DNA of 64,000 nucleotides, from the NCBI RefSeq assembly GCF_014700075.1, contig NZ_JACXBU010000002.1:558001-622000 (forward strand). Reading direction: 5' to 3'. Origin of the DNA: Pseudomonas sp. JM0905a (GTDB lineage: Bacteria > Pseudomonadota > Gammaproteobacteria > Pseudomonadales > Pseudomonadaceae). How positions within the stretch are numbered: the first letter of the stretch is position 1; every line of letters starts with the position of its first letter. Shown here one piece after another: positions 1 to 64,000 of this stretch. Both the position numbers and the translations under genes were made by a program. The notes under the pieces are model-generated. The model worked only from the letters and a program-made list of their open reading frames with translations. It was not told the origin of the DNA and searched no databases.

Positions 1-259
1 ATGCTCATATCGACCGCCCCACTCGAGCAGCCCCTACATGAGTTTAGGTCAGCCAGGTAGTCGACAGACGCTGGTGCGGTGGTGATGAACACACGGAGTC
101 AGCTGTTCGCTGGAGGGGAGAAACGCCGCGTGATTGAGAATGCAGGGCGAATGAAAACGATGCCTCGCGCAGCGCCCCCTCAGGCGTACCACAACGCTGT
201 CACACTCTCGGATTTTTCGGCGGAGAAAGTCTTTTAGAATTAAAGACTTGAGAATTGGA
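1..259. other. Left-edge stretch without a recognisable gene
   Basis: No coding frame here has plausible composition or a ribosome-binding site. A weak A/T-rich stem-loop (arms 227-234 and 242-249) lies just 3' of the SRP RNA gene on the minus strand and could help end its transcript, but the stem is GC-poor and the following U run is short. Nothing else was recognised. Confidence 0.5.
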
Positions 260-369
260 GGTGACCCCACCAGCCACACCCCGGCACACGATTTCACCGC
301 TGCGGCTGCTCCCTTCCGGGCCTGACCGGGTTCACGGCTGATCGTTGCGGGGGGACCGGCAGGGCCACC
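260..369 (-). ncRNA. ffs: Signal recognition particle RNA (4.5S/SRP RNA)
   Basis: This is the RNA of the bacterial signal recognition particle. It binds Ffh and targets nascent inner-membrane proteins to FtsY. The minus strand carries the conserved tip of helix 8, GGTCAGGCCCGGAAGGGAGC, around 309-328. The two ends pair: the 5' arm GGTGGCCCT (369-361) with the 3' arm GGGGTCACC (268-260). The inferred length of about 110 nt is normal for the short gammaproteobacterial form. The ends are taken from this pairing and could be off by a few bases. Confidence 0.93.
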
Positions 370-402
370 ATCACGCAGCTCGCCAGATCGGCGAGCCGCG
401 CC

Positions 403-430
403 ATTGTACCGGCTCTTCGTCAACTTACAA
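403..430 (-). promoter_or_regulatory. Sigma-70-type promoter of ffs
   Basis: On the minus strand a -35 box TTGTAA (430-425) and a -10 box TACAAT (408-403) are separated by 16 bp. Initiation about 7 nt further on would give a 5' leader of roughly 26 nt before the mature SRP RNA. E. coli 4.5S RNA is likewise made with a short leader that RNase P removes. Confidence 0.6.
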
Positions 431-465
431 CCGGTAAAACCGTTTTCCTTACAAGCACTTGCGGA

Positions 466-2100
466 TCAGACCCGGAAGCGCCCCACCAGTTGGGCCAGAC
501 CGCTGGACAGCTGGGAAAGGCGCTGACTGGCCTGATTGCTCTGCTCCGAAGTCTGCGCGGCCTCGTTGGAGAGGTCGCGGATGTCGCTGATGTTGCGGGC
601 GATCTCCTCGGTGACGCTGCTCTGCTCTTCGCAGGCGGTGGCGATCTGAGCGGCCATGTCGTTGATCCGCTGCACCGAGTCGCCAGTGTCGGTGAGCGCC
701 TGGTCGACACCCGCCGCGCGTTCCACGCTGTCCTTTGCCTTCAGGCTGCCCGAGCGCATGGCCTTGACCGCCTCCTGCACACCGGCCTGGAGGCGTTCGA
801 TCATCAGTTGGATGTCCTTGGTGGACTCCTGTGTCCGCGCCGCCAGGGCGCGCACCTCATCGGCCACCACGGCGAATCCCCTGCCCTGCTCGCCAGCCCG
901 CGCGGCTTCAATGGCGGCGTTCAGCGCCAGCAGATTGGTCTGGTCGGCGATGCCCTTGATCACCGCCAGCACGGCGCCAATATTGGCGGTTTCCTGTTCC
1001 AGGGTGCCAATGGTGGTGGACGCGCTTTCCACCTCGATCGCCAACTGACGAATGGCAGCGACGGTCGCCCCCACCACCTGGGCGCCCTCGCGGGACTGTT
1101 CTTCGGCGAAACGCGCCGCGTCGGCCGCGTTCTGCGCATTGCGAGCCACCTCATGCACAGCTGCACTCATTTCGGTGGCGGCGGTGCTCACCTGGTCCAC
1201 AGCGGCGTGCTCGCTATTGATCAGGCGATCATTGGCGGCCGCCAGCCCTGCCAGGCTGCGCGCCGAGTCGGCCACTTCCCCAGTCACCCGGCTGACCTCC
1301 CGGATCAGCGGCTGCAATTTGTCGAGAAAGCGGTTGAAGGCATGACTGAGCTTGCCCAGTTCGTCCTTCGACAGTACTTCCAGGCGTACACGCAGGTCCC
1401 CGTCACCGTCGGCGATCTGCTCGATGCGGTCCAGCAGGTTCCGCAACGGGCGGGTCACCAGCGCAGGGAAGCCAATGACCAGAATGAGACACAGGGCCAG
1501 ACCAATGGCAATGGCAAGCCCCTGCTGCCAGACGCGCGTATCCCCGAGGGCAATGGCGCCCTGCCCTTCGGCGTTGGCCGCCAGGTCTTCCAGTTCACCG
1601 AGCTTGTCGATGGCATCGCGCATCTCGCCGAACTGGCGTTCGCTGTCGCCGAAACTGAGGGTGCTGGCAGCTGCCGGGTCCTTGGCTGACAGGTCGACCA
1701 CCCGCTGCGAGGTGGCCTTCCACTGGGCATAACCACGGTCGAACTGGGCCACCAGTTGCTGGGCTTCAGCGCTGGCGTCCATGGCGACGTACTTGTGCAC
1801 ACGGTCGTAGGCTTGTTGCAGGTTTTCCGCATGGTCCGCCTTGAGCGCCTGGACGTGCTCGCCAGCGGCCTCGTCCAGCAGGCTGCGTTCGGCGATGAAC
1901 GCCTGGTAGAGGTCACGGTCGGCATTGAGCAGCAGGCTGATGGCGGGCAGGTAGCGGTTGGTCAGTTGTTTGCTGGAGTCCCCGACCTGGGCAATCCCCT
2001 GCATACCGAGGCTGCCCACCAGCACCATGAGCAACGCCAGCACCAGGATGGGCAAGGTGATCTTCCAGCGAAAACCCAAATCGGCAAAGGCACGTAGCAT
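466..2100 (-). CDS. Methyl-accepting chemotaxis protein
   Basis: A 544-residue transmembrane chemoreceptor that would signal to CheA/CheW. TM1 lies at about 14-34. A mostly helical periplasmic domain (about 35-190, four-helix-bundle type) follows, then TM2 at 192-214, a HAMP domain (about 215-268) and a long cytoplasmic signalling helix. The hairpin tip with the hallmark sequence [20 protein letters not shown] sits near 384-403. The ATG is preceded by AAGGAGA. No C-terminal CheR-binding pentapeptide is visible, since the protein ends QLVGRFRV. The ligand cannot be read from the sequence. It is transcribed toward ffs and shows no operon partner. Confidence 0.93.
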
Positions 2101-2441
2101 GGTGGCTCTCCTTAGCGCTAGGCATCACAAAGCCAAGCGTAGTCGTTCAAGGGACATCAGGCCTTACATGGATGCGGCGGCCGTTGGCATCTGTAGACGC
2201 CGGGCTTCGCCACCGGGTGACGTCCTGGCGTCGGCTGCCCGAGCCGACGACAGGTTGCGTCAAATCGACGCAAAACCCGGCCGCCTACCCAGGTTCGCCA
2301 CAGCTTTTGTGCTAGCTTCCCCAACCGGTTGCGGCCCGCTGCTACAACTTCCGTCGCACTTCCAGACGCGCCGCGTGTCTCATCAGGGCCGGCGCGCCCG
2401 GCCAGGCCACAAGCCAGACATTCATTAAATGGAGCAACACC
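2101..2441. other. Divergent intergenic region between the chemoreceptor and HU genes
   Basis: This 341-bp stretch should hold the promoters of both flanking genes. A possible extended -10 (TGTGCTAGCTT, about 2307-2317) faces the HU gene, but no convincing -35 accompanies it. No coding or RNA structure was recognised. Confidence 0.4.
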
Positions 2442-2723
2442 ATGGCACTCACCAAAGACCAGCTGATCTCTGACATCGCAGAAGCCACCGACACCACCAA
2501 GGCCGCCGTGCGCGCCGTGCTCGAGCAGCTCAGCGAAATCGTCAGCGACTCCCTGGAGAACAGTGATGAGATCACCCTGCCGGGCATCGGCAAGCTGAAG
2601 GTCGGCGATCGTCCCGCCCGTACCGGCCGCAACCCGCAGACCGGCAAGGCCATCGAGATCGCCGCGAAGAAAGTGGTCAAGTTCGTTCCGGCCAAGGCCC
2701 TGACCGACGCGGTCAACAAGTAA
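2442..2723 (+). CDS. HU-family DNA-binding protein
   Basis: A 93-residue nucleoid protein of the HU/IHF family, which binds and bends DNA as a dimer. The N-terminal helices (residues 3-40) and the beta arms with the RNPQTG motif at 63-68 are intact, and the length is typical. The arm carries the proline of RNP that intercalates at DNA kinks in this family. A GGAG lies 11 bp upstream of the ATG, and a strong terminator follows immediately. It looks monocistronic. Genomes of this genus usually hold several HU paralogues, so no specific symbol is given. Confidence 0.95.
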   Translation: MALTKDQLISDIAEATDTTKAAVRAVLEQLSEIVSDSLENSDEITLPGIGKLKVGDRPARTGRNPQTGKAIEIAAKKVVKFVPAKALTDAVNK

Positions 2724-2726
2724 TGC

Positions 2727-2757
2727 AAAAGGGGCAGGCCCAAGGCCTGCCCCTTTT
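2727..2757. terminator. Bidirectional rho-independent terminator
   Basis: A perfect 13-bp inverted repeat (AAAAGGGGCAGGC, 2727-2739, with its complement at 2745-2757) has a 5-nt loop. A runs on one side and T runs on the other let it work in both directions. It ends the HU transcript on the plus strand and the tad operon, which stops at 2771, on the minus strand. Confidence 0.9.
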
Positions 2758-2770
2758 CCATCCTCCCGAT

Positions 2771-3817
2771 CTACGGCAATGCGACCGGGCGTACCTCCGC
2801 TCCCGGAATCACTGCCACCGGTTCCCCCACCGAAGTGGTGCCTCCCACCCCGCGCAGGCGGCGAATCTGCTGGACCCGATTGAGGTTGTCCCAGGCCGTT
2901 TCGTAGTGCGCCGGTGACTGGTCGATGGCGCTGCGGAAGAACTGCTCTGCCTCATCCAGCTTGCCTTCCACCAGACAGATGTAACCGACGTCATTGCTCG
3001 CCTCGGCAGGCTTCTCCACCTGCTCGAACGCCGAGATCGCTTCCTCGTAACGCCCCATCCGCGCCAGCAGCAGACCGTAGTTGCGCCACAGCGGGTGGTA
3101 GGCGGGATCGAAGCTGATGCCCTGCTTGTATGTGCGCTCGGCCTGATCCCAGTTACCGGCCAGATAATAGGAATAGCCGAGGCTGTTCTGCACCAGCGTC
3201 GAGCGGGGGTCGATCTTCATCGCAAGCAGGTAGTAGGCCTGGGAGATGGGGAAGTTTTCCTTCAGGTCCCCAAGCACGCCCAGCCCGTTGTAGACCCGCA
3301 CGGGGGACTTGCTGTCCACCTTCAGCCTGGCCACGTCACCCAGCACCACCTTTGGGGTACCTCCCAGCCGGCGCTGATCTTCGCCAATGGCCTGGAGCAG
3401 GAATTCCTCTGCCTTGTCGTGGCGGCGGATACCAAGGTTGAGCAGTCCCATCTCGGCCAGCGCGTCGATATTGTTCGGGTCGTTACCCAGCACATCGGTG
3501 AACGCCATTTCGGCCAACTGGTTATTGCCCCGTTCCCGGTGGATGCGCCCCACCCAAACCAGGGCGTCATAGCGTTCGGGGTCGAGTTCGATGGCGCGCA
3601 AGTACTGGTAAAGCGCCTGGTCCGTATCGCCAGCGTGGTAGGACTGGGTCGCCATTTGCATGGCCAGTTCAGGAGAGTCGATCTGGCTTTGCACCTGATA
3701 GAGCACGGAATTGTCGCCCCGGTAGACGGACTGGAAACCACCAGCCTTTTCAGGCCCCATGTTCTGGCATCCCGACAGCACGGCCATCATGGCCAACAGC
3801 AGACTGGTTCTGTTCAT
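2771..3817 (-). CDS. tadD: TadD-like TPR lipoprotein of the Tad/Flp pilus
   Basis: A 348-residue tetratricopeptide protein. In Tad systems TadD is an outer-membrane-linked lipoprotein needed for secretin assembly. I chose the ATG at 3817 because the protein then begins with a lipoprotein signal peptide and the lipobox L-S-G-C (Cys17), and because it falls 1 bp after the tadC stop. TPR-like helix pairs run from about residue 48 to 310, for example A-x-x-L-x-Y-L-R-A-I-E-L-D-P near 72-85. It is the last gene of the pilus operon. Confidence 0.85.
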   Translation of the reverse strand: MNRTSLLLAMMAVLSGCQNMGPEKAGGFQSVYRGDNSVLYQVQSQIDSPELAMQMATQSYHAGDTDQALYQYLRAIELDPERYDALVWVGRIHRERGNNQLAEMAFTDVLGNDPNNIDALAEMGLLNLGIRRHDKAEEFLLQAIGEDQRRLGGTPKVVLGDVARLKVDSKSPVRVYNGLGVLGDLKENFPISQAYYLLAMKIDPRSTLVQNSLGYSYYLAGNWDQAERTYKQGISFDPAYHPLWRNYGLLLARMGRYEEAISAFEQVEKPAEASNDVGYICLVEGKLDEAEQFFRSAIDQSPAHYETAWDNLNRVQQIRRLRGVGGTTSVGEPVAVIPGAEVRPVALP

Positions 3818-3818
3818 G

Positions 3819-4787
3819 TCACATCTTCCCGAAGGCTTTGAACACCCCAATGATTGCGGGGCCGATGGCCACCAGGAAAAAGCTTGGCCATAGGCAAAAG
3901 ATTAGCGGGAACACCAGTTTGGTCCCGATCTTCGCGGCCCGCTCCTCGGCTGCCTGGCTACGCCGGTCGCGAAACTCCTCGGCATAGATGCGCAGGGTAT
4001 CCGCCACGCTGGTACCGAAGCGGATGCTCTGCGAAAGCAGGCTCACCAGTCCGCGCAAATCCTCCAGCCCGGTACGGTCGGCCAAGTGTTTCAGGGCCTG
4101 GGCGCTGGGGATGCCCGCACGCACCTCGGCATTCACGAGGGCGAGTTCCTCTGCCAATTCCGACTGGCTCACCGCCATCTCGTCAGCCACTCGCTCTATC
4201 GCCTGGGGCAGCGCCAGCCCCGACTCCACACACACCACCATCAAGTCCAGGGCGTCAGGAAAGGCTGCACGCAGACGGCCAATCCGCGCCTCCTTGCGCC
4301 GCTCCACCACGATCGCCGGAGCCAGCCAACCCACGCCCGCGGCCCCACCGCCGATCAACAGCACCAGGGCAATCGATAGTTTGGGCAGCATGGGCAGCGC
4401 CAGCAGGGACAGGGCAAGCATCAACAATGGCAGGAGCAAACGCACAGCCCAATAGACCTGCACCGCCGAAGCAGCACGGTAGCCGGCGTGGATCAGGGTC
4501 TGGCGGGTCGCCGACGTCTTGCGCTCCTCACCCGAGCCCATGTGTCGCCCTACCTGCTCCAGCAACAAGTGCAGGTTGTTCACCGGGCGCTGACTCGCGG
4601 TCAGGCTTTCATGCCCACGCTTGATCATCGCCAAGCGCCGCTGCACCGGGCTCTGCAAGCCCATGATCACTATGCCGAAGGTGACGACCGCCAGCACCGA
4701 ACTCAAGGCGACCGCCGCCAGGAACACCAGGCGCGCCAGCTCCGGGTTGCCCACCGCACCGCTGATCAATCCGAGCAGGTAGTCCAT
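3819..4787 (-). CDS. tadC: TadC-like inner-membrane platform protein (T2SS GspF family)
   Basis: A 322-residue integral membrane protein of the GspF/TadC family, which with TadB forms the inner-membrane platform under the TadA motor. Hydrophobic segments lie near residues 18-42, 110-150 (a pair) and 290-318. The cytoplasmic F domain carries the typical stretch D-A-L-D-L-M-V-V-C-V-E-S-G-L-A-L near 180-195. It lies 28 bp after tadB and 1 bp before tadD. Confidence 0.9.
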   Translation of the reverse strand: MDYLLGLISGAVGNPELARLVFLAAVALSSVLAVVTFGIVIMGLQSPVQRRLAMIKRGHESLTASQRPVNNLHLLLEQVGRHMGSGEERKTSATRQTLIHAGYRAASAVQVYWAVRLLLPLLMLALSLLALPMLPKLSIALVLLIGGGAAGVGWLAPAIVVERRKEARIGRLRAAFPDALDLMVVCVESGLALPQAIERVADEMAVSQSELAEELALVNAEVRAGIPSAQALKHLADRTGLEDLRGLVSLLSQSIRFGTSVADTLRIYAEEFRDRRSQAAEERAAKIGTKLVFPLIFCLWPSFFLVAIGPAIIGVFKAFGKM

Positions 4788-4815
4788 GGAATGTGCCTCC
4801 CCTTCGACTGCGTCA

Positions 4816-5802
4816 TCAGACCTGGATCCGGATGATCCGGCGGATCCAGAAAATGCCCAGGATCATGGCCACGAAGGCGGCCATGACCATCTTCTGCCCC
4901 AGCGGATCGTTGATCAGCACGGGCATGTACTGCGGGGTGGTAAACATGATTCCCGCGCACAAGGCGAAGGGCACCGACACCAGCACCCAGGCCGAAACGC
5001 GCCCCTCCGCCGACAGCGTCCTGACCTTGCGCTGGAAGCGGAAGCGCCCGCGAATCAGGCGGCTCAGGCGCTCCAGGACCTCGGTCAGGTTGCCCCCGGA
5101 CTCCCGCTGGATCAGCACCGATGTCACCAGCATCATCACCGTCATGCTCGGCATGCGCTCCAGCAGGCCGAGCATGGCCCGGCGCACATCGTTGCCGTAG
5201 TTGATGTCGGCGAACGTCAGGCCGAATTCGACAGCCACCGGCCCGGTGTGCTCCTCGGCCACCAGCCGCAGGGTCTCGTTGAAGGGGTGGCCGGCACGCA
5301 GCGCACGGCACATCGCGTCCAGCGCGTCGGGCAGGCCCTCCTCGAAAGCGGCGAAACGGGCGTTGCGGTCCCGGGCGACCTTCATCAGCGGCACGCAGAA
5401 CACCACACAGCCCAGGATCAGCGCCGCCCACCAGATCTTGAACATCAGCCAGACGCCACCGCCGGTCACTATCGCAAGGATCAGGCACAGCAACACCACC
5501 CGGTAGGCCAGGTAGTCATGGCCCGCCTGCTCGATGGTCTGCGCCAGGCGTTCCATCAGCGGCAGTTGTTCCAACCTGGCCTCCATGGGCGAGAGGCGCT
5601 TGAGGTACTTCTGCCGCAGCACCGTCTGCATGTTCGGCAGGTTGCTGGCGTGCTCGAGCACATCCAGGCGCGCGCGGATGCGTCGACGCACCTTGCCGGC
5701 CTCGCCGAACACCGGCACCACGAGGACCTGGCTGAGCAGGAAGACCGCAACGAAAACCATCCCGAGAAAAGCCAGGATGAACTCGGCAGGAATCTTGTCC
5801 AT
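4816..5802 (-). CDS. tadB: TadB-like inner-membrane platform protein (T2SS GspF family)
   Basis: A 328-residue GspF-family membrane protein, partner of TadC in the pilus platform. It has an N-terminal hydrophobic segment (about 7-29), a paired segment (about 95-135) and C-terminal segments (about 270-322). The F domain contains E-G-L-P-D-A-L-D-A-M-C-R-A-L-R-A-G-H-P-F near 178-197, a family signature. It starts 4 bp after the tadA stop, which suggests translational coupling. Confidence 0.9.
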   Translation of the reverse strand: MDKIPAEFILAFLGMVFVAVFLLSQVLVVPVFGEAGKVRRRIRARLDVLEHASNLPNMQTVLRQKYLKRLSPMEARLEQLPLMERLAQTIEQAGHDYLAYRVVLLCLILAIVTGGGVWLMFKIWWAALILGCVVFCVPLMKVARDRNARFAAFEEGLPDALDAMCRALRAGHPFNETLRLVAEEHTGPVAVEFGLTFADINYGNDVRRAMLGLLERMPSMTVMMLVTSVLIQRESGGNLTEVLERLSRLIRGRFRFQRKVRTLSAEGRVSAWVLVSVPFALCAGIMFTTPQYMPVLINDPLGQKMVMAAFVAMILGIFWIRRIIRIQV

Positions 5803-5806
5803 GGCG

Positions 5807-7237
5807 CTAACCCTCCATCCAGTCGGGGCGGAACAGGTTCAGCGGCAGCTCGATACCACGCTTGGCCAGTACATCGCGGAAGTGCGGGACCATGCCGCTG
5901 GGACGGAAGTCGCCGAGGACCTCGCCATGCTCGCCGAGGCCCCGACGATCGAAACCGAAGATCTCGGTCATGGTGATGATCTCGCCCTCCATGCCGTTGA
6001 TCTCCTGCACGCTGACCAACCGGCGCTTGCCATCCTCCTGGCGCTCCAACTGGATGACGACGTCGATGGCCGAAGCGATCTGCTGGCGCAGGGCCTTGAT
6101 CGGAAAGGTGGCGCCGGTCATGGACACCATGTTCTCAATGCGGCCCAGGGCATCACGCGCGGTGTTGGCGTGGATGGTGGTCAGCGAGCCGTCGTGGCCG
6201 GTATTCATCGCCGTCAGCATGTCCAGCGCCTCGGCGCCGCGGACTTCGCCGATGACGATGCGGTCCGGACGCATGCGCAGGCTGTTGCGTACCAGCTCGC
6301 GCTGGTTGACCTCGCCGCGTCCTTCGATGTTCGCGGGCCGGGTTTCCAGCCGCACCACATGGGGTTGCTGCAGTTGCAGCTCGGCCGAGTCTTCGATGGT
6401 GACGATGCGTTCGTTGTGCGGAATGAAGCTGGACAGCACATTAAGCATGGTGGTCTTGCCGGTGCCGGTGCCACCCGACACCAGCACGTTCAGGCGGCCC
6501 CGGACTATCGCCTTGAGCACCAGGGCGATCGCTGGGGTCAGGGTGCCCATCTGGACCAGGCTCTCGGTGCTCAGCAGGTCAACGGCGAAGCGACGAATCG
6601 ACAGGCTTGGCCCATCGATGGCCAGCGGCGGAATGATCGCATTGACCCGCGAGCCGTCTTTCAGGCGAGCGTCCACCAGGGGCGAGGATTCGTCGATGCG
6701 CCGGCCCAGGCTGGACACGATACGGTCGATGATGTTCAGCAAGTGCTGGTCATCGCGGAAGCGCACGTCGGTACGCTGCAACTTGCCGTGACGCTCGACG
6801 TACACCGAGCCGTGGCCGTTGACCAGGATGTCGGACACGCTGTGGTCGGCCAGCAGCGGCTCCAGCGGGCCGAGCCCGAGAACCTCGTCCTGGATCTGTT
6901 TGATGATCAGCTGGCGGCAGCCGGAGCTCACCGGTGCCTGGTGTTCATCCAGCAGGCGCAGGCAGATCTCGCGGATCTGCCGTGCGGCTTCGGCCGGTTC
7001 CAGGGCATCCAGCAGGGACAGGTCCATGACCTTGAGCAACTGCTGGTAAGTGCGCTCGCGCCATTCGGCCTCCACTGCGCTCAAGTGAGTGCGGGTCTCG
7101 TAGAGCTGGTCCGGCGCACAGACCTCCCAGGCCATCAGACCCGTCGCCTGTTCGCCCTCCCCCTCCTCCTGTGGCTGGTCGGCACCGGCCTTCCTGGCTG
7201 CAGGTTGGCGCAGCCGATTGCGGAATTCGCTGAACAT
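5807..7237 (-). CDS. tadA: TadA/CpaF secretion ATPase
   Basis: A 476-residue GspE/VirB11-family ATPase, the motor for Flp pilus extension. The Walker A motif GGTGTGKT is at 255-262, the Walker B-like R-I-V-I-G-E-V-R-G at 326-334 and the His box [13 protein letters not shown] at 347-359. The N-terminal ~120 residues are the usual CpaF-type extension. TadA of this clade powers both assembly and retraction, and no separate retraction ATPase is present here. It starts 3 bp after the tadZ stop. Confidence 0.95.
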
Positions 7238-7240
7238 GGT

Positions 7241-8458
7241 CTACCCCCTGAACAATCGGCCGAAGGTCCGTTTCAACAAGCCCTGGCTGGCGCTCTCCGC
7301 GCCGACCAGGTCTTCAGTCAATGCCCGCAGCGCCAGGGTCACCGGTGCCCTTGGCGAATGCTGGGCCAATGGCACCCCGGTGTTCTGGCTTTCGCTGACC
7401 ACCGCGTAGTCGTTGGGCAGCTTCTGCACATCCGAACAACGCAAGGCCTCGGCGATGTCCTTGAGGGTCACCGGTGAAGCCTTGTTGTAGCGGTTGACCA
7501 CCACCTGCAGGCGATTGCCCTGGATGCCCAGGTCGTCTCGCAGAATGCGTACCAGGCGAGTGGCATCCTTGAGGTGACTGAGGCTCTGTTGCACCACGAT
7601 CACCACACGATCGGCCTGTTCGAGGGTCACGCCAGTGAGGTGGTCGATCTGCCGGGGCAGGTCCACCACCACCCAGTCATAGGTGCTGCGGGAAAGACGC
7701 AGCAGCACTTCCAGCTGTTCCAGACGCACGTCCTGGGTCAGGCAGAGTTCATCGGATCGACCGCCGAGCACATGCAATGTCGGACTGAAATGGCTGCAGA
7801 AACCGCGCAGTGCCATGCCATCCAGTTCCTCCACCTGCTGCAGCACGTCCAGATGACTGTGGCCGGGATGTATGTCCAGGTAGTGGGCGGCGCTGCCGAA
7901 CTGCAGGTCCAGGTCCATCAGCAGGGTGCCGGCGCCTCGGCTGCTGAGCTGGTGCGCCAGGTTGCAGGCCAACAGCGTGGCACCGGAGCCGCCCTTGGCG
8001 TTGATCACCGCCACCACCTGGCCGCCACCAGGGGAACCCGCGCGGGACTCCTGCACCAGGCGTCCCAGTGCTGCGCGCAGATCGTCCTCGGTGACTGGCT
8101 CGGGGAGGAAGTCACGGGCGCCGGCCTGCATCGCCAGGCGAATGCCCTCACGCTCCTCCAGCGGGCCGCAGATCAGCAACGGCGGACGCTCGTGGACCGG
8201 CCGCTGCAGCAATGCCGCCAACTCTTCGCGCCACAGGTGGCTGACCCGCAACAACAGCAGATCGGGTTTCTGCTCCAGGCCGTAGAGAGGGTCGGTGTGA
8301 CCATTGGTGACCAGCCGGGTACTGACGACCAGCCCTGAAAGGCGCTGGCAGTAGCCCTGCAGGTGGCGCAGCGCCGCAGCGTCACGGCTGCTGATGAGCA
8401 AGCGCTGGCCGGATGTTCCAGCGGCCTGGACGGGTACGGTTTCTCTGGTCTTCAGCAT
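7241..8458 (-). CDS. tadZ: TadZ/CpaE-like pilus localisation ATPase (MinD/ParA family)
   Basis: A 405-residue protein with an N-terminal receiver-like domain (about 18-135, no obvious phosphoacceptor) and a MinD/ParA ATPase domain (about 146-400). Such proteins place the pilus machine in the cell. The deviant Walker A reads KGGSGAT at 155-161, so the usual second lysine is an alanine. That substitution is common in CpaE/TadZ proteins and suggests altered or lost hydrolysis. The chosen ATG overlaps the end of the upstream pseudopilin gene by 7 bp. Confidence 0.88.
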   Translation of the reverse strand: MLKTRETVPVQAAGTSGQRLLISSRDAAALRHLQGYCQRLSGLVVSTRLVTNGHTDPLYGLEQKPDLLLLRVSHLWREELAALLQRPVHERPPLLICGPLEEREGIRLAMQAGARDFLPEPVTEDDLRAALGRLVQESRAGSPGGGQVVAVINAKGGSGATLLACNLAHQLSSRGAGTLLMDLDLQFGSAAHYLDIHPGHSHLDVLQQVEELDGMALRGFCSHFSPTLHVLGGRSDELCLTQDVRLEQLEVLLRLSRSTYDWVVVDLPRQIDHLTGVTLEQADRVVIVVQQSLSHLKDATRLVRILRDDLGIQGNRLQVVVNRYNKASPVTLKDIAEALRCSDVQKLPNDYAVVSESQNTGVPLAQHSPRAPVTLALRALTEDLVGAESASQGLLKRTFGRLFRG

Positions 8459-8955
8459 GGCGTGATCCCCGGAGCGACGCCGACCTCGGCATGTCGGCCA
8501 AGGCTTTCGCGCGGCATGGTCGACCTGAACACCGGGAGCGTGATGCTGCCGCCGAAGCCGGGGATCAGGAAATTGAAGGTGAAGTTCTGCAGGCGCAGTT
8601 CGACGTAGCGAATGGCGCGGAACCCATTGACGCTGGAGGTATCGGTGGGGCTGGCAACCGTGGCGCCGCCCTCGTCCAGGTACACCAGGCTCAGGTCGGC
8701 CGTATCGAGTTGGTTGATCAGGCTGCTTGCGCCGCTGTCGGTAGCTGCATTGAAGATGGCACGGCGCAGGACCACCGGGTCGCTGATATCGCATACCGAG
8801 GCCAGGCGCGCACCACGACGCACCGTTTCGTTCAGGGCGTTGATGGTGAAGAACAGCCGCCCCATCTCCAACATGCCGAACAGAACAACGAAGAGCAGCA
8901 GCCCGGTGATGGCGAACTCCACCGTGTAGGCCCCGCGCATCCGTCTGGCTTTCAT
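8452..8955 (-). CDS. tadE: TadE-like pseudopilin
   Basis: A 167-residue minor pseudopilin. After a short basic leader comes a type IV prepilin site, Gly8 then A-Y-T-V-E-F with Glu at +5, and a hydrophobic helix (about 14-34), so it should be processed by the prepilin peptidase of this locus. The C-terminal part is predicted periplasmic. Its ATG overlaps the stop of the preceding pseudopilin gene by one base (TGATG), and its 3' end overlaps tadZ by 7 bp. The tadE/tadF names could be swapped, since both copies have the same architecture. Confidence 0.85.
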   Translation of the reverse strand: MKARRMRGAYTVEFAITGLLLFVVLFGMLEMGRLFFTINALNETVRRGARLASVCDISDPVVLRRAIFNAATDSGASSLINQLDTADLSLVYLDEGGATVASPTDTSSVNGFRAIRYVELRLQNFTFNFLIPGFGGSITLPVFRSTMPRESLGRHAEVGVAPGITPC

Positions 8956-9431
8956 CACAGCGCCCTCATCACGGTGGTGGCCACCAGCGGGAAATCCAGC
9001 CGCATCGAGCTTCCGACCAGAGCCGGCAGGCCGCTGCCGAACAGGGGCTGGAAGGTGTAGCTGATGCTCACCTGCACGTGGTCCGTGGTGCCGGCCACGG
9101 TGGAAACCTGCACATTGGCCGTGCTCAATCCAGACACAACGGGTTGCATGCCCAGACGCACCACAGGCGAGCCATAGACCGCCAGGTTCTGGGTTTCCGT
9201 CCTCAGCGTGGCACTGACCTCGACCCGTCCCTGCGTACGATCGAAGGCCTTGCCGGCGACGTAGCGCACCGCGTCGCGATTGGCCTGCAACAGGCTGTTG
9301 TACTGCAGCAGCATGCGTCCGATCTCGCTCACGGTCAGCAGCAACAGCACCAGCAACGGCAGGGCCAGGGCGAACTCCACCATGGCCAACCCCCGCTGCC
9401 CGCGCCTGCTTGTGCATGGAATACGTCGCAT
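8955..9431 (-). CDS. tadF: TadE/TadF-like pseudopilin
   Basis: A 158-residue pseudopilin with a prepilin site at Gly14 followed by L-A-M-V-E-F (Glu at +5) and a hydrophobic helix (about 20-40). The ATG at 9431 is chosen because AGGAGG stands 5 bp upstream and the leader length is right. A longer upstream reading would give a non-pilin-like N-terminus. It forms a translationally coupled pair with the next pseudopilin gene. Confidence 0.85.
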   Translation of the reverse strand: MRRIPCTSRRGQRGLAMVEFALALPLLVLLLLTVSEIGRMLLQYNSLLQANRDAVRYVAGKAFDRTQGRVEVSATLRTETQNLAVYGSPVVRLGMQPVVSGLSTANVQVSTVAGTTDHVQVSISYTFQPLFGSGLPALVGSSMRLDFPLVATTVMRAL

Positions 9432-9439
9432 GGCGCCTC

Positions 9440-10819
9440 CTATGAGTCGCTGCTCGGTGTGCGGCTGTCGTCGATGTAGGTCTTGTAGAGCTGGATGATC
9501 TGCGGCCCGGATTCGGTGGCAGGGTTCGGCCCAGGCAGGTCGTCGCCCTCGCACTCCTGAATGAACTGGCCGAGCAACCAGGCGCTACCGCCCTGCTGGT
9601 CCATGGGCTGCAGCACGAAGAAGCAGCCGAAGCCCAGTACAGGGACCGAAGCGGTACCTCCGTCAGTACCACTGCATCTGCCGACGACGATCTTCAGCAT
9701 GCGTCGCTCGAACACGCCGCCATTGCGGCAGCCGGCCGCGGAAGGGTTGTCGACGCAGGTCGCGGTGCGGCTCTTCCAGTCGTTGTAATCGAACAGTGCA
9801 GTGCCGCCTGCGGTACTGAGATTTCCGTGCGCGTCACTGCTCACCACCCCACCGCCGCTGCCCAGGTAATTGATCTGGTTGGTGTCCAGGTTGGGCTCAA
9901 GGGCAGGATTGCCATTGCTGAGCTTGTTGTAGTCCACCACCAGATCGGGCGGAAAGTCGGTCTCGGAAAGACCGCCGCCGGAATAGTCGCCGAAGCGGGT
10001 ATTGAGCCCCTGAACCGATGGCCCCGCGGTATTGCCGGGTTTGGTGGCGACGTTGTTGCCGATCTCCGGGCACAGGGTGCCGCCACCGGCCAGTTGCTCG
10101 CGTACCGTGCTGCCACCTGAGCCGAAGTCCAGCAACTGGAAATTGCCCGGACCGATGTCCGACGTGTTGTTCTTGGCCGTCTTCAGCACTTCCAGATCGC
10201 CAAGACGGAATCCCCAGTAGAGGCCGTTGGCTGGATCATGCTGGCCGGCACCGGTATCGCCGCAGACCATCACCGGGGCCAGGTCGCACGGGCTCGTGGG
10301 GCTGGGCCCGGCAGTGGCGATGGCGGCCACCGCCTTGTCCACGGCGCCACCGCCAAAGAGGCTCAACACGCCCCAGAGGATTCCCGTCAGGGGGTAATCA
10401 GGTACCGATACCCGCACATAGCGCGGACTGCCCGCCACCGGCCCTGCCACCGAGAACGGGCCGTAGACGCTGGCCGACTGGGTGATCACGACGAACCCTG
10501 AATCGGCAGCCAGTGCCGCCGCCAGTTCGCCATTGCCGGTCGCGTTGGCATTGCGTGTGAAGGTATCCATGGCCGCTTCCCGTGCCAGCCGCGCCGCCTC
10601 CGCCGAACCCTGGACCTGACTGAGGGTCTTCGCACCACTCAGGGCCGCAGCATCCACCGCGTTTTGCAGCCGGGTCTTGTTCACCAGCAGGTGGCCGCCG
10701 TCCAGCGCCAGGGCGGCCATGGCCACCAGGGCGAGCATCGCCACCGCCAACAGCGCCATGACCGAACCCCGTTGGCGCCGGGGCATGGCGCATGGTCCTA
10801 CAGGGAGTCTCGGGCTCAT
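9440..10819 (-). CDS. tadG: TadG-like pilus-associated protein
   Basis: A 459-residue protein with one N-terminal membrane helix (about 19-40) in a TadE/G-like context. It follows G-S-V-M-A-L-L, where the pilin Glu at +5 is replaced by leucine, so it is probably an uncleaved anchor. Next comes the family motif D-G-G-H-L-L-V-N-K-T-R-L-Q-N-A-V-D-A-A-A near 40-59. The large remainder is periplasmic and rich in Gly, Asn and Ser, with several cysteines. TadG proteins of other systems are larger and often carry a von Willebrand A domain, which I do not see. The start at 10819 has GAGG upstream; an internal ATG at 10786 is also possible. Confidence 0.78.
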   Translation of the reverse strand: MSPRLPVGPCAMPRRQRGSVMALLAVAMLALVAMAALALDGGHLLVNKTRLQNAVDAAALSGAKTLSQVQGSAEAARLAREAAMDTFTRNANATGNGELAAALAADSGFVVITQSASVYGPFSVAGPVAGSPRYVRVSVPDYPLTGILWGVLSLFGGGAVDKAVAAIATAGPSPTSPCDLAPVMVCGDTGAGQHDPANGLYWGFRLGDLEVLKTAKNNTSDIGPGNFQLLDFGSGGSTVREQLAGGGTLCPEIGNNVATKPGNTAGPSVQGLNTRFGDYSGGGLSETDFPPDLVVDYNKLSNGNPALEPNLDTNQINYLGSGGGVVSSDAHGNLSTAGGTALFDYNDWKSRTATCVDNPSAAGCRNGGVFERRMLKIVVGRCSGTDGGTASVPVLGFGCFFVLQPMDQQGGSAWLLGQFIQECEGDDLPGPNPATESGPQIIQLYKTYIDDSRTPSSDS

Positions 10820-10830
10820 GGCTGTACGCC

Positions 10831-11106
10831 TCAATCACTACCAATGTTGATCTCGATGGGTTGGCCGACCTGCGAGGCATTGCCCTTGGTACCGCGATAG
10901 CCATCCATGACCTGTTCGGTCAGGGCTCCATCCATGCCGGCGGGGGACACCCCGGTGCCGGGATTGGCAGCGCGCTGCTTGTCGGCGATCTGTTGGTAGC
11001 TGGTCTGGTAGACGCTGTACCCGAGGGTGCCGACGCGCCCCTCTTCGTAGTCCATGACGCAACCGCCACAGACCGCCAGCAGGCAGAAGGGAATCATCGT
11101 TTTCAT
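10831..11106 (-). CDS. Small secreted or lipoprotein-like protein of the tad operon
   Basis: A 91-residue protein with an N-terminal signal (MKTMIPFCLLAVCGGC). Cys16 could be lipidated, but V-C-G-G-C is not a clean lipobox. The mature part is polar, with no recognised domain. It sits between the secretin and tadG, where other Tad loci often encode small accessory outer-membrane or periplasmic proteins (RcpB in some). A role in secretin assembly is inferred from position only. Confidence 0.7.
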   Translation of the reverse strand: MKTMIPFCLLAVCGGCVMDYEEGRVGTLGYSVYQTSYQQIADKQRAANPGTGVSPAGMDGALTEQVMDGYRGTKGNASQVGQPIEINIGSD

Positions 11107-11121
11107 GTGCAGAGTCTCCGG

Positions 11122-12624
11122 CTACTTGAGGTCATGGCCGAAACGGCCTTCGCTGACGCCAAGGCTGACGGGTACCGGCCTGCCGGCCTCACGCCCCTTG
11201 GTCTTGCCCAGCAGGTAGAAGTCCTGGTCGCTGGGTTCGACGAACTTCTCGGTAGGCAGGCGCACGGACCTGGCATCCACCGGCTTGGCCAGGTGCGGCG
11301 TGACCAGGATCACCAACTCGGTTTCACCGTTGATGAACTGCTGGCTGCGGAACAGGTGACCGAGCACCGGAACATCGCCCAGGCCCGGGAAGCGGCTGAC
11401 GAAGTCGCGGGTGTTCTCGCTGATCAGGCCGGCGATGGCGATGGTCTGGCCATTGCCGAGTTCCACAGTGGATTGCGCGCTGCGCTTGGTCAGCGAAGGG
11501 ATGACCTGGGCGACGCCGTCACCCAGCACGCTGTCCAGGCCGGTATCCAGCACCAGGGAGTTGGCGTTGGAAATCTCGCTGACCGAGACATTGAGGTTCA
11601 GGTTGATGCGCCCTTCATCCAGTACCACCGGAAGGAATTTCACCCCAACGCCGAACTCCTTGAATTCGATGGTGATGCCCTCGTCCTCGGTGATCGGGAT
11701 CGGGAACTCACCGCCCGAGATGAATTCGGCCTGCTGCCCGCTCAGTGTGGTCAGGGTGGGCTCGGCCAGCACCTTGGCCGAACCATTGTCCTTGGCGGCT
11801 TCGAGGACGACGTTGAAAAGGAAGTCGTCCGACAGGAACTGGCCGAAGAAGCCCTTGCCATTGCCAAGCAGGGAAGTCGGGTTGACCAGGCCGTCCGCGT
11901 CGAAACCCAACCGCTGGCCATTGTTGAAGCCTCCCGTGGTCCAGTTGCCGTTCCGGCTCAAGGCATTGAAGCGGACGTCCAGGCTCTTGAGCAGGTTGCG
12001 TTGCATCTCGGCCACCTTGACCTCCAGCATCACCTGCTGGGTTCCGCCGACAGTGAGCAGGTTGATCACCTCCAGCGATTGGGTCGGGGCCTGCTTCGCC
12101 TGCTCGCCTTCCCCCTGCACGATGCTGGACGTCTGGGCGGAGTAGGACTTGGCCACCTTCACCGCCGTATCCATCACCGAAGCGCTGCTGACCTGGCCAC
12201 GCAGCACCAGTGACCCCTGGGCGCTGAATACCTCGATGCGCTCATTGGGCATCAGCTGGTGCAGCTTTTCCTTGAGGCCGCCAAGATCGTGCACCACATC
12301 CAGTTCGAGACTGTCGATCAGGCGGTTGCCGTTGTCCCACAGCAGCACGTTGGTGCTGCCCAGGGAGCGCCCCAGCAGGTAGAGCTGGTTGGGCGTGGTC
12401 ATGAGGATGTCGGCGATCTCCGGGTTGCCCACCGAGATGCGCTTGACCGCCACGCGAGTGGTCAGGACACGCGCCTTGTAGATGGGAACCTGGATGTGGC
12501 CATTGTTTTGCGCGGTCATCCCCACCACCGCCCCCGAGGGCTGAGCCGCAGGCACGGGAGTCGGCAGTACCGTCCAGGCCAGCAGCACGACTGCCAGGGC
12601 CCCTAGTTTGCGAATGCCTTGCAT
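11122..12624 (-). CDS. rcpA: RcpA/CpaC-type secretin of the Tad/Flp pilus
   Basis: A 500-residue outer-membrane secretin forming the pilus exit channel. It has a signal peptide (about 1-26, ending V-P-A-A-Q), an N-terminal pilus-secretin domain (about 45-115), a BON-like segment (about 120-190) and a C-terminal secretin domain (about 235-455). The latter carries the typical V-P-V-L-G-H-L-F-R-S and E-L-V-I-L-V-T-P-H-L near 405-440. Its length is normal for CpaC/RcpA. Confidence 0.93.
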   Translation of the reverse strand: MQGIRKLGALAVVLLAWTVLPTPVPAAQPSGAVVGMTAQNNGHIQVPIYKARVLTTRVAVKRISVGNPEIADILMTTPNQLYLLGRSLGSTNVLLWDNGNRLIDSLELDVVHDLGGLKEKLHQLMPNERIEVFSAQGSLVLRGQVSSASVMDTAVKVAKSYSAQTSSIVQGEGEQAKQAPTQSLEVINLLTVGGTQQVMLEVKVAEMQRNLLKSLDVRFNALSRNGNWTTGGFNNGQRLGFDADGLVNPTSLLGNGKGFFGQFLSDDFLFNVVLEAAKDNGSAKVLAEPTLTTLSGQQAEFISGGEFPIPITEDEGITIEFKEFGVGVKFLPVVLDEGRINLNLNVSVSEISNANSLVLDTGLDSVLGDGVAQVIPSLTKRSAQSTVELGNGQTIAIAGLISENTRDFVSRFPGLGDVPVLGHLFRSQQFINGETELVILVTPHLAKPVDARSVRLPTEKFVEPSDQDFYLLGKTKGREAGRPVPVSLGVSEGRFGHDLK

Positions 12625-12675
12625 AACCCTCTCCTCCTCTGACTGGCCGCAACTGCACCGGCCCGCTGGGCTCGG

Positions 12676-13482
12676 CTAGAACTGCGCCTTCGCCACTTTC
12701 ACTTCAGTGCCACGGATGATGATCACGCCGCTGGGACCTTCCATCCGGCGCACCACAGGACGGGGGGCGACCGGTACTGGCGATGCGGCCGGCGCGGGTT
12801 TGACCGCTGCCACGACCTCGGTCTTCTTGCGGTCGTCCAGGGGGTTGCGCAGGGCAAGCTGAAGGCGACCTTCGCTCATGGCCTTGACCAGCACCTCGGC
12901 CTCTTTGGGCATCATTTCCAGAGTCACGGCACGCACCACCACGGGCTGGGTCTTGTCGGTGCTGGCGGTCTGGTCCACGGCCAGCACCCGAAGGTCCTGG
13001 AGGATGGTCTTGGATTCGCTGTCATTGCTGCCATTGACTTGCCGGGTGGCCAGCACGTCGACCCGGTTTCCCGGTAGCAGGAAGCCGCCAACGCCCACCA
13101 CGTCATCGACCCGTACCGATATCGCGCGCTTGTCCGACTCGATCAGCGACGCCAGGGTGCTGCCGCCCAGGTGCTCGGCCACGCGAGCACTGCGCAGGAT
13201 GTCGCCACGCAGCATGGGAAAGGTGGCGATCTTGCCAACGACCTTCTCGGGAGCGTCGAAAGCATCGTCCGGCACGGTGCCCCTGGGCATGCGCACCACG
13301 GTCACCTGCTGGGCCTCGATCATCTGCCCGAAGGGAATTTCCACCGTGGCCACCACCACCGCCTGGAGGTTGTCATCCGGGCTTGCGTTGAGCTTGGCGC
13401 TCAACCAGTTGTTGGCCATCCAGGCAGCCCCCAGCCCCAGCAGCAGGGACAGGGCAACCAGAGTGAGGGTTCGTGCGCTCAT
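12676..13482 (-). CDS. rcpC: RcpC/CpaB-type pilus assembly protein
   Basis: A 268-residue protein with an N-terminal membrane helix (about 5-27), a SAF domain (about 43-105, including E-I-P-F-G-Q-M-I) and an RcpC/CpaB domain with G-F-L-L-P-G-N-R-V-D-V-L near 133-144. In Tad systems it lies in the periplasm next to the secretin. It lies just after the AAA+ ATPase gene and 51 bp before the secretin gene. Confidence 0.9.
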   Translation of the reverse strand: MSARTLTLVALSLLLGLGAAWMANNWLSAKLNASPDDNLQAVVVATVEIPFGQMIEAQQVTVVRMPRGTVPDDAFDAPEKVVGKIATFPMLRGDILRSARVAEHLGGSTLASLIESDKRAISVRVDDVVGVGGFLLPGNRVDVLATRQVNGSNDSESKTILQDLRVLAVDQTASTDKTQPVVVRAVTLEMMPKEAEVLVKAMSEGRLQLALRNPLDDRKKTEVVAAVKPAPAASPVPVAPRPVVRRMEGPSGVIIIRGTEVKVAKAQF

Positions 13483-13494
13483 GTCGGTTTCTCC

Positions 13495-14817
13495 TCAGCC
13501 AAGCAAATCGAGCTGGACGAAGTAGTTGTGCCAGGCCCATTCCAGGTCCTGCGGCGACAGCGGGCCCGAGCCGTCGAGGTAACGCTGGCGATCCAACGCC
13601 ATGCCCAGCAGGTCCCGCGGGTGGCAGGGCACCAGCGGCATGCCCTGGAGTTCGTAGAACCCCTGGAGCACGTAGCGCAGCAGGATGGGATCGAAAGGAA
13701 CGCCCAGCCGCTCGGTCTCCTGGCGCCAGACGCGTTCGTATTCCTGGGGTTGCAGGTAGTTGAAGTGCAGCTTGTAGCCAATGCGCCGGAGAAAGGCTTC
13801 GTCGGCCAGTTCCAGCGGATTGAGGTTGGTGGAGAACACCAGGATCAGGTCGAAGGGCAGCTCGCAGTGACGCCCGCCGCCCAGGTTGAGGAAGTCGCGC
13901 TTCTCTTCCATGGGCACGATCCAGCGGTTCAGCAGCTCGGCTGGTGCCATGCGCTGGCGGCCCATGTCGTCGATGATGAACAGGCCGTTGCTCGCCTTCA
14001 GTTGCAGCGGTGCCTGGTACAACCGGCTGTAGGCGTCGTAGCGGATGTCCAGCTGCTCCATGCTCAGCTCGCCGCCGGTGATCAGGATGGGTCGCTTGCA
14101 GCAGACCAACCGGCGGTCGATGCCTTCGTCGAGCAGCAGCCTGTTGGGTTGTGCGCTGTCCTCCAGGACGTGGTGCACCTGCGGGTCGTAGATTTCCACC
14201 ACGGCCTCGTTGATGGCGATGGCATGCGGCACCCAGATGGCTTCGTCGAACAGGCGGATCAGGCGGCTGCTGATGTAGGTCTTTCCAGTACCGGCAGGGC
14301 CGTAGATCATGATGGCGCGGCCGGAATTCATCGCCACGCCGAGCTGGTCCAGCATGGCGTCGGCCAGCACCACGCCCTGGAAGGCGCTGCGCATGTCGCG
14401 CGCGGTGACGCGGCCGTGGTGAATGGTCTGGAGCTTGAGCAGCGAGCGGTAGGTGCTCACAGGGAAGGGCGCGGCACCAATGTAGCCGCTACGTGCCAGG
14501 GCATCGCGGGCGGCACTTCGGCCTCGCTCGGTGAGGCCATAGCGCAACGCCTGGCCACCGGCCTGGCCGAGGACTTCAATGCGGCCATCCTTGCGCAGGA
14601 AGCTGAGGATCTCCTCCAACACGGCGCCGGTCAGCGCCAGGCGTTCCACCAGCTTTGACAGGTCCAGCACACCGGCATCGTGCAGGTGCTTGCAGACCAG
14701 GTCACCCAGGAAATTCTCCGCCAGGCCGGTTTCGCGAACATTACGCGGCAAGGGCGCCAGACGCTGCACCGCCTCACGTTCACTGGGGTAGCTTCCGTTG
14801 TCGGTGACGGCGTACAT
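13495..14817 (-). CDS. AAA+ ATPase embedded in the tad operon
   Basis: A 440-residue protein. Residues 1-110 look like winged-helix segments (for example L-R-K-D-G-R-I-E-V near 74-82). A AAA+ module follows with Walker A GPAGTGKT (173-180), Walker B LFIIDD (279-284), a sensor-1 candidate F-S-T-N (328-331) and an arginine-finger candidate RR (344-345). It resembles MoxR-like remodelling ATPases rather than secretion motors. It is not part of the classical tad gene set. The ATG at 14817 has GAGGA upstream, and the gene lies within the operon between prepilin peptidase and rcpC. It may remodel or regulate a pilus component, but its function is unknown. Confidence 0.85.
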   Translation of the reverse strand: MYAVTDNGSYPSEREAVQRLAPLPRNVRETGLAENFLGDLVCKHLHDAGVLDLSKLVERLALTGAVLEEILSFLRKDGRIEVLGQAGGQALRYGLTERGRSAARDALARSGYIGAAPFPVSTYRSLLKLQTIHHGRVTARDMRSAFQGVVLADAMLDQLGVAMNSGRAIMIYGPAGTGKTYISSRLIRLFDEAIWVPHAIAINEAVVEIYDPQVHHVLEDSAQPNRLLLDEGIDRRLVCCKRPILITGGELSMEQLDIRYDAYSRLYQAPLQLKASNGLFIIDDMGRQRMAPAELLNRWIVPMEEKRDFLNLGGGRHCELPFDLILVFSTNLNPLELADEAFLRRIGYKLHFNYLQPQEYERVWRQETERLGVPFDPILLRYVLQGFYELQGMPLVPCHPRDLLGMALDRQRYLDGSGPLSPQDLEWAWHNYFVQLDLLG

Positions 14818-14832
14818 GGCAAGCGTCCTCAA

Positions 14833-15351
14833 CTATGCGGTCAAGGTGAACCACAGGCTGCTGGCCAGGGTTCCCAGGAGAATCGCGATCGAGAAGGGAA
14901 AGGGCTTGCCAGCCACCTCCCCTGCCACCGGGGCAACATAGGCATGCGCCCTGAGCATCATCAGGTAACGCGACAGGGTCAGTGGGAGCTGGCCTCGTAC
15001 CAGCACCAGCAGGACGCCGCAGCAACCGCCTGCGATCAGGCTGTACAGGGCGGCCCAGGTCGCGTCATACGGGGCGAGGAAGGCGCCGGTCATGGCCATC
15101 AACTTCACGTCACCAGCAGCCATGCCGCCCAGCGCGTACATGGGCAGGAAAATGGCGAAGCCGACCAGCATGCCCAGCAGTCCATTACCCAAGCCCGCGA
15201 ATCCCGTCGAATACATCTGACCGGCCAGGCCCAGGCCGAGCCCGACGAGAATCAGCAGATTGGGGATGCGGTGGCTTCGCAGGTCGCTCACCACCGCAAT
15301 GCCCAGCAGCCCCAGCAGTAAGACAGCGTTATGCATCTGCTCTATGGCCAT
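14833..15351 (-). CDS. tadV: TadV/CpaA-type prepilin peptidase
   Basis: A 172-residue, multi-helix aspartic peptidase of family A24. It should cleave the Flp prepilins and the TadE/F pseudopilins after glycine. The two expected catalytic aspartates are Asp23 (in V-S-D-L-R-S-H-R-I-P-N) and Asp81 (in A-A-G-D-V-K-L-M). The usual GxGD has Ala in place of the first Gly. There is no N-terminal methyltransferase domain, as is normal for the short CpaA/TadV type. Confidence 0.92.
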   Translation of the reverse strand: MAIEQMHNAVLLLGLLGIAVVSDLRSHRIPNLLILVGLGLGLAGQMYSTGFAGLGNGLLGMLVGFAIFLPMYALGGMAAGDVKLMAMTGAFLAPYDATWAALYSLIAGGCCGVLLVLVRGQLPLTLSRYLMMLRAHAYVAPVAGEVAGKPFPFSIAILLGTLASSLWFTLTA

Positions 15352-15380
15352 GACTGCATCGCTCCAGGAAGAAGGGGGTA

Positions 15381-15572
15381 CTAGCAGGCGCCGCCTTTGA
15401 TGGCCTGGCAGATTGCCCGAATCTTGGTATCCACCTCGCCTCCCAGCAGGGTGAAGGCCGTAACCACTGCAGCGGTGATCAGACCGCCAGCGACCGCGTA
15501 CTCGACGATGGTCAGGCCATCCTCGTCCTTCACGAACTTCGTCACCGAAGCCTTGATCGATTGGAAAGTCAT
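15381..15572 (-). CDS. flp: Flp-family pilin, second copy
   Basis: A 63-residue prepilin. The leader ends at Gly19, cleavage yields L-T-I-V-E-Y with Glu at +5 (the Flp motif), and a hydrophobic helix follows. It differs from the upstream copy at 8 of 63 positions. Cys55 and Cys63 near the C-terminus could form a disulfide. The ATG at 15572 is chosen over an in-frame GTG three codons earlier because it places GAGGTG at the right distance. Confidence 0.93.
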   Translation of the reverse strand: MTFQSIKASVTKFVKDEDGLTIVEYAVAGGLITAAVVTAFTLLGGEVDTKIRAICQAIKGGAC

Positions 15573-15716
15573 CTCACCCACCTCACTCAGGTTGAGGCCG
15601 CGGGTCCGGCAATGCTCATCGCCCCGCCTGAACCCACCCCCAGCGATCCTGAAGGGGGGAGTCAGGTGTTTCTTGCGGATGGCCAGGACCTTCCTGCAGC
15701 CGTCGTATGGGACCGC

Positions 15717-15908
15717 TTAGCAGGCGGCGCCTTTGATAGCCGCGCAAATGTCCCGGATCCTGGTGTTCACCTGGCCGCCCAGCAGGGTGAAGGCAGTCAC
15801 CACCGCAGCGGTGATCAGGCCGCCAGCCACGGCGTACTCGACGATGGTCAGGCCATCTTCGTCTTTCGCGAATTTCGTCACCGAAGCCTTGAACGATTGG
15901 AAAGTCAT
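15717..15908 (-). CDS. flp: Flp-family pilin, first copy
   Basis: A 63-residue prepilin of the Flp (type IVb/c) family and the first gene of the operon. It should be the major pilus subunit. Processing at Gly19 gives L-T-I-V-E-Y-A-V; Glu at +5 and Tyr at +6 are family hallmarks. Cys55 and Cys63 are present as in the second copy. GAGGTG lies just upstream of the ATG. Whether both copies are assembled or one is a variant cannot be told from sequence. Confidence 0.93.
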   Translation of the reverse strand: MTFQSFKASVTKFAKDEDGLTIVEYAVAGGLITAAVVTAFTLLGGQVNTRIRDICAAIKGAAC

Positions 15909-16278
15909 TTCGCCCACCTCACTCAGTTGTTTCCACAAGTCCGGCGACGCTCTTCGCCCCGCCTGAGTCCACCCTAGATTTCCCCAAAAGTGGGGGGTTA
16001 GGAGTTTTTTGCGGATCCCTAGGACTTTCTTGCGCGCCGTCGACAAGCAGCTGTCAAATCGCTCAAGCCCAGCAAGGGCGGGGCTTACAGAGGGGTGACT
16101 GGTCGGATGACGAACGGTAGGGACGGCTTGGAAGCCGCGAAAAATGGGGCACCCACTTTTGGGTAGAACGGTGTTGTTGGAGTTTGCGCGGGCTTATAGG
16201 GATTGGTTCTTTGAGGTAATGGCACACTGACAATACTGCACCTCGGGGAACCACAATAATTTGGCGCAGGGTTAGAAC
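15909..16278. promoter_or_regulatory. Divergent control region between flp and the AraC-type regulator
   Basis: This 370-bp region should contain both promoters. It holds an exact 12-bp inverted pair, CCCAAAAGTGGG at 15983-15994 and CCCACTTTTGGG at 16152-16163, facing the pilus operon and the regulator respectively. I suggest these as binding sites for the neighbouring regulator. No clear sigma-70 or sigma-54 promoter was found for flp. Confidence 0.5.
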
Positions 16279-17136
16279 ATGCAGTCGAACTCCGCCGTAG
16301 AACCCGTTCTGCTCTGGCTCGACCTGACGCGTGACAGGTCGACTGGCAAACTCATGGAGCAATTCCTGGGGCGGTGTGAATGCCGGTTGGCCAGCGGCCG
16401 GGACGCGCCGGGAAGGGAGCACCTGCGCCAGATCGACATGATCTGCATCCATTTCGACCGCCCCGATGTAGGCGGACTCAATCTGCTGCTGGATATCAAG
16501 CGCCGCTACCCGTCCATCCCCATCAGCATGTTCACCATCCAGCACTCCGAGGAACTGGCGATCTGGGCGATGCGCGCACGGGTCTGGGAATTCGTGGTGC
16601 TCCCCCTGGGTGCCGAGGAGCAAAGTCGCTATCTGGAAAGCCTGCAACGGCTCAGTGAAGTGCGCCGCGCCGTCACCAGCCTGGGCCGCAAGCCGCTGCT
16701 GGACCGCAACCCGCCAATGCCGGACAGCATCCGCCTGACCGCCGGCCACCAGAAGCACAAGGCGCTCTGCAAGGTGATGCCCTACATCGAGCAGCATTTC
16801 CGCGACAGCGTGGACCAGAAGGAACTGGCCCAGCAGTGCGGCATGACCCCTTTCCGCTTCAGCCGCCTGTTCAAGGAGGTGAACGGCGTCGGCTTCATGG
16901 AATACATCCTTGGCAAGCGCATGGACTTCGCCAAGCAATTGCTGGAGAACAGCCAGATGCCGGTCACCAGCATCGGCTACGAGGCCGGTTTCAAGGACCC
17001 ATCCTACTTCGCCCGCGCCTTCAAGCAGTTGGTCGGCTGCAGCCCCAGCGAGTATCGCCAGGGCTGTCGCTCGGACACGGCGCCAATGCCACCCGCCGTC
17101 GAAACCGACGAAGCGGTGCTGGGCATCGGCGCCTAG
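16279..17136 (+). CDS. AraC-family regulator with a degenerate receiver-like N-terminal domain
   Basis: A 285-residue regulator divergent from the tad operon and thus its likely controller. Residues 8-125 resemble a response-regulator receiver. Asp60 (in C-I-H-F-D-R-P-D) sits where a phosphoacceptor would, and Thr86 fits the conserved Thr/Ser. However, only one acid (Asp15) is near the expected acidic pair, and the conserved Lys is replaced (F-V-V-L-P-L near 105-110). Residues 165-262 form a canonical AraC double helix-turn-helix with G-Y-E-A-G-F-K-D-P-S-Y-F-A-R-A-F-K. No histidine kinase lies nearby, so phosphorylation-independent action is plausible. The gene ends 3 bp from the convergent ligA. 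Confidence 0.85.
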   Translation: MQSNSAVEPVLLWLDLTRDRSTGKLMEQFLGRCECRLASGRDAPGREHLRQIDMICIHFDRPDVGGLNLLLDIKRRYPSIPISMFTIQHSEELAIWAMRARVWEFVVLPLGAEEQSRYLESLQRLSEVRRAVTSLGRKPLLDRNPPMPDSIRLTAGHQKHKALCKVMPYIEQHFRDSVDQKELAQQCGMTPFRFSRLFKEVNGVGFMEYILGKRMDFAKQLLENSQMPVTSIGYEAGFKDPSYFARAFKQLVGCSPSEYRQGCRSDTAPMPPAVETDEAVLGIGA

Positions 17137-17139
17137 GCC

Positions 17140-19518
<2,379 letters not shown>

Positions 19519-19536
19519 TCAGGCTCGTTCTCTTGA

Positions 19537-19565
19537 AACAAAAAGAGCAGCCGGGGCTGCTCTTT
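19537..19565 (-). terminator. Rho-independent terminator between zipA and ligA
   Basis: The arms AAAGAGCAGC (19542-19551) and GCTGCTCTTT (19556-19565) form a 10-bp stem with a 4-nt loop. On the minus strand a T-rich run follows. It lies directly after zipA, so ligA either depends on read-through or has its own promoter close by. Confidence 0.75.
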
Positions 19566-19583
19566 CGTTGACTGGGCGCCGGA

Positions 19584-20399
19584 TCAGCGCTTCTGGGTCA
19601 TGTGCTTGCGCTCGAATTCGACGATGCGCTGGCGGTAATGCTCGATGGTCTGGGCAGTCATCACACTGCGCTGATCATCCTTCAGCTCGCCGTTCAGTTC
19701 CTGGGACAGCTTGCGGGCGGCGGCGACCATCACGTCGAAAGCCTGCTTCGGATGACGCGGGCCTGGCAGGCCGAGGAAGAAGCTCACGGCGCGGGTGCTG
19801 AAGTGGTCGATATCGTCCAGGTCGAAGGTGCCGGGCTTGACGCCGTTGGCCATGGAGAACAGCACTTCACCGTTACCGGCCATGCTTTCGTGGCGATGGA
19901 AGATGTCCATGGCGCCGAAGCGCAGGCCACTTTCCAGGATGTTCTGCAGCAGGGCCGGACCTTTGAAGCCGTCTTCATCGCGGGCGACAACGTTGATGAC
20001 CAGGACTTCCTCGACCGGAACTTCCTGGGCCTGCACCTGCGAATGGACCTTGCCGTTCTTCTTCCCTTCATCGACCGGGTTGAGCAGGGTCGGCACCGGC
20101 TCGTCGAGGTTCAGGTCGCCCTGTTGCGGCTCGCCACGGCGTTTGCCGGCGTCGCGGGCGCTGAGCGATGGCAGGTCTTCCTCGTCCAGTGACGGCTCCT
20201 GGTGCGAGCGCTCCTTGACCCGCGACGGGCCAAGCAGGTTCGGATCTTCATCATCATCCGGGACGTTGGAGAAGCTGCGATCCAGCTTGAACTTGAGTTT
20301 CCCCTTGCCGCCACTCATGCGGCGCCAGCCATCGAACAGAATGCCGGCGATTACGATGATGCCAATGACAATCAGCCACTCGCGCAGACCGATATCCAT
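19584..20399 (-). CDS. zipA: Cell division protein ZipA
   Basis: A 271-residue essential divisome protein that anchors FtsZ to the inner membrane. It has an N-terminal membrane helix (about 6-23, [14 protein letters not shown]), a charged Pro/Asp/Glu-rich linker (about 35-130) and a C-terminal FtsZ-binding domain (about 135-265) containing [13 protein letters not shown]. It lies in the smc-zipA-ligA order familiar from other pseudomonads. AGGAC stands close to the ATG. Confidence 0.95.
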
Positions 20400-20634
20400 G
20401 TAGTCCTGTGTCCCCTAGTGAAAAATGCAAACTGACAATGCTGAAGAAAGGACATCCCGTCCCCTGAAACGTGGCGCCCAACTCCATGTTCTGAATGGCG
20501 TTTTCCACGTGCGACAAAATTGGGCATAAAGCTAGCACGACAAGCCCAGCAGAGAAACCTCTGATAGAGGCTTACTCCAAAGCCAACGCGAATTTGATCC
20601 CCGGAGCTTTCCAGGGTTCACAAGTGGCCGACCA

Positions 20635-23600
20635 CTAGGCCTCGACCATCGACATCGCCTCCTCCACATCCACCGCCACCAGACGCGAGCAACCAGGCTC
20701 GTGCATGGTCACACCCATCAGCTGATCGGCCATTTCCATGGCGATCTTGTTGTGGGTGATATAGATGAACTGCACTTTCTCGGACATTTCCTTCACCAGT
20801 CGCGCATAACGACCGACGTTCGCGTCGTCCAGCGGCGCGTCCACCTCGTCCAGCATGCAGAACGGCGCCGGATTGAGCTGGAAGATGGCGAAAACCAGGG
20901 CCAGCGCGGTAAGCGCCTTTTCGCCACCGGACAGCAGGTGAATGGTGCTGTTCTTCTTGCCCGGCGGCCGCGCCATGATGGCCACGCCGGTGTCCAGCAA
21001 GTCTTCGCCAGTCAGTTCCAGGTAGGCGTGGCCGCCGCCGAAGACCTTCGGGAACAACGCCTGGAGACCGGCGTTGATCTGGTCGAAGGTTTCCTTGAAG
21101 CGGTTGCGGGTTTCCTTGTCGATCTTGCGGATGACGTTTTCCAGCGTCTCCAGGGCCTCCACCAGGTCGTCGTTTTGCGCGTCCAGGTAGCGTTTGCGCT
21201 CGGATTGCTGCTGGTATTCGTCGATGGCCGCAAGGTTGATCGGCCCGAGGCGCTGGATGCGCGCGGCGAGGCGTTCGAGCTCTTCGTCCCAAGCGCTTTC
21301 GCTGGCCTCGGCGGGAAGGGTGGCAAGTACGCCGTGCAGGTCGTAGCCATCCTCGTGGAGCTGGTCCTGCAGGGTCTTGCGGCGGACAGTCAGGGCCTGC
21401 CATTCCAGACGTTGCTGTTCCAACTGGCCACGCAGCAGTTGAGCCTGCTGCTCGGCCTGGGTCCGGCGTTTTTCAGCGTCGCGCAGTTCGCGGTCGGCGT
21501 CTTCCAGGGCCAGCCGCGCCTGTTTGAGTTCTTCTTCCACGCCAAGGCGCTTCTCCAGCAGCTCTTCCAGCTTCAGGCGCAACTCTTCCAGCGGCGCGGC
21601 GCCCTCCTCCAGGTTCAGGCTGAGCTGCTCGCGGCGCTCGTTGAGGCGCTCGAACTGCAGGGTCAGGCGCTCCAGGGCCTGGCGGGTGGAGTCGTGCTGC
21701 GCCGTCAGGGAGCCGACGCGCACCGCCAACTGGTGGGCATGGTCCTTGTGCTGGCGGGCTTCCTGGCGAATCCGGTCGAGGCGTTCGCGCAGGCTGTCGC
21801 GCTCGGCAAGCAGCTTTTCTCGCTGCTCGGTGTCGCTGGCCATGGCGTCCAGGGCGTCCTGCAGGGTCAGACGGGCCTCGCCCAGCTGCTCATGCTCCAG
21901 GGCGCGTTGCTCATCCAGCTCGCGTAGTTCTTCTTCCAGTCGGCGACGGCGCAGGGCCAGCTGTTCCACCTTGGCCTGCTGGGCGGACAGGCGCGCCTTG
22001 AGCTCGCCCAGGGCGCGTGATTCTTCCTGCAGCAGGCGGCGCTGCTGCTCACGGGACTCTTCCTGTTGACGCTGGTCGTCACGCAGCCGTTGCAGGCGTT
22101 CTTCCAGTTGCTCCAGGGCGGCCTCGCGCTCTTCGCGCTCGGCATGCAAGCGTTCCAGTTCCTGGCCACGGGCCAGCAGACCGCTTTCCGCCTCACTGGC
22201 ACGACGCACCCGAAGGAAATTGCGCCCTACCCAGTAGCCATCCCGGCTGATCAGGCTTTCGCCTTCGCCCAGGCTGCCGCGACGGGCCAGGGCCTGGTCC
22301 AGGCTTTCGACCGGCTGGACCTTGGCCAGCCAGGGCGCCAGGTCCACCGGCGCCTCTACCTTGTCCAGCAGGCTGCCCGGCACCCGCGCCCCGCCCTTGC
22401 CGGCACTGGCCAGGCGCAGTTCGCCCTGGCTGAACCCGGACAGGTCGAGGCCGTTGAATTCGTCCAGCAACACGGCCTGCAGATCAGCGCCGAGCACGGT
22501 TTCCACCGCCAACTCCCAGCCCTGCTCCACGCGCAGGCCCTCAGCCAGGCGAGGGCGATCAGCCAGGTTATGCTCCCACAGCCATTCGGCGGCACCCTTG
22601 CCGGGGTCCAGCGCGGCCTGCTGCAGGGCCTCCAGCGATGCGATGCGGCCGTTCAGGCGTTGCAGTTCGCCCTGAGCCTGCTGCTGGGCCTGGTTGGCCT
22701 GCTGCAGCTCTTCACGTAGTTGATCCAGGCGTTCCGCCAGGCGCATTTCGGCGGCCTGGAGCTCTTCCAGACGCAGGTCGCCGACAGCCAGTTCTTCGAG
22801 CATTTCCTGGATTGCGGCATCTTCCGGGTCCGCGGCCAATTGGGCGCGCTCATCATTGAGGCGACGCTGGCGCTCCTGCAGGCGCTCCAGGCTCTGTTCC
22901 AGCTGCTGGATGCGCGCCTGCTGCACTTCGGCCTGGCGGCGCGGCTCGGCGCTGCGCTGGTTGAAGCTGTCCCACTGCTCCTGCCAGGCATGCATTCCGG
23001 TTTCCGCTTCCTCCAACTGGGCGGCGGCCTCTTCGGCGGCGGCGGCACTCATTTCCTGCTCGGGGCCGAGCATCTCCAGCTCCTCGCTCAGGCTGGCGAG
23101 CAGAGTGCGGTCGTGGCCCAGGTGGGATTCGGTCTCCTGGCGGGCGCGTTCGGCCTCGCGCAGGTCGTCCTGCAACTGGCGCAGGCGCTGCTGGCCGTGC
23201 TGGATGCTTTGTTCCACACGGGCGATATCGCCGCCCACGGAGTAAAAGCGGCCCTGCACCTGGTTGAAGCGTTCGGACAGCTCGTGGTGTCCGTCGCGCA
23301 GGCGCTCGATGCTGGCGTCGGCGTTGCGCTGCTCGGCCACCAGGGCCTCGAAGCTGACTTCCTGGTTGCCGATCACCGCCTCACGCTGGCCAACCTGATC
23401 ATTCAGGGCCCGCCACTTCAGGGCGGCGAGCTGGGCCTTGAGCTGACGCTCCTCGGCCTTGTACTCCTGGTACTTCTCGGCGGACTGGGCCTGGCGGTGC
23501 AGGCGTTCCAGCTGGCGCTCCAGTTCTTCGCGCAGATCGGTCAGGCGCGCCAGGTTCTCCTGGGTGCGGCGGATGCGGCTCTCGGTCTCGCGGCGGCGCT

Positions 23601-24123
23601 CCTTGTACTTGGAGATGCCGGCGGCTTCCTCAATGAAGTTGCGCAGGTCCTCGGGCTTGGCCTCGATCAGCTTGGAGATCATCCCCTGCTCGATGATCGA
23701 GTAACTGCGCGGGCCCAGGCCGGTGCCCAGGAAGATGTCGGTGATGTCACGACGCCGGCATTTGGTGCCGTTGAGGAAATAGGTGTTCTGGCCGTCGCGG
23801 CTGACACGGCGGCGAATGGAAATCTCGGCGAAGGCGGCGTACTCGCCCACCAGGGTGTTATCGGAGTTGTCGAAGATCAGCTCGATGCTGGCCTGGGCGA
23901 CCGGCTTACGGGTGTTGGAGCCGTTGAAGATGACATCGGTCATCGACTCGCCACGGAGGTTCTTCGCCGAACTTTCGCCCATTACCCAGCGAACGGCGTC
24001 GATGATGTTCGACTTGCCGCAACCGTTGGGGCCGACCACGGCCGCCATGTTGCTGGGGAAGCTGACGGTCGTCGGGTCCACGAAGGACTTGAAGCCGGCC
24101 AGCTTGATGCACTTCAGCCGCAT
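20635..24123 (-). CDS. smc: Chromosome segregation protein SMC
   Basis: A 1162-residue SMC ATPase that folds and segregates the chromosome with ScpA/ScpB. The Walker A motif GPNGCGKS is at 31-38. Two long coiled coils flank a hinge (about 500-660), and the C-terminal head carries the ABC signature L-S-G-G-E-K-A-L and the Walker B D-E-V-D-A-P-L-D-D. The start at 24123 (M-R-L-K-C-I-K) is where family members begin; upstream in-frame codons read into the GntR gene. This genus using SMC rather than only MukB is normal. Confidence 0.97.
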   Translation of the reverse strand: MRLKCIKLAGFKSFVDPTTVSFPSNMAAVVGPNGCGKSNIIDAVRWVMGESSAKNLRGESMTDVIFNGSNTRKPVAQASIELIFDNSDNTLVGEYAAFAEISIRRRVSRDGQNTYFLNGTKCRRRDITDIFLGTGLGPRSYSIIEQGMISKLIEAKPEDLRNFIEEAAGISKYKERRRETESRIRRTQENLARLTDLREELERQLERLHRQAQSAEKYQEYKAEERQLKAQLAALKWRALNDQVGQREAVIGNQEVSFEALVAEQRNADASIERLRDGHHELSERFNQVQGRFYSVGGDIARVEQSIQHGQQRLRQLQDDLREAERARQETESHLGHDRTLLASLSEELEMLGPEQEMSAAAAEEAAAQLEEAETGMHAWQEQWDSFNQRSAEPRRQAEVQQARIQQLEQSLERLQERQRRLNDERAQLAADPEDAAIQEMLEELAVGDLRLEELQAAEMRLAERLDQLREELQQANQAQQQAQGELQRLNGRIASLEALQQAALDPGKGAAEWLWEHNLADRPRLAEGLRVEQGWELAVETVLGADLQAVLLDEFNGLDLSGFSQGELRLASAGKGGARVPGSLLDKVEAPVDLAPWLAKVQPVESLDQALARRGSLGEGESLISRDGYWVGRNFLRVRRASEAESGLLARGQELERLHAEREEREAALEQLEERLQRLRDDQRQQEESREQQRRLLQEESRALGELKARLSAQQAKVEQLALRRRRLEEELRELDEQRALEHEQLGEARLTLQDALDAMASDTEQREKLLAERDSLRERLDRIRQEARQHKDHAHQLAVRVGSLTAQHDSTRQALERLTLQFERLNERREQLSLNLEEGAAPLEELRLKLEELLEKRLGVEEELKQARLALEDADRELRDAEKRRTQAEQQAQLLRGQLEQQRLEWQALTVRRKTLQDQLHEDGYDLHGVLATLPAEASESAWDEELERLAARIQRLGPINLAAIDEYQQQSERKRYLDAQNDDLVEALETLENVIRKIDKETRNRFKETFDQINAGLQALFPKVFGGGHAYLELTGEDLLDTGVAIMARPPGKKNSTIHLLSGGEKALTALALVFAIFQLNPAPFCMLDEVDAPLDDANVGRYARLVKEMSEKVQFIYITHNKIAMEMADQLMGVTMHEPGCSRLVAVDVEEAMSMVEA

Positions 24124-24136
24124 CGATGCGCTCCGT

Positions 24137-24796
24137 TCAACGCTCGGCCAGTGCTGCAAGCACCAGGTCGCAGTTCTGCTTGCCGTAGCCCAGCAGCACT
24201 TCACGGATCCTCGCCTGGTCGCGAGCGATCACCGCCTGCAGCAGGTCGTCGAACACTGCGCCGAACTGGCCCATCTGGCCCCGGCGGCGTTCCAGGGCGA
24301 TGTAATAGGTGCGGGCGATGGCCGGCTGCAGGTTATCCAGGGTCTGCTGCAGGTAGGGGTTGTCGGCGAAGGGATAGGCCGTCTGCATGATGGCGAAGCT
24401 GGCGTCGACGAACGCCAGGATGTCTTCCCGCTGGCGCGCTTCGGCCAGGCGCTGCTGGATGGTGCGGAAGGGCAGGAGGTCTTCCTCGCTGCGCCAGTGC
24501 TCGGCAACGGCGTAGCCCAGCAGGATGTAAAGCTCCATCACCAGGGTATAGAGGCTGCGCACATGCTGCTGCGTCAGCTCGGATACCTGGGCGCCGCGGC
24601 GCGGCAGGATGGTGATCAGGTGACGTCTTTCCAGGATCAGCAGCGCCTCGCGTACCGAACCCCGGCTGACATTCATGGCCTGGGTGACTTTCTGTTCCTG
24701 GATGCGCTCACGCTCTTTCAACTCACCGCGAATGATGCGCTCGGCAAGGTGCTGGGCAATCTGCTCGGAGAGGCTGTCCGGTGCCTTGAACGTCAT
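24137..24796 (-). CDS. GntR-family regulator (FCD domain) next to xdhA
   Basis: A 219-residue regulator with an N-terminal winged helix (about 8-70, including S-R-G-S-V-R-E-A-L-L-I-L) and an all-helical FCD ligand domain (about 80-210). It is divergent from xdhABC, so control of xanthine oxidation is likely. The ATG at 24796 has AAGGAA 6 bp upstream. The only other palindrome near its target, TTTTGAGTCAAAA at 25123-25135, could be its operator. It starts the smc-direction transcript, ending 13 bp before smc. Confidence 0.88.
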   Translation of the reverse strand: MTFKAPDSLSEQIAQHLAERIIRGELKERERIQEQKVTQAMNVSRGSVREALLILERRHLITILPRRGAQVSELTQQHVRSLYTLVMELYILLGYAVAEHWRSEEDLLPFRTIQQRLAEARQREDILAFVDASFAIMQTAYPFADNPYLQQTLDNLQPAIARTYYIALERRRGQMGQFGAVFDDLLQAVIARDQARIREVLLGYGKQNCDLVLAALAER

Positions 24797-25122
24797 GGTT
24801 TTCCTTCGAACTGGGGAACATTGTGCGCTGCGCCGGAGCTTTCCCACGCCAAAGCTCCGGCGCTGACAGTACTACGGGTACGGGCAGTGGGCGCAAGAGC
24901 AAGTAAGGGGAAATTTCCGACTCTGCCGCAGGACGCGAACAGGGAGCGGATTCTACCACAAGGCAATGGGCACCACGGGCGGCTCCGCGAATGGAAACGG
25001 TCGGGGACAGGCACCCTCCCCTGCCTTTTCTACAATTAGGACAGGAGGCGCAAAACACGCCTGAACCTTGAGACAGAGCGCTTGCAGCGGCTAATAACTG
25101 AAAGATATGAATATTTCCTGAC

Positions 25123-25135
25123 TTTTGAGTCAAAA
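25123..25135. promoter_or_regulatory. Perfect 13-bp palindrome upstream of xdhA
   Basis: TTTTGAGTCAAAA lies just upstream of the xdhA -35 box, between xdhA and the divergent GntR gene. Its symmetry and position suit an operator for that regulator, or an activator site for xdhA. It occurs only once in the control regions I read. Confidence 0.4.
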
Positions 25136-25140
25136 ATTTA

Positions 25141-25169
25141 TTGACCCACAGGTCAGAGCCCACTAAATT
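25141..25169 (+). promoter_or_regulatory. xdhA promoter with overlapping class B (RutR-like) operator
   Basis: The -35 TTGACC (25141-25146) and -10 TAAATT (25164-25169) are 17 bp apart. The palindrome TTGACC-CACA-GGTCAG (25141-25156) covers the -35 and half the spacer, so a bound repressor would block RNA polymerase. It closely matches the E. coli RutR consensus TTGACCA-NN-TGGTCAA. Confidence 0.65.
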
Positions 25170-25219
25170 TGCCGCCATACGAGCCCTCGTAAAAACAATA
25201 AAGTGCCTGGAGGTCGTCC

Positions 25220-26651
<1,432 letters not shown>

Positions 26652-26659
<8 letters not shown>

Positions 26660-29048
26660 TCACTTCCACCATAAGTCCCAGGAAGAGCTGGCGGAACTGT
26701 TCCGTGCCGACATCACCACTGGCGTCGGCAAGAGCGTCAAGCACGAGAGCGCGCCCAAGCACGTGACCGGCGAAGCCGTGTACGTCGACGACCGCCTGGA
26801 GTTCCCCAACCAGCTGCACGTCTATGCCCGCATGAGCGACCGCGCCCATGCGCGCATCACCCGCATCGATACCACGCCCTGCTACCAGTTCCCGGGCGTG
26901 GCCATCGCCATCACCGCCAAGGACGTGCCCGGCCAGCTGGACATCGGTCCGGTGGTCGCCGGTGACCCGCTGCTGGCGGATGGCAAGGTCGAATACGTCG
27001 GCCAGGTGGTCCTGGCCGTGGGCGCCGACAGCCTGGAGACCGCTCGCAAGGCCGCCATGGCCGCCATCGTCGAATACGAGGACCTGGAGCCCGTGCTGGA
27101 CGTAGTGGAAGCGCTGCGCAAGAAGCACTTCGTGCTCGACAGCCACCAGCACAAGCGCGGTGATTCCAGCACCGCGCTGGCCAATTCGAAGAACCGCATC
27201 CAGGGCACCCTGCACATCGGTGGCCAGGAGCACTTCTACCTGGAGACCCAGATCTCCTCCGTCATGCCCACCGAAGACGGCGGCATGATCGTCTACACCT
27301 CCACCCAGAACGCCACCGAAGTGCAGAAGCTGGTGGCCGAAGTGCTGGGCGTGCCGATGAACAAGATCGTCATCGACATGCGTCGCATGGGTGGCGGCTT
27401 CGGCGGCAAGGAAACCCAGGCGGCCGGCCCGGCCTGCCTGTGCGCGGTGATCGCGCACCTGACCCGTCGTCCAACCAAGATGCGCCTGCCGCGCATGGAA
27501 GACATGACTGTCACCGGCAAGCGTCACCCCTTCTATGTCGAGTACGACGTGGGCTTCGACGAGAACGGCCTGCTCACCGGCATCGAACTGGAACTGGCGG
27601 GCAACTGTGGCTACTCGCCCGACCTGTCCGGCTCCATCGTCGACCGCGCGATGTTCCACTCGGACAACGCCTACTTCCTCGAAAACGCCACCATCAATGG
27701 TCACCGTTGCAAGACCAACACTGCTTCGAACACCGCCTACCGTGGTTTCGGCGGCCCGCAGGGGATGGTCGCGATCGAAGAGATCATGGATGCCATCGCC
27801 CGCCACCTGGGCAAAGACCCGCTGGATGTCCGCAAGCTGAACTACTACGGCAAGGACGAGCGCAATGTCACCCACTACTACCAGACCGTCGAGCACAACA
27901 TGCTCGCCGAGATGACCGCGGAACTGGAGGAAAGCGCCGAGTACGCCAAGCGCCGCGAGGAGATCCGCGAATTCAACGCAAAAAGCCCGGTCCTGAAGAA
28001 AGGCCTGTCGATGACGCCGGTGAAATTCGGCATCAGCTTCACCGCCACCTTCCTCAACCAGGCCGGCGCGCTGGTGCACATCTACACCGACGGCAGCATC
28101 CACCTGAACCACGGCGGCACCGAGATGGGCCAGGGCCTGAACACCAAGGTCGCCCAGGTAGTGGCCGAAGTCTTCCAGGTGGACATTTCGCGTATCCAGA
28201 TCACCGCCACCAACACCGACAAGGTGCCCAACACCTCGCCGACCGCCGCCTCCAGCGGCACCGACCTGAACGGCAAGGCCGCGCAGAACGCCGCCGAAAC
28301 CATCAAGGGCCGGCTGGTGGACTTCCTCGCCACTCACTTCAAGGTGACCACCGAGGACGTGCAGTTCAAGAACGACCAGGTGCGCGTGCGCGATCACTTC
28401 CTCTCCTTCGAGGAAATGATCCAGCTCGCCTACTTCAACCAGATCTCGCTCTCCAGCACCGGCTTCTATCGCACGCCGAAGATCTTCTACGACCGCGACA
28501 AGGCCGCCGGCCGCCCCTTCTACTACTTCGCCTACGGCATCGCCTGCTGCGAAGTACTGGTCGACACCCTGACCGGCGAGTACAAGATGCTGCGCACCGA
28601 CATCCTGCATGACGTGGGCGCCTCCCTGAACCCGGCCATCGACATCGGACAGGTCGAGGGTGCCTTCGTCCAGGGCATGGGCTGGCTGACCACCGAGGAA
28701 CTGGTGTGGAACGCCAAGGGCAAGCTGATGACCAACGGTCCGGCCAGCTACAAGATCCCGGCCATCGCCGACATGCCCATCGATCTGCGGGTGAAACTGG
28801 TTGAAAACCGCAAGAACCCCGAGCAGACGGTGTTCCACTCCAAGGCCGTGGGCGAGCCGCCCTTCATGCTTGGCATCGCCGCCTGGTGCGCCATCAAGGA
28901 CGCCGTGGCAAGCCTGGGCGACTACAAGGCGCAGCCGCAGATCGACGCGCCGGCTACCCCGGAGCGCGTGCTCTGGGGCGTCGAGCAGATGAAGAAACTG
29001 CAACAACCGGCCAAGGCCAGCGAAATGACCCAGCCGGAACCGGCATGA
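26652..29048 (+). CDS. xdhB: Xanthine dehydrogenase large (molybdopterin) subunit
   Basis: A 798-residue subunit that hydroxylates hypoxanthine and xanthine to urate at the molybdenum cofactor. It contains the cofactor-binding G-G-G-F-G-G-K-E-T-Q near 250-260, A-Y-R-G-F-G-G-P-Q-G-M near 360 and the active-site glutamate region V-G-E-P-P-F-M-L near 733. Its length is typical of the bacterial two-subunit type. There is no strong ribosome-binding site and it overlaps xdhA, so translation is probably coupled. Confidence 0.96.
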
Positions 29049-29105
29049 CCCGTGGCGGCCGGCTCGCACGAGCCGGTCGCCATTCAAAAACAACGGTGCA
29101 GAACA

Positions 29106-29255
29106 ATGACAACATCCACCGATAGAACGAAGACGACGCAGCCGGACAACGACGCCGTGCTGCTGGAAACACTGCCGGCCCCGGTCCGTCCCAAGGATGA
29201 CTGGCGGCTGTCGCGGACCACCAGGCCACTGCGCAGCTGGAGATTGAGCAAATGA
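29106..29255 (+). CDS. Possible 49-residue leader peptide coupled to xdhC
   Basis: A short frame that begins M-T-T-S-T-D-R and ends L-R-S-W-R-L-S-K. Its stop overlaps the xdhC start as ATGA, the arrangement of translational coupling. There is no good ribosome-binding site before its ATG and no recognisable domain. It fills most of an otherwise empty 203-bp gap between xdhB and xdhC. It may be a real small gene or a chance frame. Confidence 0.3.
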   Translation: MTTSTDRTKTTQPDNDAVLLETLPAPVRPKDDWRLSRTTRPLRSWRLSK

Positions 29256-30085
29256 GCTGGATCAGCGCCCTCGCCGACCTTCAGCACCGTGGTGAACCCT
29301 GCGTGCTGGTGACCATCATCGAAGAGCGCGGCTCCACGCCGCGCAATGCGGGTTCGAAGATGGTCGTCACCGCCGAGCGCATCTTCGAGACCATCGGTGG
29401 CGGTCATCTCGAGTTCAAGGCAATGGAGATCGCCCGCGAGATGCTCGAAAGTCGTAGCCAGGACACCCGTCTAGAGCGCTTCAGTCTGGGCGCCAGCCTC
29501 GGCCAGTGCTGCGGCGGCGCGACCGTGCTGCTGTTCGAACCCATGGGTCAGCCGCAAGCGCATATCGCCGTGTTCGGTGCCGGACACGTCGGCCGCGCAC
29601 TGGTTCCGCTGCTCGCCAGCCTGCCGTGCAAGGTGCGCTGGATCGACTCGCGGGAGAACGAATTCCCCGAACAGATTCCGTCCGGCGTGGACAAGGTGGT
29701 CAACGAGGAAGTGATCGACGAGATCGCCGCTATGCCCAAGGGCAGCTACTTCATCGTCATGACCCACAACCACCAGCTGGACCTGGAGCTCACCGCCGAA
29801 ATCCTCAAGCGCAACGACTTCGCCTACTTCGGCCTGATCGGCTCGAAGACCAAGCGGGTCAAGTTCGAGCACCGCCTGCGCGAACGCGGCTTCGCCAGCG
29901 AAACCGTGCAACGCATGCGCTGCCCGATGGGCATCCAGGAGGTCAAGGGCAAACTGCCGGTGGAGATCGCCATTTCCATCGCCGGTGAAGTGGTCGCCAC
30001 CTACAACGCCAACTTCGGCCAGGAAGTGAAGAAGGGCGAAACCGTCGCCAAGCTGATTCCTTCCTCGCGCCGCGAACAGGCCTGA
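29252..30085 (+). CDS. xdhC: Xanthine dehydrogenase accessory protein XdhC
   Basis: A 277-residue chaperone that binds molybdenum cofactor, promotes its sulfuration and inserts it into XdhB. It carries the XdhC/CoxI N-terminal motif R-G-S-T-P-R-N-A-G-S-K-M (about 28-39), C-G-G-A-T-V-L-L-F near 86-94 and a Rossmann domain with F-G-A-G-H-V-G-R near 109-116. GGAG precedes the ATG. It completes the xdh operon and is followed by guaD. Confidence 0.94.
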   Translation: MSWISALADLQHRGEPCVLVTIIEERGSTPRNAGSKMVVTAERIFETIGGGHLEFKAMEIAREMLESRSQDTRLERFSLGASLGQCCGGATVLLFEPMGQPQAHIAVFGAGHVGRALVPLLASLPCKVRWIDSRENEFPEQIPSGVDKVVNEEVIDEIAAMPKGSYFIVMTHNHQLDLELTAEILKRNDFAYFGLIGSKTKRVKFEHRLRERGFASETVQRMRCPMGIQEVKGKLPVEIAISIAGEVVATYNANFGQEVKKGETVAKLIPSSRREQA

Positions 30086-30164
30086 ATCATTCCTTCCCCC
30101 ACGGGGAAGGCTACGCGTAAGTGCCGGGTGGGGAGAGCCGCGTGACAGGGAGCTCCCCACTCCG

Positions 30165-30184
30165 GCCCCTCCCCTCGCGGGACG
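30165..30184 (+). repeat. GC-rich spacer repeat upstream of guaD
   Basis: The core GCCCCTCCCCTCGCGGGA recurs in spacers before allA (40462-40481) and, in a variant form, before hyi (53721-53753). Each copy sits shortly before a gene start inside a same-strand gene run. The three could be mobile-repeat remnants or transcript-processing signals. Confidence 0.45.
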
Positions 30185-30216
30185 CAAGAATCGCAACGCC
30201 AACGAACGAGACTGAC

Positions 30217-31524
30217 ATGACCAGCCACGTAACCGCCTACCGCTCCGCCATCCTGCACAGCATCGCCGACCCCGCCCTGGTGGGCGTCGAGCAGTCCTAT
30301 CAGTATTTCGAGGACGGCCTGCTGGTGGTGGAAGACGGTCGCATCAAGGCCCTGGGTGAAGCCAAGTCCCTGCTGCCGGGCCTGGATGCCGGCGTCGAGG
30401 TGCATGAATATCGCGATGCCCTGATCACCCCCGGCTTCATCGACACCCATATCCACTTCCCGCAAACCGGCATGATCGCCTCCTACGGCGAGCAACTGCT
30501 GGATTGGCTGAACACCTACACCTTCCCCACCGAGAAGCAGTTCGCCGACAAAGCCCACGCCGCGGACGTCGCGGGCATCTTCATCAAGGAACTGCTGCGC
30601 AACGGCACCACCACCGCCCTGGTGTTCGGCACCGTGCACAAGGAGTCGGTGGACGCCTTCTTCGAAGCCGCCCAGGCACTCGACCTGCGGATGATCGCCG
30701 GCAAGGTGCTGATGGACCGCAATGCCCCCGATTACCTGACCGACACTGCCGAGTCCGGCTACGCGGACAGCAAGGAGCTGATCGAGCGCTGGCACGGCAA
30801 GGGCCGCCTGCACTACGCGGTGACCCCGCGCTTCGCCCCCACCAGCACCCCGGAGCAACTGGAGCTGGCAGGCAAGCTGTATGCCGAGTACCCGGGCCTG
30901 TACATGCACACCCACCTGTCCGAGAACCGCAAGGAAATCGAGTGGGTGAAAGAGCTGTTCCCGGAGCGCAAGGGCTACCTGGACGTCTATGACCACTACA
31001 AGCTGATCGGCGAGCGCTCGGTATTCGCCCACGGCGTGCACCTGTGTGACGACGAGTGCAAGCGCCTGGCGGAAACCGGTTCGGCCGTAGCCTTCTGCCC
31101 CACCTCCAACCTGTTCCTGGGCAGCGGCCTGTTCGACCTGCAGAAGCTGGAAGAGCACGGTGTGCGCGTGGGCCTGGGCACCGACGTGGGCGCCGGCACC
31201 AGCTTCTCGCAACTGCAGTCGCTGAACGAGGCGTACAAGGTGATGCAGCTGCAGGGCAAGAAGCTCGACCCCTTCAAGTCGCTGTACCTGGCAACCCTGG
31301 GTGGCGCCCGCTCGCTCTACCTGGACGACAAGATCGGCAACTTCCAGGCCGGCAAGGACGCGGACTTCGTGGTCCTGGACTACAAGGCCACCCCGCTGCT
31401 GGACTACCGCATGCAGCAGGCCAAGAGCCTTCCGGAACGCCTGTTCGCCCTGACCATCCTCGGCGACGACCGCACCGTGAAAGAGACCTTTGCCGCCGGC
31501 CGCAGCGTGCACAAGCGCGGCTGA
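30217..31524 (+). CDS. guaD: Guanine deaminase
   Basis: A 435-residue amidohydrolase converting guanine to xanthine, the substrate of XdhAB. Metal-site motifs are present: P-G-F-I-D-T-H-I-H-F-P near 70-80, H-T-H-L-S-E-N near 232-238, F-A-H-G-V-H near 270 and G-L-G-T-D-V-G-A-G-T near 322. The start at 30217 (M-T-S-H-V-T-A-Y) agrees with the family N-terminus; the ribosome-binding site is weak. A strong terminator follows. Confidence 0.95.
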   Translation: MTSHVTAYRSAILHSIADPALVGVEQSYQYFEDGLLVVEDGRIKALGEAKSLLPGLDAGVEVHEYRDALITPGFIDTHIHFPQTGMIASYGEQLLDWLNTYTFPTEKQFADKAHAADVAGIFIKELLRNGTTTALVFGTVHKESVDAFFEAAQALDLRMIAGKVLMDRNAPDYLTDTAESGYADSKELIERWHGKGRLHYAVTPRFAPTSTPEQLELAGKLYAEYPGLYMHTHLSENRKEIEWVKELFPERKGYLDVYDHYKLIGERSVFAHGVHLCDDECKRLAETGSAVAFCPTSNLFLGSGLFDLQKLEEHGVRVGLGTDVGAGTSFSQLQSLNEAYKVMQLQGKKLDPFKSLYLATLGGARSLYLDDKIGNFQAGKDADFVVLDYKATPLLDYRMQQAKSLPERLFALTILGDDRTVKETFAAGRSVHKRG

Positions 31525-31540
31525 TCGAACGCGCAAACAG

Positions 31541-31570
31541 AAAAGCCCCGCTTCGGCGGGGCTTTCTTTT
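31541..31570 (+). terminator. Rho-independent terminator of the xdh-guaD run
   Basis: A 10-bp stem (AAAGCCCCGC, 31542-31551, paired with 31556-31565) closed by a TTCG tetraloop and followed by a T-rich stretch ends transcription after guaD. Confidence 0.92.
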
Positions 31571-31583
31571 GGAGTTCCTGTAT

Positions 31584-31685
31584 GTGGAGGCGATTTCATT
31601 CGCTAAGGACCGCGCAGTGGTCCCCTCGATAGGTTGTGCCAATGGGCAGGCCTTCGGCCTGTTCAGCGAATGAATTCGCCCCCAC
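31584..31685. repeat. REP-type inverted repeat pair (REPIN-like)
   Basis: GTGGAGGCGATTTCATTCGCT at 31584-31604 and its near-complement AGCGAATGAATTCGCCCCCA at 31665-31684 face each other across a loop that contains a further small palindrome (CAGGCCTTCGGCCTG). Related motifs lie at 51023-51068 and 45049-45150. This is the layout of Pseudomonas extragenic palindromic elements. Confidence 0.65.
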
Positions 31686-31714
31686 AACCGCGTTGCCAGC
31701 CTCGACAGCCCAAA

Positions 31715-31745
31715 ACAAAAAGCCCCGCATTCGCGGGGCTTTTTA
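31715..31745. terminator. Bidirectional terminator
   Basis: GCCCCGC (31722-31728) and GCGGGGC (31733-31739) form a stem flanked by an A run on the left and a T run on the right. On the minus strand it ends the GntR gene at 31758. On the plus strand it backs up the guaD terminator. Confidence 0.88.
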
Positions 31746-31757
31746 CCTGGGTCTGAA

Positions 31758-32528
31758 TCAGACGTTGCGCGGCGTTGCGCGGCCCGGCTTCTTCTTGGTC
31801 TGCAGCAGGTGCGAGAACACCGCGTGCAGGTCGTCCGAGGCGCCGCCTTCGTCCAGGTTCAGCTTGTCGTCGATGTGATCCATGTGGTGCATCATCAGCA
31901 TCACCGCGCGCTCAGCGTCGCGGGACTCGATGGCGTCGATCAGGCGATTGTGCTCATCGAAAGAACAGTGTGAGCGGCTGCCGCTCTCGTACTGGGCGAT
32001 GATGAGGGAGGTCTGCGACACCAGGCTGCGCTGGAAGCTCACCAGCGGGGCGTTCTTCGCCGCTTCGGCCAGCTTCAGGTGGAACTCGCCGGAAAGACGG
32101 ATGCCGGCGCCACGGTCGCCACGGGAGAAGCAGGCCTGCTCTTCAAGGACCATCTGCCGCAGTTCCTGCAGCTGCTCGGCGGTGGCGTGCTCGACCGCCA
32201 GCTCGGTGATGGCACGTTCCACCAGTCGGCGCGCGTAGAAGATCTGCCGGGCTTCCTCGACACTGGGGCTGGCCACCACGGCACCACGATTGGGTCGCAA
32301 CAGCACCACGCCTTCATGGGCAAGGCGCGACAGGGCGCGGCGGATGATGGTGCGGCTGACGCCGAAAATCTCACCCAGGGCCTCTTCGCTCAGCTTGGTA
32401 CCGGGAGCGAGGCGCTGCTCGAGAATCGCATCGAAAATGTGCGCGTAGACGACGTCGTCCTGAGTGCCGCTGCGGGTGCTTTTGGCGGTGCGCGGCTGCT
32501 TCTTGAGTGGCTGCAACTGTTCGTTCAT
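31758..32528 (-). CDS. GntR-family regulator (FCD domain), likely purine-catabolism regulator
   Basis: A 256-residue regulator with an N-terminal extension (1-25, basic), a winged helix (about 26-95, F-G-V-S-R-T-I-I-R-R-A-L-S-R-L) and an FCD domain (about 100-240). The FCD domain carries the metal/ligand-site pattern D/E-F-H near 148-150 and H-x-x-x-I near 194-198. It is divergent from a purine permease and lies between guaD and that permease. A class A operator (TTGTACACAA) stands 109 bp before its start, and seven more are spread over purine-gene control regions. I infer it binds them, with autoregulation. The other GntR protein of the window is the main alternative. Confidence 0.88.
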   Translation of the reverse strand: MNEQLQPLKKQPRTAKSTRSGTQDDVVYAHIFDAILEQRLAPGTKLSEEALGEIFGVSRTIIRRALSRLAHEGVVLLRPNRGAVVASPSVEEARQIFYARRLVERAITELAVEHATAEQLQELRQMVLEEQACFSRGDRGAGIRLSGEFHLKLAEAAKNAPLVSFQRSLVSQTSLIIAQYESGSRSHCSFDEHNRLIDAIESRDAERAVMLMMHHMDHIDDKLNLDEGGASDDLHAVFSHLLQTKKKPGRATPRNV

Positions 32529-32636
32529 GGGTGCTCGCGTAAAGGGAGTCGGCGGTCTTCCAGGGCCCTTTTTGCCCCTTTTCGCCGGGCTGAGCAGGTG
32601 GGTCAGCGAGGGAAATCAGGGAAAAAGCGAGTGATA

Positions 32637-32646
32637 TTGTACACAA
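32637..32646. promoter_or_regulatory. Class A operator upstream of the GntR gene
   Basis: TTGTACACAA, one base away from the palindromic core TTGTATACAA. It overlaps a -10-like TACAAT on the minus strand, upstream of the GntR gene at 31758-32528, so it would allow autoregulation. Its pattern fits the FadR-branch GntR consensus (t-n-GT ... AC-n-a). Confidence 0.6.
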
Positions 32647-32926
32647 TCATCCCTCCTTGAACAGTTTCGCAGCAGCTCCAACCTCATTCCTGACCGGTTG
32701 CACAGGTTTTTCCAGCAGGTTCCAACCAACTCGCTTCGAACGAGGGTTGAAGCGACAAACCTGCGGATTTCCCTACATTTTTTTGTCATAAGCGCGGCTG
32801 GCGCAGTGCCATTTCGTGCTTTCGCTCCCCTTCCTCCACACCACTCCTTTTTTGAGCTAATTCCATAAGCAATTGTTTTTTAACGACTTTATTAATTCGT
32901 TAGGCTGCAAATTGTCGCAGCCAAAT

Positions 32927-32942
32927 CTAACCACGTGGTCAG
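32927..32942. promoter_or_regulatory. Class B (RutR-like) operator upstream of the purine permease
   Basis: CTAACC-ACGT-GGTCAG matches the class B pattern yTGACC-N4-GGTCAG with one mismatch. It lies about 45 bp upstream of the permease -35 box, an activator-like distance. Confidence 0.5.
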
Positions 32943-32985
32943 CTTTCATTGATTGGTTCGTTTTTTCGAACATTGAAAACATTAT

Positions 32986-33013
32986 TTGTTTTTTTTGTAT
33001 ACAAAGGCATAAT
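32986..33013 (+). promoter_or_regulatory. Purine permease promoter with embedded class A operator
   Basis: A -35-like TTGTTT (32986-32991) and a -10-like CATAAT (33008-33013) are 16 bp apart. The perfect class A palindrome TTGTATACAA occupies 32995-33004, inside the spacer. A bound protein would occlude the promoter. Confidence 0.55.
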
Positions 33014-33027
33014 CGCGCCGTGACTTC

Positions 33028-33043
33028 CTGACTCTGCGGTCAA
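33028..33043. promoter_or_regulatory. Second class B operator at the purine permease promoter
   Basis: CTGACT-CTGC-GGTCAA has one mismatch in the left arm and a variant last base. It starts about 15 bp after the -10 box, near or just past the predicted transcription start. Confidence 0.45.
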
Positions 33044-33145
33044 GTATTCAGGCAAGTGCACCACTCACGCCATCCGCCTCAGTCAGTCCGGAGCCAGCTC
33101 CCGGCTCTGGGTGAACAAAACAAAAGAGATGAGGAGTACCACGCT

Positions 33146-34495
33146 GTGGAAAGCATCAAACAACAAGAACAAGGAACGTACGTCGCTACACCGCCCGCCC
33201 AGGGCCTGCTTGAACGTCTCTTCAAGCTCAGCCTGCACGGCACCACCGTGAAGACTGAACTGGCTGCAGGCCTGACCACCTTCATCACCATGGCCTACAT
33301 CATTTTCGTCAACCCGAACATCATGGCCGATGCCGGGATCGATCATGGCGCAGCCTTCGTTGCCACCTGCCTTGCCGCAGCCTTCGGCTGCCTCCTCATG
33401 GGCCTCTACGCCAACTGGCCGGTAGGCCTTGCTCCGGGCATGGGCCTGAACGCCTTCTTTACCTACACCGTGGTCAACACCATGGGCTACAGCTGGCAGA
33501 TCGCGCTTGGCGCGGTGTTCCTCTCCGGCGTGCTGTTCATGATCCTGACCTTCTCGCGAATCCGTGAATGGTTGCTCAACAGCATCCCGAGCAGCCTGCG
33601 CTTCGCGATGGGCGCGGGTGTGGGCCTGTTCCTCGGGCTGATCGGCCTGAAGACCGCCGGCATCGTGGTTGCCCACCCGGCCACCCTGGTGCACATCGGT
33701 GACCTGACCTCCCCCGGCCCGCTGCTGGCTGCCATCTGCTTCCTGATGATCGCGGTACTGGAATACCGCCGAATCTTCGGCGGCATCCTGATCAGCATCC
33801 TCACCGTGACCCTGATCGGTGTTGGCCTGGGCATCGTCAAGTTCGGCGGCGTGTTCTCCATGCCCCCGAGTCTGGCGCCGACCTTCATGGCCATGGACAT
33901 CACCGGCGCATTCAACGTGACCATGGTGAGCGTGATCCTTGCGTTCCTCTTCGTGCACATGTTCGACACCGCCGGCACCCTGATGGGCGTGGCCCAGCGT
34001 GCCAACCTGGTGCAGGAAGACGGTCGTATCGAGAACCTGTCCCGCGCCATGAAAGCGGACAGCGCCTCCAGCGTGTTCGGTGGCGTGCTCGGCGTACCGC
34101 CGGTCACCAGCTACGTAGAAAGTGCTGCGGGCGTTGCTGCCGGCGGCCGCACCGGCCTGACCGCAGTGACCGTGGGCATCCTGTTCATCGCCGCGATGTT
34201 CTTCGCCCCGCTGGCCGGCATGATCCCCGCCTACGCCACCGCCGGCGCACTGATCTATGTTGCGATGCTGATGATGGGCGGCATGGCCCACATCGACTGG
34301 AAGGAACACACCGAAACCATCCCGGCCATCGTGACCGTCATCATGATGCCGCTGACCTTCTCGGTCGCCGACGGTATCGCCCTGGGCTTCGTGACCTACG
34401 TCGCCATGAAGGCCTTCACCGGCAAGTGGAAGGAAGTCTCGGTGAGCCTGTACGCCCTCTGCGCCATCTTCGTGGCCAAGTTCATCTTCCTGTAA
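33146..34495 (+). CDS. NCS2 purine permease (AzgA type)
   Basis: A 449-residue inner-membrane transporter with about 12-14 membrane helices, of the AzgA-like branch that imports adenine, guanine or hypoxanthine. Typical motifs are A-G-L-T-T-F-I-T-M-A-Y-I-I-F-V-N-P (about 32-48), G-M-G-L-N-A-F-F near 94, F-D-T-A-G-T-L near 272 and P-V-T-S-Y-V-E-S-A-A-G near 319. The start is the GTG at 33146, 9 bp after GAGGAG; the frame stays open upstream but without a ribosome-binding site. Class A and B operators stand in its promoter. Confidence 0.93.
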   Translation: MESIKQQEQGTYVATPPAQGLLERLFKLSLHGTTVKTELAAGLTTFITMAYIIFVNPNIMADAGIDHGAAFVATCLAAAFGCLLMGLYANWPVGLAPGMGLNAFFTYTVVNTMGYSWQIALGAVFLSGVLFMILTFSRIREWLLNSIPSSLRFAMGAGVGLFLGLIGLKTAGIVVAHPATLVHIGDLTSPGPLLAAICFLMIAVLEYRRIFGGILISILTVTLIGVGLGIVKFGGVFSMPPSLAPTFMAMDITGAFNVTMVSVILAFLFVHMFDTAGTLMGVAQRANLVQEDGRIENLSRAMKADSASSVFGGVLGVPPVTSYVESAAGVAAGGRTGLTAVTVGILFIAAMFFAPLAGMIPAYATAGALIYVAMLMMGGMAHIDWKEHTETIPAIVTVIMMPLTFSVADGIALGFVTYVAMKAFTGKWKEVSVSLYALCAIFVAKFIFL

Positions 34496-34515
34496 TCGCA
34501 GATAGCGCTTCACCG

Positions 34516-34544
34516 GGCCCTGTCGCTTTGCGCCAGGGCCTTTT
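34516..34544 (+). terminator. Terminator of the purine permease gene
   Basis: GGCCCTG (34516-34522) pairs with CAGGGCC (34534-34540) and is followed by TTTTC. Confidence 0.85.
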
Positions 34545-36018
<1,474 letters not shown>

Positions 36019-36057
36019 CCACCCGGCCCAGCGCATCGGCCAACGGGAGGTGCCCCC

Positions 36058-36705
36058 ATGAACGCCCTGCGGCATGCCTGGAATCATTTCGAGGAAGGCC
36101 TCATCGCGTTCCTCCTTGCCGCGATGACCCTGGTGACGTTCGCCTACGTCGTCGTCAATAACCTCTACACGGTCTTCTACAACCTTGCAGATCGCTGGCC
36201 CGGCGCCAGCGCCCCCCTCTTCGCCATCGGCGACAGCATCATGAGTGCGGCCCAGGCCATGACCTGGAGCACCTCGCTGACCAAGGCCCTGTTCGCCTGG
36301 CTGATATTCTTCGGCCTCGCCTACGGCGTGCGCGTCGCGGGGCACATAGGCGTGGACACCCTGGTCAGGCTCACCCCGCGCCCGGCACAGCGAGTCCTCG
36401 GCATCATCGCCTGCAGCTGCTGCCTGGGTTATGCAGGATTGATGGCCGGCGCCAGCTTCGAGTGGATGCAGACGCTGATCGTCGCTGGCATCGGTGCGGA
36501 GGACCTGGGCCACTATGGCATCCAGCAATGGCACATCGGCCTGATCGTGCCGCTGGGCTTCACTCTCGTGTTGTTCCGCTATGCGGGGATCTTCGTGCGA
36601 ATCCTGCGACGCCGCCAGATAGGCCTGAACCTCGCCGACGAAACCGCCGAAGCCCTCAAGCTGGCCGAGCACGACGAACGTGCGCCTGAGGAAGAACGGC
36701 CATGA
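36058..36705 (+). CDS. dctQ: TRAP transporter small permease (DctQ family)
   Basis: A 215-residue four-helix membrane subunit of the sodium-driven TRAP transporter. Helices lie near 18-40, 75-100, 112-135 and 155-180. GGGAGGTG precedes the ATG. The stop overlaps the dctM start as ATGA, so the two permease subunits are translationally coupled. Confidence 0.9.
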   Translation: MNALRHAWNHFEEGLIAFLLAAMTLVTFAYVVVNNLYTVFYNLADRWPGASAPLFAIGDSIMSAAQAMTWSTSLTKALFAWLIFFGLAYGVRVAGHIGVDTLVRLTPRPAQRVLGIIACSCCLGYAGLMAGASFEWMQTLIVAGIGAEDLGHYGIQQWHIGLIVPLGFTLVLFRYAGIFVRILRRRQIGLNLADETAEALKLAEHDERAPEEERP

Positions 36706-37985
36706 CCATCCTCTTCCTCTTCTTACTGTTGTTTCTGCTGCTATTTATCGGCGTCCCCATAGCGATCTCCCTGGGACTTTCTGGCGCACTGACCATCATC
36801 CTGTTCAGTCCGGACTCGGTGCGCTCACTGGCCATCAAGCTGTTCGAGACGTCCGAGCACTACACCCTGCTGGCGATTCCGTTCTTCCTTCTGGCGGGCG
36901 CCTTCATGACATCCGGTGGCGTTGCGCGGCGCCTGATCGACTTCGCCAATGCCTGCGTCGGCCACATTCGCGGCGGTCTGGCGATAGCCGCGGTATTGGC
37001 CTGCATGCTGTTCGCCGCGCTTTCAGGGTCTTCACCAGCCACCGTCGCGGCGGTGGGTTCCATAGCCATCGCCGGTATGGTGCGTTCGGGATACCCGCCG
37101 GCCTTTGGTGCCGGCATCATCTGCAACGCCGGCACGCTGGGCATACTGATCCCGCCGTCGATCGTCATGGTGGTCTATGCCGCCGCCACCGAAACCTCCG
37201 TCGGCAAGCTGTTCGTTGCCGGCGTGGTGCCAGGCATCCTGCTCGGCACCACGTTGATGATCGCGATCTACATCGTCGCCATCCGAAAGAACCTGCCCGC
37301 CTTGCCCCGCGCGAGCCTGCGCGAATGGCTGAACGCCGGGCGCAAGGCGCTCTGGGGGCTGCTGCTGATGCTGATCATCCTGGGCGGCATCTATACCGGG
37401 ATGTTCACCCCCACCGAGGCCGCGGCGGTTGCAGCCGTCTATGCCGCCTTCATCGCCCTGTTCGTCTACAAGGACATGAAGCTGAGGGAGACGCCCAAGG
37501 TGCTGCTGGAGTCCGGCAAGCTCTCGATCATGCTGATGTTCATCATCGCCAACGCCATGCTCTTCGCCCATGTGCTGACGACCGAGCAACTGCCGCAGCA
37601 GATCACCACCTGGGTGATAGACGCGGGCCTGTCGCCAATGATGTTCCTGTTGATGGTGAACCTGGTGCTGCTGGTGGCGGGAGCCTTCATGGAGCCGTCA
37701 GCGATCATCCTGATCCTGGCGCCCATCCTCTTCCCGATCGCGATCAGGCTGGGCATCGACCCTATCCACCTGGGCATCATCATGGTGGTGAACATGGAAA
37801 TCGGCCTGGTCACCCCGCCAGTCGGGCTCAACCTGTTCGTCACGTCGGCGATTAGCGGAATGCCCGTCACCGCCACCATCCGCGCAGCCATGCCCTGGTT
37901 GATGATCCTGTTGGCCTTCCTCTTCCTGGTCACTTATGTGCCCTGGATTTCCCTGGCTCTGCCGAATTGGCTTGGCATGAGCTGA
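36702..37985 (+). CDS. dctM: TRAP transporter large permease (DctM family)
   Basis: A 427-residue membrane protein with about 12 helices, the transport subunit of the TRAP system. Family motifs include G-S-S-P-A-T-V-A-A-V-G-S (about 109-120), I-P-P-S-I-V-M-V-V-Y near 151 and P-T-E-A-A-A-V-A-A-V-Y-A near 237. It completes dctPQM. Its location between a purine permease and hiuH is unusual, but nothing in the sequence ties its substrate to purines. Confidence 0.93.
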   Translation: MTILFLFLLLFLLLFIGVPIAISLGLSGALTIILFSPDSVRSLAIKLFETSEHYTLLAIPFFLLAGAFMTSGGVARRLIDFANACVGHIRGGLAIAAVLACMLFAALSGSSPATVAAVGSIAIAGMVRSGYPPAFGAGIICNAGTLGILIPPSIVMVVYAAATETSVGKLFVAGVVPGILLGTTLMIAIYIVAIRKNLPALPRASLREWLNAGRKALWGLLLMLIILGGIYTGMFTPTEAAAVAAVYAAFIALFVYKDMKLRETPKVLLESGKLSIMLMFIIANAMLFAHVLTTEQLPQQITTWVIDAGLSPMMFLLMVNLVLLVAGAFMEPSAIILILAPILFPIAIRLGIDPIHLGIIMVVNMEIGLVTPPVGLNLFVTSAISGMPVTATIRAAMPWLMILLAFLFLVTYVPWISLALPNWLGMS

Positions 37986-38063
37986 TCCGTAGCGTGATTT
38001 CCCGAGAAGCGCTACCGCCTGGCGTTGCGCCGGTTGTTTTCGACCCGGCACTTTTCTGCAGGC

Positions 38064-38092
38064 GAAAAAAAGGCCCGCAGTGTGGACGGGCC
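38064..38092 (-). terminator. Terminator of hiuH
   Basis: GGCCCG (38072-38077) and CGGGCC (38087-38092) form the stem. On the minus strand a seven-base T run follows, ending the hiuH transcript. It may also weakly stop dctPQM transcription. Confidence 0.82.
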
Positions 38093-38133
38093 GTAAAAGA
38101 CTCCAGTGAGTCGAGGGTAACGAGTATTCGGTA

Positions 38134-38487
38134 CTAGCTGCCGCGATAGGTGGAATAGCTGTAGGGGGAGATCAACAGCGGCACGTGGTAGTGATCCTGC
38201 TCGGCGGAGATGCCGAAGCGCAGCACAACCACATCGAGGAAAGCGGGTTCGGCGAGCTTCACGCCACGGGCGCGGTAGTAGTCGCCGGCGTGGAAGTGGA
38301 TCTGGTAGACGCCGCTCTGGTAGTCGGCACCTTGCAGCACGGGCGCATCGCAACGGCCGTCATCGTTGGTCGTGGCGGTGGCGACCAGCTCCAGGCCCGC
38401 GCCTTCTACGCGATAGAGCTCGATCTTGATATCACGGCCAGGGCAGCCGTGGGCGGCATCCAGTACATGCGTAGTCAAACGTCCCAT
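38134..38487 (-). CDS. hiuH: 5-hydroxyisourate hydrolase (transthyretin-like)
   Basis: A 117-residue enzyme that hydrolyses 5-hydroxyisourate, the product of urate oxidation, to OHCU. It begins M-G-R-L-T-T-H-V-L-D with the catalytic His7, contains the H-Y-H-V-P-L-L-I-S-P block and ends in the conserved Y-R-G-S. The ATG at 38487 matches family N-termini. It is divergent from puuE and faces two regulatory palindromes. Confidence 0.95.
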   Translation of the reverse strand: MGRLTTHVLDAAHGCPGRDIKIELYRVEGAGLELVATATTNDDGRCDAPVLQGADYQSGVYQIHFHAGDYYRARGVKLAEPAFLDVVVLRFGISAEQDHYHVPLLISPYSYSTYRGS

Positions 38488-38642
38488 TGCTCGCTGGGCG
38501 TCTACCAGGCCATTGCGTGGCCAAGGCAGGAACGCCACACCTCCTCTGCTTGTTCATATCGGTGTGTGGTTGGGGTCGAAGCCCCGGTACGGAGCGCAGA
38601 ATAACATGCGATCGACGAAATGTAAGACATAAACTCAAAAAA

Positions 38643-38652
38643 TTGTACACAA
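38643..38652. promoter_or_regulatory. Class A operator on the hiuH side
   Basis: TTGTACACAA, 156 bp upstream of the hiuH start. It is the same variant as the site upstream of the GntR gene. Confidence 0.55.
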
Positions 38653-38745
38653 TCTCCACACCATATACTGCCGAGCCTTTGCGACGACTGGCTCCACCAG
38701 GATTTACGTGCACCGGCCAGCCATTGGGCCTTCTGTGATGCAGAC

Positions 38746-38761
38746 CTGACCAGATGGGCAG
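38746..38761. promoter_or_regulatory. Class B (RutR-like) operator between hiuH and puuE
   Basis: CTGACC-AGAT-GGGCAG, one mismatch to yTGACC-N4-GGTCAG. It lies between the two class A sites and about 45 bp upstream of the puuE -35 box. Confidence 0.5.
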
Positions 38762-38805
38762 GTTCGTTGACCGAACGCGAAATGTCGAATCAGACAAAGA
38801 TTTGA

Positions 38806-38835
38806 TTTACAAAACGCATGACAGTTTGTATACAA
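38806..38835 (+). promoter_or_regulatory. puuE promoter overlapped by a class A operator
   Basis: A -35 TTTACA (38806-38811) and -10 TATACA (38829-38834) are 17 bp apart. The perfect palindrome TTGTATACAA (38826-38835) covers the -10 box, a repressor position. Confidence 0.65.
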
Positions 38836-38908
38836 TCACCTCATCCCCGGTCGCGCACCACTTTCCAGGCTGTCGCTGATCGCCCAACAGACAAGAAGGA
38901 AGACTGCA

Positions 38909-39838
38909 GTGAGCGCCGAGTACCCACGCGACCTGATCGGTTACGGCAACAATCCTCCCCACCCGCACTGGCCGGGTGAGTCCCGCATCGCCCTGTCCTT
39001 TGTCCTCAACTACGAGGAAGGTGGCGAGCGCAATGTGCTCCACGGCGACAAGGAATCCGAAGCCTTCCTGTCCGAGATGGTGGCCGCCCAGCCGCTGCAG
39101 GGCGTGCGCAACATGAGCATGGAATCCCTCTACGAGTACGGCAGCCGCGCAGGTGTCTGGCGCCTGCTGAACCTGTTCAAGCAGCACGACATTCCCCTGA
39201 CCATCTTCGCCGTCGCCATGGCCGCCCAGCGCCACCCGGACGTGATCCGCGCCATGGTCGAAGCCGGCCACGAGATCTGCAGCCACGGCTACCGCTGGAT
39301 CGACTACCAGTACATGGACGAGGCCCAGGAGCGCGAGCACATGCTCGAAGCCATCCGCATCCTCACCGAACTGACCGGCGAGCGCCCGGTGGGCTGGTAT
39401 ACCGGCCGTACCGGCCCGAACACCCGTCGCCTGGTGATGGAGGAAGGCGGCTTCCTCTACGACTCCGACACCTACGACGACGACCTGCCCTATTGGGACC
39501 CGGCCAGCACCGCTGAGAAGCCGCACCTGGTCATCCCTTACACCCTGGACACCAACGACATGCGTTTCACCCAGGTACAGGGTTTCAACAAGGGCGACGA
39601 CTTCTTCGAGTACCTCAAGGACGCCTTCGACGTGCTCTACGCGGAAGGCAGCGCCGGCGCGCCGAAGATGCTGTCCATCGGCATGCACTGCCGCCTGCTG
39701 GGCCGTCCGGCTCGCCTCGCCTCCCTGGCGCGCTTCATCGAGTACGTGAAGGGCCACGAGAAAGTCTGGTTCGCCCGCCGCGCCGACATCGCCCGCCACT
39801 GGCACGCCACCCACCCGTTCAAAGAGCAAGCCAAATGA
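38909..39838 (+). CDS. puuE: Allantoinase PuuE (polysaccharide-deacetylase type)
   Basis: A 309-residue metal-independent-type allantoinase that opens allantoin to allantoate. It belongs to the NodB/polysaccharide-deacetylase fold rather than the amidohydrolase allantoinases. Signature blocks are Y-P-R-D-L-I-G-Y-G near 5-13, H-G-Y-R-W-I-D-Y near 128-135 and Y-T-G-R-T-G-P-N-T-R-R near 167-177. The start is GTG, with AAGGAAGA just upstream. It overlaps uraD by 4 bp (ATGA). Confidence 0.94.
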   Translation: MSAEYPRDLIGYGNNPPHPHWPGESRIALSFVLNYEEGGERNVLHGDKESEAFLSEMVAAQPLQGVRNMSMESLYEYGSRAGVWRLLNLFKQHDIPLTIFAVAMAAQRHPDVIRAMVEAGHEICSHGYRWIDYQYMDEAQEREHMLEAIRILTELTGERPVGWYTGRTGPNTRRLVMEEGGFLYDSDTYDDDLPYWDPASTAEKPHLVIPYTLDTNDMRFTQVQGFNKGDDFFEYLKDAFDVLYAEGSAGAPKMLSIGMHCRLLGRPARLASLARFIEYVKGHEKVWFARRADIARHWHATHPFKEQAK

Positions 39839-40350
39839 GCCGCTTCCAGACCCTGACCCCGTCCACCCTGTCCCGCGAAGCCTTCGTCGAAGCATTCGCC
39901 GACATCTACGAGCACTCGCCCTGGGTTGCCGAGAAGGCCTTCGACCTGGGTCAAGACGACCGCATCGACGAAATCGACGGCCTGCACCAGCGCATGGCCG
40001 ACCTCTTGCTCAGTGCCAGCCATGAAGCCCAGCTGGCACTGATCAACGCTCACCCGGACCTGGCCGGCAAGGCAGCCGTCCGTGGCGAGCTGACCGAAGC
40101 CAGCACCAGCGAACAAGCCGGTGCCGGTATCCACGAATGCACGGCTGAAGAGTTCGCACGCTTCACCGAGCTGAACGACGCCTACAAGGCCAAGTTCGGG
40201 TTTCCTTTCATCATGGCGGTGAAAGGCAGCAACCGGCACCAGATCCTGGCGGCCTTCGAGGAGCGGATCCACAACTCTCCTGAAGTCGAGTTCTCCAGGG
40301 CGCTGGCCGAGATCAACAAGATCGCGCTGTTCCGTCTGCAGCAGATGTAA
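39835..40350 (+). CDS. uraD: OHCU decarboxylase
   Basis: A 171-residue enzyme that decarboxylates 2-oxo-4-hydroxy-4-carboxy-5-ureidoimidazoline to S-allantoin. The conserved N-A-H-P-D-L-A-G-K-A near 71-80 includes the catalytic histidine (His73), and S-T-S-E-Q-A-G-A-G follows near 93. It is coupled to puuE by an ATGA overlap. In P. aeruginosa, as I recall, allantoicase follows at this point; here the next gene is allA. Confidence 0.94.
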   Translation: MSRFQTLTPSTLSREAFVEAFADIYEHSPWVAEKAFDLGQDDRIDEIDGLHQRMADLLLSASHEAQLALINAHPDLAGKAAVRGELTEASTSEQAGAGIHECTAEEFARFTELNDAYKAKFGFPFIMAVKGSNRHQILAAFEERIHNSPEVEFSRALAEINKIALFRLQQM

Positions 40351-40461
40351 GCCGCAGTCGCACCGCTCCTATTCGAGACCGGGTGGGCAACGGCCCGCCC
40401 ATCGGCTCTCCACCTAATCGGAGAGCCACGGGGGAGGATGGAAATACCGCCCTCTCCACCA

Positions 40462-40490
40462 GCCCCTCCCCCTCGCGGGATGGGAACCAG
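40462..40490 (+). repeat. GC-rich spacer repeat upstream of allA
   Basis: The core GCCCCTCCCCCTCGCGGGAT and the following GGGAACCAG are shared with the spacer before hyi, and the core also with the spacer before guaD. The rest of the 161-bp uraD-allA gap is GC-rich and non-coding. Confidence 0.45.
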
Positions 40491-40511
40491 CAACGAACAA
40501 GTAGAACAGCC

Positions 40512-41015
40512 ATGCGAACCCTGAAGATCGAGCCCCTGACCAAAGAAGCCTTCGCCCCCTTCGGAGATGTGATCGAAACCGACGGCAGCGAGTACTTCAT
40601 GATCAACAACGGCTCCACCCGCCGTTATCACAAGCTGGCCACGGTCGAGACCGCCCAGCCCGACGACAAGGCAATCATCAGCATCTTCAGCGCCGAATCC
40701 CTCGAGATGCCTTTGCGCATCCGCATGCTGGAACGACATCCGCAGGGCAGCCAGGCTTTCATTCCGCTGCTCGGCAACTCCTTTCTGGTCGTGGTCGCGC
40801 CAATTGGCGATGTACCTGTACCGGGCTTGGTCCGTGCCTTCCTCTCCAATGGCAGGCAGGGCGTTAATTACCATCGCGGCGTCTGGCACCACCCGGTGCT
40901 GACGATCGAAAAGCGGGATGACTTCCTGGTGGTTGATCGCAGTGGTTCTGGCAACAACTGCGACGAGCATTACTTCACTGAGGACGAGCAACTGCTCCTC
41001 GACCCCCACCACTAA
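40512..41015 (+). CDS. allA: Ureidoglycolate lyase
   Basis: A 167-residue cupin-like enzyme splitting ureidoglycolate into glyoxylate and urea. It begins M-R-T-L-K-I-E-P-L-T-K-E-A-F and contains F-I-P-L near 79-82 and the conserved Y-H-R-G-V-W-H-H-P near 119-127. Its substrate normally comes from allantoicase, which is not encoded in the window. The ribosome-binding site is poor. Confidence 0.93.
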   Translation: MRTLKIEPLTKEAFAPFGDVIETDGSEYFMINNGSTRRYHKLATVETAQPDDKAIISIFSAESLEMPLRIRMLERHPQGSQAFIPLLGNSFLVVVAPIGDVPVPGLVRAFLSNGRQGVNYHRGVWHHPVLTIEKRDDFLVVDRSGSGNNCDEHYFTEDEQLLLDPHH

Positions 41016-41067
41016 TAAGAGAAGCCCAACGATCGGCGTGCCGGTCGGCGGGAAAGAGGTAACAACT

Positions 41068-42375
41068 GTGGAAGCACATCTGATCGAATGGCTGAACCTG
41101 AGCATTCGCTGGGTTCACATGATCACCGGTATCGCCTGGATCGGCGCATCCTTCTATTTCGTCTGGCTGGAGAACAACCTCAACCGCGCCAACCCGCGCG
41201 ACGGGCTGTCGGGTGACCTCTGGGCCATCCACGGTGGCGGTATCTACCACCTGGAGAAATACAAGCTCGCCCCGCCGAAAATGCCGGACAACCTGCACTG
41301 GTTCAAATGGGAAGCCTATTTCACCTGGTTGTCGGGCGTTGCCCTGCTGACTGTGGTGTTCTACCTGAACCCGACCCTGTACCTGATCGCACCCGGCGTG
41401 GACATTGCTCCGGCTACCGCCGTCGCCATCGGCATCGGCTCGCTGGTCGCAGGCTGGTTCATCTATGACTTCCTCTGCGACTCGCCGCTGGGCAAGACCC
41501 CCGCATTGCTCGGCCTGGTGCTGTTCGTACTGATCGTCGGCGCGGCCTGGGGCTTCACCCATGTGTTCAGCGGCCGTGGCTCTTACATCCATGTCGGCGC
41601 CCTGATCGGCACCATCATGGTCGGCAACGTGTTCCGCATCATCATGCCGGCCCAGCGCGCGCTGGTTAAAGCCATCGAAGAAAACCGCACCCCGGACCCG
41701 GTCCTGCCGGCCAAGGGTCTGCTGCGTTCGCGCCACAACAACTACTTCACCCTGCCGGTGCTGTTCATCATGATCAGCAACCACTTCCCGAGCACCTACG
41801 GTAGCCAGTACAACTGGCTGATCCTGGCCGGGATTGCGGTACTCGCGGTACTGGTGCGCCACTACTTCAACACCCGCCACGACAGCAACAAGTTCGCCTG
41901 GACCCTGCCGGCCGGCGCCCTGGGCATGATCTGCCTGGCGTTCGTCACCGCGCCGAACTACAAGGCCGTCGAACCGAGCGTTGCCGTGGAGCCCGGCCAC
42001 CAGGAGCAAGCCGCTCCCGCCGCCAGCAGCGCCGCTGCCCCGGCCAGCGAAAGCAAGCCTCAGGCTGCCGCACCGGCTGAATCCGCCGCCCCAGCCCAGG
42101 CCAGTGCCACCGGCTCTGACTTCGGCAAGGTCCACAGCGTGATCCAGGAGCGCTGCGCCGTCTGCCATTCCGCCAAGCCCTCCAGCCCGATGTTCACTTC
42201 GGCTCCGGGCGGCGTGATGCTCGACACCCCGCAGCAGATCCAGATGCTCGCACCGAAGATCCAGGCCCAGGCAGTCGCCAGCCAGATCATGCCGTTGGGC
42301 AACATCACCCAGATGACCCAGGAAGAGCGTGACCTGATTGGCCGCTGGATCGCCCAAGGCGCCAAGACCAACTGA
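41068..42375 (+). CDS. puuD: Membrane urate oxidase with cytochrome c domain (PuuD)
   Basis: A 435-residue protein. Residues 1-298 are a membrane domain of about eight helices (W-V-H-M-I-T-G-I-A-W-I-G-A-S-F-Y-F near 15-31). An Ala/Pro-rich linker (about 300-350) leads to a cytochrome c domain with heme motif C363-A-V-C366-H367. Such proteins oxidise urate to 5-hydroxyisourate and pass electrons to the respiratory chain, replacing soluble uricase. The start is the GTG at 41068, 8 bp after GAGGT. It completes urate breakdown together with hiuH and uraD. Confidence 0.92.
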   Translation: MEAHLIEWLNLSIRWVHMITGIAWIGASFYFVWLENNLNRANPRDGLSGDLWAIHGGGIYHLEKYKLAPPKMPDNLHWFKWEAYFTWLSGVALLTVVFYLNPTLYLIAPGVDIAPATAVAIGIGSLVAGWFIYDFLCDSPLGKTPALLGLVLFVLIVGAAWGFTHVFSGRGSYIHVGALIGTIMVGNVFRIIMPAQRALVKAIEENRTPDPVLPAKGLLRSRHNNYFTLPVLFIMISNHFPSTYGSQYNWLILAGIAVLAVLVRHYFNTRHDSNKFAWTLPAGALGMICLAFVTAPNYKAVEPSVAVEPGHQEQAAPAASSAAAPASESKPQAAAPAESAAPAQASATGSDFGKVHSVIQERCAVCHSAKPSSPMFTSAPGGVMLDTPQQIQMLAPKIQAQAVASQIMPLGNITQMTQEERDLIGRWIAQGAKTN

Positions 42376-42449
42376 GCATCAAGGGGACCTGCAACATCGG
42401 CTCCCCCAATGACCACGGCAGGCGGTGACCCCAAGCACCGCCTGCTTTA

Positions 42450-42479
42450 AAGCCTGCCCCCCAGGCGGGCTTCTTTTTC
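42450..42479 (+). terminator. Terminator after puuD
   Basis: AAGCCTGCC (42450-42458) pairs with GGCGGGCTT (42464-42472) and is followed by CTTTTTC. Confidence 0.88.
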
Positions 42480-42610
42480 TTCCAGTAGAACCCGCAGTCC
42501 CCCGCCGGGTGCCACCCACCCGGCCAGCAACATGAATACCCGGCAAGCTGAACCCACGAGGTGCGGCATTGCCAAGCGACTTACAAGAACAAAAGCGCCC
42601 GAGGTGTTGC

Positions 42611-43957
42611 ATGACCCCAACGACAGAGCGAGAAATCGCCCTTTCGCCCGCTGACCAGCGCCTGCCCCTGATGCAATTGCTGCTTGTCGGTTTCCAGCAT
42701 GTCCTGCTGATGTACGGTGGCGCCGTTGCCGTACCCCTGATCGTCGGCCAGGCCGCCGGTCTGTCCCGTGAAGAAATCGCCTTCCTGATCAATGCCGACC
42801 TGCTGGTCGCCGGTATCGCCACCATCATCCAGTCCATCGGCATCGGTCCGGTGGGCATCCGCATGCCGGTGATGATGGGCGCGAGCTTCGCCGCCGTGGG
42901 CAGCATGGTGGTGATGGCCGGGATGCCCGGCGTCGGTATCCAGGGCATCTTCGGTGCCACCATCGCCGCCGGCTTCTTCGGCCTTCTGCTCGCCCCCTTC
43001 ATGTCGCGCATCGTGCGCTTCTTCCCGCCGCTGGTGACCGGTACCGTGATCACCTCCATCGGCCTCACCCTCTTCCCGGTTGCGGTCAACTGGGCAGGTG
43101 GCGGTAGCCAGGCCAGCCACTTCGGTGCCCTGGAATACCTGTCCATCGCCGCTCTGGTACTGGGCACCATCCTGCTGGTGAACCGCTTCCTCAAGGGTTT
43201 CTGGGTGAACGTCTCGGTACTGATCGGCATGGCTCTGGGTTACGCCCTGGCCGGCGCCTGCGGAATGGTCGACCTCAATGGACTGGACGAGACTCCCTGG
43301 TTCCAGGTGGTGGAGCCTCTTCACTTCGGCATGCCGAAGTTCGAGCTGGCCTCGGTGCTGTCTATGTGTCTGGTGGTGGTGATCATCTTCGTCGAGTCCA
43401 CCGGCATGTTCCTTGCCCTGGGCAAGATCACCGGTCGCGAAGTCTGTCCCAACGCACTGCGTCGCGGCTTGATGTGCGACGCTGGCGCCTCCTTCCTGGC
43501 GGGTTTCTTCAACACCTTCACCCATTCGTCCTTCGCCCAGAACATTGGGCTGGTGCAGATGACTGGTGTCCGCAGCCGCTATGTCACGGTCGCCGCAGGT
43601 GCCTTTCTGATCGGCCTGAGCCTGCTGCCCAAAGCCGCCTTCCTGGTCGCTTCGATTCCGCCGGCAGTGCTCGGTGGTGCGGGTCTGGCGATGTTCGGCA
43701 TGGTGGCCGCAACCGGCATCAAGATCCTCCACGAAGCGGATATCAGCGACCGTCGTAATCAATTGCTGGTAGCCGTCAGCATGGGAATGGGCATGGCGCC
43801 GGTGGTTCGCCCCGAACTCTTCGCCCAGCTGCCCCACTGGATGGAGCCGATCACCCATAGCGGCATCGCCATGGCCACTGTCAGCGCCCTCACCCTGAAC
43901 CTGCTGTTCAACATCCTGGGCGAGAAGGAGCGCAGCCGGCACTGCGCCGCCCACTAA
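42611..43957 (+). CDS. NCS2 permease for urate/xanthine (UacT/UapA-like)
   Basis: A 448-residue transporter of the nucleobase-ascorbate branch of NCS2. It carries the signature Q-N-I-G-L-V-Q-M-T-G-V-R-S-R-Y-V near 310-325 and the substrate-site V-E-S-T-G-M-F near 264. Proteins of this type import urate or xanthine with protons, which fits its place next to puuD. The ATG at 42611 has GAGG 8 bp upstream. An in-frame TTG at 42569 lacks a ribosome-binding site. Confidence 0.92.
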   Translation: MTPTTEREIALSPADQRLPLMQLLLVGFQHVLLMYGGAVAVPLIVGQAAGLSREEIAFLINADLLVAGIATIIQSIGIGPVGIRMPVMMGASFAAVGSMVVMAGMPGVGIQGIFGATIAAGFFGLLLAPFMSRIVRFFPPLVTGTVITSIGLTLFPVAVNWAGGGSQASHFGALEYLSIAALVLGTILLVNRFLKGFWVNVSVLIGMALGYALAGACGMVDLNGLDETPWFQVVEPLHFGMPKFELASVLSMCLVVVIIFVESTGMFLALGKITGREVCPNALRRGLMCDAGASFLAGFFNTFTHSSFAQNIGLVQMTGVRSRYVTVAAGAFLIGLSLLPKAAFLVASIPPAVLGGAGLAMFGMVAATGIKILHEADISDRRNQLLVAVSMGMGMAPVVRPELFAQLPHWMEPITHSGIAMATVSALTLNLLFNILGEKERSRHCAAH

Positions 43958-44008
43958 CCCTATTTGCTCCCATCCGGCCGTGCCCATGAGGCGCAGCCGG
44001 AACTCCAC

Positions 44009-44034
44009 AGCCCGTCTACCCGGCGGGCTCTTTT
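44009..44034 (+). terminator. Terminator of the NCS2 permease gene
   Basis: AGCCCG (44009-44014) pairs with CGGGCT (44024-44029) and is followed by CTTTT. Confidence 0.8.
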
Positions 44035-44130
44035 AAGCACTTTCCTGATACCGGCCCGCATCTGCGCAAGGCCGTTCAGGAGGCGTTCACCCACGATTTC
44101 GGCAGTACAACAACAAGAAGGAGTCTCTGA

Positions 44131-44982
44131 ATGCTTCGCTATCCCGCCCTGGCGCTTGGTGCCGTCCTGATCGCCTCCACTCCGACCAGCTTTGCCGCTG
44201 AAAACGGCAAGTTCTTCGAGTGGACGAGCAACAGCGTCGGCTTCCGTTACGGCCAGCAGTTCACCAACCCGAACAATCCGGACAAGTTTGCCAAGCGGAT
44301 CTACAGCTTCACCCACGCCGACGGCTACCGGTACGGCAGCAACTTCTTCAACCTGGACGTATTCCTCTCCGACAGCCGCGACCCGCGCAAGGGCACCGAT
44401 CACGGCGGTAGCGAGGTCTACGCGGTCTACCGGCACCAGTTGTTCGCCTCGCGGGTATTCGACCAGCCCCTGGGCACAGGCCTGATCAAGGACTACGCCT
44501 TCACCCTCGGCTTCGACGCCAACCGCAACAACAACCTGGCCTCGGCCAAGAAGCGCGCTGTGGTTTTCGGCCCGACCCTCAAGTTCAACGGTGCCGCTGT
44601 GCTCGACCTGAGCCTGATGTACTACCGCGAGAAGAACCACTCGGGTATCCCCAGTGCGAAGCACCCGGACCACACCTTCGATGCAACCTACATGGTCAAC
44701 GTGACCTGGCTGAAACCCTTCCAGCTGGGTGATCGCGACGCCAAGTTCCAGGGCTTCGTCAACTACGTGGGGGAAAAGGGCGAGGACTACTTCGACAAGG
44801 ACACCGCGCCGGAAACCCTGATGCGGACCTCGCTGATGGTCGCCGCATTGCCCGGCGCCAAGCGCAAGCCGAACCTGTGGCTGGGTGTTGGCTACGAGTA
44901 CTGGCACAACAAATTCGGCGTCGACGGCGGCCGTGGCAGCCGCACCTCGACGCCGACGGTGAACCTGGAATTCACCTTCTGA
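44131..44982 (+). CDS. Tsx/OmpK-family outer-membrane channel, copy 1
   Basis: A 283-residue outer-membrane barrel of the nucleoside-specific channel (Tsx/OmpK) family. It has a signal peptide (about 1-23, T-S-F-A-A), the family start W-T-S-N-S-V-G-F-R-Y-G, F-T-H-A-D-G-Y-R-Y-G-S-N-F-F near 69-82 and a C-terminal phenylalanine for barrel insertion. AAGGAG precedes the ATG. It follows the urate/xanthine permease, so it may admit purines or nucleosides. A second family member lies tail-to-tail with it. Confidence 0.88.
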   Translation: MLRYPALALGAVLIASTPTSFAAENGKFFEWTSNSVGFRYGQQFTNPNNPDKFAKRIYSFTHADGYRYGSNFFNLDVFLSDSRDPRKGTDHGGSEVYAVYRHQLFASRVFDQPLGTGLIKDYAFTLGFDANRNNNLASAKKRAVVFGPTLKFNGAAVLDLSLMYYREKNHSGIPSAKHPDHTFDATYMVNVTWLKPFQLGDRDAKFQGFVNYVGEKGEDYFDKDTAPETLMRTSLMVAALPGAKRKPNLWLGVGYEYWHNKFGVDGGRGSRTSTPTVNLEFTF

Positions 44983-45048
44983 ACCGAGTCCCGCCGAAAG
45001 GCGTTCAATCCCCTTTGCGACCCGGAGGGAGGCCAGTCGCCGTGAGGG

Positions 45049-45150
45049 CGAATTGATTCGCGAGTGGCCGTGCAGCGGCGCCCGGTCTGGTACACCGGGA
45101 AATCCGCAGGCCCGCATCGCGAATGAATGCGCTCCCACACCGCAGCGACC
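45049..45150. repeat. REP-like palindromic segment
   Basis: GGCGAATTGATTCGC near 45049 and GCGAATGAATGCGCTCCCAC near 45118-45137 are degenerate relatives of the repeats at 31584-31685 and 51023-51068. They occupy the gap between the two convergent channel genes. Confidence 0.5.
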
Positions 45151-45184
45151 GGCTGGCGCCATGGATGGCTCTCCTCCCCTTTTA

Positions 45185-45225
45185 ACCGAGAGGAAGGCGT
45201 GGTGCGCCTTCCTCCGGTCTTTTTT
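45185..45225 (+). terminator. Terminator after Tsx-like copy 1
   Basis: GAGGAAGGCG (45189-45198) pairs with CGCCTTCCTC (45204-45213), and a six-base T run follows shortly after. It sits 10 bp from the 3' end of the convergent channel gene and may also act weakly on the other strand. Confidence 0.8.
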
Positions 45226-45234
45226 CCCGATGGA

Positions 45235-46044
45235 TCAGAAGTGCACCTTGACCAGCAGGCTGGCGGTGTTCTGGTCGGTACCATCGAGGATCTCGTCACC
45301 CAGGAAGCTCTCGCTGTCGATACCGTACTTGTCCTTCCAGTAGTCGTACTCGAAACCAACGTAGAGCTGCTTCTCGCCCCAACCCATGGCCTTGCCCAGG
45401 TCGTACTTCACCTGCGGGTTGAAGTGCAGGTTGGCGTGGTAAGTGCCGCGATCGTTCTCGTCGTTGTCCACCACCCAGTCCATGAAGCCATCGATCAGGA
45501 TGTCGGAGTTGCCCACCGGAATGGTGTAGCTCCACACCGGAGTGATCTGCCACACGTCGTCGCCCGGACGGCTGCCGTCGGTCTGGCGGTTGTAGAAGTT
45601 GACCTGGAAGTAGTCGAAGCCGGGAACGGCCAGGTCGAAGCCCGGACCGATCAGGTAGGACTCGACGTCGCCTTCACCGAACTCGTAGGTCATGGCCAGC
45701 AGCACATCGGTCACCGGACCGAACTGGATCTTCTGGTCGAATATCTTGCCGAGGGACAGGCGCGGCTGGAATTCGCCGTAGTAGGTGTTGTCGCCGACCT
45801 GCGCATCCTTGTCACCGTTGTAGAAGATCTTGTCCAGGAAGAAGAAGTTATCGCCGTACTTCCAGCCATCCGCGTGCTCGAAGGTCACGGTCTGCTGGAT
45901 CTCCGGATTGACCTTGAAGTTCTGGCCATAGAGGTAGGTCAGGCTGTTGTTCTGCCAGAACAGCAGGTCACCGGCGATGGCCTGGCCGCCTCCGAGCAAT
46001 CCGGTCGTGAGGGCGAGGCAGTGCGGCAGATACTTGGCATTCAT
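45235..46044 (-). CDS. Tsx/OmpK-family outer-membrane channel, copy 2
   Basis: A 269-residue barrel protein with a signal peptide (about 1-25, A-I-A-G), the family start W-Q-N-N-S-L-T-Y-L-Y-G and a C-terminal K-V-H-F. It is only distantly similar to copy 1. AAGGG stands upstream of the ATG. The best promoter lies over 550 bp upstream (46601-46629) and is flanked by class A and class B operators, which links this channel to the purine regulon. Confidence 0.88.
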   Translation of the reverse strand: MNAKYLPHCLALTTGLLGGGQAIAGDLLFWQNNSLTYLYGQNFKVNPEIQQTVTFEHADGWKYGDNFFFLDKIFYNGDKDAQVGDNTYYGEFQPRLSLGKIFDQKIQFGPVTDVLLAMTYEFGEGDVESYLIGPGFDLAVPGFDYFQVNFYNRQTDGSRPGDDVWQITPVWSYTIPVGNSDILIDGFMDWVVDNDENDRGTYHANLHFNPQVKYDLGKAMGWGEKQLYVGFEYDYWKDKYGIDSESFLGDEILDGTDQNTASLLVKVHF

Positions 46045-46574
46045 GGTTTTTCCCTTGTTGTAGTGGTGTAGGTTTCAGTTTTTCCACCCCGCACCCGCCC
46101 GAGACCCGCCCTTGGTCAGGGCAGGCTGCAGGCGGGTTCGGGACCGGAGGGAGTTACGCGCGCCGGGCGTCAGCCAGTAAGGCCGAGGCTGCAGTGGCGA
46201 GCGATACCGGACGGGCTGTCTTCAGCGTTGCGCTGTTCGGCTGCATCCAGGGGGTACTGCTGAACCTCGTTTACCGAGGTCAGGAAGACGAATTGTTCTG
46301 CACGTGAATGGTTCAGCGGCTGGCCGAAAAGTCCGGGCAGACCTGCTGCAGGCAACGTCGCAGTAGCGATACCGGACGCGCGCATGGATAGGGGCTGGTG
46401 AACGGCGATGAGGCGATGCCTCGGCCGTCGACGGCCTTGCCGGCCGTGGCGGAGTTCGGAGCGAACCCCGAAGGTGTCGGATGAACTCATGGGTAAAGCC
46501 TGCCTATTGTTTTTGTCGGTCGTGGGCTTACAGGGTGGCGATGAACACCCCATGTAGTTAGTCATCGGAAAAAG

Positions 46575-46590
46575 CTGATCTGGCGGTCAG
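46575..46590. promoter_or_regulatory. Class B (RutR-like) operator at the Tsx-like copy 2 promoter
   Basis: CTGATC-TGGC-GGTCAG, one mismatch to the class B pattern. It lies just downstream of the predicted transcription start on the minus strand. Confidence 0.45.
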
Positions 46591-46600
46591 GTTTTTCTGA

Positions 46601-46629
46601 ATTATATACACGCTGCGAACATCACAAAC
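46601..46629 (-). promoter_or_regulatory. Promoter upstream of Tsx-like copy 2
   Basis: A perfect -10 TATAAT (46606-46601) with -35-like sequences GTTTGT (46629-46624, 17-bp spacing) or TTTGTG (16-bp spacing). A transcript from here would carry a leader of about 550 nt before the channel gene. Confidence 0.5.
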
Positions 46630-46646
46630 AACACTTTCTTTCAGAA

Positions 46647-46656
46647 TTGTGTACAA
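46647..46656. promoter_or_regulatory. Class A operator upstream of the Tsx-like copy 2 promoter
   Basis: TTGTGTACAA, about 20 bp upstream of the -35 region on the minus strand. Confidence 0.5.
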
Positions 46657-46723
46657 ACTGCCGAGCGAGGTTCCGCCTGATTCGCGCTGAATGGCTCTGG
46701 CACGGGCTTGCAGGCGATGCAGG

Positions 46724-47542
46724 TCAGGGCTTTGCCTTCTCCTTCTGGCGCTTGAGGAAGTCCACCTTCCACTGCTCCATCCCCAGGTATTCGGAGTCCA
46801 GGTTGGCCTCGACCTGGTAGCGCGCCTTGAGCGCTTCCACCTCCTGACGGTGTTCGGTGAGGAAGCGGTCGAAGCGGTCGATCAGCTCGGGATGCTTGAG
46901 GCTGGAGAGATTGAAAGTGCCGCGGGTGTGCGGGAGCTTCGGGTCGAACACCAGTGCACCGGGGCGGGCACGGATGTTGTCGAGGTAGTAGGTCGCGACC
47001 ACCACGTTGTAGTAGGCGCCGTCGGCCTGTTGCTTCATCGCCTGCTTGATCATCTGGCCAAGGTCGCCGCTGTGCACCACCTCGGTCTGGCCGGCGTCGA
47101 TGCGCTCCTGGTAACTCCAGGGCGTCCAGCCGTCGACCACCGCCAGCCTGGCCAGGCTGTCAACGCCCTGCCCCTGGCGCTTGGGTGCTACCAGTACCCC
47201 GTCGACGTACTCCACTACCGGCAGGCTGTAGGTGATGTCCTTGCCACCCTTCAGGTCGCCCGCCCAGTTGGGATTGTCCGGGTACTTGAAGTCGACGCTG
47301 CCGTTGAGCAAATGCTGGGTGAGCTGATTGACCGGCAACGTCTGGTACTGGATATCCAGACCGGCGTCACGGGCAAACAGGTCCAGCAGGTCGCGGGCGA
47401 AGCCCTGGTATTCCCCCTGGTCGCTGACCCAGTAGTGAGGCTGGAAGGCCTGCTTCTCCACACCGATCACATAGGTTTGCGCCAGAGCACCATTGGCGGA
47501 CAGAAGGCCGGCAGCCAGCCAGCCGAAAACCCGAGGTTTCAT
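46724..47542 (-). CDS. Periplasmic substrate-binding protein (SBP family 3)
   Basis: A 272-residue binding protein with a signal peptide (about 1-22, N-G-A-L-A-Q). Its two-lobe fold resembles that of amino-acid ABC transporter binding proteins (Q-G-F-A-R-D-L-L-D-L-F-A near 46-57). A strong AAGGAGG precedes the ATG. It follows the 8-oxoguanine deaminase gene on the same strand, 66 bp away. No ABC permease or ATPase genes lie nearby, so it either serves a distant transporter or acts as a sensor-type binding protein. The ligand may be a purine derivative, by context only. Confidence 0.82.
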   Translation of the reverse strand: MKPRVFGWLAAGLLSANGALAQTYVIGVEKQAFQPHYWVSDQGEYQGFARDLLDLFARDAGLDIQYQTLPVNQLTQHLLNGSVDFKYPDNPNWAGDLKGGKDITYSLPVVEYVDGVLVAPKRQGQGVDSLARLAVVDGWTPWSYQERIDAGQTEVVHSGDLGQMIKQAMKQQADGAYYNVVVATYYLDNIRARPGALVFDPKLPHTRGTFNLSSLKHPELIDRFDRFLTEHRQEVEALKARYQVEANLDSEYLGMEQWKVDFLKRQKEKAKP

Positions 47543-47608
47543 GACCTCCTCCTTGTTCTTCTTGGGCGGGGTAGACAGGAGCGGGATCACCCCGCTCCCG
47601 GTGGCGAG

Positions 47609-48967
47609 TTACTCGCCGGACACCAGTTGGCGCGCCAGCTGGTTGTGGCGCTCCAGTACCCGCGGCAGATCCACGGTGACCAGATGGCCATCGCGCACCA
47701 CTACCTTGCCGTTGATCACGCTGGTGGAAACGTGGGTCGGGGTGCAGAACACCAGCGCCGCCAGCGGGTCATGCAGGGCACCTGCATAGGCGACGTGATT
47801 GAGGTCGAAGGCCACGAAGTCCGCGACCATGCCCGGCGCCAGGGCGCCGATATCGTCGCGGTTGAGTACCTTGGCACCGCCCAGGGTGGCGATTTCCAGG
47901 GCCTCGCGGGCCGTCATGGCATCCGGACCGAAGCCCACACGTTGCAGCAGCAGCGCCTGGCGCACCTCGCCAATCATGCTGGCGCCGTCGTTCGAGGCCG
48001 AACCGTCCACACCCAGGCCTACCGGCACGCCGGCATCGCGCATGCGGCGGACCGGGGCGATACCGGAAGCCAGGCGCATGTTCGAGCAGGGGCAGTGAGC
48101 AACGCCGGTGCCGGTGCGGGCGAACAGCTCGATGCCGTGCTCGTCCAGCTGCACGCAGTGGGCGTGCCAGACATCGTGGCCGACCCAGCCCAGGTCTTCG
48201 GCATATTCGGCTGGCGTCATGCCGAACTTCTCGCGGCTGTAGGCGATGTCGTTGACGTTCTCGGCCAGGTGCGTGTGCAGGGAAACCCCGTATTGACGGG
48301 CCAGGACCGCGGCTTCGCGCATCAGGTCGCGGCTCACCGAGAAGGGCGAGCACGGTGCTACCACCACCCGCAGCATCGAGCCGTGGGAAGCGTCGTGGTA
48401 ATCCTCGATCAGGCGCTGGGATTCCTTGAGGATGTCGGCTTCCTTCTCCACCACGGAATCCGGCGGCAGTCCGCCCTGGCTGCGGCCGACACTCATGCTG
48501 CCGCGCGCGGCGTGGAAGCGCATGCCGATCTCACCGGCGGCGTGGATGCTGTCATCCAGCTTGCAGCCGTTGGGGTAGATGTAGAGGTGGTCGCTGGAGG
48601 TGGTGCAGCCGGAAAGGATCAGCTCAGCCATCGCGGTCTGGGTGGAAACGCCGATCATCTCTGGAGTCAGGCGCGCCCAGATCGGGTACAGGTTGGTGAG
48701 CCAGTTGAACAGCTCGCCATCCTGGGCCGCCGGCACCACGCGGGTAAGACTCTGGTACATGTGGTGGTGGGTGTTGACTAGGCCGGGGATGACGATCTTG
48801 CCCTTCATATCCAGCACTTCGTCGGCACTCTGCGGCAGCTCGCTGCTCGGTCCGACCTGCACGATGCGGTTGTCCTCGATGAACATCCCGCCCTGCCGGA
48901 TCTCCCGGCGCCGGCCATCCATGGTCACCAGCAGGTCGGCGTTCTTCACCAATAGCGTCTTGCCCAT
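47609..48967 (-). CDS. 8-oxoguanine deaminase
   Basis: A 452-residue amidohydrolase resembling the characterised P. aeruginosa Pa0142, which deaminates 8-oxoguanine to urate. Metal-site motifs are N-T-H-H-H-M-Y-Q-S-L near 64-73, H-T-H-L-A-E-N near 230-236, H-A-H-C near 266-269 and G-V-D-G-S-A-S-N-D near 317-325. GAAGGAG lies before the ATG. The product would enter the urate branch encoded next door. It is distinct from guaD in the same window. Confidence 0.85.
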   Translation of the reverse strand: MGKTLLVKNADLLVTMDGRRREIRQGGMFIEDNRIVQVGPSSELPQSADEVLDMKGKIVIPGLVNTHHHMYQSLTRVVPAAQDGELFNWLTNLYPIWARLTPEMIGVSTQTAMAELILSGCTTSSDHLYIYPNGCKLDDSIHAAGEIGMRFHAARGSMSVGRSQGGLPPDSVVEKEADILKESQRLIEDYHDASHGSMLRVVVAPCSPFSVSRDLMREAAVLARQYGVSLHTHLAENVNDIAYSREKFGMTPAEYAEDLGWVGHDVWHAHCVQLDEHGIELFARTGTGVAHCPCSNMRLASGIAPVRRMRDAGVPVGLGVDGSASNDGASMIGEVRQALLLQRVGFGPDAMTAREALEIATLGGAKVLNRDDIGALAPGMVADFVAFDLNHVAYAGALHDPLAALVFCTPTHVSTSVINGKVVVRDGHLVTVDLPRVLERHNQLARQLVSGE

Positions 48968-49122
48968 GCGTATTCTCCTTCGCCTCGAAAGCGATCTTGT
49001 TTTCAATATTCAGAAAGGAACGGGGTCCTTGGGGGACGCCATGGCAAGGCGCGTCATCGAAGACAGTAGGTCTCCTACCGCGAGATGACGTAACGCAGCC
49101 AGGGCTAACCCAAGAAGCTCGA

Positions 49123-50118
49123 TCAGCCGCCGGTCATGCTCATGAAGCGAACAACCTGGACCTGGGAGTCCGCTTGGAAATGGTGCCGCTCAGGCTTGAG
49201 CCTGAGGGCATCGATCAACGCCGCGCGCAGCCGCTCGCCATCGCCGGGGTGACGACGGATCAGCGCCTTGAGGTCCAGCGCGCCTTCGTGACCGAGGCAG
49301 AGCACCAGCTTGCCTTCGGCGGTGACGCGCACACGGTTGCAGTCGCCGCAGAAGTTGCGGCTATGAGGCGAGATGAAGCCGACCTGGGTCTCACTGCCAA
49401 CCACCTGGTAGTAGCGCGAAGGCCCGCCGGTGCGGTAGCTGCTGGGCAATAGCTGGAAGCGCTGCTCCACTCGCTCGCGCACTTCTTCCGAGGTGCAGAG
49501 GGTGACTTTGCGCTCGTGGCTGGAGACGCTGCCGAGGGGCATCTCCTCGATGAAGCTGATATCCAGCCCGCAGTCCACCGCAAAGGCGACGAGGTCCTGA
49601 ACTTCGTCATCGTTGCGGCCTTTCTGTACCACGGTGTTCAGCTTGATCCGACGAAATCCGGCAGCACGCGCAGCGTCGATGCCGGTCAGCACCTGGTCGA
49701 GACGATCGCGACGGGTGAAGGCGGCGAAACGCTCGCGCTGCAGGGAATCGAGGCTGATGTTAAGACGGGTGACCCCGGCCTTGCGCAGGTCGGCGGCCAT
49801 GTGACCGAGCTGGGAACCGTTGCTGGTGATGGCCAGGTCTTCCAACTCCTGGCGGGCGCCCAGGCGCGTCAGCAGCGAGTTCAGCCCCTTGCGTACCAAC
49901 GGCTCGCCGCCAGTGATGCGGATGCGCTTCACGCCGAGGCCGATGAAGGCATCAGCGACTGCGTAGAGTTCCTCAAGACTGAGGATCTGCGCCCGAGGTG
50001 CGAAGACCATGTCTTCGCTCATGCAGTAGGTGCAACGGAAGTCGCAGCGGTCAGTGACCGAGAGGCGCAGGTAGGAAATTCGACGCCCGAAGGGATCGAG
50101 CAAGTGGTTGTCTTGCAT
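49123..50118 (-). CDS. moaA: GTP 3',8-cyclase MoaA
   Basis: A 331-residue radical SAM enzyme that starts molybdenum cofactor synthesis. The SAM cluster motif is C-D-F-R-C-T-Y-C, the second cluster F-C-G-D-C-N-R-V-R plus C-L, and the C-terminal Gly-Gly required for activity is intact (M-S-M-T-G-G). The ATG at 50118 fits family N-termini. XdhAB needs this cofactor, so a moaA copy in a purine region makes sense; the genus often has a second copy elsewhere. Confidence 0.95.
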   Translation of the reverse strand: MQDNHLLDPFGRRISYLRLSVTDRCDFRCTYCMSEDMVFAPRAQILSLEELYAVADAFIGLGVKRIRITGGEPLVRKGLNSLLTRLGARQELEDLAITSNGSQLGHMAADLRKAGVTRLNISLDSLQRERFAAFTRRDRLDQVLTGIDAARAAGFRRIKLNTVVQKGRNDDEVQDLVAFAVDCGLDISFIEEMPLGSVSSHERKVTLCTSEEVRERVEQRFQLLPSSYRTGGPSRYYQVVGSETQVGFISPHSRNFCGDCNRVRVTAEGKLVLCLGHEGALDLKALIRRHPGDGERLRAALIDALRLKPERHHFQADSQVQVVRFMSMTGG

Positions 50119-50199
50119 GGGTGACGTCTGCCGCAACACGCACCGGACAGGACTCCGATGACATGGACGGATGCCGAATGGAAACAGAATCAAAACTTT

Positions 50200-50209
50200 T
50201 TGTATACAG
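50200..50209. promoter_or_regulatory. Class A operator between moaA and the TetR gene
   Basis: TTGTATACAG, one mismatch to the palindrome TTGTATACAA. It lies 82 bp upstream of moaA and 111 bp upstream of the TetR start. Confidence 0.5.
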
Positions 50210-50319
50210 GAAATTCATCCAGTGGCTCGCTTGAGAGCCCTGCAAAGCGGGTGATAACATGCCCGACCTCTCGCCGGCCGGCCTTCCTGGCGCCCGGGCG
50301 AGTCAGACAAGGAGCCGAT

Positions 50320-50949
50320 GTGAGTAGCATTCGCGAGCGCAACAGAGACCTCATCCTGCGCGCGGCCAGCGAGGAATTCGCCGAAAAAGGGTTCGCCGCC
50401 ACCAAGACGAGCGACATCGCGGCCAAGGCCGGCCTGCCCAAGCCCAACGTCTACTACTACTTCAAGTCTAAAGAGAACCTCTACCGCGAGGTCCTCGAGA
50501 GCATCGTCGAGCCTCTGCTGCAGGCGTCCGTGCCCTTCAATCAGGCCGGCCACCCCCATGAAGTGCTCACGGCCTATATCCGCTCGAAGATCCGCATCTC
50601 CCGCGACCTGCCCTACGCTTCCAAGGTGTTCGCCAGCGAGATCATGCACGGTGCCCCACACCTCTCGCAGGAACAGACCGAGCACCTCAACCTGCAAGCC
50701 AAGCACAACATCGAGTGCATCCAGGGCTGGATCGATCAGGGCCTGATGGCCAAGGTCGACCCCCATCACCTGCTGTTCAGCATCTGGGCGGCAACCCAGA
50801 CCTATGCCGACTTCGATTGGCAGATTTCCACCGTCACCGGCAAGCCCAGCCTCAGCGACGCCGACTATGACGCCGCCGCGGAAACCATCATCCGCCTGGT
50901 GATCAAGGGCTGTGAAGTGGAAGAAAAGGTTTCGGCGAAGAGCGCCTGA
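50320..50949 (+). CDS. TetR-family regulator, RutR-like
   Basis: A 209-residue regulator with an N-terminal helix-turn-helix (about 7-54, T-S-D-I-A-A-K-A-G-L-P-K-P-N-V-Y-Y-Y-F) and a ligand domain whose F-A-S-E-I-M-H-G-A-P-H-L block resembles RutR. RutR of E. coli senses uracil and thymine and controls pyrimidine and purine catabolism. Six sites matching its operator occur in purine promoters of this window. The start is GTG with AAGGAG 6 bp upstream. No class B site was found at its own gene. Confidence 0.85.
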   Translation: MSSIRERNRDLILRAASEEFAEKGFAATKTSDIAAKAGLPKPNVYYYFKSKENLYREVLESIVEPLLQASVPFNQAGHPHEVLTAYIRSKIRISRDLPYASKVFASEIMHGAPHLSQEQTEHLNLQAKHNIECIQGWIDQGLMAKVDPHHLLFSIWAATQTYADFDWQISTVTGKPSLSDADYDAAAETIIRLVIKGCEVEEKVSAKSA

Positions 50950-51022
50950 TACCGACTGCACCGGCCCCTACAGAAAAGCAGCCGCTTCCAGCCATAGTCG
51001 CGATTTGCCCCCCCCTAAAGAC

Positions 51023-51068
51023 TTCGCCCCCACAGAGATGCACTCCCTGTGGGGGCGAATTCATTCGC
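51023..51068. repeat. Extragenic palindrome between TetR and DUF336 genes
   Basis: TTCGCCCCCACAG (51023-51035) pairs perfectly with CTGTGGGGGCGAA (51047-51059). It overlaps a second palindrome, GCGAATTCATTCGC (51055-51068). There is no T run, so it is a REP-like element rather than a terminator. Confidence 0.7.
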
Positions 51069-51098
51069 TGAGGGCTGCGCAGCAGCCCCTATCAAGCG

Positions 51099-51536
51099 TC
51101 AGGCCGCGCCAGCGTCCGCCTTCAGGCCGGCCGCTTCTACCGCGCTGACTGCGCACTGCTCGTCGATATCGGACGTATCGCCGCTGATGCCAATGGCGCC
51201 GATCACGACTCCATGACCATCACGGATCAGCACACCGCCCGGTGCCGGCACCAGGTTGCCGTCGGCCAGATTGTTCACCGCACCGATGAAGGCCGGACGC
51301 TGCTGCGCGTCGGCAGCGATCAGGCGCGACCCCTTGCCCAGGGCCACTGCGCCCCACGCCTTGCCGATGGCGATTTGCGGTCGAAGCATGCTGGCGCCGT
51401 CCTGGCGCTGCAGGGTGATCAGGTGGCCGCCGGCATCCAGCACGGCGATGGTCAGCGGTGCCGTGCGCAGCTCGCGACCAACGGTCAGGGCATGGTTGGA
51501 AATGCTCACAGCGGTTTCCAGGGTCAGGGTGGTCAT
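51099..51536 (-). CDS. Heme-binding DUF336 protein (GlcG/HbpS family)
   Basis: A 145-residue protein of the GlcG/HbpS family, with A-V-L-D-A-G-G-H-L-I near 32-41, R-P-Q-I-A-I-G-K-A-W-G-A near 54-65 and G-G-V-L-I near 104. Members often sit beside glycolate or glyoxylate genes and some bind heme, but their role is unclear. It is divergent from gcl, with two class A operators between them. GAGGAACG precedes the ATG at 51536. Confidence 0.85.
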   Translation of the reverse strand: MTTLTLETAVSISNHALTVGRELRTAPLTIAVLDAGGHLITLQRQDGASMLRPQIAIGKAWGAVALGKGSRLIAADAQQRPAFIGAVNNLADGNLVPAPGGVLIRDGHGVVIGAIGISGDTSDIDEQCAVSAVEAAGLKADAGAA

Positions 51537-51713
51537 TTTCAAGCGTTCCTCGTGAGTGGTTGAACCTTGTGCGGCGTCGTCTGGGCCAGGGCTGGCGCAT
51601 TCCTGTATCCACGCGGGCGTTTTCCAGCCCATCCTGCGACGCATCCGAAAGCTGTAGCTCACTATCCCACCGAACACAAAAAAATCAACAGATAGATACA
51701 ATCACATTATTTT

Positions 51714-51723
51714 TTGTATACAG
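51714..51723. promoter_or_regulatory. Class A operator, distal site between DUF336 and gcl
   Basis: TTGTATACAG, one mismatch to the palindrome. It is 178 bp from the DUF336 gene and 175 bp from gcl, so it may act on either. Confidence 0.5.
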
Positions 51724-51819
51724 TATTTCCGTCAGCGTTCTGACTATCGCTGGAGAGCCCCGTAAAACAGGCGTTTTAAAAGAGTCGACACCCTGCGACC
51801 TTTAGCCTCACAAATGGCC

Positions 51820-51849
51820 TTGACCCTTCAGTCAGACGATGAATAGAAT
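51820..51849 (+). promoter_or_regulatory. gcl promoter with overlapping class B operator
   Basis: A -35 TTGACC (51820-51825) and a -10 TAGAAT (51844-51849) are 18 bp apart. TTGACC-CTTC-AGTCAG (51820-51835) is a class B operator covering the -35, in the same geometry as at xdhA. Confidence 0.6.
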
Positions 51850-51862
51850 CCAGCCACGTAGC

Positions 51863-51872
51863 TTGTATACAA
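51863..51872. promoter_or_regulatory. Class A operator proximal to gcl
   Basis: A perfect TTGTATACAA just downstream of the predicted gcl transcription start and 26 bp before the start codon, a road-block position. Confidence 0.6.
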
Positions 51873-51897
51873 TTTTCACAAGAAAGAGGCACAAAAC

Positions 51898-53673
<1,776 letters not shown>

Positions 53674-53720
53674 TTGCCGTCTTCCCCTCTCCTATTCGTG
53701 GTGGGAGAGGGGCTTTCATC

Positions 53721-53753
53721 TCCCCTCTCCCGTTCGCGGGAGAGGGGAACCAG
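53721..53753 (+). repeat. GC-rich hairpin repeat upstream of hyi
   Basis: TCCCCTCTCCCGTTCGCGGG followed by AGAGGGGAACCAG forms a hairpin (CCCCTCTCCCG with CGGGAGAGGGG) and shares its 3' part with the repeat before allA. A second copy of the arm, GGGAGAGGGG, lies at 53703-53712. The ribosome-binding site of hyi follows at once. Confidence 0.6.
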
Positions 53754-53765
53754 AAGGAGACATTC

Positions 53766-54548
53766 ATGCCCCGTTTTGCCGCCAACCTGTCCATGCTGTT
53801 CACCGAAGTGGACTTCCTGGACCGTTTCGCCGCTGCCGCCGAAGCCGGCTTCAGCGGTGTCGAATACCTCTTCCCCTACGACTTCCCGGTAGAGGAAATC
53901 CGTGCCCGCCTGGACGCCAACAAGCTGGAGCAGGTGTTGTTCAACCTGCCGGCCGGTGACTGGGGCAAGGGCGAACGTGGCATCGCGTGCCACCCGGACC
54001 GCGTGGAAGAGTTCCGCGCCGGCGTGGACAAGGCCATCGCGTACGCCAAGGTACTGGGCAATACCCAGATCAACTGCCTGGCCGGCATCCGCCCGCAAGG
54101 CTACGACTGCGCGACCATCGAGAGCACCTTCGTCGAGAACCTCAAGTTCGCCGCCGAGAAGCTCCAGGCCGCCGGAATCAAGCTGGTGATGGAAGCCATC
54201 AATACCCGCGACATCCCCGGCTTCTACCTGAACAACACCAAGCAGGCCCTGTCCATCCGCGAAAAAGTGGGCAGCGCCAACCTGTTCCTGCAGTACGACA
54301 TCTACCACATGCAAATCATGGAAGGAGACCTGGCGCGCACCGTCGAGTCCAACCTCGCCGCGATCAACCATGTGCAGCTTGCCGACAACCCGGGCCGCAA
54401 CGAGCCGGGCACCGGCGAGATCAACTACCGCTTCCTCTTCGCGCACCTGGACCGTATCGGCTACCAGGGCTGGATCGGCTGTGAATACAAGCCGGCAACC
54501 ACCACCGCTGCCGGCCTGGGCTGGCTGAAAACCCATAACGCCATCTAA
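53766..54548 (+). CDS. hyi: Hydroxypyruvate isomerase
   Basis: A 260-residue TIM-barrel isomerase interconverting hydroxypyruvate and tartronate semialdehyde. It has M-P-R-F-A-A-N-L-S-M-L-F-T-E at the start, L-V-M-E-A-I-N near 140-146 and the metal/substrate residues in Q-Y-D-I-Y-H-M-Q near 177-184 and G-C-E-Y-K-P near 239-244. AAGGAGA lies before the ATG. Confidence 0.95.
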   Translation: MPRFAANLSMLFTEVDFLDRFAAAAEAGFSGVEYLFPYDFPVEEIRARLDANKLEQVLFNLPAGDWGKGERGIACHPDRVEEFRAGVDKAIAYAKVLGNTQINCLAGIRPQGYDCATIESTFVENLKFAAEKLQAAGIKLVMEAINTRDIPGFYLNNTKQALSIREKVGSANLFLQYDIYHMQIMEGDLARTVESNLAAINHVQLADNPGRNEPGTGEINYRFLFAHLDRIGYQGWIGCEYKPATTTAAGLGWLKTHNAI

Positions 54549-54564
54549 GAACGAGGTATTCAAC

Positions 54565-55455
54565 ATGGCCAAGATCGGATTCATCGGCACCGGCATCATG
54601 GGCAAGCCCATGGCTCAGAACCTGCAGAAAGCCGGCCACACCCTGTTCTTCTCCGAGCACTTCGACAAGGCTCCGGCCGACCTGCTGGGCGATAACGGCG
54701 TCGCCCTGGCCAACCCGAAAGAAGTTGCCCAGGAAGCCGAGTTCATCATCGTCATGGTTCCGGACACCCCCCAGGTCGACGACGTCCTGTTCCGCAAGGA
54801 CGGCATCGCCGAAGGCGTTGGCGCCGGCAAAGTCGTGATCGATATGAGCTCCATCTCCCCCACCGCCACCAAGGTCTTCGCCGAGAAGATCAAGGCGACC
54901 GGCGCTGCCTACCTGGACGCTCCGGTATCCGGCGGTGAAGTCGGCGCCAAGGCCGCGACCCTGAGCATCATGGTCGGTGGCTGCCCGAACGCCTTCGAAC
55001 GCGCGCTGCCGCTGTTCCAGGCCATGGGCAAGAACATCACCCGCGTCGGTGCCAACGGTGACGGTCAGACCGCCAAGGTGGCCAACCAGATCATCGTTGC
55101 CCTGAACATCCAGGCCGTTGCCGAAGCCCTGCTGTTCGCCGCCAAGAACGGCGCCGACCCGGCCAAGGTACGTGAGGCCCTGATGGGTGGCTTCGCCGGC
55201 TCCAAGATCCTTGAAGTCCACGGCGAGCGTATGATCAAGGGCACCTTCGATCCGGGCTTCCGCATCAGCCTGCACCAGAAGGACCTGAACCTGGCGCTGT
55301 CCGGCGCCCGCGAACTGGGCCTGAACCTGCCGAACACCGCCAATGCCCAGCAAGTGTTCAGCACCTGCGCGGCGCTCGGCGGCAGCAACTGGGACCACTC
55401 CGGCCTGATCAAGGGTCTGGAGCACATGTCCAACTTCTCGATTCGCGAGGAGTAA
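54565..55455 (+). CDS. glxR: Tartronate semialdehyde reductase
   Basis: A 296-residue beta-hydroxyacid dehydrogenase reducing tartronate semialdehyde to D-glycerate. The NAD(P)-binding G-F-I-G-T-G-I-M-G-K-P-M is at 4-15, the substrate motif D-A-P-V-S-G-G-E-V-G near 117-126 and the catalytic lysine region G-Q-T-A-K-V-A-N-Q near 167-175. It begins 16 bp after hyi, with GAGG upstream. Confidence 0.96.
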   Translation: MAKIGFIGTGIMGKPMAQNLQKAGHTLFFSEHFDKAPADLLGDNGVALANPKEVAQEAEFIIVMVPDTPQVDDVLFRKDGIAEGVGAGKVVIDMSSISPTATKVFAEKIKATGAAYLDAPVSGGEVGAKAATLSIMVGGCPNAFERALPLFQAMGKNITRVGANGDGQTAKVANQIIVALNIQAVAEALLFAAKNGADPAKVREALMGGFAGSKILEVHGERMIKGTFDPGFRISLHQKDLNLALSGARELGLNLPNTANAQQVFSTCAALGGSNWDHSGLIKGLEHMSNFSIREE

Positions 55456-55460
55456 TGTTT

Positions 55461-55541
55461 CGTAGGACGGGTTGAGCGTCAGCGCTGCCCATCGAGCCGG
55501 CAGCTCCCGCGATGGCCAGCGCCCGCTTTCCCCGTCCTACG
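55461..55541. repeat. REP-type inverted repeat (CGTAGGACGGG ends)
   Basis: CGTAGGACGGG (55461-55471) and CCCGTCCTACG (55531-55541) bracket a loop. This is the arrangement of a paired REP element and belongs to a different family from the GCGAATGAATTCGC repeats. Confidence 0.7.
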
Positions 55542-55601
55542 ATCCCTTTCGACCCTCCTGGTCCGCGGTGACACGGCGCCAACGACCAGGAAGGTCGATT
55601 C

Positions 55602-55637
55602 CAGTCCCGAACCGCTGCGTGCGGCGGTTCGGGACTG
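55602..55637. repeat. Strong 14-bp hairpin between glxR and the glycerate kinase gene
   Basis: CAGTCCCGAACCGC (55602-55615) pairs perfectly with GCGGTTCGGGACTG (55624-55637) around an 8-nt loop. No T run follows, so it is more likely an extragenic palindrome or an mRNA-stabilising or attenuating structure than a terminator. Confidence 0.7.
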
Positions 55638-55716
55638 AAATCGGCCTTGAACGCCCGGCGACCCCACTCGCCGGCATGCCGCCCCACAAGAAGCATTCGG
55701 CCACCTGGAGCCTGCC

Positions 55717-56991
55717 ATGTCCCTCGATCCCAAAGCCTTCCTGCGCGACCTGTTTGCCACCGCCATCGCCGCCGCCCACCCACGCCAGGTACTGGCAGAC
55801 CACCTGCCCGCCGACCGCTCCGGCCGTGTCATCGTCATCGGCGCAGGCAAAGCTGCCGCCGCCATGGCAGAAGTGATCGAACGCGAATGGCAGGGTGAGA
55901 TCTCCGGCCTGGTGGTGACCCGTTATGACCACGGCGCCGACTGCAAGAAGATCGAAGTGGTCGAGGCCGCGCATCCCGTGCCCGACGCCGCCGGCCTGGA
56001 AACCGCTCAGCGCGTGCTCAAACTGGTGAGTGGCCTCCAGGAATCCGACCGGGTGATCTTCCTGCTCTCAGGCGGAGGCTCTTCCCTGCTCGCCCTGCCC
56101 GCCGAAGGCCTGACCCTCAAGGACAAGCAGGCGATCAACAAAGCCCTGCTGAAATCCGGCGCGTCCATCTCCGAGATGAACTGCGTTCGCAAGCACCTCT
56201 CGGCGATCAAGGGCGGCCGCCTGGCCAAGGCCTGCTGGCCCGCCACCGTCTACACCTACGCGATCTCCGACGTGCCCGGCGACGAGGCCACCGTGATCGC
56301 CTCCGGCCCGACCGTAGCCGACCCGACCACCTCCGCCGAAGCGCTGGCTATCCTCGCCCGCTACGAAATCGAGGTACCTGCGCATGTACGTGCCTGGCTG
56401 CAGGACCCGCGCTCGGAAACCGTCAAGCCAGGTGACCCCTGCCTTTCCCGCAGCCATTTCCAGCTCATCGCCACCCCGCAGCAGTCCCTCGATGCTGCTG
56501 CCGAGAAAGTCCGCGCCGCCGGCCTGACCCCGCTGATCCTCGGCGACCTCGAAGGCGAGTCCCGCGAGGTGGCGAAGGTCCACGCCGGCATCGCCCGCCA
56601 GGTGGTGCTGCATGGCCAGCCGATCAAGCCGCCGTGCGTGATCCTCTCCGGTGGCGAGACCACCGTGACCGTGCGCGGCGAAGGCCGTGGCGGACGCAAC
56701 GCGGAGTTCCTGTTGAGCCTGACCAACACTCTGAAGGGCCTGCCGGGTGTTTACGCACTGGCCGGCGACACCGACGGCATCGACGGTTCGGAAGACAATG
56801 CCGGCGCCATCATGACCCCCTGCAGCTACAGCCGCGCCATCAAGCAGGGGCTTTCTTCCAGCGATGAGCTGGACAACAACAACGGATACGGGTATTTCGC
56901 GGCCCTCGGCGACCTCATCGTCACCGAACCGACCCGTACCAACGTGAACGACTTCCGCGCCATCCTGATCCTCGAGAGCCCTGAAAAATGA
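55717..56991 (+). CDS. ttuD: Glycerate 2-kinase (TtuD/GckA, MOFRL family)
   Basis: A 424-residue kinase phosphorylating D-glycerate, in this family to 2-phosphoglycerate. It has an N-terminal Rossmann-like domain with V-I-G-A-G-K-A-A-A-A-M-A near 39-50, L-L-S-G-G-G-S-S-L-L near 115-124 and the C-terminal MOFRL signature G-G-R-N-A-E-F-L-L near 325-333. The 2-kinase product leads through enolase to PEP, which explains the coupled pyruvate kinase gene. The stop overlaps pyk (ATGA). Confidence 0.93.
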   Translation: MSLDPKAFLRDLFATAIAAAHPRQVLADHLPADRSGRVIVIGAGKAAAAMAEVIEREWQGEISGLVVTRYDHGADCKKIEVVEAAHPVPDAAGLETAQRVLKLVSGLQESDRVIFLLSGGGSSLLALPAEGLTLKDKQAINKALLKSGASISEMNCVRKHLSAIKGGRLAKACWPATVYTYAISDVPGDEATVIASGPTVADPTTSAEALAILARYEIEVPAHVRAWLQDPRSETVKPGDPCLSRSHFQLIATPQQSLDAAAEKVRAAGLTPLILGDLEGESREVAKVHAGIARQVVLHGQPIKPPCVILSGGETTVTVRGEGRGGRNAEFLLSLTNTLKGLPGVYALAGDTDGIDGSEDNAGAIMTPCSYSRAIKQGLSSSDELDNNNGYGYFAALGDLIVTEPTRTNVNDFRAILILESPEK

Positions 56992-58403
56992 CGCCTGACA
57001 AGAAAGTAAAAATCCTCGCCACCCTCGGTCCGGCGATCAAAGGCATCGACGACATCCGCCAACTGGTGGAAGCCGGCGTCAACCTGTTCCGCCTGAACTT
57101 CAGCCATGGCGAGCACGCCGATCACGCCCAGCGCTACCAGTGGGTGCGCGAAGTGGAGCGCCAGCTCAACTACCCCATCGGCATCCTCATGGACCTGCAA
57201 GGGCCGAAGCTGCGCGTAGGCCGCTTTGCCGATGGCAAGGTGAACCTGGAGCGCGGCCAGGCCTTCCGCCTGGACCTGGACAACACCGCGGGTGACGCCC
57301 GTCGGGTCAACCTGCCTCACCCGGAAATCATCGACGCCCTGGAACCGGGCATGAACCTGCTACTGGACGATGGCCGCCTGCGTCTGCAAGTGACTGCCAA
57401 GCACGCCGATGCGGTGGAAACCACCGTGGTCGCCGGCGGCGAGCTGTCCGACCGCAAGGGCGTCAACGTGCCGGAAGCGGTGCTGCAGCTGTCTCCGCTG
57501 ACCGCCAAGGACCGCCGTGACCTGGACTTCGGCCTGGAACTGGGCGTCGACTGGGTGGCACTTTCCTTCGTGCAGCGCCCGGAAGACATCGTCGAAGCCC
57601 GCGAGCTGATCAAGGGTCGCGCCTTCCTCATGGCCAAGATCGAGAAGCCCTCGGCCGTGGTGCACCTGGAAGAAATCGCCCGCCTCTGCGACGCGATCAT
57701 GGTCGCCCGCGGTGACCTGGGCGTCGAAGTACCGGCCGAGAACGTGCCGCGCATCCAGAAGGACATCATCCGCACCTGCCGCCAGCTCGGCCGTCCGGTG
57801 GTGGTGGCTACCCAGATGCTGGAATCCATGCGCTTCTCCCCGGCACCGACCCGTGCCGAGGTAACCGACGTGGCCAACGCCGTGGCCGAAGGCACCGACG
57901 CGGTGATGCTCTCCGCCGAAACCGCTTCCGGTGACTATCCGCTGGAAACCGTGCAGATGATGAGCAAGATCATCCGCCAGGTGGAAAACGGCCCGGACTT
58001 CCAGAGCCAGCTCGACGTGAGCCGCCCGCAAGCCGAAGCCACTGCCTCGGACGCCATCAGCTGCGCCATCCGCCGCATCAGCAGCATCCTGCCGGTGGCC
58101 GCGCTGGTGAACTACACCGAGTCGGGCAGCTCCAGCCTGCGCGCCTCCCGTGAGCGCCCGAAGGCACCGATCCTCAGCCTGACGCCGAATCTCAACACCG
58201 CGCGTCGCCTGACTGTGGCCTGGGGTATCTATTCGGTCGTCAATGAACGCCTGCACAAGGTCGAGGAAGTCACCAGCACCGCGCTGGAGATTGCCCAGGC
58301 CCAGGGTATGGCCAAGCGTGGCGATACCGTGGTGATCACCGCCGGCGTGCCGTTCGGCCAGCCCGGCAGCACCAACAGCCTGCGGATCGAAACCCTGCAT
58401 TGA
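56988..58403 (+). CDS. pyk: Pyruvate kinase
   Basis: A 471-residue pyruvate kinase turning PEP and ADP into pyruvate and ATP. It has K-I-L-A-T-L-G-P-A near the N-terminus, L-F-R-L-N-F-S-H-G near 28-36, the active-site M-A-K-I-E-K-P near 213-219 and M-V-A-R-G-D-L-G-V-E near 237-246. It is translationally coupled to ttuD, so it looks like the dedicated last step of glyoxylate assimilation. Confidence 0.96.
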   Translation: MTPDKKVKILATLGPAIKGIDDIRQLVEAGVNLFRLNFSHGEHADHAQRYQWVREVERQLNYPIGILMDLQGPKLRVGRFADGKVNLERGQAFRLDLDNTAGDARRVNLPHPEIIDALEPGMNLLLDDGRLRLQVTAKHADAVETTVVAGGELSDRKGVNVPEAVLQLSPLTAKDRRDLDFGLELGVDWVALSFVQRPEDIVEARELIKGRAFLMAKIEKPSAVVHLEEIARLCDAIMVARGDLGVEVPAENVPRIQKDIIRTCRQLGRPVVVATQMLESMRFSPAPTRAEVTDVANAVAEGTDAVMLSAETASGDYPLETVQMMSKIIRQVENGPDFQSQLDVSRPQAEATASDAISCAIRRISSILPVAALVNYTESGSSSLRASRERPKAPILSLTPNLNTARRLTVAWGIYSVVNERLHKVEEVTSTALEIAQAQGMAKRGDTVVITAGVPFGQPGSTNSLRIETLH

Positions 58404-58509
58404 TGTGACACACCCGGAGCGACGGGGTCCAAAGAGAACCCGCGCTCCCCGCACCGGCCTCGATGCCGGGCGAGAACAGAAATCCCATCTGGCCATTGCC
58501 AGTTATGCG

Positions 58510-58540
58510 GGCGCCCCCTCACCGGGGCGCCTCCTTTTTT
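58510..58540 (+). terminator. Terminator of the gcl-pyk operon
   Basis: GGCGCCCC (58510-58517) pairs with GGGGCGCC (58524-58531), followed by TCCTTTTTT. It ends only 10 bp before the urea transporter start. Confidence 0.9.
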
Positions 58541-58549
58541 CAAGCTGCC

Positions 58550-59458
58550 ATGTACCGACTGCCACTACGACCCGAAGTCCGTAGCTGGGCATCCGCCCAG
58601 TTGAACGGTTTCAGCCAGATATTCCTCCAGCGCCACCCCGGTTGCGGTGCGCTGATCCTGCTCGCCATCGCGGTGGGCGCCCCGAACCTGCTGGGCGGCG
58701 CCCTGCTTGGCGGTGCCACCGCCTGGCTTACCGCAGTTCGCCGCCGCTACGCCCCCGAAGATATCGAAGCCGGGCTCTACGGCTACAACGGCGTCCTCCT
58801 CGGCCTGCTACTGAGCGTCCGTTTCGAGCCTTCGCTCTACCTGGCGCTGCTGATCTTCTGTGCCGCCGGCCTTTCCAGCCTGGTGCTCAACGCCCTGCTC
58901 AAGGCCGTCCGCGAGCGCAACTGGCTGCCAGCCTACACCTTGCCCTTCGTCAGCCTCGGCTGGCTGTTGCTGGCCCTGGGCGGACCACTGGAACTGACGC
59001 CCTCCCCCACTACCGCCGCTACGCTGCAGCCCGGTTGGGTCGACACGCCCCTTGCGCTAGTGCGCGGCATCGGCCAGGTGATTTTCCTCGACCACCCCAT
59101 CGCCGGCGGCCTGGTACTGGCCGCGCTGTTCCTGGCCGGCTGGCGGGTGGCGCTCTGGGCGCTGCTGGGTTCGGCCACCGCGCTGATCCTGGCACTGCTC
59201 CATGGCATGCCGATGCAAGCGGTGCTGGGTGGACTGTTCAGCCTCAACGGTGCGCTGATCGCCCTGGCCCTGGGCAAGGACCTGCGCCGTCCCTGGTGCG
59301 CCCTGGCAGGCATCCTCCTGGGCGTGGTCCTACAGCCCGGCTTTGCCGCCATCGGCCTGCCCGCCATGACCGCGCCGTTCATTCTCGCCTGCTGGCTGGT
59401 CCTGGCGGCCAAGCGGATGATGGGACTGGCACAACCTGCACCGTCACGGACGTTGTAG
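58550..59458 (+). CDS. Urea transporter (UT family)
   Basis: A 302-residue membrane protein of the urea transporter/channel family with about ten helices and an internal repeat. G-L-Y-G-Y-N-G-V-L-L-G-L (about 76-87) is the family's L-x-G-x-N-G-x-L-x-G-like element and S-L-N-G-A-L-I-A-L-A-L (about 229-239) its second copy. It fits the urea released in allantoin breakdown. The ATG at 58550 has no ribosome-binding site and lies just after a terminator. An alternative ATG at 58505 would put the terminator stem inside the coding sequence. Confidence 0.85.
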   Translation: MYRLPLRPEVRSWASAQLNGFSQIFLQRHPGCGALILLAIAVGAPNLLGGALLGGATAWLTAVRRRYAPEDIEAGLYGYNGVLLGLLLSVRFEPSLYLALLIFCAAGLSSLVLNALLKAVRERNWLPAYTLPFVSLGWLLLALGGPLELTPSPTTAATLQPGWVDTPLALVRGIGQVIFLDHPIAGGLVLAALFLAGWRVALWALLGSATALILALLHGMPMQAVLGGLFSLNGALIALALGKDLRRPWCALAGILLGVVLQPGFAAIGLPAMTAPFILACWLVLAAKRMMGLAQPAPSRTL

Positions 59459-59517
59459 GAGCGAGCTTGCTCGCGAAAACTTTGCACGGACTGTTCGCGA
59501 GCAAGCTCGCTCCTACA
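59454..59517. repeat. Paired REP element (REPIN)
   Basis: TGTAGGAGCGAGCTTGCTCG at the left and its exact complement at the right (59498-59517) are separated by a short loop. GTAGGAGCGAGCTTGCTCGCGAA is a widespread Pseudomonas REP sequence. The pair lies between the urea transporter and fimV terminator. Confidence 0.88.
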
Positions 59518-59541
59518 CATTCTGCGTAGAGGCTAAAAAAG

Positions 59542-59570
59542 AAAAAGCCCGGATCAGGTCCGGGCTTTTT
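59542..59570. terminator. Bidirectional terminator
   Basis: AAAAAGCCCGG (59542-59552) pairs with CCGGGCTTTTT (59560-59570). It ends the fimV-like gene on the minus strand and the urea transporter on the plus strand. Confidence 0.92.
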
Positions 59571-59588
59571 CGTTCAGGTTGAAACGTT

Positions 59589-61721
59589 TCAGGCAATCTT
59601 CGCCAGCAGATCGCGCGCTTCCTGCTTCTGCTCATCGTCACCGTCACTGATGACTTCGTTGAGGATGCTGCAGGCCGCCTCGATATTGCCTTGCTCGATA
59701 TAGGCCAGGGCCAGGTTGAGCTTGGTGATGTTCTCCTGGCGGGCATCCAGCTTATCCAGCTCTTCCAGGCTGACCATCGGATCCACGAACTCCGCGGTAA
59801 GCTCGTCCAGGCTCTCGGCCTGGGGCAGTTCCGGCAGGTCGCCAAACGGGCTCAGGGTGTCGGCATCCAGGGTCAGCTCGAAGACTTCCGGCAGTTCCTG
59901 CAGGTTGGTGGGGAAGCCCAGGTCGTCCTCCACCGTCGGGAAGGCCTGGATCACAGCGGCCTTGCGCTTGGGCTCGGCGGTCTTGAAGGGACTGACCTGT
60001 TCCCAGTCGGCGTCCAGCGGATAGCCGTCGAAGTCGGATTGCAGATCGTCGATGGGTTCGTTGCTCACCTCGGCCATGGCCGGACTCGTTTCGTCCAGTA
60101 CGAACACAGGCTCGCTTGACGCTACTGCCGAACCGATATCCGTATACCGGGCGACGATGGCGGCAAGGCGCCCTTCGTCAGCGTGGAGTTCGCGCAAGGC
60201 GGCTTCTTCAAGGGTGAAGGCAACCGGATCACGCAACTCACCCAGCACTTCCAGCAGACGGAAACGCAGGTCGAGGCGCTGAGGTTCCTTGTCAACGGCC
60301 GGCTGCAGCACAGCCAGGGCCTCACGCCAGCGGCCGTAGGCGATGTAGATGTTGGCGCCTTCCAGTGCATCGGACGCAATCTTGATGGAGGGAGTCGCGA
60401 CGACCTTTAGCGGGACTACGGCCGCGACAGTGGCAGCGACAGGCGCCGGTTTCGGCATGACCGGGGCAGCGGGCGGTATTTCCTCGTGGCGGTGCTGCAA
60501 GGCCACCTTGGCCTTGCCAGTGGCCTGGGCTTCTTCGAGCTCCTGTTCCTGGGCATCGCGACGGGAGCGCCGCAGCAGCACCCAATCGAGCAGGAACAGC
60601 AACACCAGACCGGAAACCATGATCGCCCACCAGAAGGGGCTGATACCGGAGTTGCCCTGCTGTACCGGAGCCGGCTGTTCGGCAGCCTGGGCGGCGAGGA
60701 TCACCGCAGGAACGGCGGCTACAGGCTGCGCTTGCGCTGGTTCGACAACCGGCGCAGCGGCCATTTGCTGGATCTGGTTGCGCAGCGCGGTCACTTCCTG
60801 GTCACTGCCGCTCAGTTGCTGCTGCATGGCGTCCAGCTTGGCCTGAAGCTCGGCGATATGCTGCCGCAGCTCCGCGCGCTCGGCTTCACCCTGGGCGATG
60901 CTGGAATCCACCCGCTGCTGGGCCTGGGTCAGCTCATCCAGGGTCGGACCAGCGGGCGTTGCGGCAACCGGAGCCGGTGTCGGCGCCGGGCTTTGTGCGA
61001 CCACAGGTACCGCAGGAGCAGTGGCCTGTACGGCGGCGTCGGGCAACAACAAGGATTGCCCAACATGGAGACGGTTGATGTCCCCACCCGGGAAAGCCTG
61101 GGGATTGAGAGCGTAGATACCATCCAGCATCTGCTGCTGGCTCATGCCACTCCCGGCGCTCAAGCGCTTGGCAATCAGCCAGAGGCTGTCACCTCGTACA
61201 ACCTGGTAGTGATTACCCTGGGTCGCAGCGGGCGCCGGCTTGGGTTGTACCGGTGCAATGCTCGCGGTTGCGACCGACGTCTCGTGGGCCGGTCTGACCG
61301 GAGCGGCGCTTGCGGTAAATGCCGAACCGGGTGGATCCAGCAGCAGGGTGTATTCGCGAAGCAGCTTGCCGTTGGGGCGAGCGACTTCGACGATGAAATT
61401 CAGGTAAGGCTCGCGGACCGGCTTGCTGGACGCCACGCGGATGCGGCTGCCGGAGCCACGGATCACCGGGCTGAAGCGCAGGTCGTTGAGAAAGATAAAG
61501 CGGTCGACGCCGGCACGCTCGAAATCATCAGCGGATGCCAGGCGGATCTTGATTTCGCTGTCATTGAGGTCACCGACCTCCAGCAGCTCGATCTCGGCGT
61601 CCAGCGGCTGGTTGAGGGCGGAGTGCAAGGTAATTTCGCCTAGCCCCAACGCAGGTACCAGGCCCGAGTACAGTGCAGAGCCGGACGCAAGCGTCAAAAG
61701 GAGCTTGTGAACCCTTGCCAT
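59589..61721 (-). CDS. fimV: FimV-like peptidoglycan-binding inner-membrane protein
   Basis: A 710-residue FimV/HubP-family polar organiser. It has a signal peptide and the FimV N-terminal domain (L-G-E-I-T-L-H-S-A-L-N-Q-P-L-D-A-E-I near 28-45), a LysM domain (about 170-230), a coiled coil (about 265-330), one membrane helix (about 363-385) and an acidic cytoplasmic part. It ends in a C-terminal FimV TPR-like domain (N-L-A-L-A-Y-I-E-Q-G near 675-684). P. aeruginosa FimV is longer, so this may be a shorter paralogue. The ATG at 61721 follows GGGGAGGAC. Confidence 0.88.
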   Translation of the reverse strand: MARVHKLLLTLASGSALYSGLVPALGLGEITLHSALNQPLDAEIELLEVGDLNDSEIKIRLASADDFERAGVDRFIFLNDLRFSPVIRGSGSRIRVASSKPVREPYLNFIVEVARPNGKLLREYTLLLDPPGSAFTASAAPVRPAHETSVATASIAPVQPKPAPAATQGNHYQVVRGDSLWLIAKRLSAGSGMSQQQMLDGIYALNPQAFPGGDINRLHVGQSLLLPDAAVQATAPAVPVVAQSPAPTPAPVAATPAGPTLDELTQAQQRVDSSIAQGEAERAELRQHIAELQAKLDAMQQQLSGSDQEVTALRNQIQQMAAAPVVEPAQAQPVAAVPAVILAAQAAEQPAPVQQGNSGISPFWWAIMVSGLVLLFLLDWVLLRRSRRDAQEQELEEAQATGKAKVALQHRHEEIPPAAPVMPKPAPVAATVAAVVPLKVVATPSIKIASDALEGANIYIAYGRWREALAVLQPAVDKEPQRLDLRFRLLEVLGELRDPVAFTLEEAALRELHADEGRLAAIVARYTDIGSAVASSEPVFVLDETSPAMAEVSNEPIDDLQSDFDGYPLDADWEQVSPFKTAEPKRKAAVIQAFPTVEDDLGFPTNLQELPEVFELTLDADTLSPFGDLPELPQAESLDELTAEFVDPMVSLEELDKLDARQENITKLNLALAYIEQGNIEAACSILNEVISDGDDEQKQEARDLLAKIA

Positions 61722-61991
61722 ATGTCCTCCCCGATCATCCGTAACCACGCAACTGGCTCCTGATATCCCACCCGGGCATCCTCGAAGCGACGTGAAATAC
61801 GTTGACCTCAACACAACAATGATAGTGGGTGGAGCTCCTTATCCATTCCACTCGAGACCTACAGCTTCGGGCTCTCCGCTCCCTCGCCCGGAATAATGGC
61901 AGCTGGCCACAAACCTGAGCTGTAGCTTACTCCACTATAGGAAAGATTTCGCTAGGGGCTTGACAAAAATTTCATCGTGCGATTTGCACGC

Positions 61992-63395
61992 TCAACGCCT
62001 TGCAGGACGCACGCCCCAAGCCGGCACGACGGCCATCATGAAGAGTAGCGCAACCAGCCAGAAGCTCTGCTCGAATGCCAGCACTTCGGCTGCAGCATCG
62101 CCGCCACCCGCTGCGTGGCGCCACTCGATAAAGAAGGTCAGCAGATTGACACCAAAGGCGCCACCCAGCTGACGAACGAATGTGATAGCACCCGCTCCCA
62201 GCGCCAGCTCTTCCGAGCTGAGGACGTCCAGCGCCCCCGTACTCATCGCCGGCAGGAGCAAACCGAGCCCCAGCCGGCCGACACAGGCCCAGCCGCAGAG
62301 CGCCAGAAACGAAGCCCCGTGCCCCGCCAACCCAAGACCCGCCGACGACAACGCGAACACCAGGAGACCGAACACCAGCATGGAGGCAGCCGACAGGCGG
62401 TCGCTCGCCCAGCCACCAATAAAGGACGCCAGCCCCAGCACCACGCCAGTCGGCAGCATCAGAAGGCCGGCCCTTCCGGCGCTATAACCCTCTACCGTCT
62501 GCAGGTAGAGCGGGATCAGGTAGGTGGAGCCATACAGCCCAAGGCCAAGGACCAGGGCGACCCAGCTCGCCTTGCGAAATGCGGCGTGGCGCCAGAGTTG
62601 CAGCGGCAGCAGAGGGCGTTCGCAGGTGCGACTGCGGCGCAGGAAGGCCACGGTGCATGCCACGCCAAGTAACCCTGGCAGCCATGCACTGGGGGCCAGC
62701 CAGCCGAAACGCTGGGCTTCGGCCAAGGAACCAAGCAAGGCGAACAGCGCAACGCTCAGGAGAGTGAAAGCTGGCAGGTCGACGCCTGGCGTGTTGCGGT
62801 CGCGTACGCTGGGCATCAGCCATTGGGCACCGGTCAGCGCGAGGAGACAGAGCGGCAGCGGCAACCAGAACACCGCACCCCAGCCGAAATGGTCGATCAG
62901 GTAGCCACCGATGGTCGGCCCGAGCGTCGGCGCCACCATGATGCCCAGCCCGTAGATGCCCAGGGCCATGCCACGACCGCCTTCGGAATAGACGCGAAAG
63001 ATCAGCACCATCGCCAGCGGCTGGGTGATGCCAGCGCAAGCCCCCATGACGATGCGTAGGGCGATTAGCTGCCAGGCCGATGTGGCCACCAGGGCCAGGA
63101 GCGATGCCAGGCAGAACAGGCCGAGCCCGAACTGCACCGTGCGCCGTGCACCCAGCCGCGCCTGGCACCAGGCTGCCAGCAACAGACCAGCCGTCATGGC
63201 GGCGAGGAATCCGGTGGAAAGCCATTGCGCCAGCGGCCGGCCGATACCGAAGTCGGCCATGATCGCCGGCAATGCAACGTTGATACTGGTGGAGGCGAGG
63301 ATCATCGCCATGCTGCCGAGCATCAGCAGGCCCAGCAGCCATTGCGGATAGCGGGCGCCGAAGCGCTCGTGAAGCGCCTCGAGGTCCTGCCCCAT
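61992..63395 (-). CDS. DHA2-family major facilitator (EmrB-like) drug exporter
   Basis: A 467-residue transporter with about 14 membrane helices. It has the DHA2 motif I-N-V-A-L-P-A-I near 38-45, G-R-P-L-A-Q-W near 51-57 and motif C-like G-P-T-I-G-G-Y near 157-163. Such pumps export drugs or organic acids with protons, sometimes with a membrane-fusion partner, which is not seen here. Its ATG overlaps the marR stop by one base, so the two are co-translated. Confidence 0.9.
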   Translation of the reverse strand: MGQDLEALHERFGARYPQWLLGLLMLGSMAMILASTSINVALPAIMADFGIGRPLAQWLSTGFLAAMTAGLLLAAWCQARLGARRTVQFGLGLFCLASLLALVATSAWQLIALRIVMGACAGITQPLAMVLIFRVYSEGGRGMALGIYGLGIMVAPTLGPTIGGYLIDHFGWGAVFWLPLPLCLLALTGAQWLMPSVRDRNTPGVDLPAFTLLSVALFALLGSLAEAQRFGWLAPSAWLPGLLGVACTVAFLRRSRTCERPLLPLQLWRHAAFRKASWVALVLGLGLYGSTYLIPLYLQTVEGYSAGRAGLLMLPTGVVLGLASFIGGWASDRLSAASMLVFGLLVFALSSAGLGLAGHGASFLALCGWACVGRLGLGLLLPAMSTGALDVLSSEELALGAGAITFVRQLGGAFGVNLLTFFIEWRHAAGGGDAAAEVLAFEQSFWLVALLFMMAVVPAWGVRPARR

Positions 63396-63832
63396 CAGAG
63401 GCGATCCAGGTTCGTCAGAATCCGCGCGTGAACCTGCTGGCAACGGCGCAGCTCTTCATCCTCGATACCGGCGAAGAGTTCCTGGCGCAGTTGGCTGGAG
63501 ATGGCTTCGATCTTTTCGATCAGGGGACGGGCCGGCGGGCACAGGGCGATCTTCTTCGCCCGGCGATCTTCGGCAACGGCCATGCGCTGGATCAGCCCCT
63601 GTGCCTCAAGGCTATCCAGCAGGCGGGCCAGGGTCGGGCCTTCGACGCCGACGCTCTTGGCCAGCTCGCGCTGGGTGGGCAAGTCGTCCTCGAAACGGGA
63701 CAGGTGCAGCAATACCAGCCAGCGGGCCTGGGACAGCCCCATGCCGGCCAGACGGCGGTCGAGTTCGGCGCGCCACGCGCGGGACATCTGTGCGAGCTGC
63801 ATGGCGAAACGGTGTTGATCGGGGTAGGACAT
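63395..63832 (-). CDS. MarR-family regulator
   Basis: A 145-residue winged-helix repressor (about 28-120, with L-A-K-S-V-G-V-E-G-P-T-L-A-R-L-L and the wing D-R-R-A-K-K). It resembles SlyA/MarR-type sensors of phenolic compounds or drugs. It forms an operon with the DHA2 exporter. A perfect palindrome stands 31 bp upstream of its start. Confidence 0.9.
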   Translation of the reverse strand: MSYPDQHRFAMQLAQMSRAWRAELDRRLAGMGLSQARWLVLLHLSRFEDDLPTQRELAKSVGVEGPTLARLLDSLEAQGLIQRMAVAEDRRAKKIALCPPARPLIEKIEAISSQLRQELFAGIEDEELRRCQQVHARILTNLDRL

Positions 63833-63862
63833 CGAAATTGACTCGGACTTCTTATACTAATA

Positions 63863-63876
63863 ATTAGCCAGCTAAT
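63863..63876. promoter_or_regulatory. Candidate MarR operator
   Basis: ATTAGC-CA-GCTAAT is a perfect inverted repeat upstream of the marR-exporter pair. Its size and position are typical of MarR autoregulatory operators. Confidence 0.6.
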
Positions 63877-63909
63877 CATAGCCGCAAGCCGCGAGCAAGT
63901 CCCCCCGCC

Positions 63910-64000
63910 CTACCACTTGACGTACTGGTCCTCGACAAAACCCCACATCCTGTCGATCTGCACAGGCGCACGCCCCGCCGGTCGCAGGGTGCCACTGAAT
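63910..64000 (-). CDS. C-terminal end of an unidentified gene, cut by the window
   Basis: The minus strand reads about 30 codons ending Q-I-D-R-M-W-G-F-V-E-D-Q-Y-V-K-W and a TAG at 63912-63910. The composition is coding-like. Too little is present to name the protein; the rest lies beyond position 64000. Confidence 0.5.
   Translation of the reverse strand, partial: FSGTLRPAGRAPVQIDRMWGFVEDQYVKW

Follow-up and report, generated by a model that had tools for sequence, protein, structure and literature searches.

Among the closest described systems are two GntR-family repressors of pseudomonads. In Pseudomonas aeruginosa, UgmR (PA1520), whose gene adjoins a purine permease gene, represses urate and glyoxylate genes; uric acid reportedly relieves this repression, and the protein is reported to bind in front of gcl and of the PA1513-PA1518 allantoin cluster (PMC12694930). 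In Pseudomonas putida KT2440, GclR (PP_4283) is a GntR-family repressor linked to xanthine metabolism, and its gene lies some 12 kb away from the gcl cluster; it was investigated for growth on ethylene glycol, and an operator map was not found in the part of PMC13357446 available to us. Deletion of the 89%-identical regulator of P. umsongensis GO16 left growth on ethylene glycol unchanged (PMC13357446), and the induction of gcl by allantoin is said to follow a UgmR-independent route (PMC12694930). The letters TTGTATACAA occur in PMC6615863, PA1520 is absent from the main text of PMC8041468, and PMC13086498 mentions PA1520 once, in a different setting. The core of the regulon analyzed here is already known, UgmR and GclR being reported to repress these genes (PMC12694930, PMC13357446); what differs from the UgmR account is that the motif is spelled site by site and that extra targets are predicted.

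In the 64-kb stretch of DNA that we analyzed (the window), a regulator gene occupies positions 31758–32528 on the minus strand. Its assignment to the FadR branch of the GntR family is borne out by matches to PF00392 (64.3 bits, cut-off 27) and PF07729 (82.7 bits, cut-off 24.3), that is, by an N-terminal GntR domain and a C-terminal FCD domain. FadR-branch (FCD) regulators use palindromic operators with a GT...AC core, and sites of the TTGTATACAA class have such a core. The protein shares 81% identity with one from P. aeruginosa; the two differ at one residue of the HTH stretch, and three of the four published PA1520 primer sequences translate exactly into the P. aeruginosa protein, the fourth being one residue off. 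Ten further GntR-like matches in the genome have much lower scores, the highest-scoring one being 37% identical, and the genes for a purine permease, hiuH, puuE, uraD and gcl lie nearby, as for UgmR/GclR. Sequence comparison identifies the 31758–32528 protein as the orthologue of UgmR (PA1520) and GclR (PP_4283).

The original prediction placed eight copies of a shared palindrome at 32637, 32995, 38643, 38826, 46647, 50200, 51714 and 51863, and all eight are found at exactly these positions. Six are TTGTNNACAA exactly, the one at 46647 matching TTGTAYACAA on the minus strand only, and those at 50200 and 51714 read TTGTATACAG, one letter away from the proposed consensus. With up to one mismatch, the window contains these eight places and none besides, giving 16 strand-hits versus 1.08 expected (100 shuffles, mean 1.08, maximum 4). 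A matrix built from the eight sites scores them at 17.4–20.6 and the next-best window site at 10.7. This matrix was run on the window, where none of the eight (0/8) falls inside a gene of the list used, for which we made our own choice of starts; on the point named as a possible refutation, whether coding sequence is matched as often as promoters, the outcome within the window favors the original prediction. If the TetR gene is given its longest mechanical ORF (50158–50949), the site at 50200 falls inside it, but in relatives from genus g14 the alignment with that ORF begins only at residue 55 or 38. Genome-wide counts come from pattern scans: in 5.79 Mb, TTGTATACAA occurs six times, three of them in the window, and TTGTACACAA/TTGTGTACAA three times, all in the window. 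The genome has 63% GC, whereas the intergenic stretches that hold the sites are AT-rich, and DNA of this kind could in principle yield palindromes by chance. We give this explanation practically no credence: it is excluded by the shuffle counts and the wide gap in matrix score, and already refuted by the shuffles together with letter-for-letter conservation and a reversed control, which gave 0 matches in 1.54 Mb of related loci against 198 motifs in the whole-locus count. No site was found at the TRAP transporter genes of the window by pattern scan with up to one mismatch. For the xdh operon, the best window candidate (TTTTCTACAA at 25026, ~190 bp upstream of xdhA) scores just 10.7 and is not counted as a site, since the eight score at least 17.4.

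Based on these observations and those below, we consider it very probable that the UgmR/GclR-type GntR-FCD repressor encoded at 31758–32528 uses the eight palindromes as its operators. A repressor dimer, expected from the palindrome and the family, would occupy sites on or beside promoters and thereby block its own gene, the purine permease gene, hiuH and puuE, the Tsx-like gene, moaA and the TetR gene, and the HbpS-like gene and gcl, until freed by a purine metabolite. By analogy with the P. aeruginosa orthologue, for which repression and relief are reported, this metabolite would be uric acid (PMC12694930).

The candidate autoregulatory operator (TTGTACACAA, 32637–32646) lies 109 bp ahead of the start of the regulator gene and is identical in 17/17 aligned relatives. 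The TTGTATACAA copy at 32995–33004 fills the −35/−10 spacer of the permease promoter as predicted (TTGTTT-16-CATAAT, judged as sequence), is identical in 13/17 relatives and reads TTGTGTACAA or TTGTACACAA in the remaining four; the gene behind it (33056–34495, plus strand) encodes a uapC-like transporter of the Xan_ur_permease family (PF00860). Between hiuH (5-hydroxyisourate hydrolase, 38134–38538, minus strand, PF00576) and puuE lie TTGTACACAA on the hiuH side (38643–38652, identical in 14/15) and TTGTATACAA at 38826–38835 (15/15), the latter containing the puuE −10 as foreseen (TTTACA-17-TATACA, again as sequence). Genes for puuE, uraD, ureidoglycolate lyase, a puuD-type urate oxidase and the xanthine permease pbuX follow on the plus strand (38909–43957), and no further exact site was found between the genes of this run.

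A site had also been assigned to the control region of the Tsx-like channel gene (45235–46044, minus strand, PF03502). The site is present (TTGTGTACAA, 46647–46656, identical in 13/14), but it lies ~600 bp from the tsx-like start at 46044, with a small minus-strand ORF (46173–46490) intervening. Farther along, TTGTATACAG at 50200–50209 (identical in 11/11) separates moaA from the TetR-family gene. The moaA gene (molybdenum cofactor synthesis, 49123–50121, minus strand) matches TIGR02666 with 368 bits (cut-off 284), its start being picked from relatives, which align from residue 25; downstream of it lies an 8-oxoguanine deaminase gene (47609–49006, minus strand, NF006055, 773 bits against a cut-off of 532). 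The TetR gene (50320–50949, plus strand, start picked from relatives) has TIGR03613 RutR as its best family, with 169 bits against a cut-off of 368, and is therefore called RutR-like rather than RutR. An HbpS-like (DUF336) gene (51099–51539, minus strand, PF03928), whose start was also picked from relatives, is preceded by TTGTATACAG at 51714–51723 (identical in 8/9), and gcl (glyoxylate carboligase, 51898–53673, plus strand, TIGR01504, 1169 bits against a cut-off of 711) by TTGTATACAA at 51863–51872 (9/9). The gcl site, said to lie just after the start site, can be placed just downstream of the promoter sequence TTGACC-18-TAGAAT.

Among aligned relatives, with alignments below 80 bits left out, the window sites are letter-identical in 100 of 107 cases; at 50200, 51714 and 51863 conservation discriminates little because the flanks themselves are 87–94% identical. 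Upstream of the regulator gene, the motif is found within 300 bp in 78 of 80 named loci. We then compared motif counts across 158 Pseudomonadaceae genomes, scoring at most 16 regulator candidates per genome. The 80 regulator-positive genomes contain 428 copies of TTGTATACAA versus 20 of the reversed control, and the 78 genomes with no regulator match at E<=1e-60 among these candidates contain 92 versus 68; a clear excess over the reversed control is seen only where the regulator was found. Three regulator-less genomes of otherwise regulator-bearing genera (two in g14, one in g15) hold 1, 0 and 0 copies, and in g14 and g9 the targets keep their site through gene rearrangement. Candidate operators are conserved at both gcl and the urate/allantoin genes. 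The autoregulatory sites, the co-occurrence of regulator and motif, and exact sites before a xanthine permease and a chemoreceptor gene (see below) support the original view that the regulator would be the cognate one.

The main contrary result comes from genus g6, which keeps the hiuH/puuE sites, exact at puuE, in 7/7 genomes examined; in these seven no regulator match was found at E<=1e-60 among the candidates scored, nor at E<=1e-8 within ~20 kb in the flanks of three of them. In g5, the sites accompany a homologue that is only ~40% identical. A second homologue, of 45–53% identity, is present in several g14 genomes, and exact sites also precede genes without a purine link (5/23 in three g14 genomes, 4/21 in three g9 genomes). 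We take loci L213, L215 and L220 to be dacA-side sites, L218 a gdhA-side site, and L194, L201 and L208 azurin-like sites; for the non-purine sites L193, L209, L212, L126 and L136, the queries used assigned no gene. The persistence of the g6 sites, the second g14 homologues and the azurin-like and other non-purine genes of g14 that bear the site would all fit a palindrome that is read by further GntR-FCD paralogues, so that the motif marks a shared site rather than one regulon. We regard this as unlikely: in the window's genome no other match comes near the regulator's score, the next one (37% identity) differs in its HTH and is found 130 bp away from a TTGCATACAA variant, and across genera motif enrichment tracks the regulator.

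Assignment of the sites to the UgmR/GclR-type repressor also extends the list of predicted targets. All three exact genomic sites outside the window reappear in front of the same genes in 3/3 relatives fetched, and two of these sites precede a xanthine permease gene and a gene for a purine-type chemoreceptor. Conserved operator copies point to the McpH-type chemoreceptor, a second xanthine permease, moaC and a VOC/ABM pair as predicted targets, to which the RutR-like TetR gene inside the cluster and an NCS1 permease gene in relatives, each with a candidate operator in front, may be added. The NCS1 permease was recognized by family scan in L123 only, with 284.6 against an ncs1 cut-off of 353.1 and so below it, and by similarity in L200, L203 and L205; L128, L133 and L141 have only a flank in common with the NCS1 loci.

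The moaC site, CTGTATACAAT, carries C as its first letter in 15 of 18 g1 genomes and can be read as a −10 box, and the puuE site likewise contains a −10, which raises the question of whether some sites, chiefly that of moaC, are operator-like −10 elements (TATACAAT) conserved as parts of promoters. We consider this very improbable, as the sites are found before, within and after promoters, both half-sites are conserved, TTGTACACAA forms make a poor −10, and the moaC site is a full palindrome in 3/18 g1 genomes and in 3/3 g9 genomes examined.

The chemoreceptor at L005 is similar to the ligand domain of McpH (match to PDB 8bmv, E=4e-79) and, like McpH (PP_0320), carries a dCache_1 domain. The binding motif reported for McpH comprises Y121, R129, W140, F167 and D169 (PMC11245519); read by eye from the alignment, the L005 receptor keeps four of the five, with Asn at the D169 position. 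The D169N exchange in McpH weakens adenine binding 80-fold, and Asn is said to be frequent there (PMC11245519). Purines are said to raise the mcpH transcript (PMC6363813, citing Lopez-Farfan 2017), and no paper linking mcpH to UgmR/GclR was found in the open-licence literature. If the chemoreceptor gene is a target, repression would supply the missing mechanism for this effect, and sensing and catabolism would share one repressor. Among the g9 genomes examined, the site is absent at six of seven McpH homologues.

More broadly, we see an even chance that one urate-responsive repressor coordinates purine seeking (McpH-type), uptake (permeases, Tsx-like channels), breakdown (8-oxoguanine deaminase through to glyoxylate carboligase) and, via moaA and moaC, the provision of molybdenum cofactor to xanthine dehydrogenase, together with the RutR-like regulator, in a cascade that could explain the induction of gcl by allantoin. 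The RutR-like gene, if a target, would offer a direct handle on that induction, and the candidate operators and targets form a testable list for a repressor relevant to purine use and, as GclR, to ethylene glycol use.

Two further details emerged from the relatives. Rigid looping between the paired hiuH–puuE sites was dropped as an arrangement: their spacing is 181–183 bp in most loci and 236 in L198, and this variation argues against a fixed phase. The small ORF before the Tsx-like gene encodes 106 aa, matched no Pfam family and is fast-evolving, with 15 homologues; a 131-aa version (46170–46565) was rejected and the start set at 46490 because stops precede the inner Met in L108 and L113.

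All eight palindromes of the original prediction (32637, 32995, 38643, 38826, 46647, 50200, 51714 and 51863) were found in the window, six reading TTGTNNACAA and two TTGTATACAG. The 16 strand-hits compare with a mean of 1.08 in shuffled windows, and a matrix built from the eight sites scored them at 17.4–20.6 vs 10.7 for the next-best window site. Matches within coding sequence had been proposed as a check, and none of the eight lies inside a gene, given the gene starts chosen here. Across the 5.79 Mb home genome, TTGTATACAA occurs six times, three of them within the window, and the TTGTACACAA form three times, all within it. The purine part of the window comprises xdh genes, guanine deaminase, the GntR gene, purine permease, a TRAP transporter, hiuH, puuE, uraD, ureidoglycolate lyase, a puuD-type urate oxidase, pbuX, two Tsx-like genes, a solute-binding protein, 8-oxoguanine deaminase, moaA, a RutR-like TetR gene, an HbpS-like gene and gcl. 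The second Tsx-like gene, 44131–44982 (+) downstream of pbuX, was likened to a Tsx-type outer-membrane channel by eye alone and gave no match in a Pfam scan. The small ORF at 46173–46490 (-; 106 aa), conserved at both ends and changing fast in between, matched no family in the Pfam scan and has 15 homologues, the named ones all from Pseudomonas/Metapseudomonas.

The regulator (31758–32528, minus strand) is 98–99% identical to proteins of Pseudomonas resinovorans DSM 21078 and close strains, and 81% identical to a P. aeruginosa protein (P0066), from which its HTH stretch differs, by eye, in one residue. Three of four PA1520 (UgmR) primers printed in PMC1173109 translate exactly into P0066, the fourth being one residue off; GclR is PP_4283 according to PMC13357446. 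Since the window regulator is an orthologue of PA1520 and GclR, the core of the finding is already described for orthologues.

Gene order and sites recur in 17 same-genus relatives wherever the fetched DNA reaches, except that the hiuH site of one locus (L118) differs by one letter and the permease site reads TTGTGTACAA in four (L118–L121). In aligned DNA, 100 of 107 sites are identical (17/17, 13/17, 14/15, 15/15, 13/14, 11/11, 8/9 and 9/9, in window order from 32637 to 51863), the last three (50200, 51714 and 51863) being weak tests of conservation because their flanks are also 87–94% identical. The four same-genus genomes with loci L118–L121 (G004, G008, G009 and G017) encode a regulator only 76–77% identical, with the same motif upstream nonetheless.

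A regulator match (E ≤ 1e-60) is present in 80 of 158 Pseudomonadaceae genomes. Counted regardless of kinship, TTGTATACAA and its reversed control number 428 vs 20 in these 80, and 92 vs 68 in the 78 without a match. The three genomes without a match from genera mostly having the regulator hold 1, 0 and 0 motif copies, and also lack puuE. In 78 of 80 named loci (the top-ranking 80 among the matches listed) the motif stands ≤300 bp upstream of the regulator gene; it is missing there in L043 and in L094, whose upstream sequence covers just 136 bp. Site conservation, this upstream motif and regulator–motif co-occurrence support the predicted role of the GntR protein as cognate regulator.

In the proposed mechanism, the repressor would bind the palindrome as a dimer and so impede RNA polymerase; the claimed placements, in the permease promoter spacer, at the puuE -10 and just downstream of the gcl promoter, are seen in the sequence. 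Urate would release the repressor. This fits the targets, since the majority either work on urate and the steps after it, produce it (8-oxoguanine deaminase) or take up purines. Pattern and matrix scans of the window gave no site at the xdh operon comparable to the eight, and xanthine dehydrogenase would therefore be controlled otherwise; the cofactor of this enzyme would come by way of moaA, perhaps with moaC. A second regulatory layer is suggested by the site that separates moaA from the RutR-like TetR gene; the latter gene is orthologous to PA1504, a candidate for the allantoin response in PMC12694930.

Three exact genomic sites lie outside the window: 67 bp from a xanthine permease gene (scoring 505 bits with the pbuX model, whose cut-off is 414), 52 bp from a chemoreceptor gene, and between divergent VOC (glyoxalase fold) and ABM genes (G000 C39:346931). 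All recur before the same genes in three genomes (G002, G003 and G006), the VOC/ABM site also in G004, and the VOC/ABM pair shares a conserved TTGTATACAA in the window's genus (g1) and genus g9 (L004; L124, L129, L134, L137, L214, L263). The chemoreceptor matches McpH, the purine receptor of P. putida, at E = 4e-79. McpH-type receptors occur in 22 of 36 further genomes, 12 of them with a site (≤1 mismatch) within 100 bp upstream of the gene; these 100-bp zones hold 16 matches vs 3 in the remainder of 86.5 kb. Six of seven such genes in g9 had no site within 100 bp upstream at ≤1 mismatch.

A site upstream of moaC (L014/L164, G000 C11:616447; L165–L181, L216, L217, L264) is found in all 18 members of g1, as CTGTATACAA in 15 and exact in three, and is exact in 3/3 g9 genomes examined; it could be a -10 element instead of an operator. 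Exact sites precede the same target genes despite rearrangement in 18 of 23 cases in genus g14 (G089, G134, G045) and 17 of 21 in g9 (G153, G025, G157), or 12 of 21 without moaC (3) and VOC/ABM (2). TTGTATACAA also precedes a gene that we take to be azurin-like, and that is not known to be linked to purines, in three g14 genomes (L194, L201, L208). The target predictions added here are new and conserved.

The gene puuE is present in 15 of 28 genomes that gave no regulator match, and an exact site precedes it despite this in 7/7 genomes of genus g6 and 3/3 of g5, and in none of g16, g17, g10 or g12. All three g5 genomes have a homologue of ~40% identity nearby, with its own TTGTATACAA upstream in two; no regulator homologue was seen within ~20 kb in three g6 genomes. 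It is therefore probable that this site can also serve a more distantly related regulator. In the home genome, a GntR paralogue (37% identical, its match containing two TGA stops; L183, G000 C5:2947–3636) has a TTGCATACAA variant 130 bp away (L008, C5:3766), and two further variants are located at C5:61833 and 62045.
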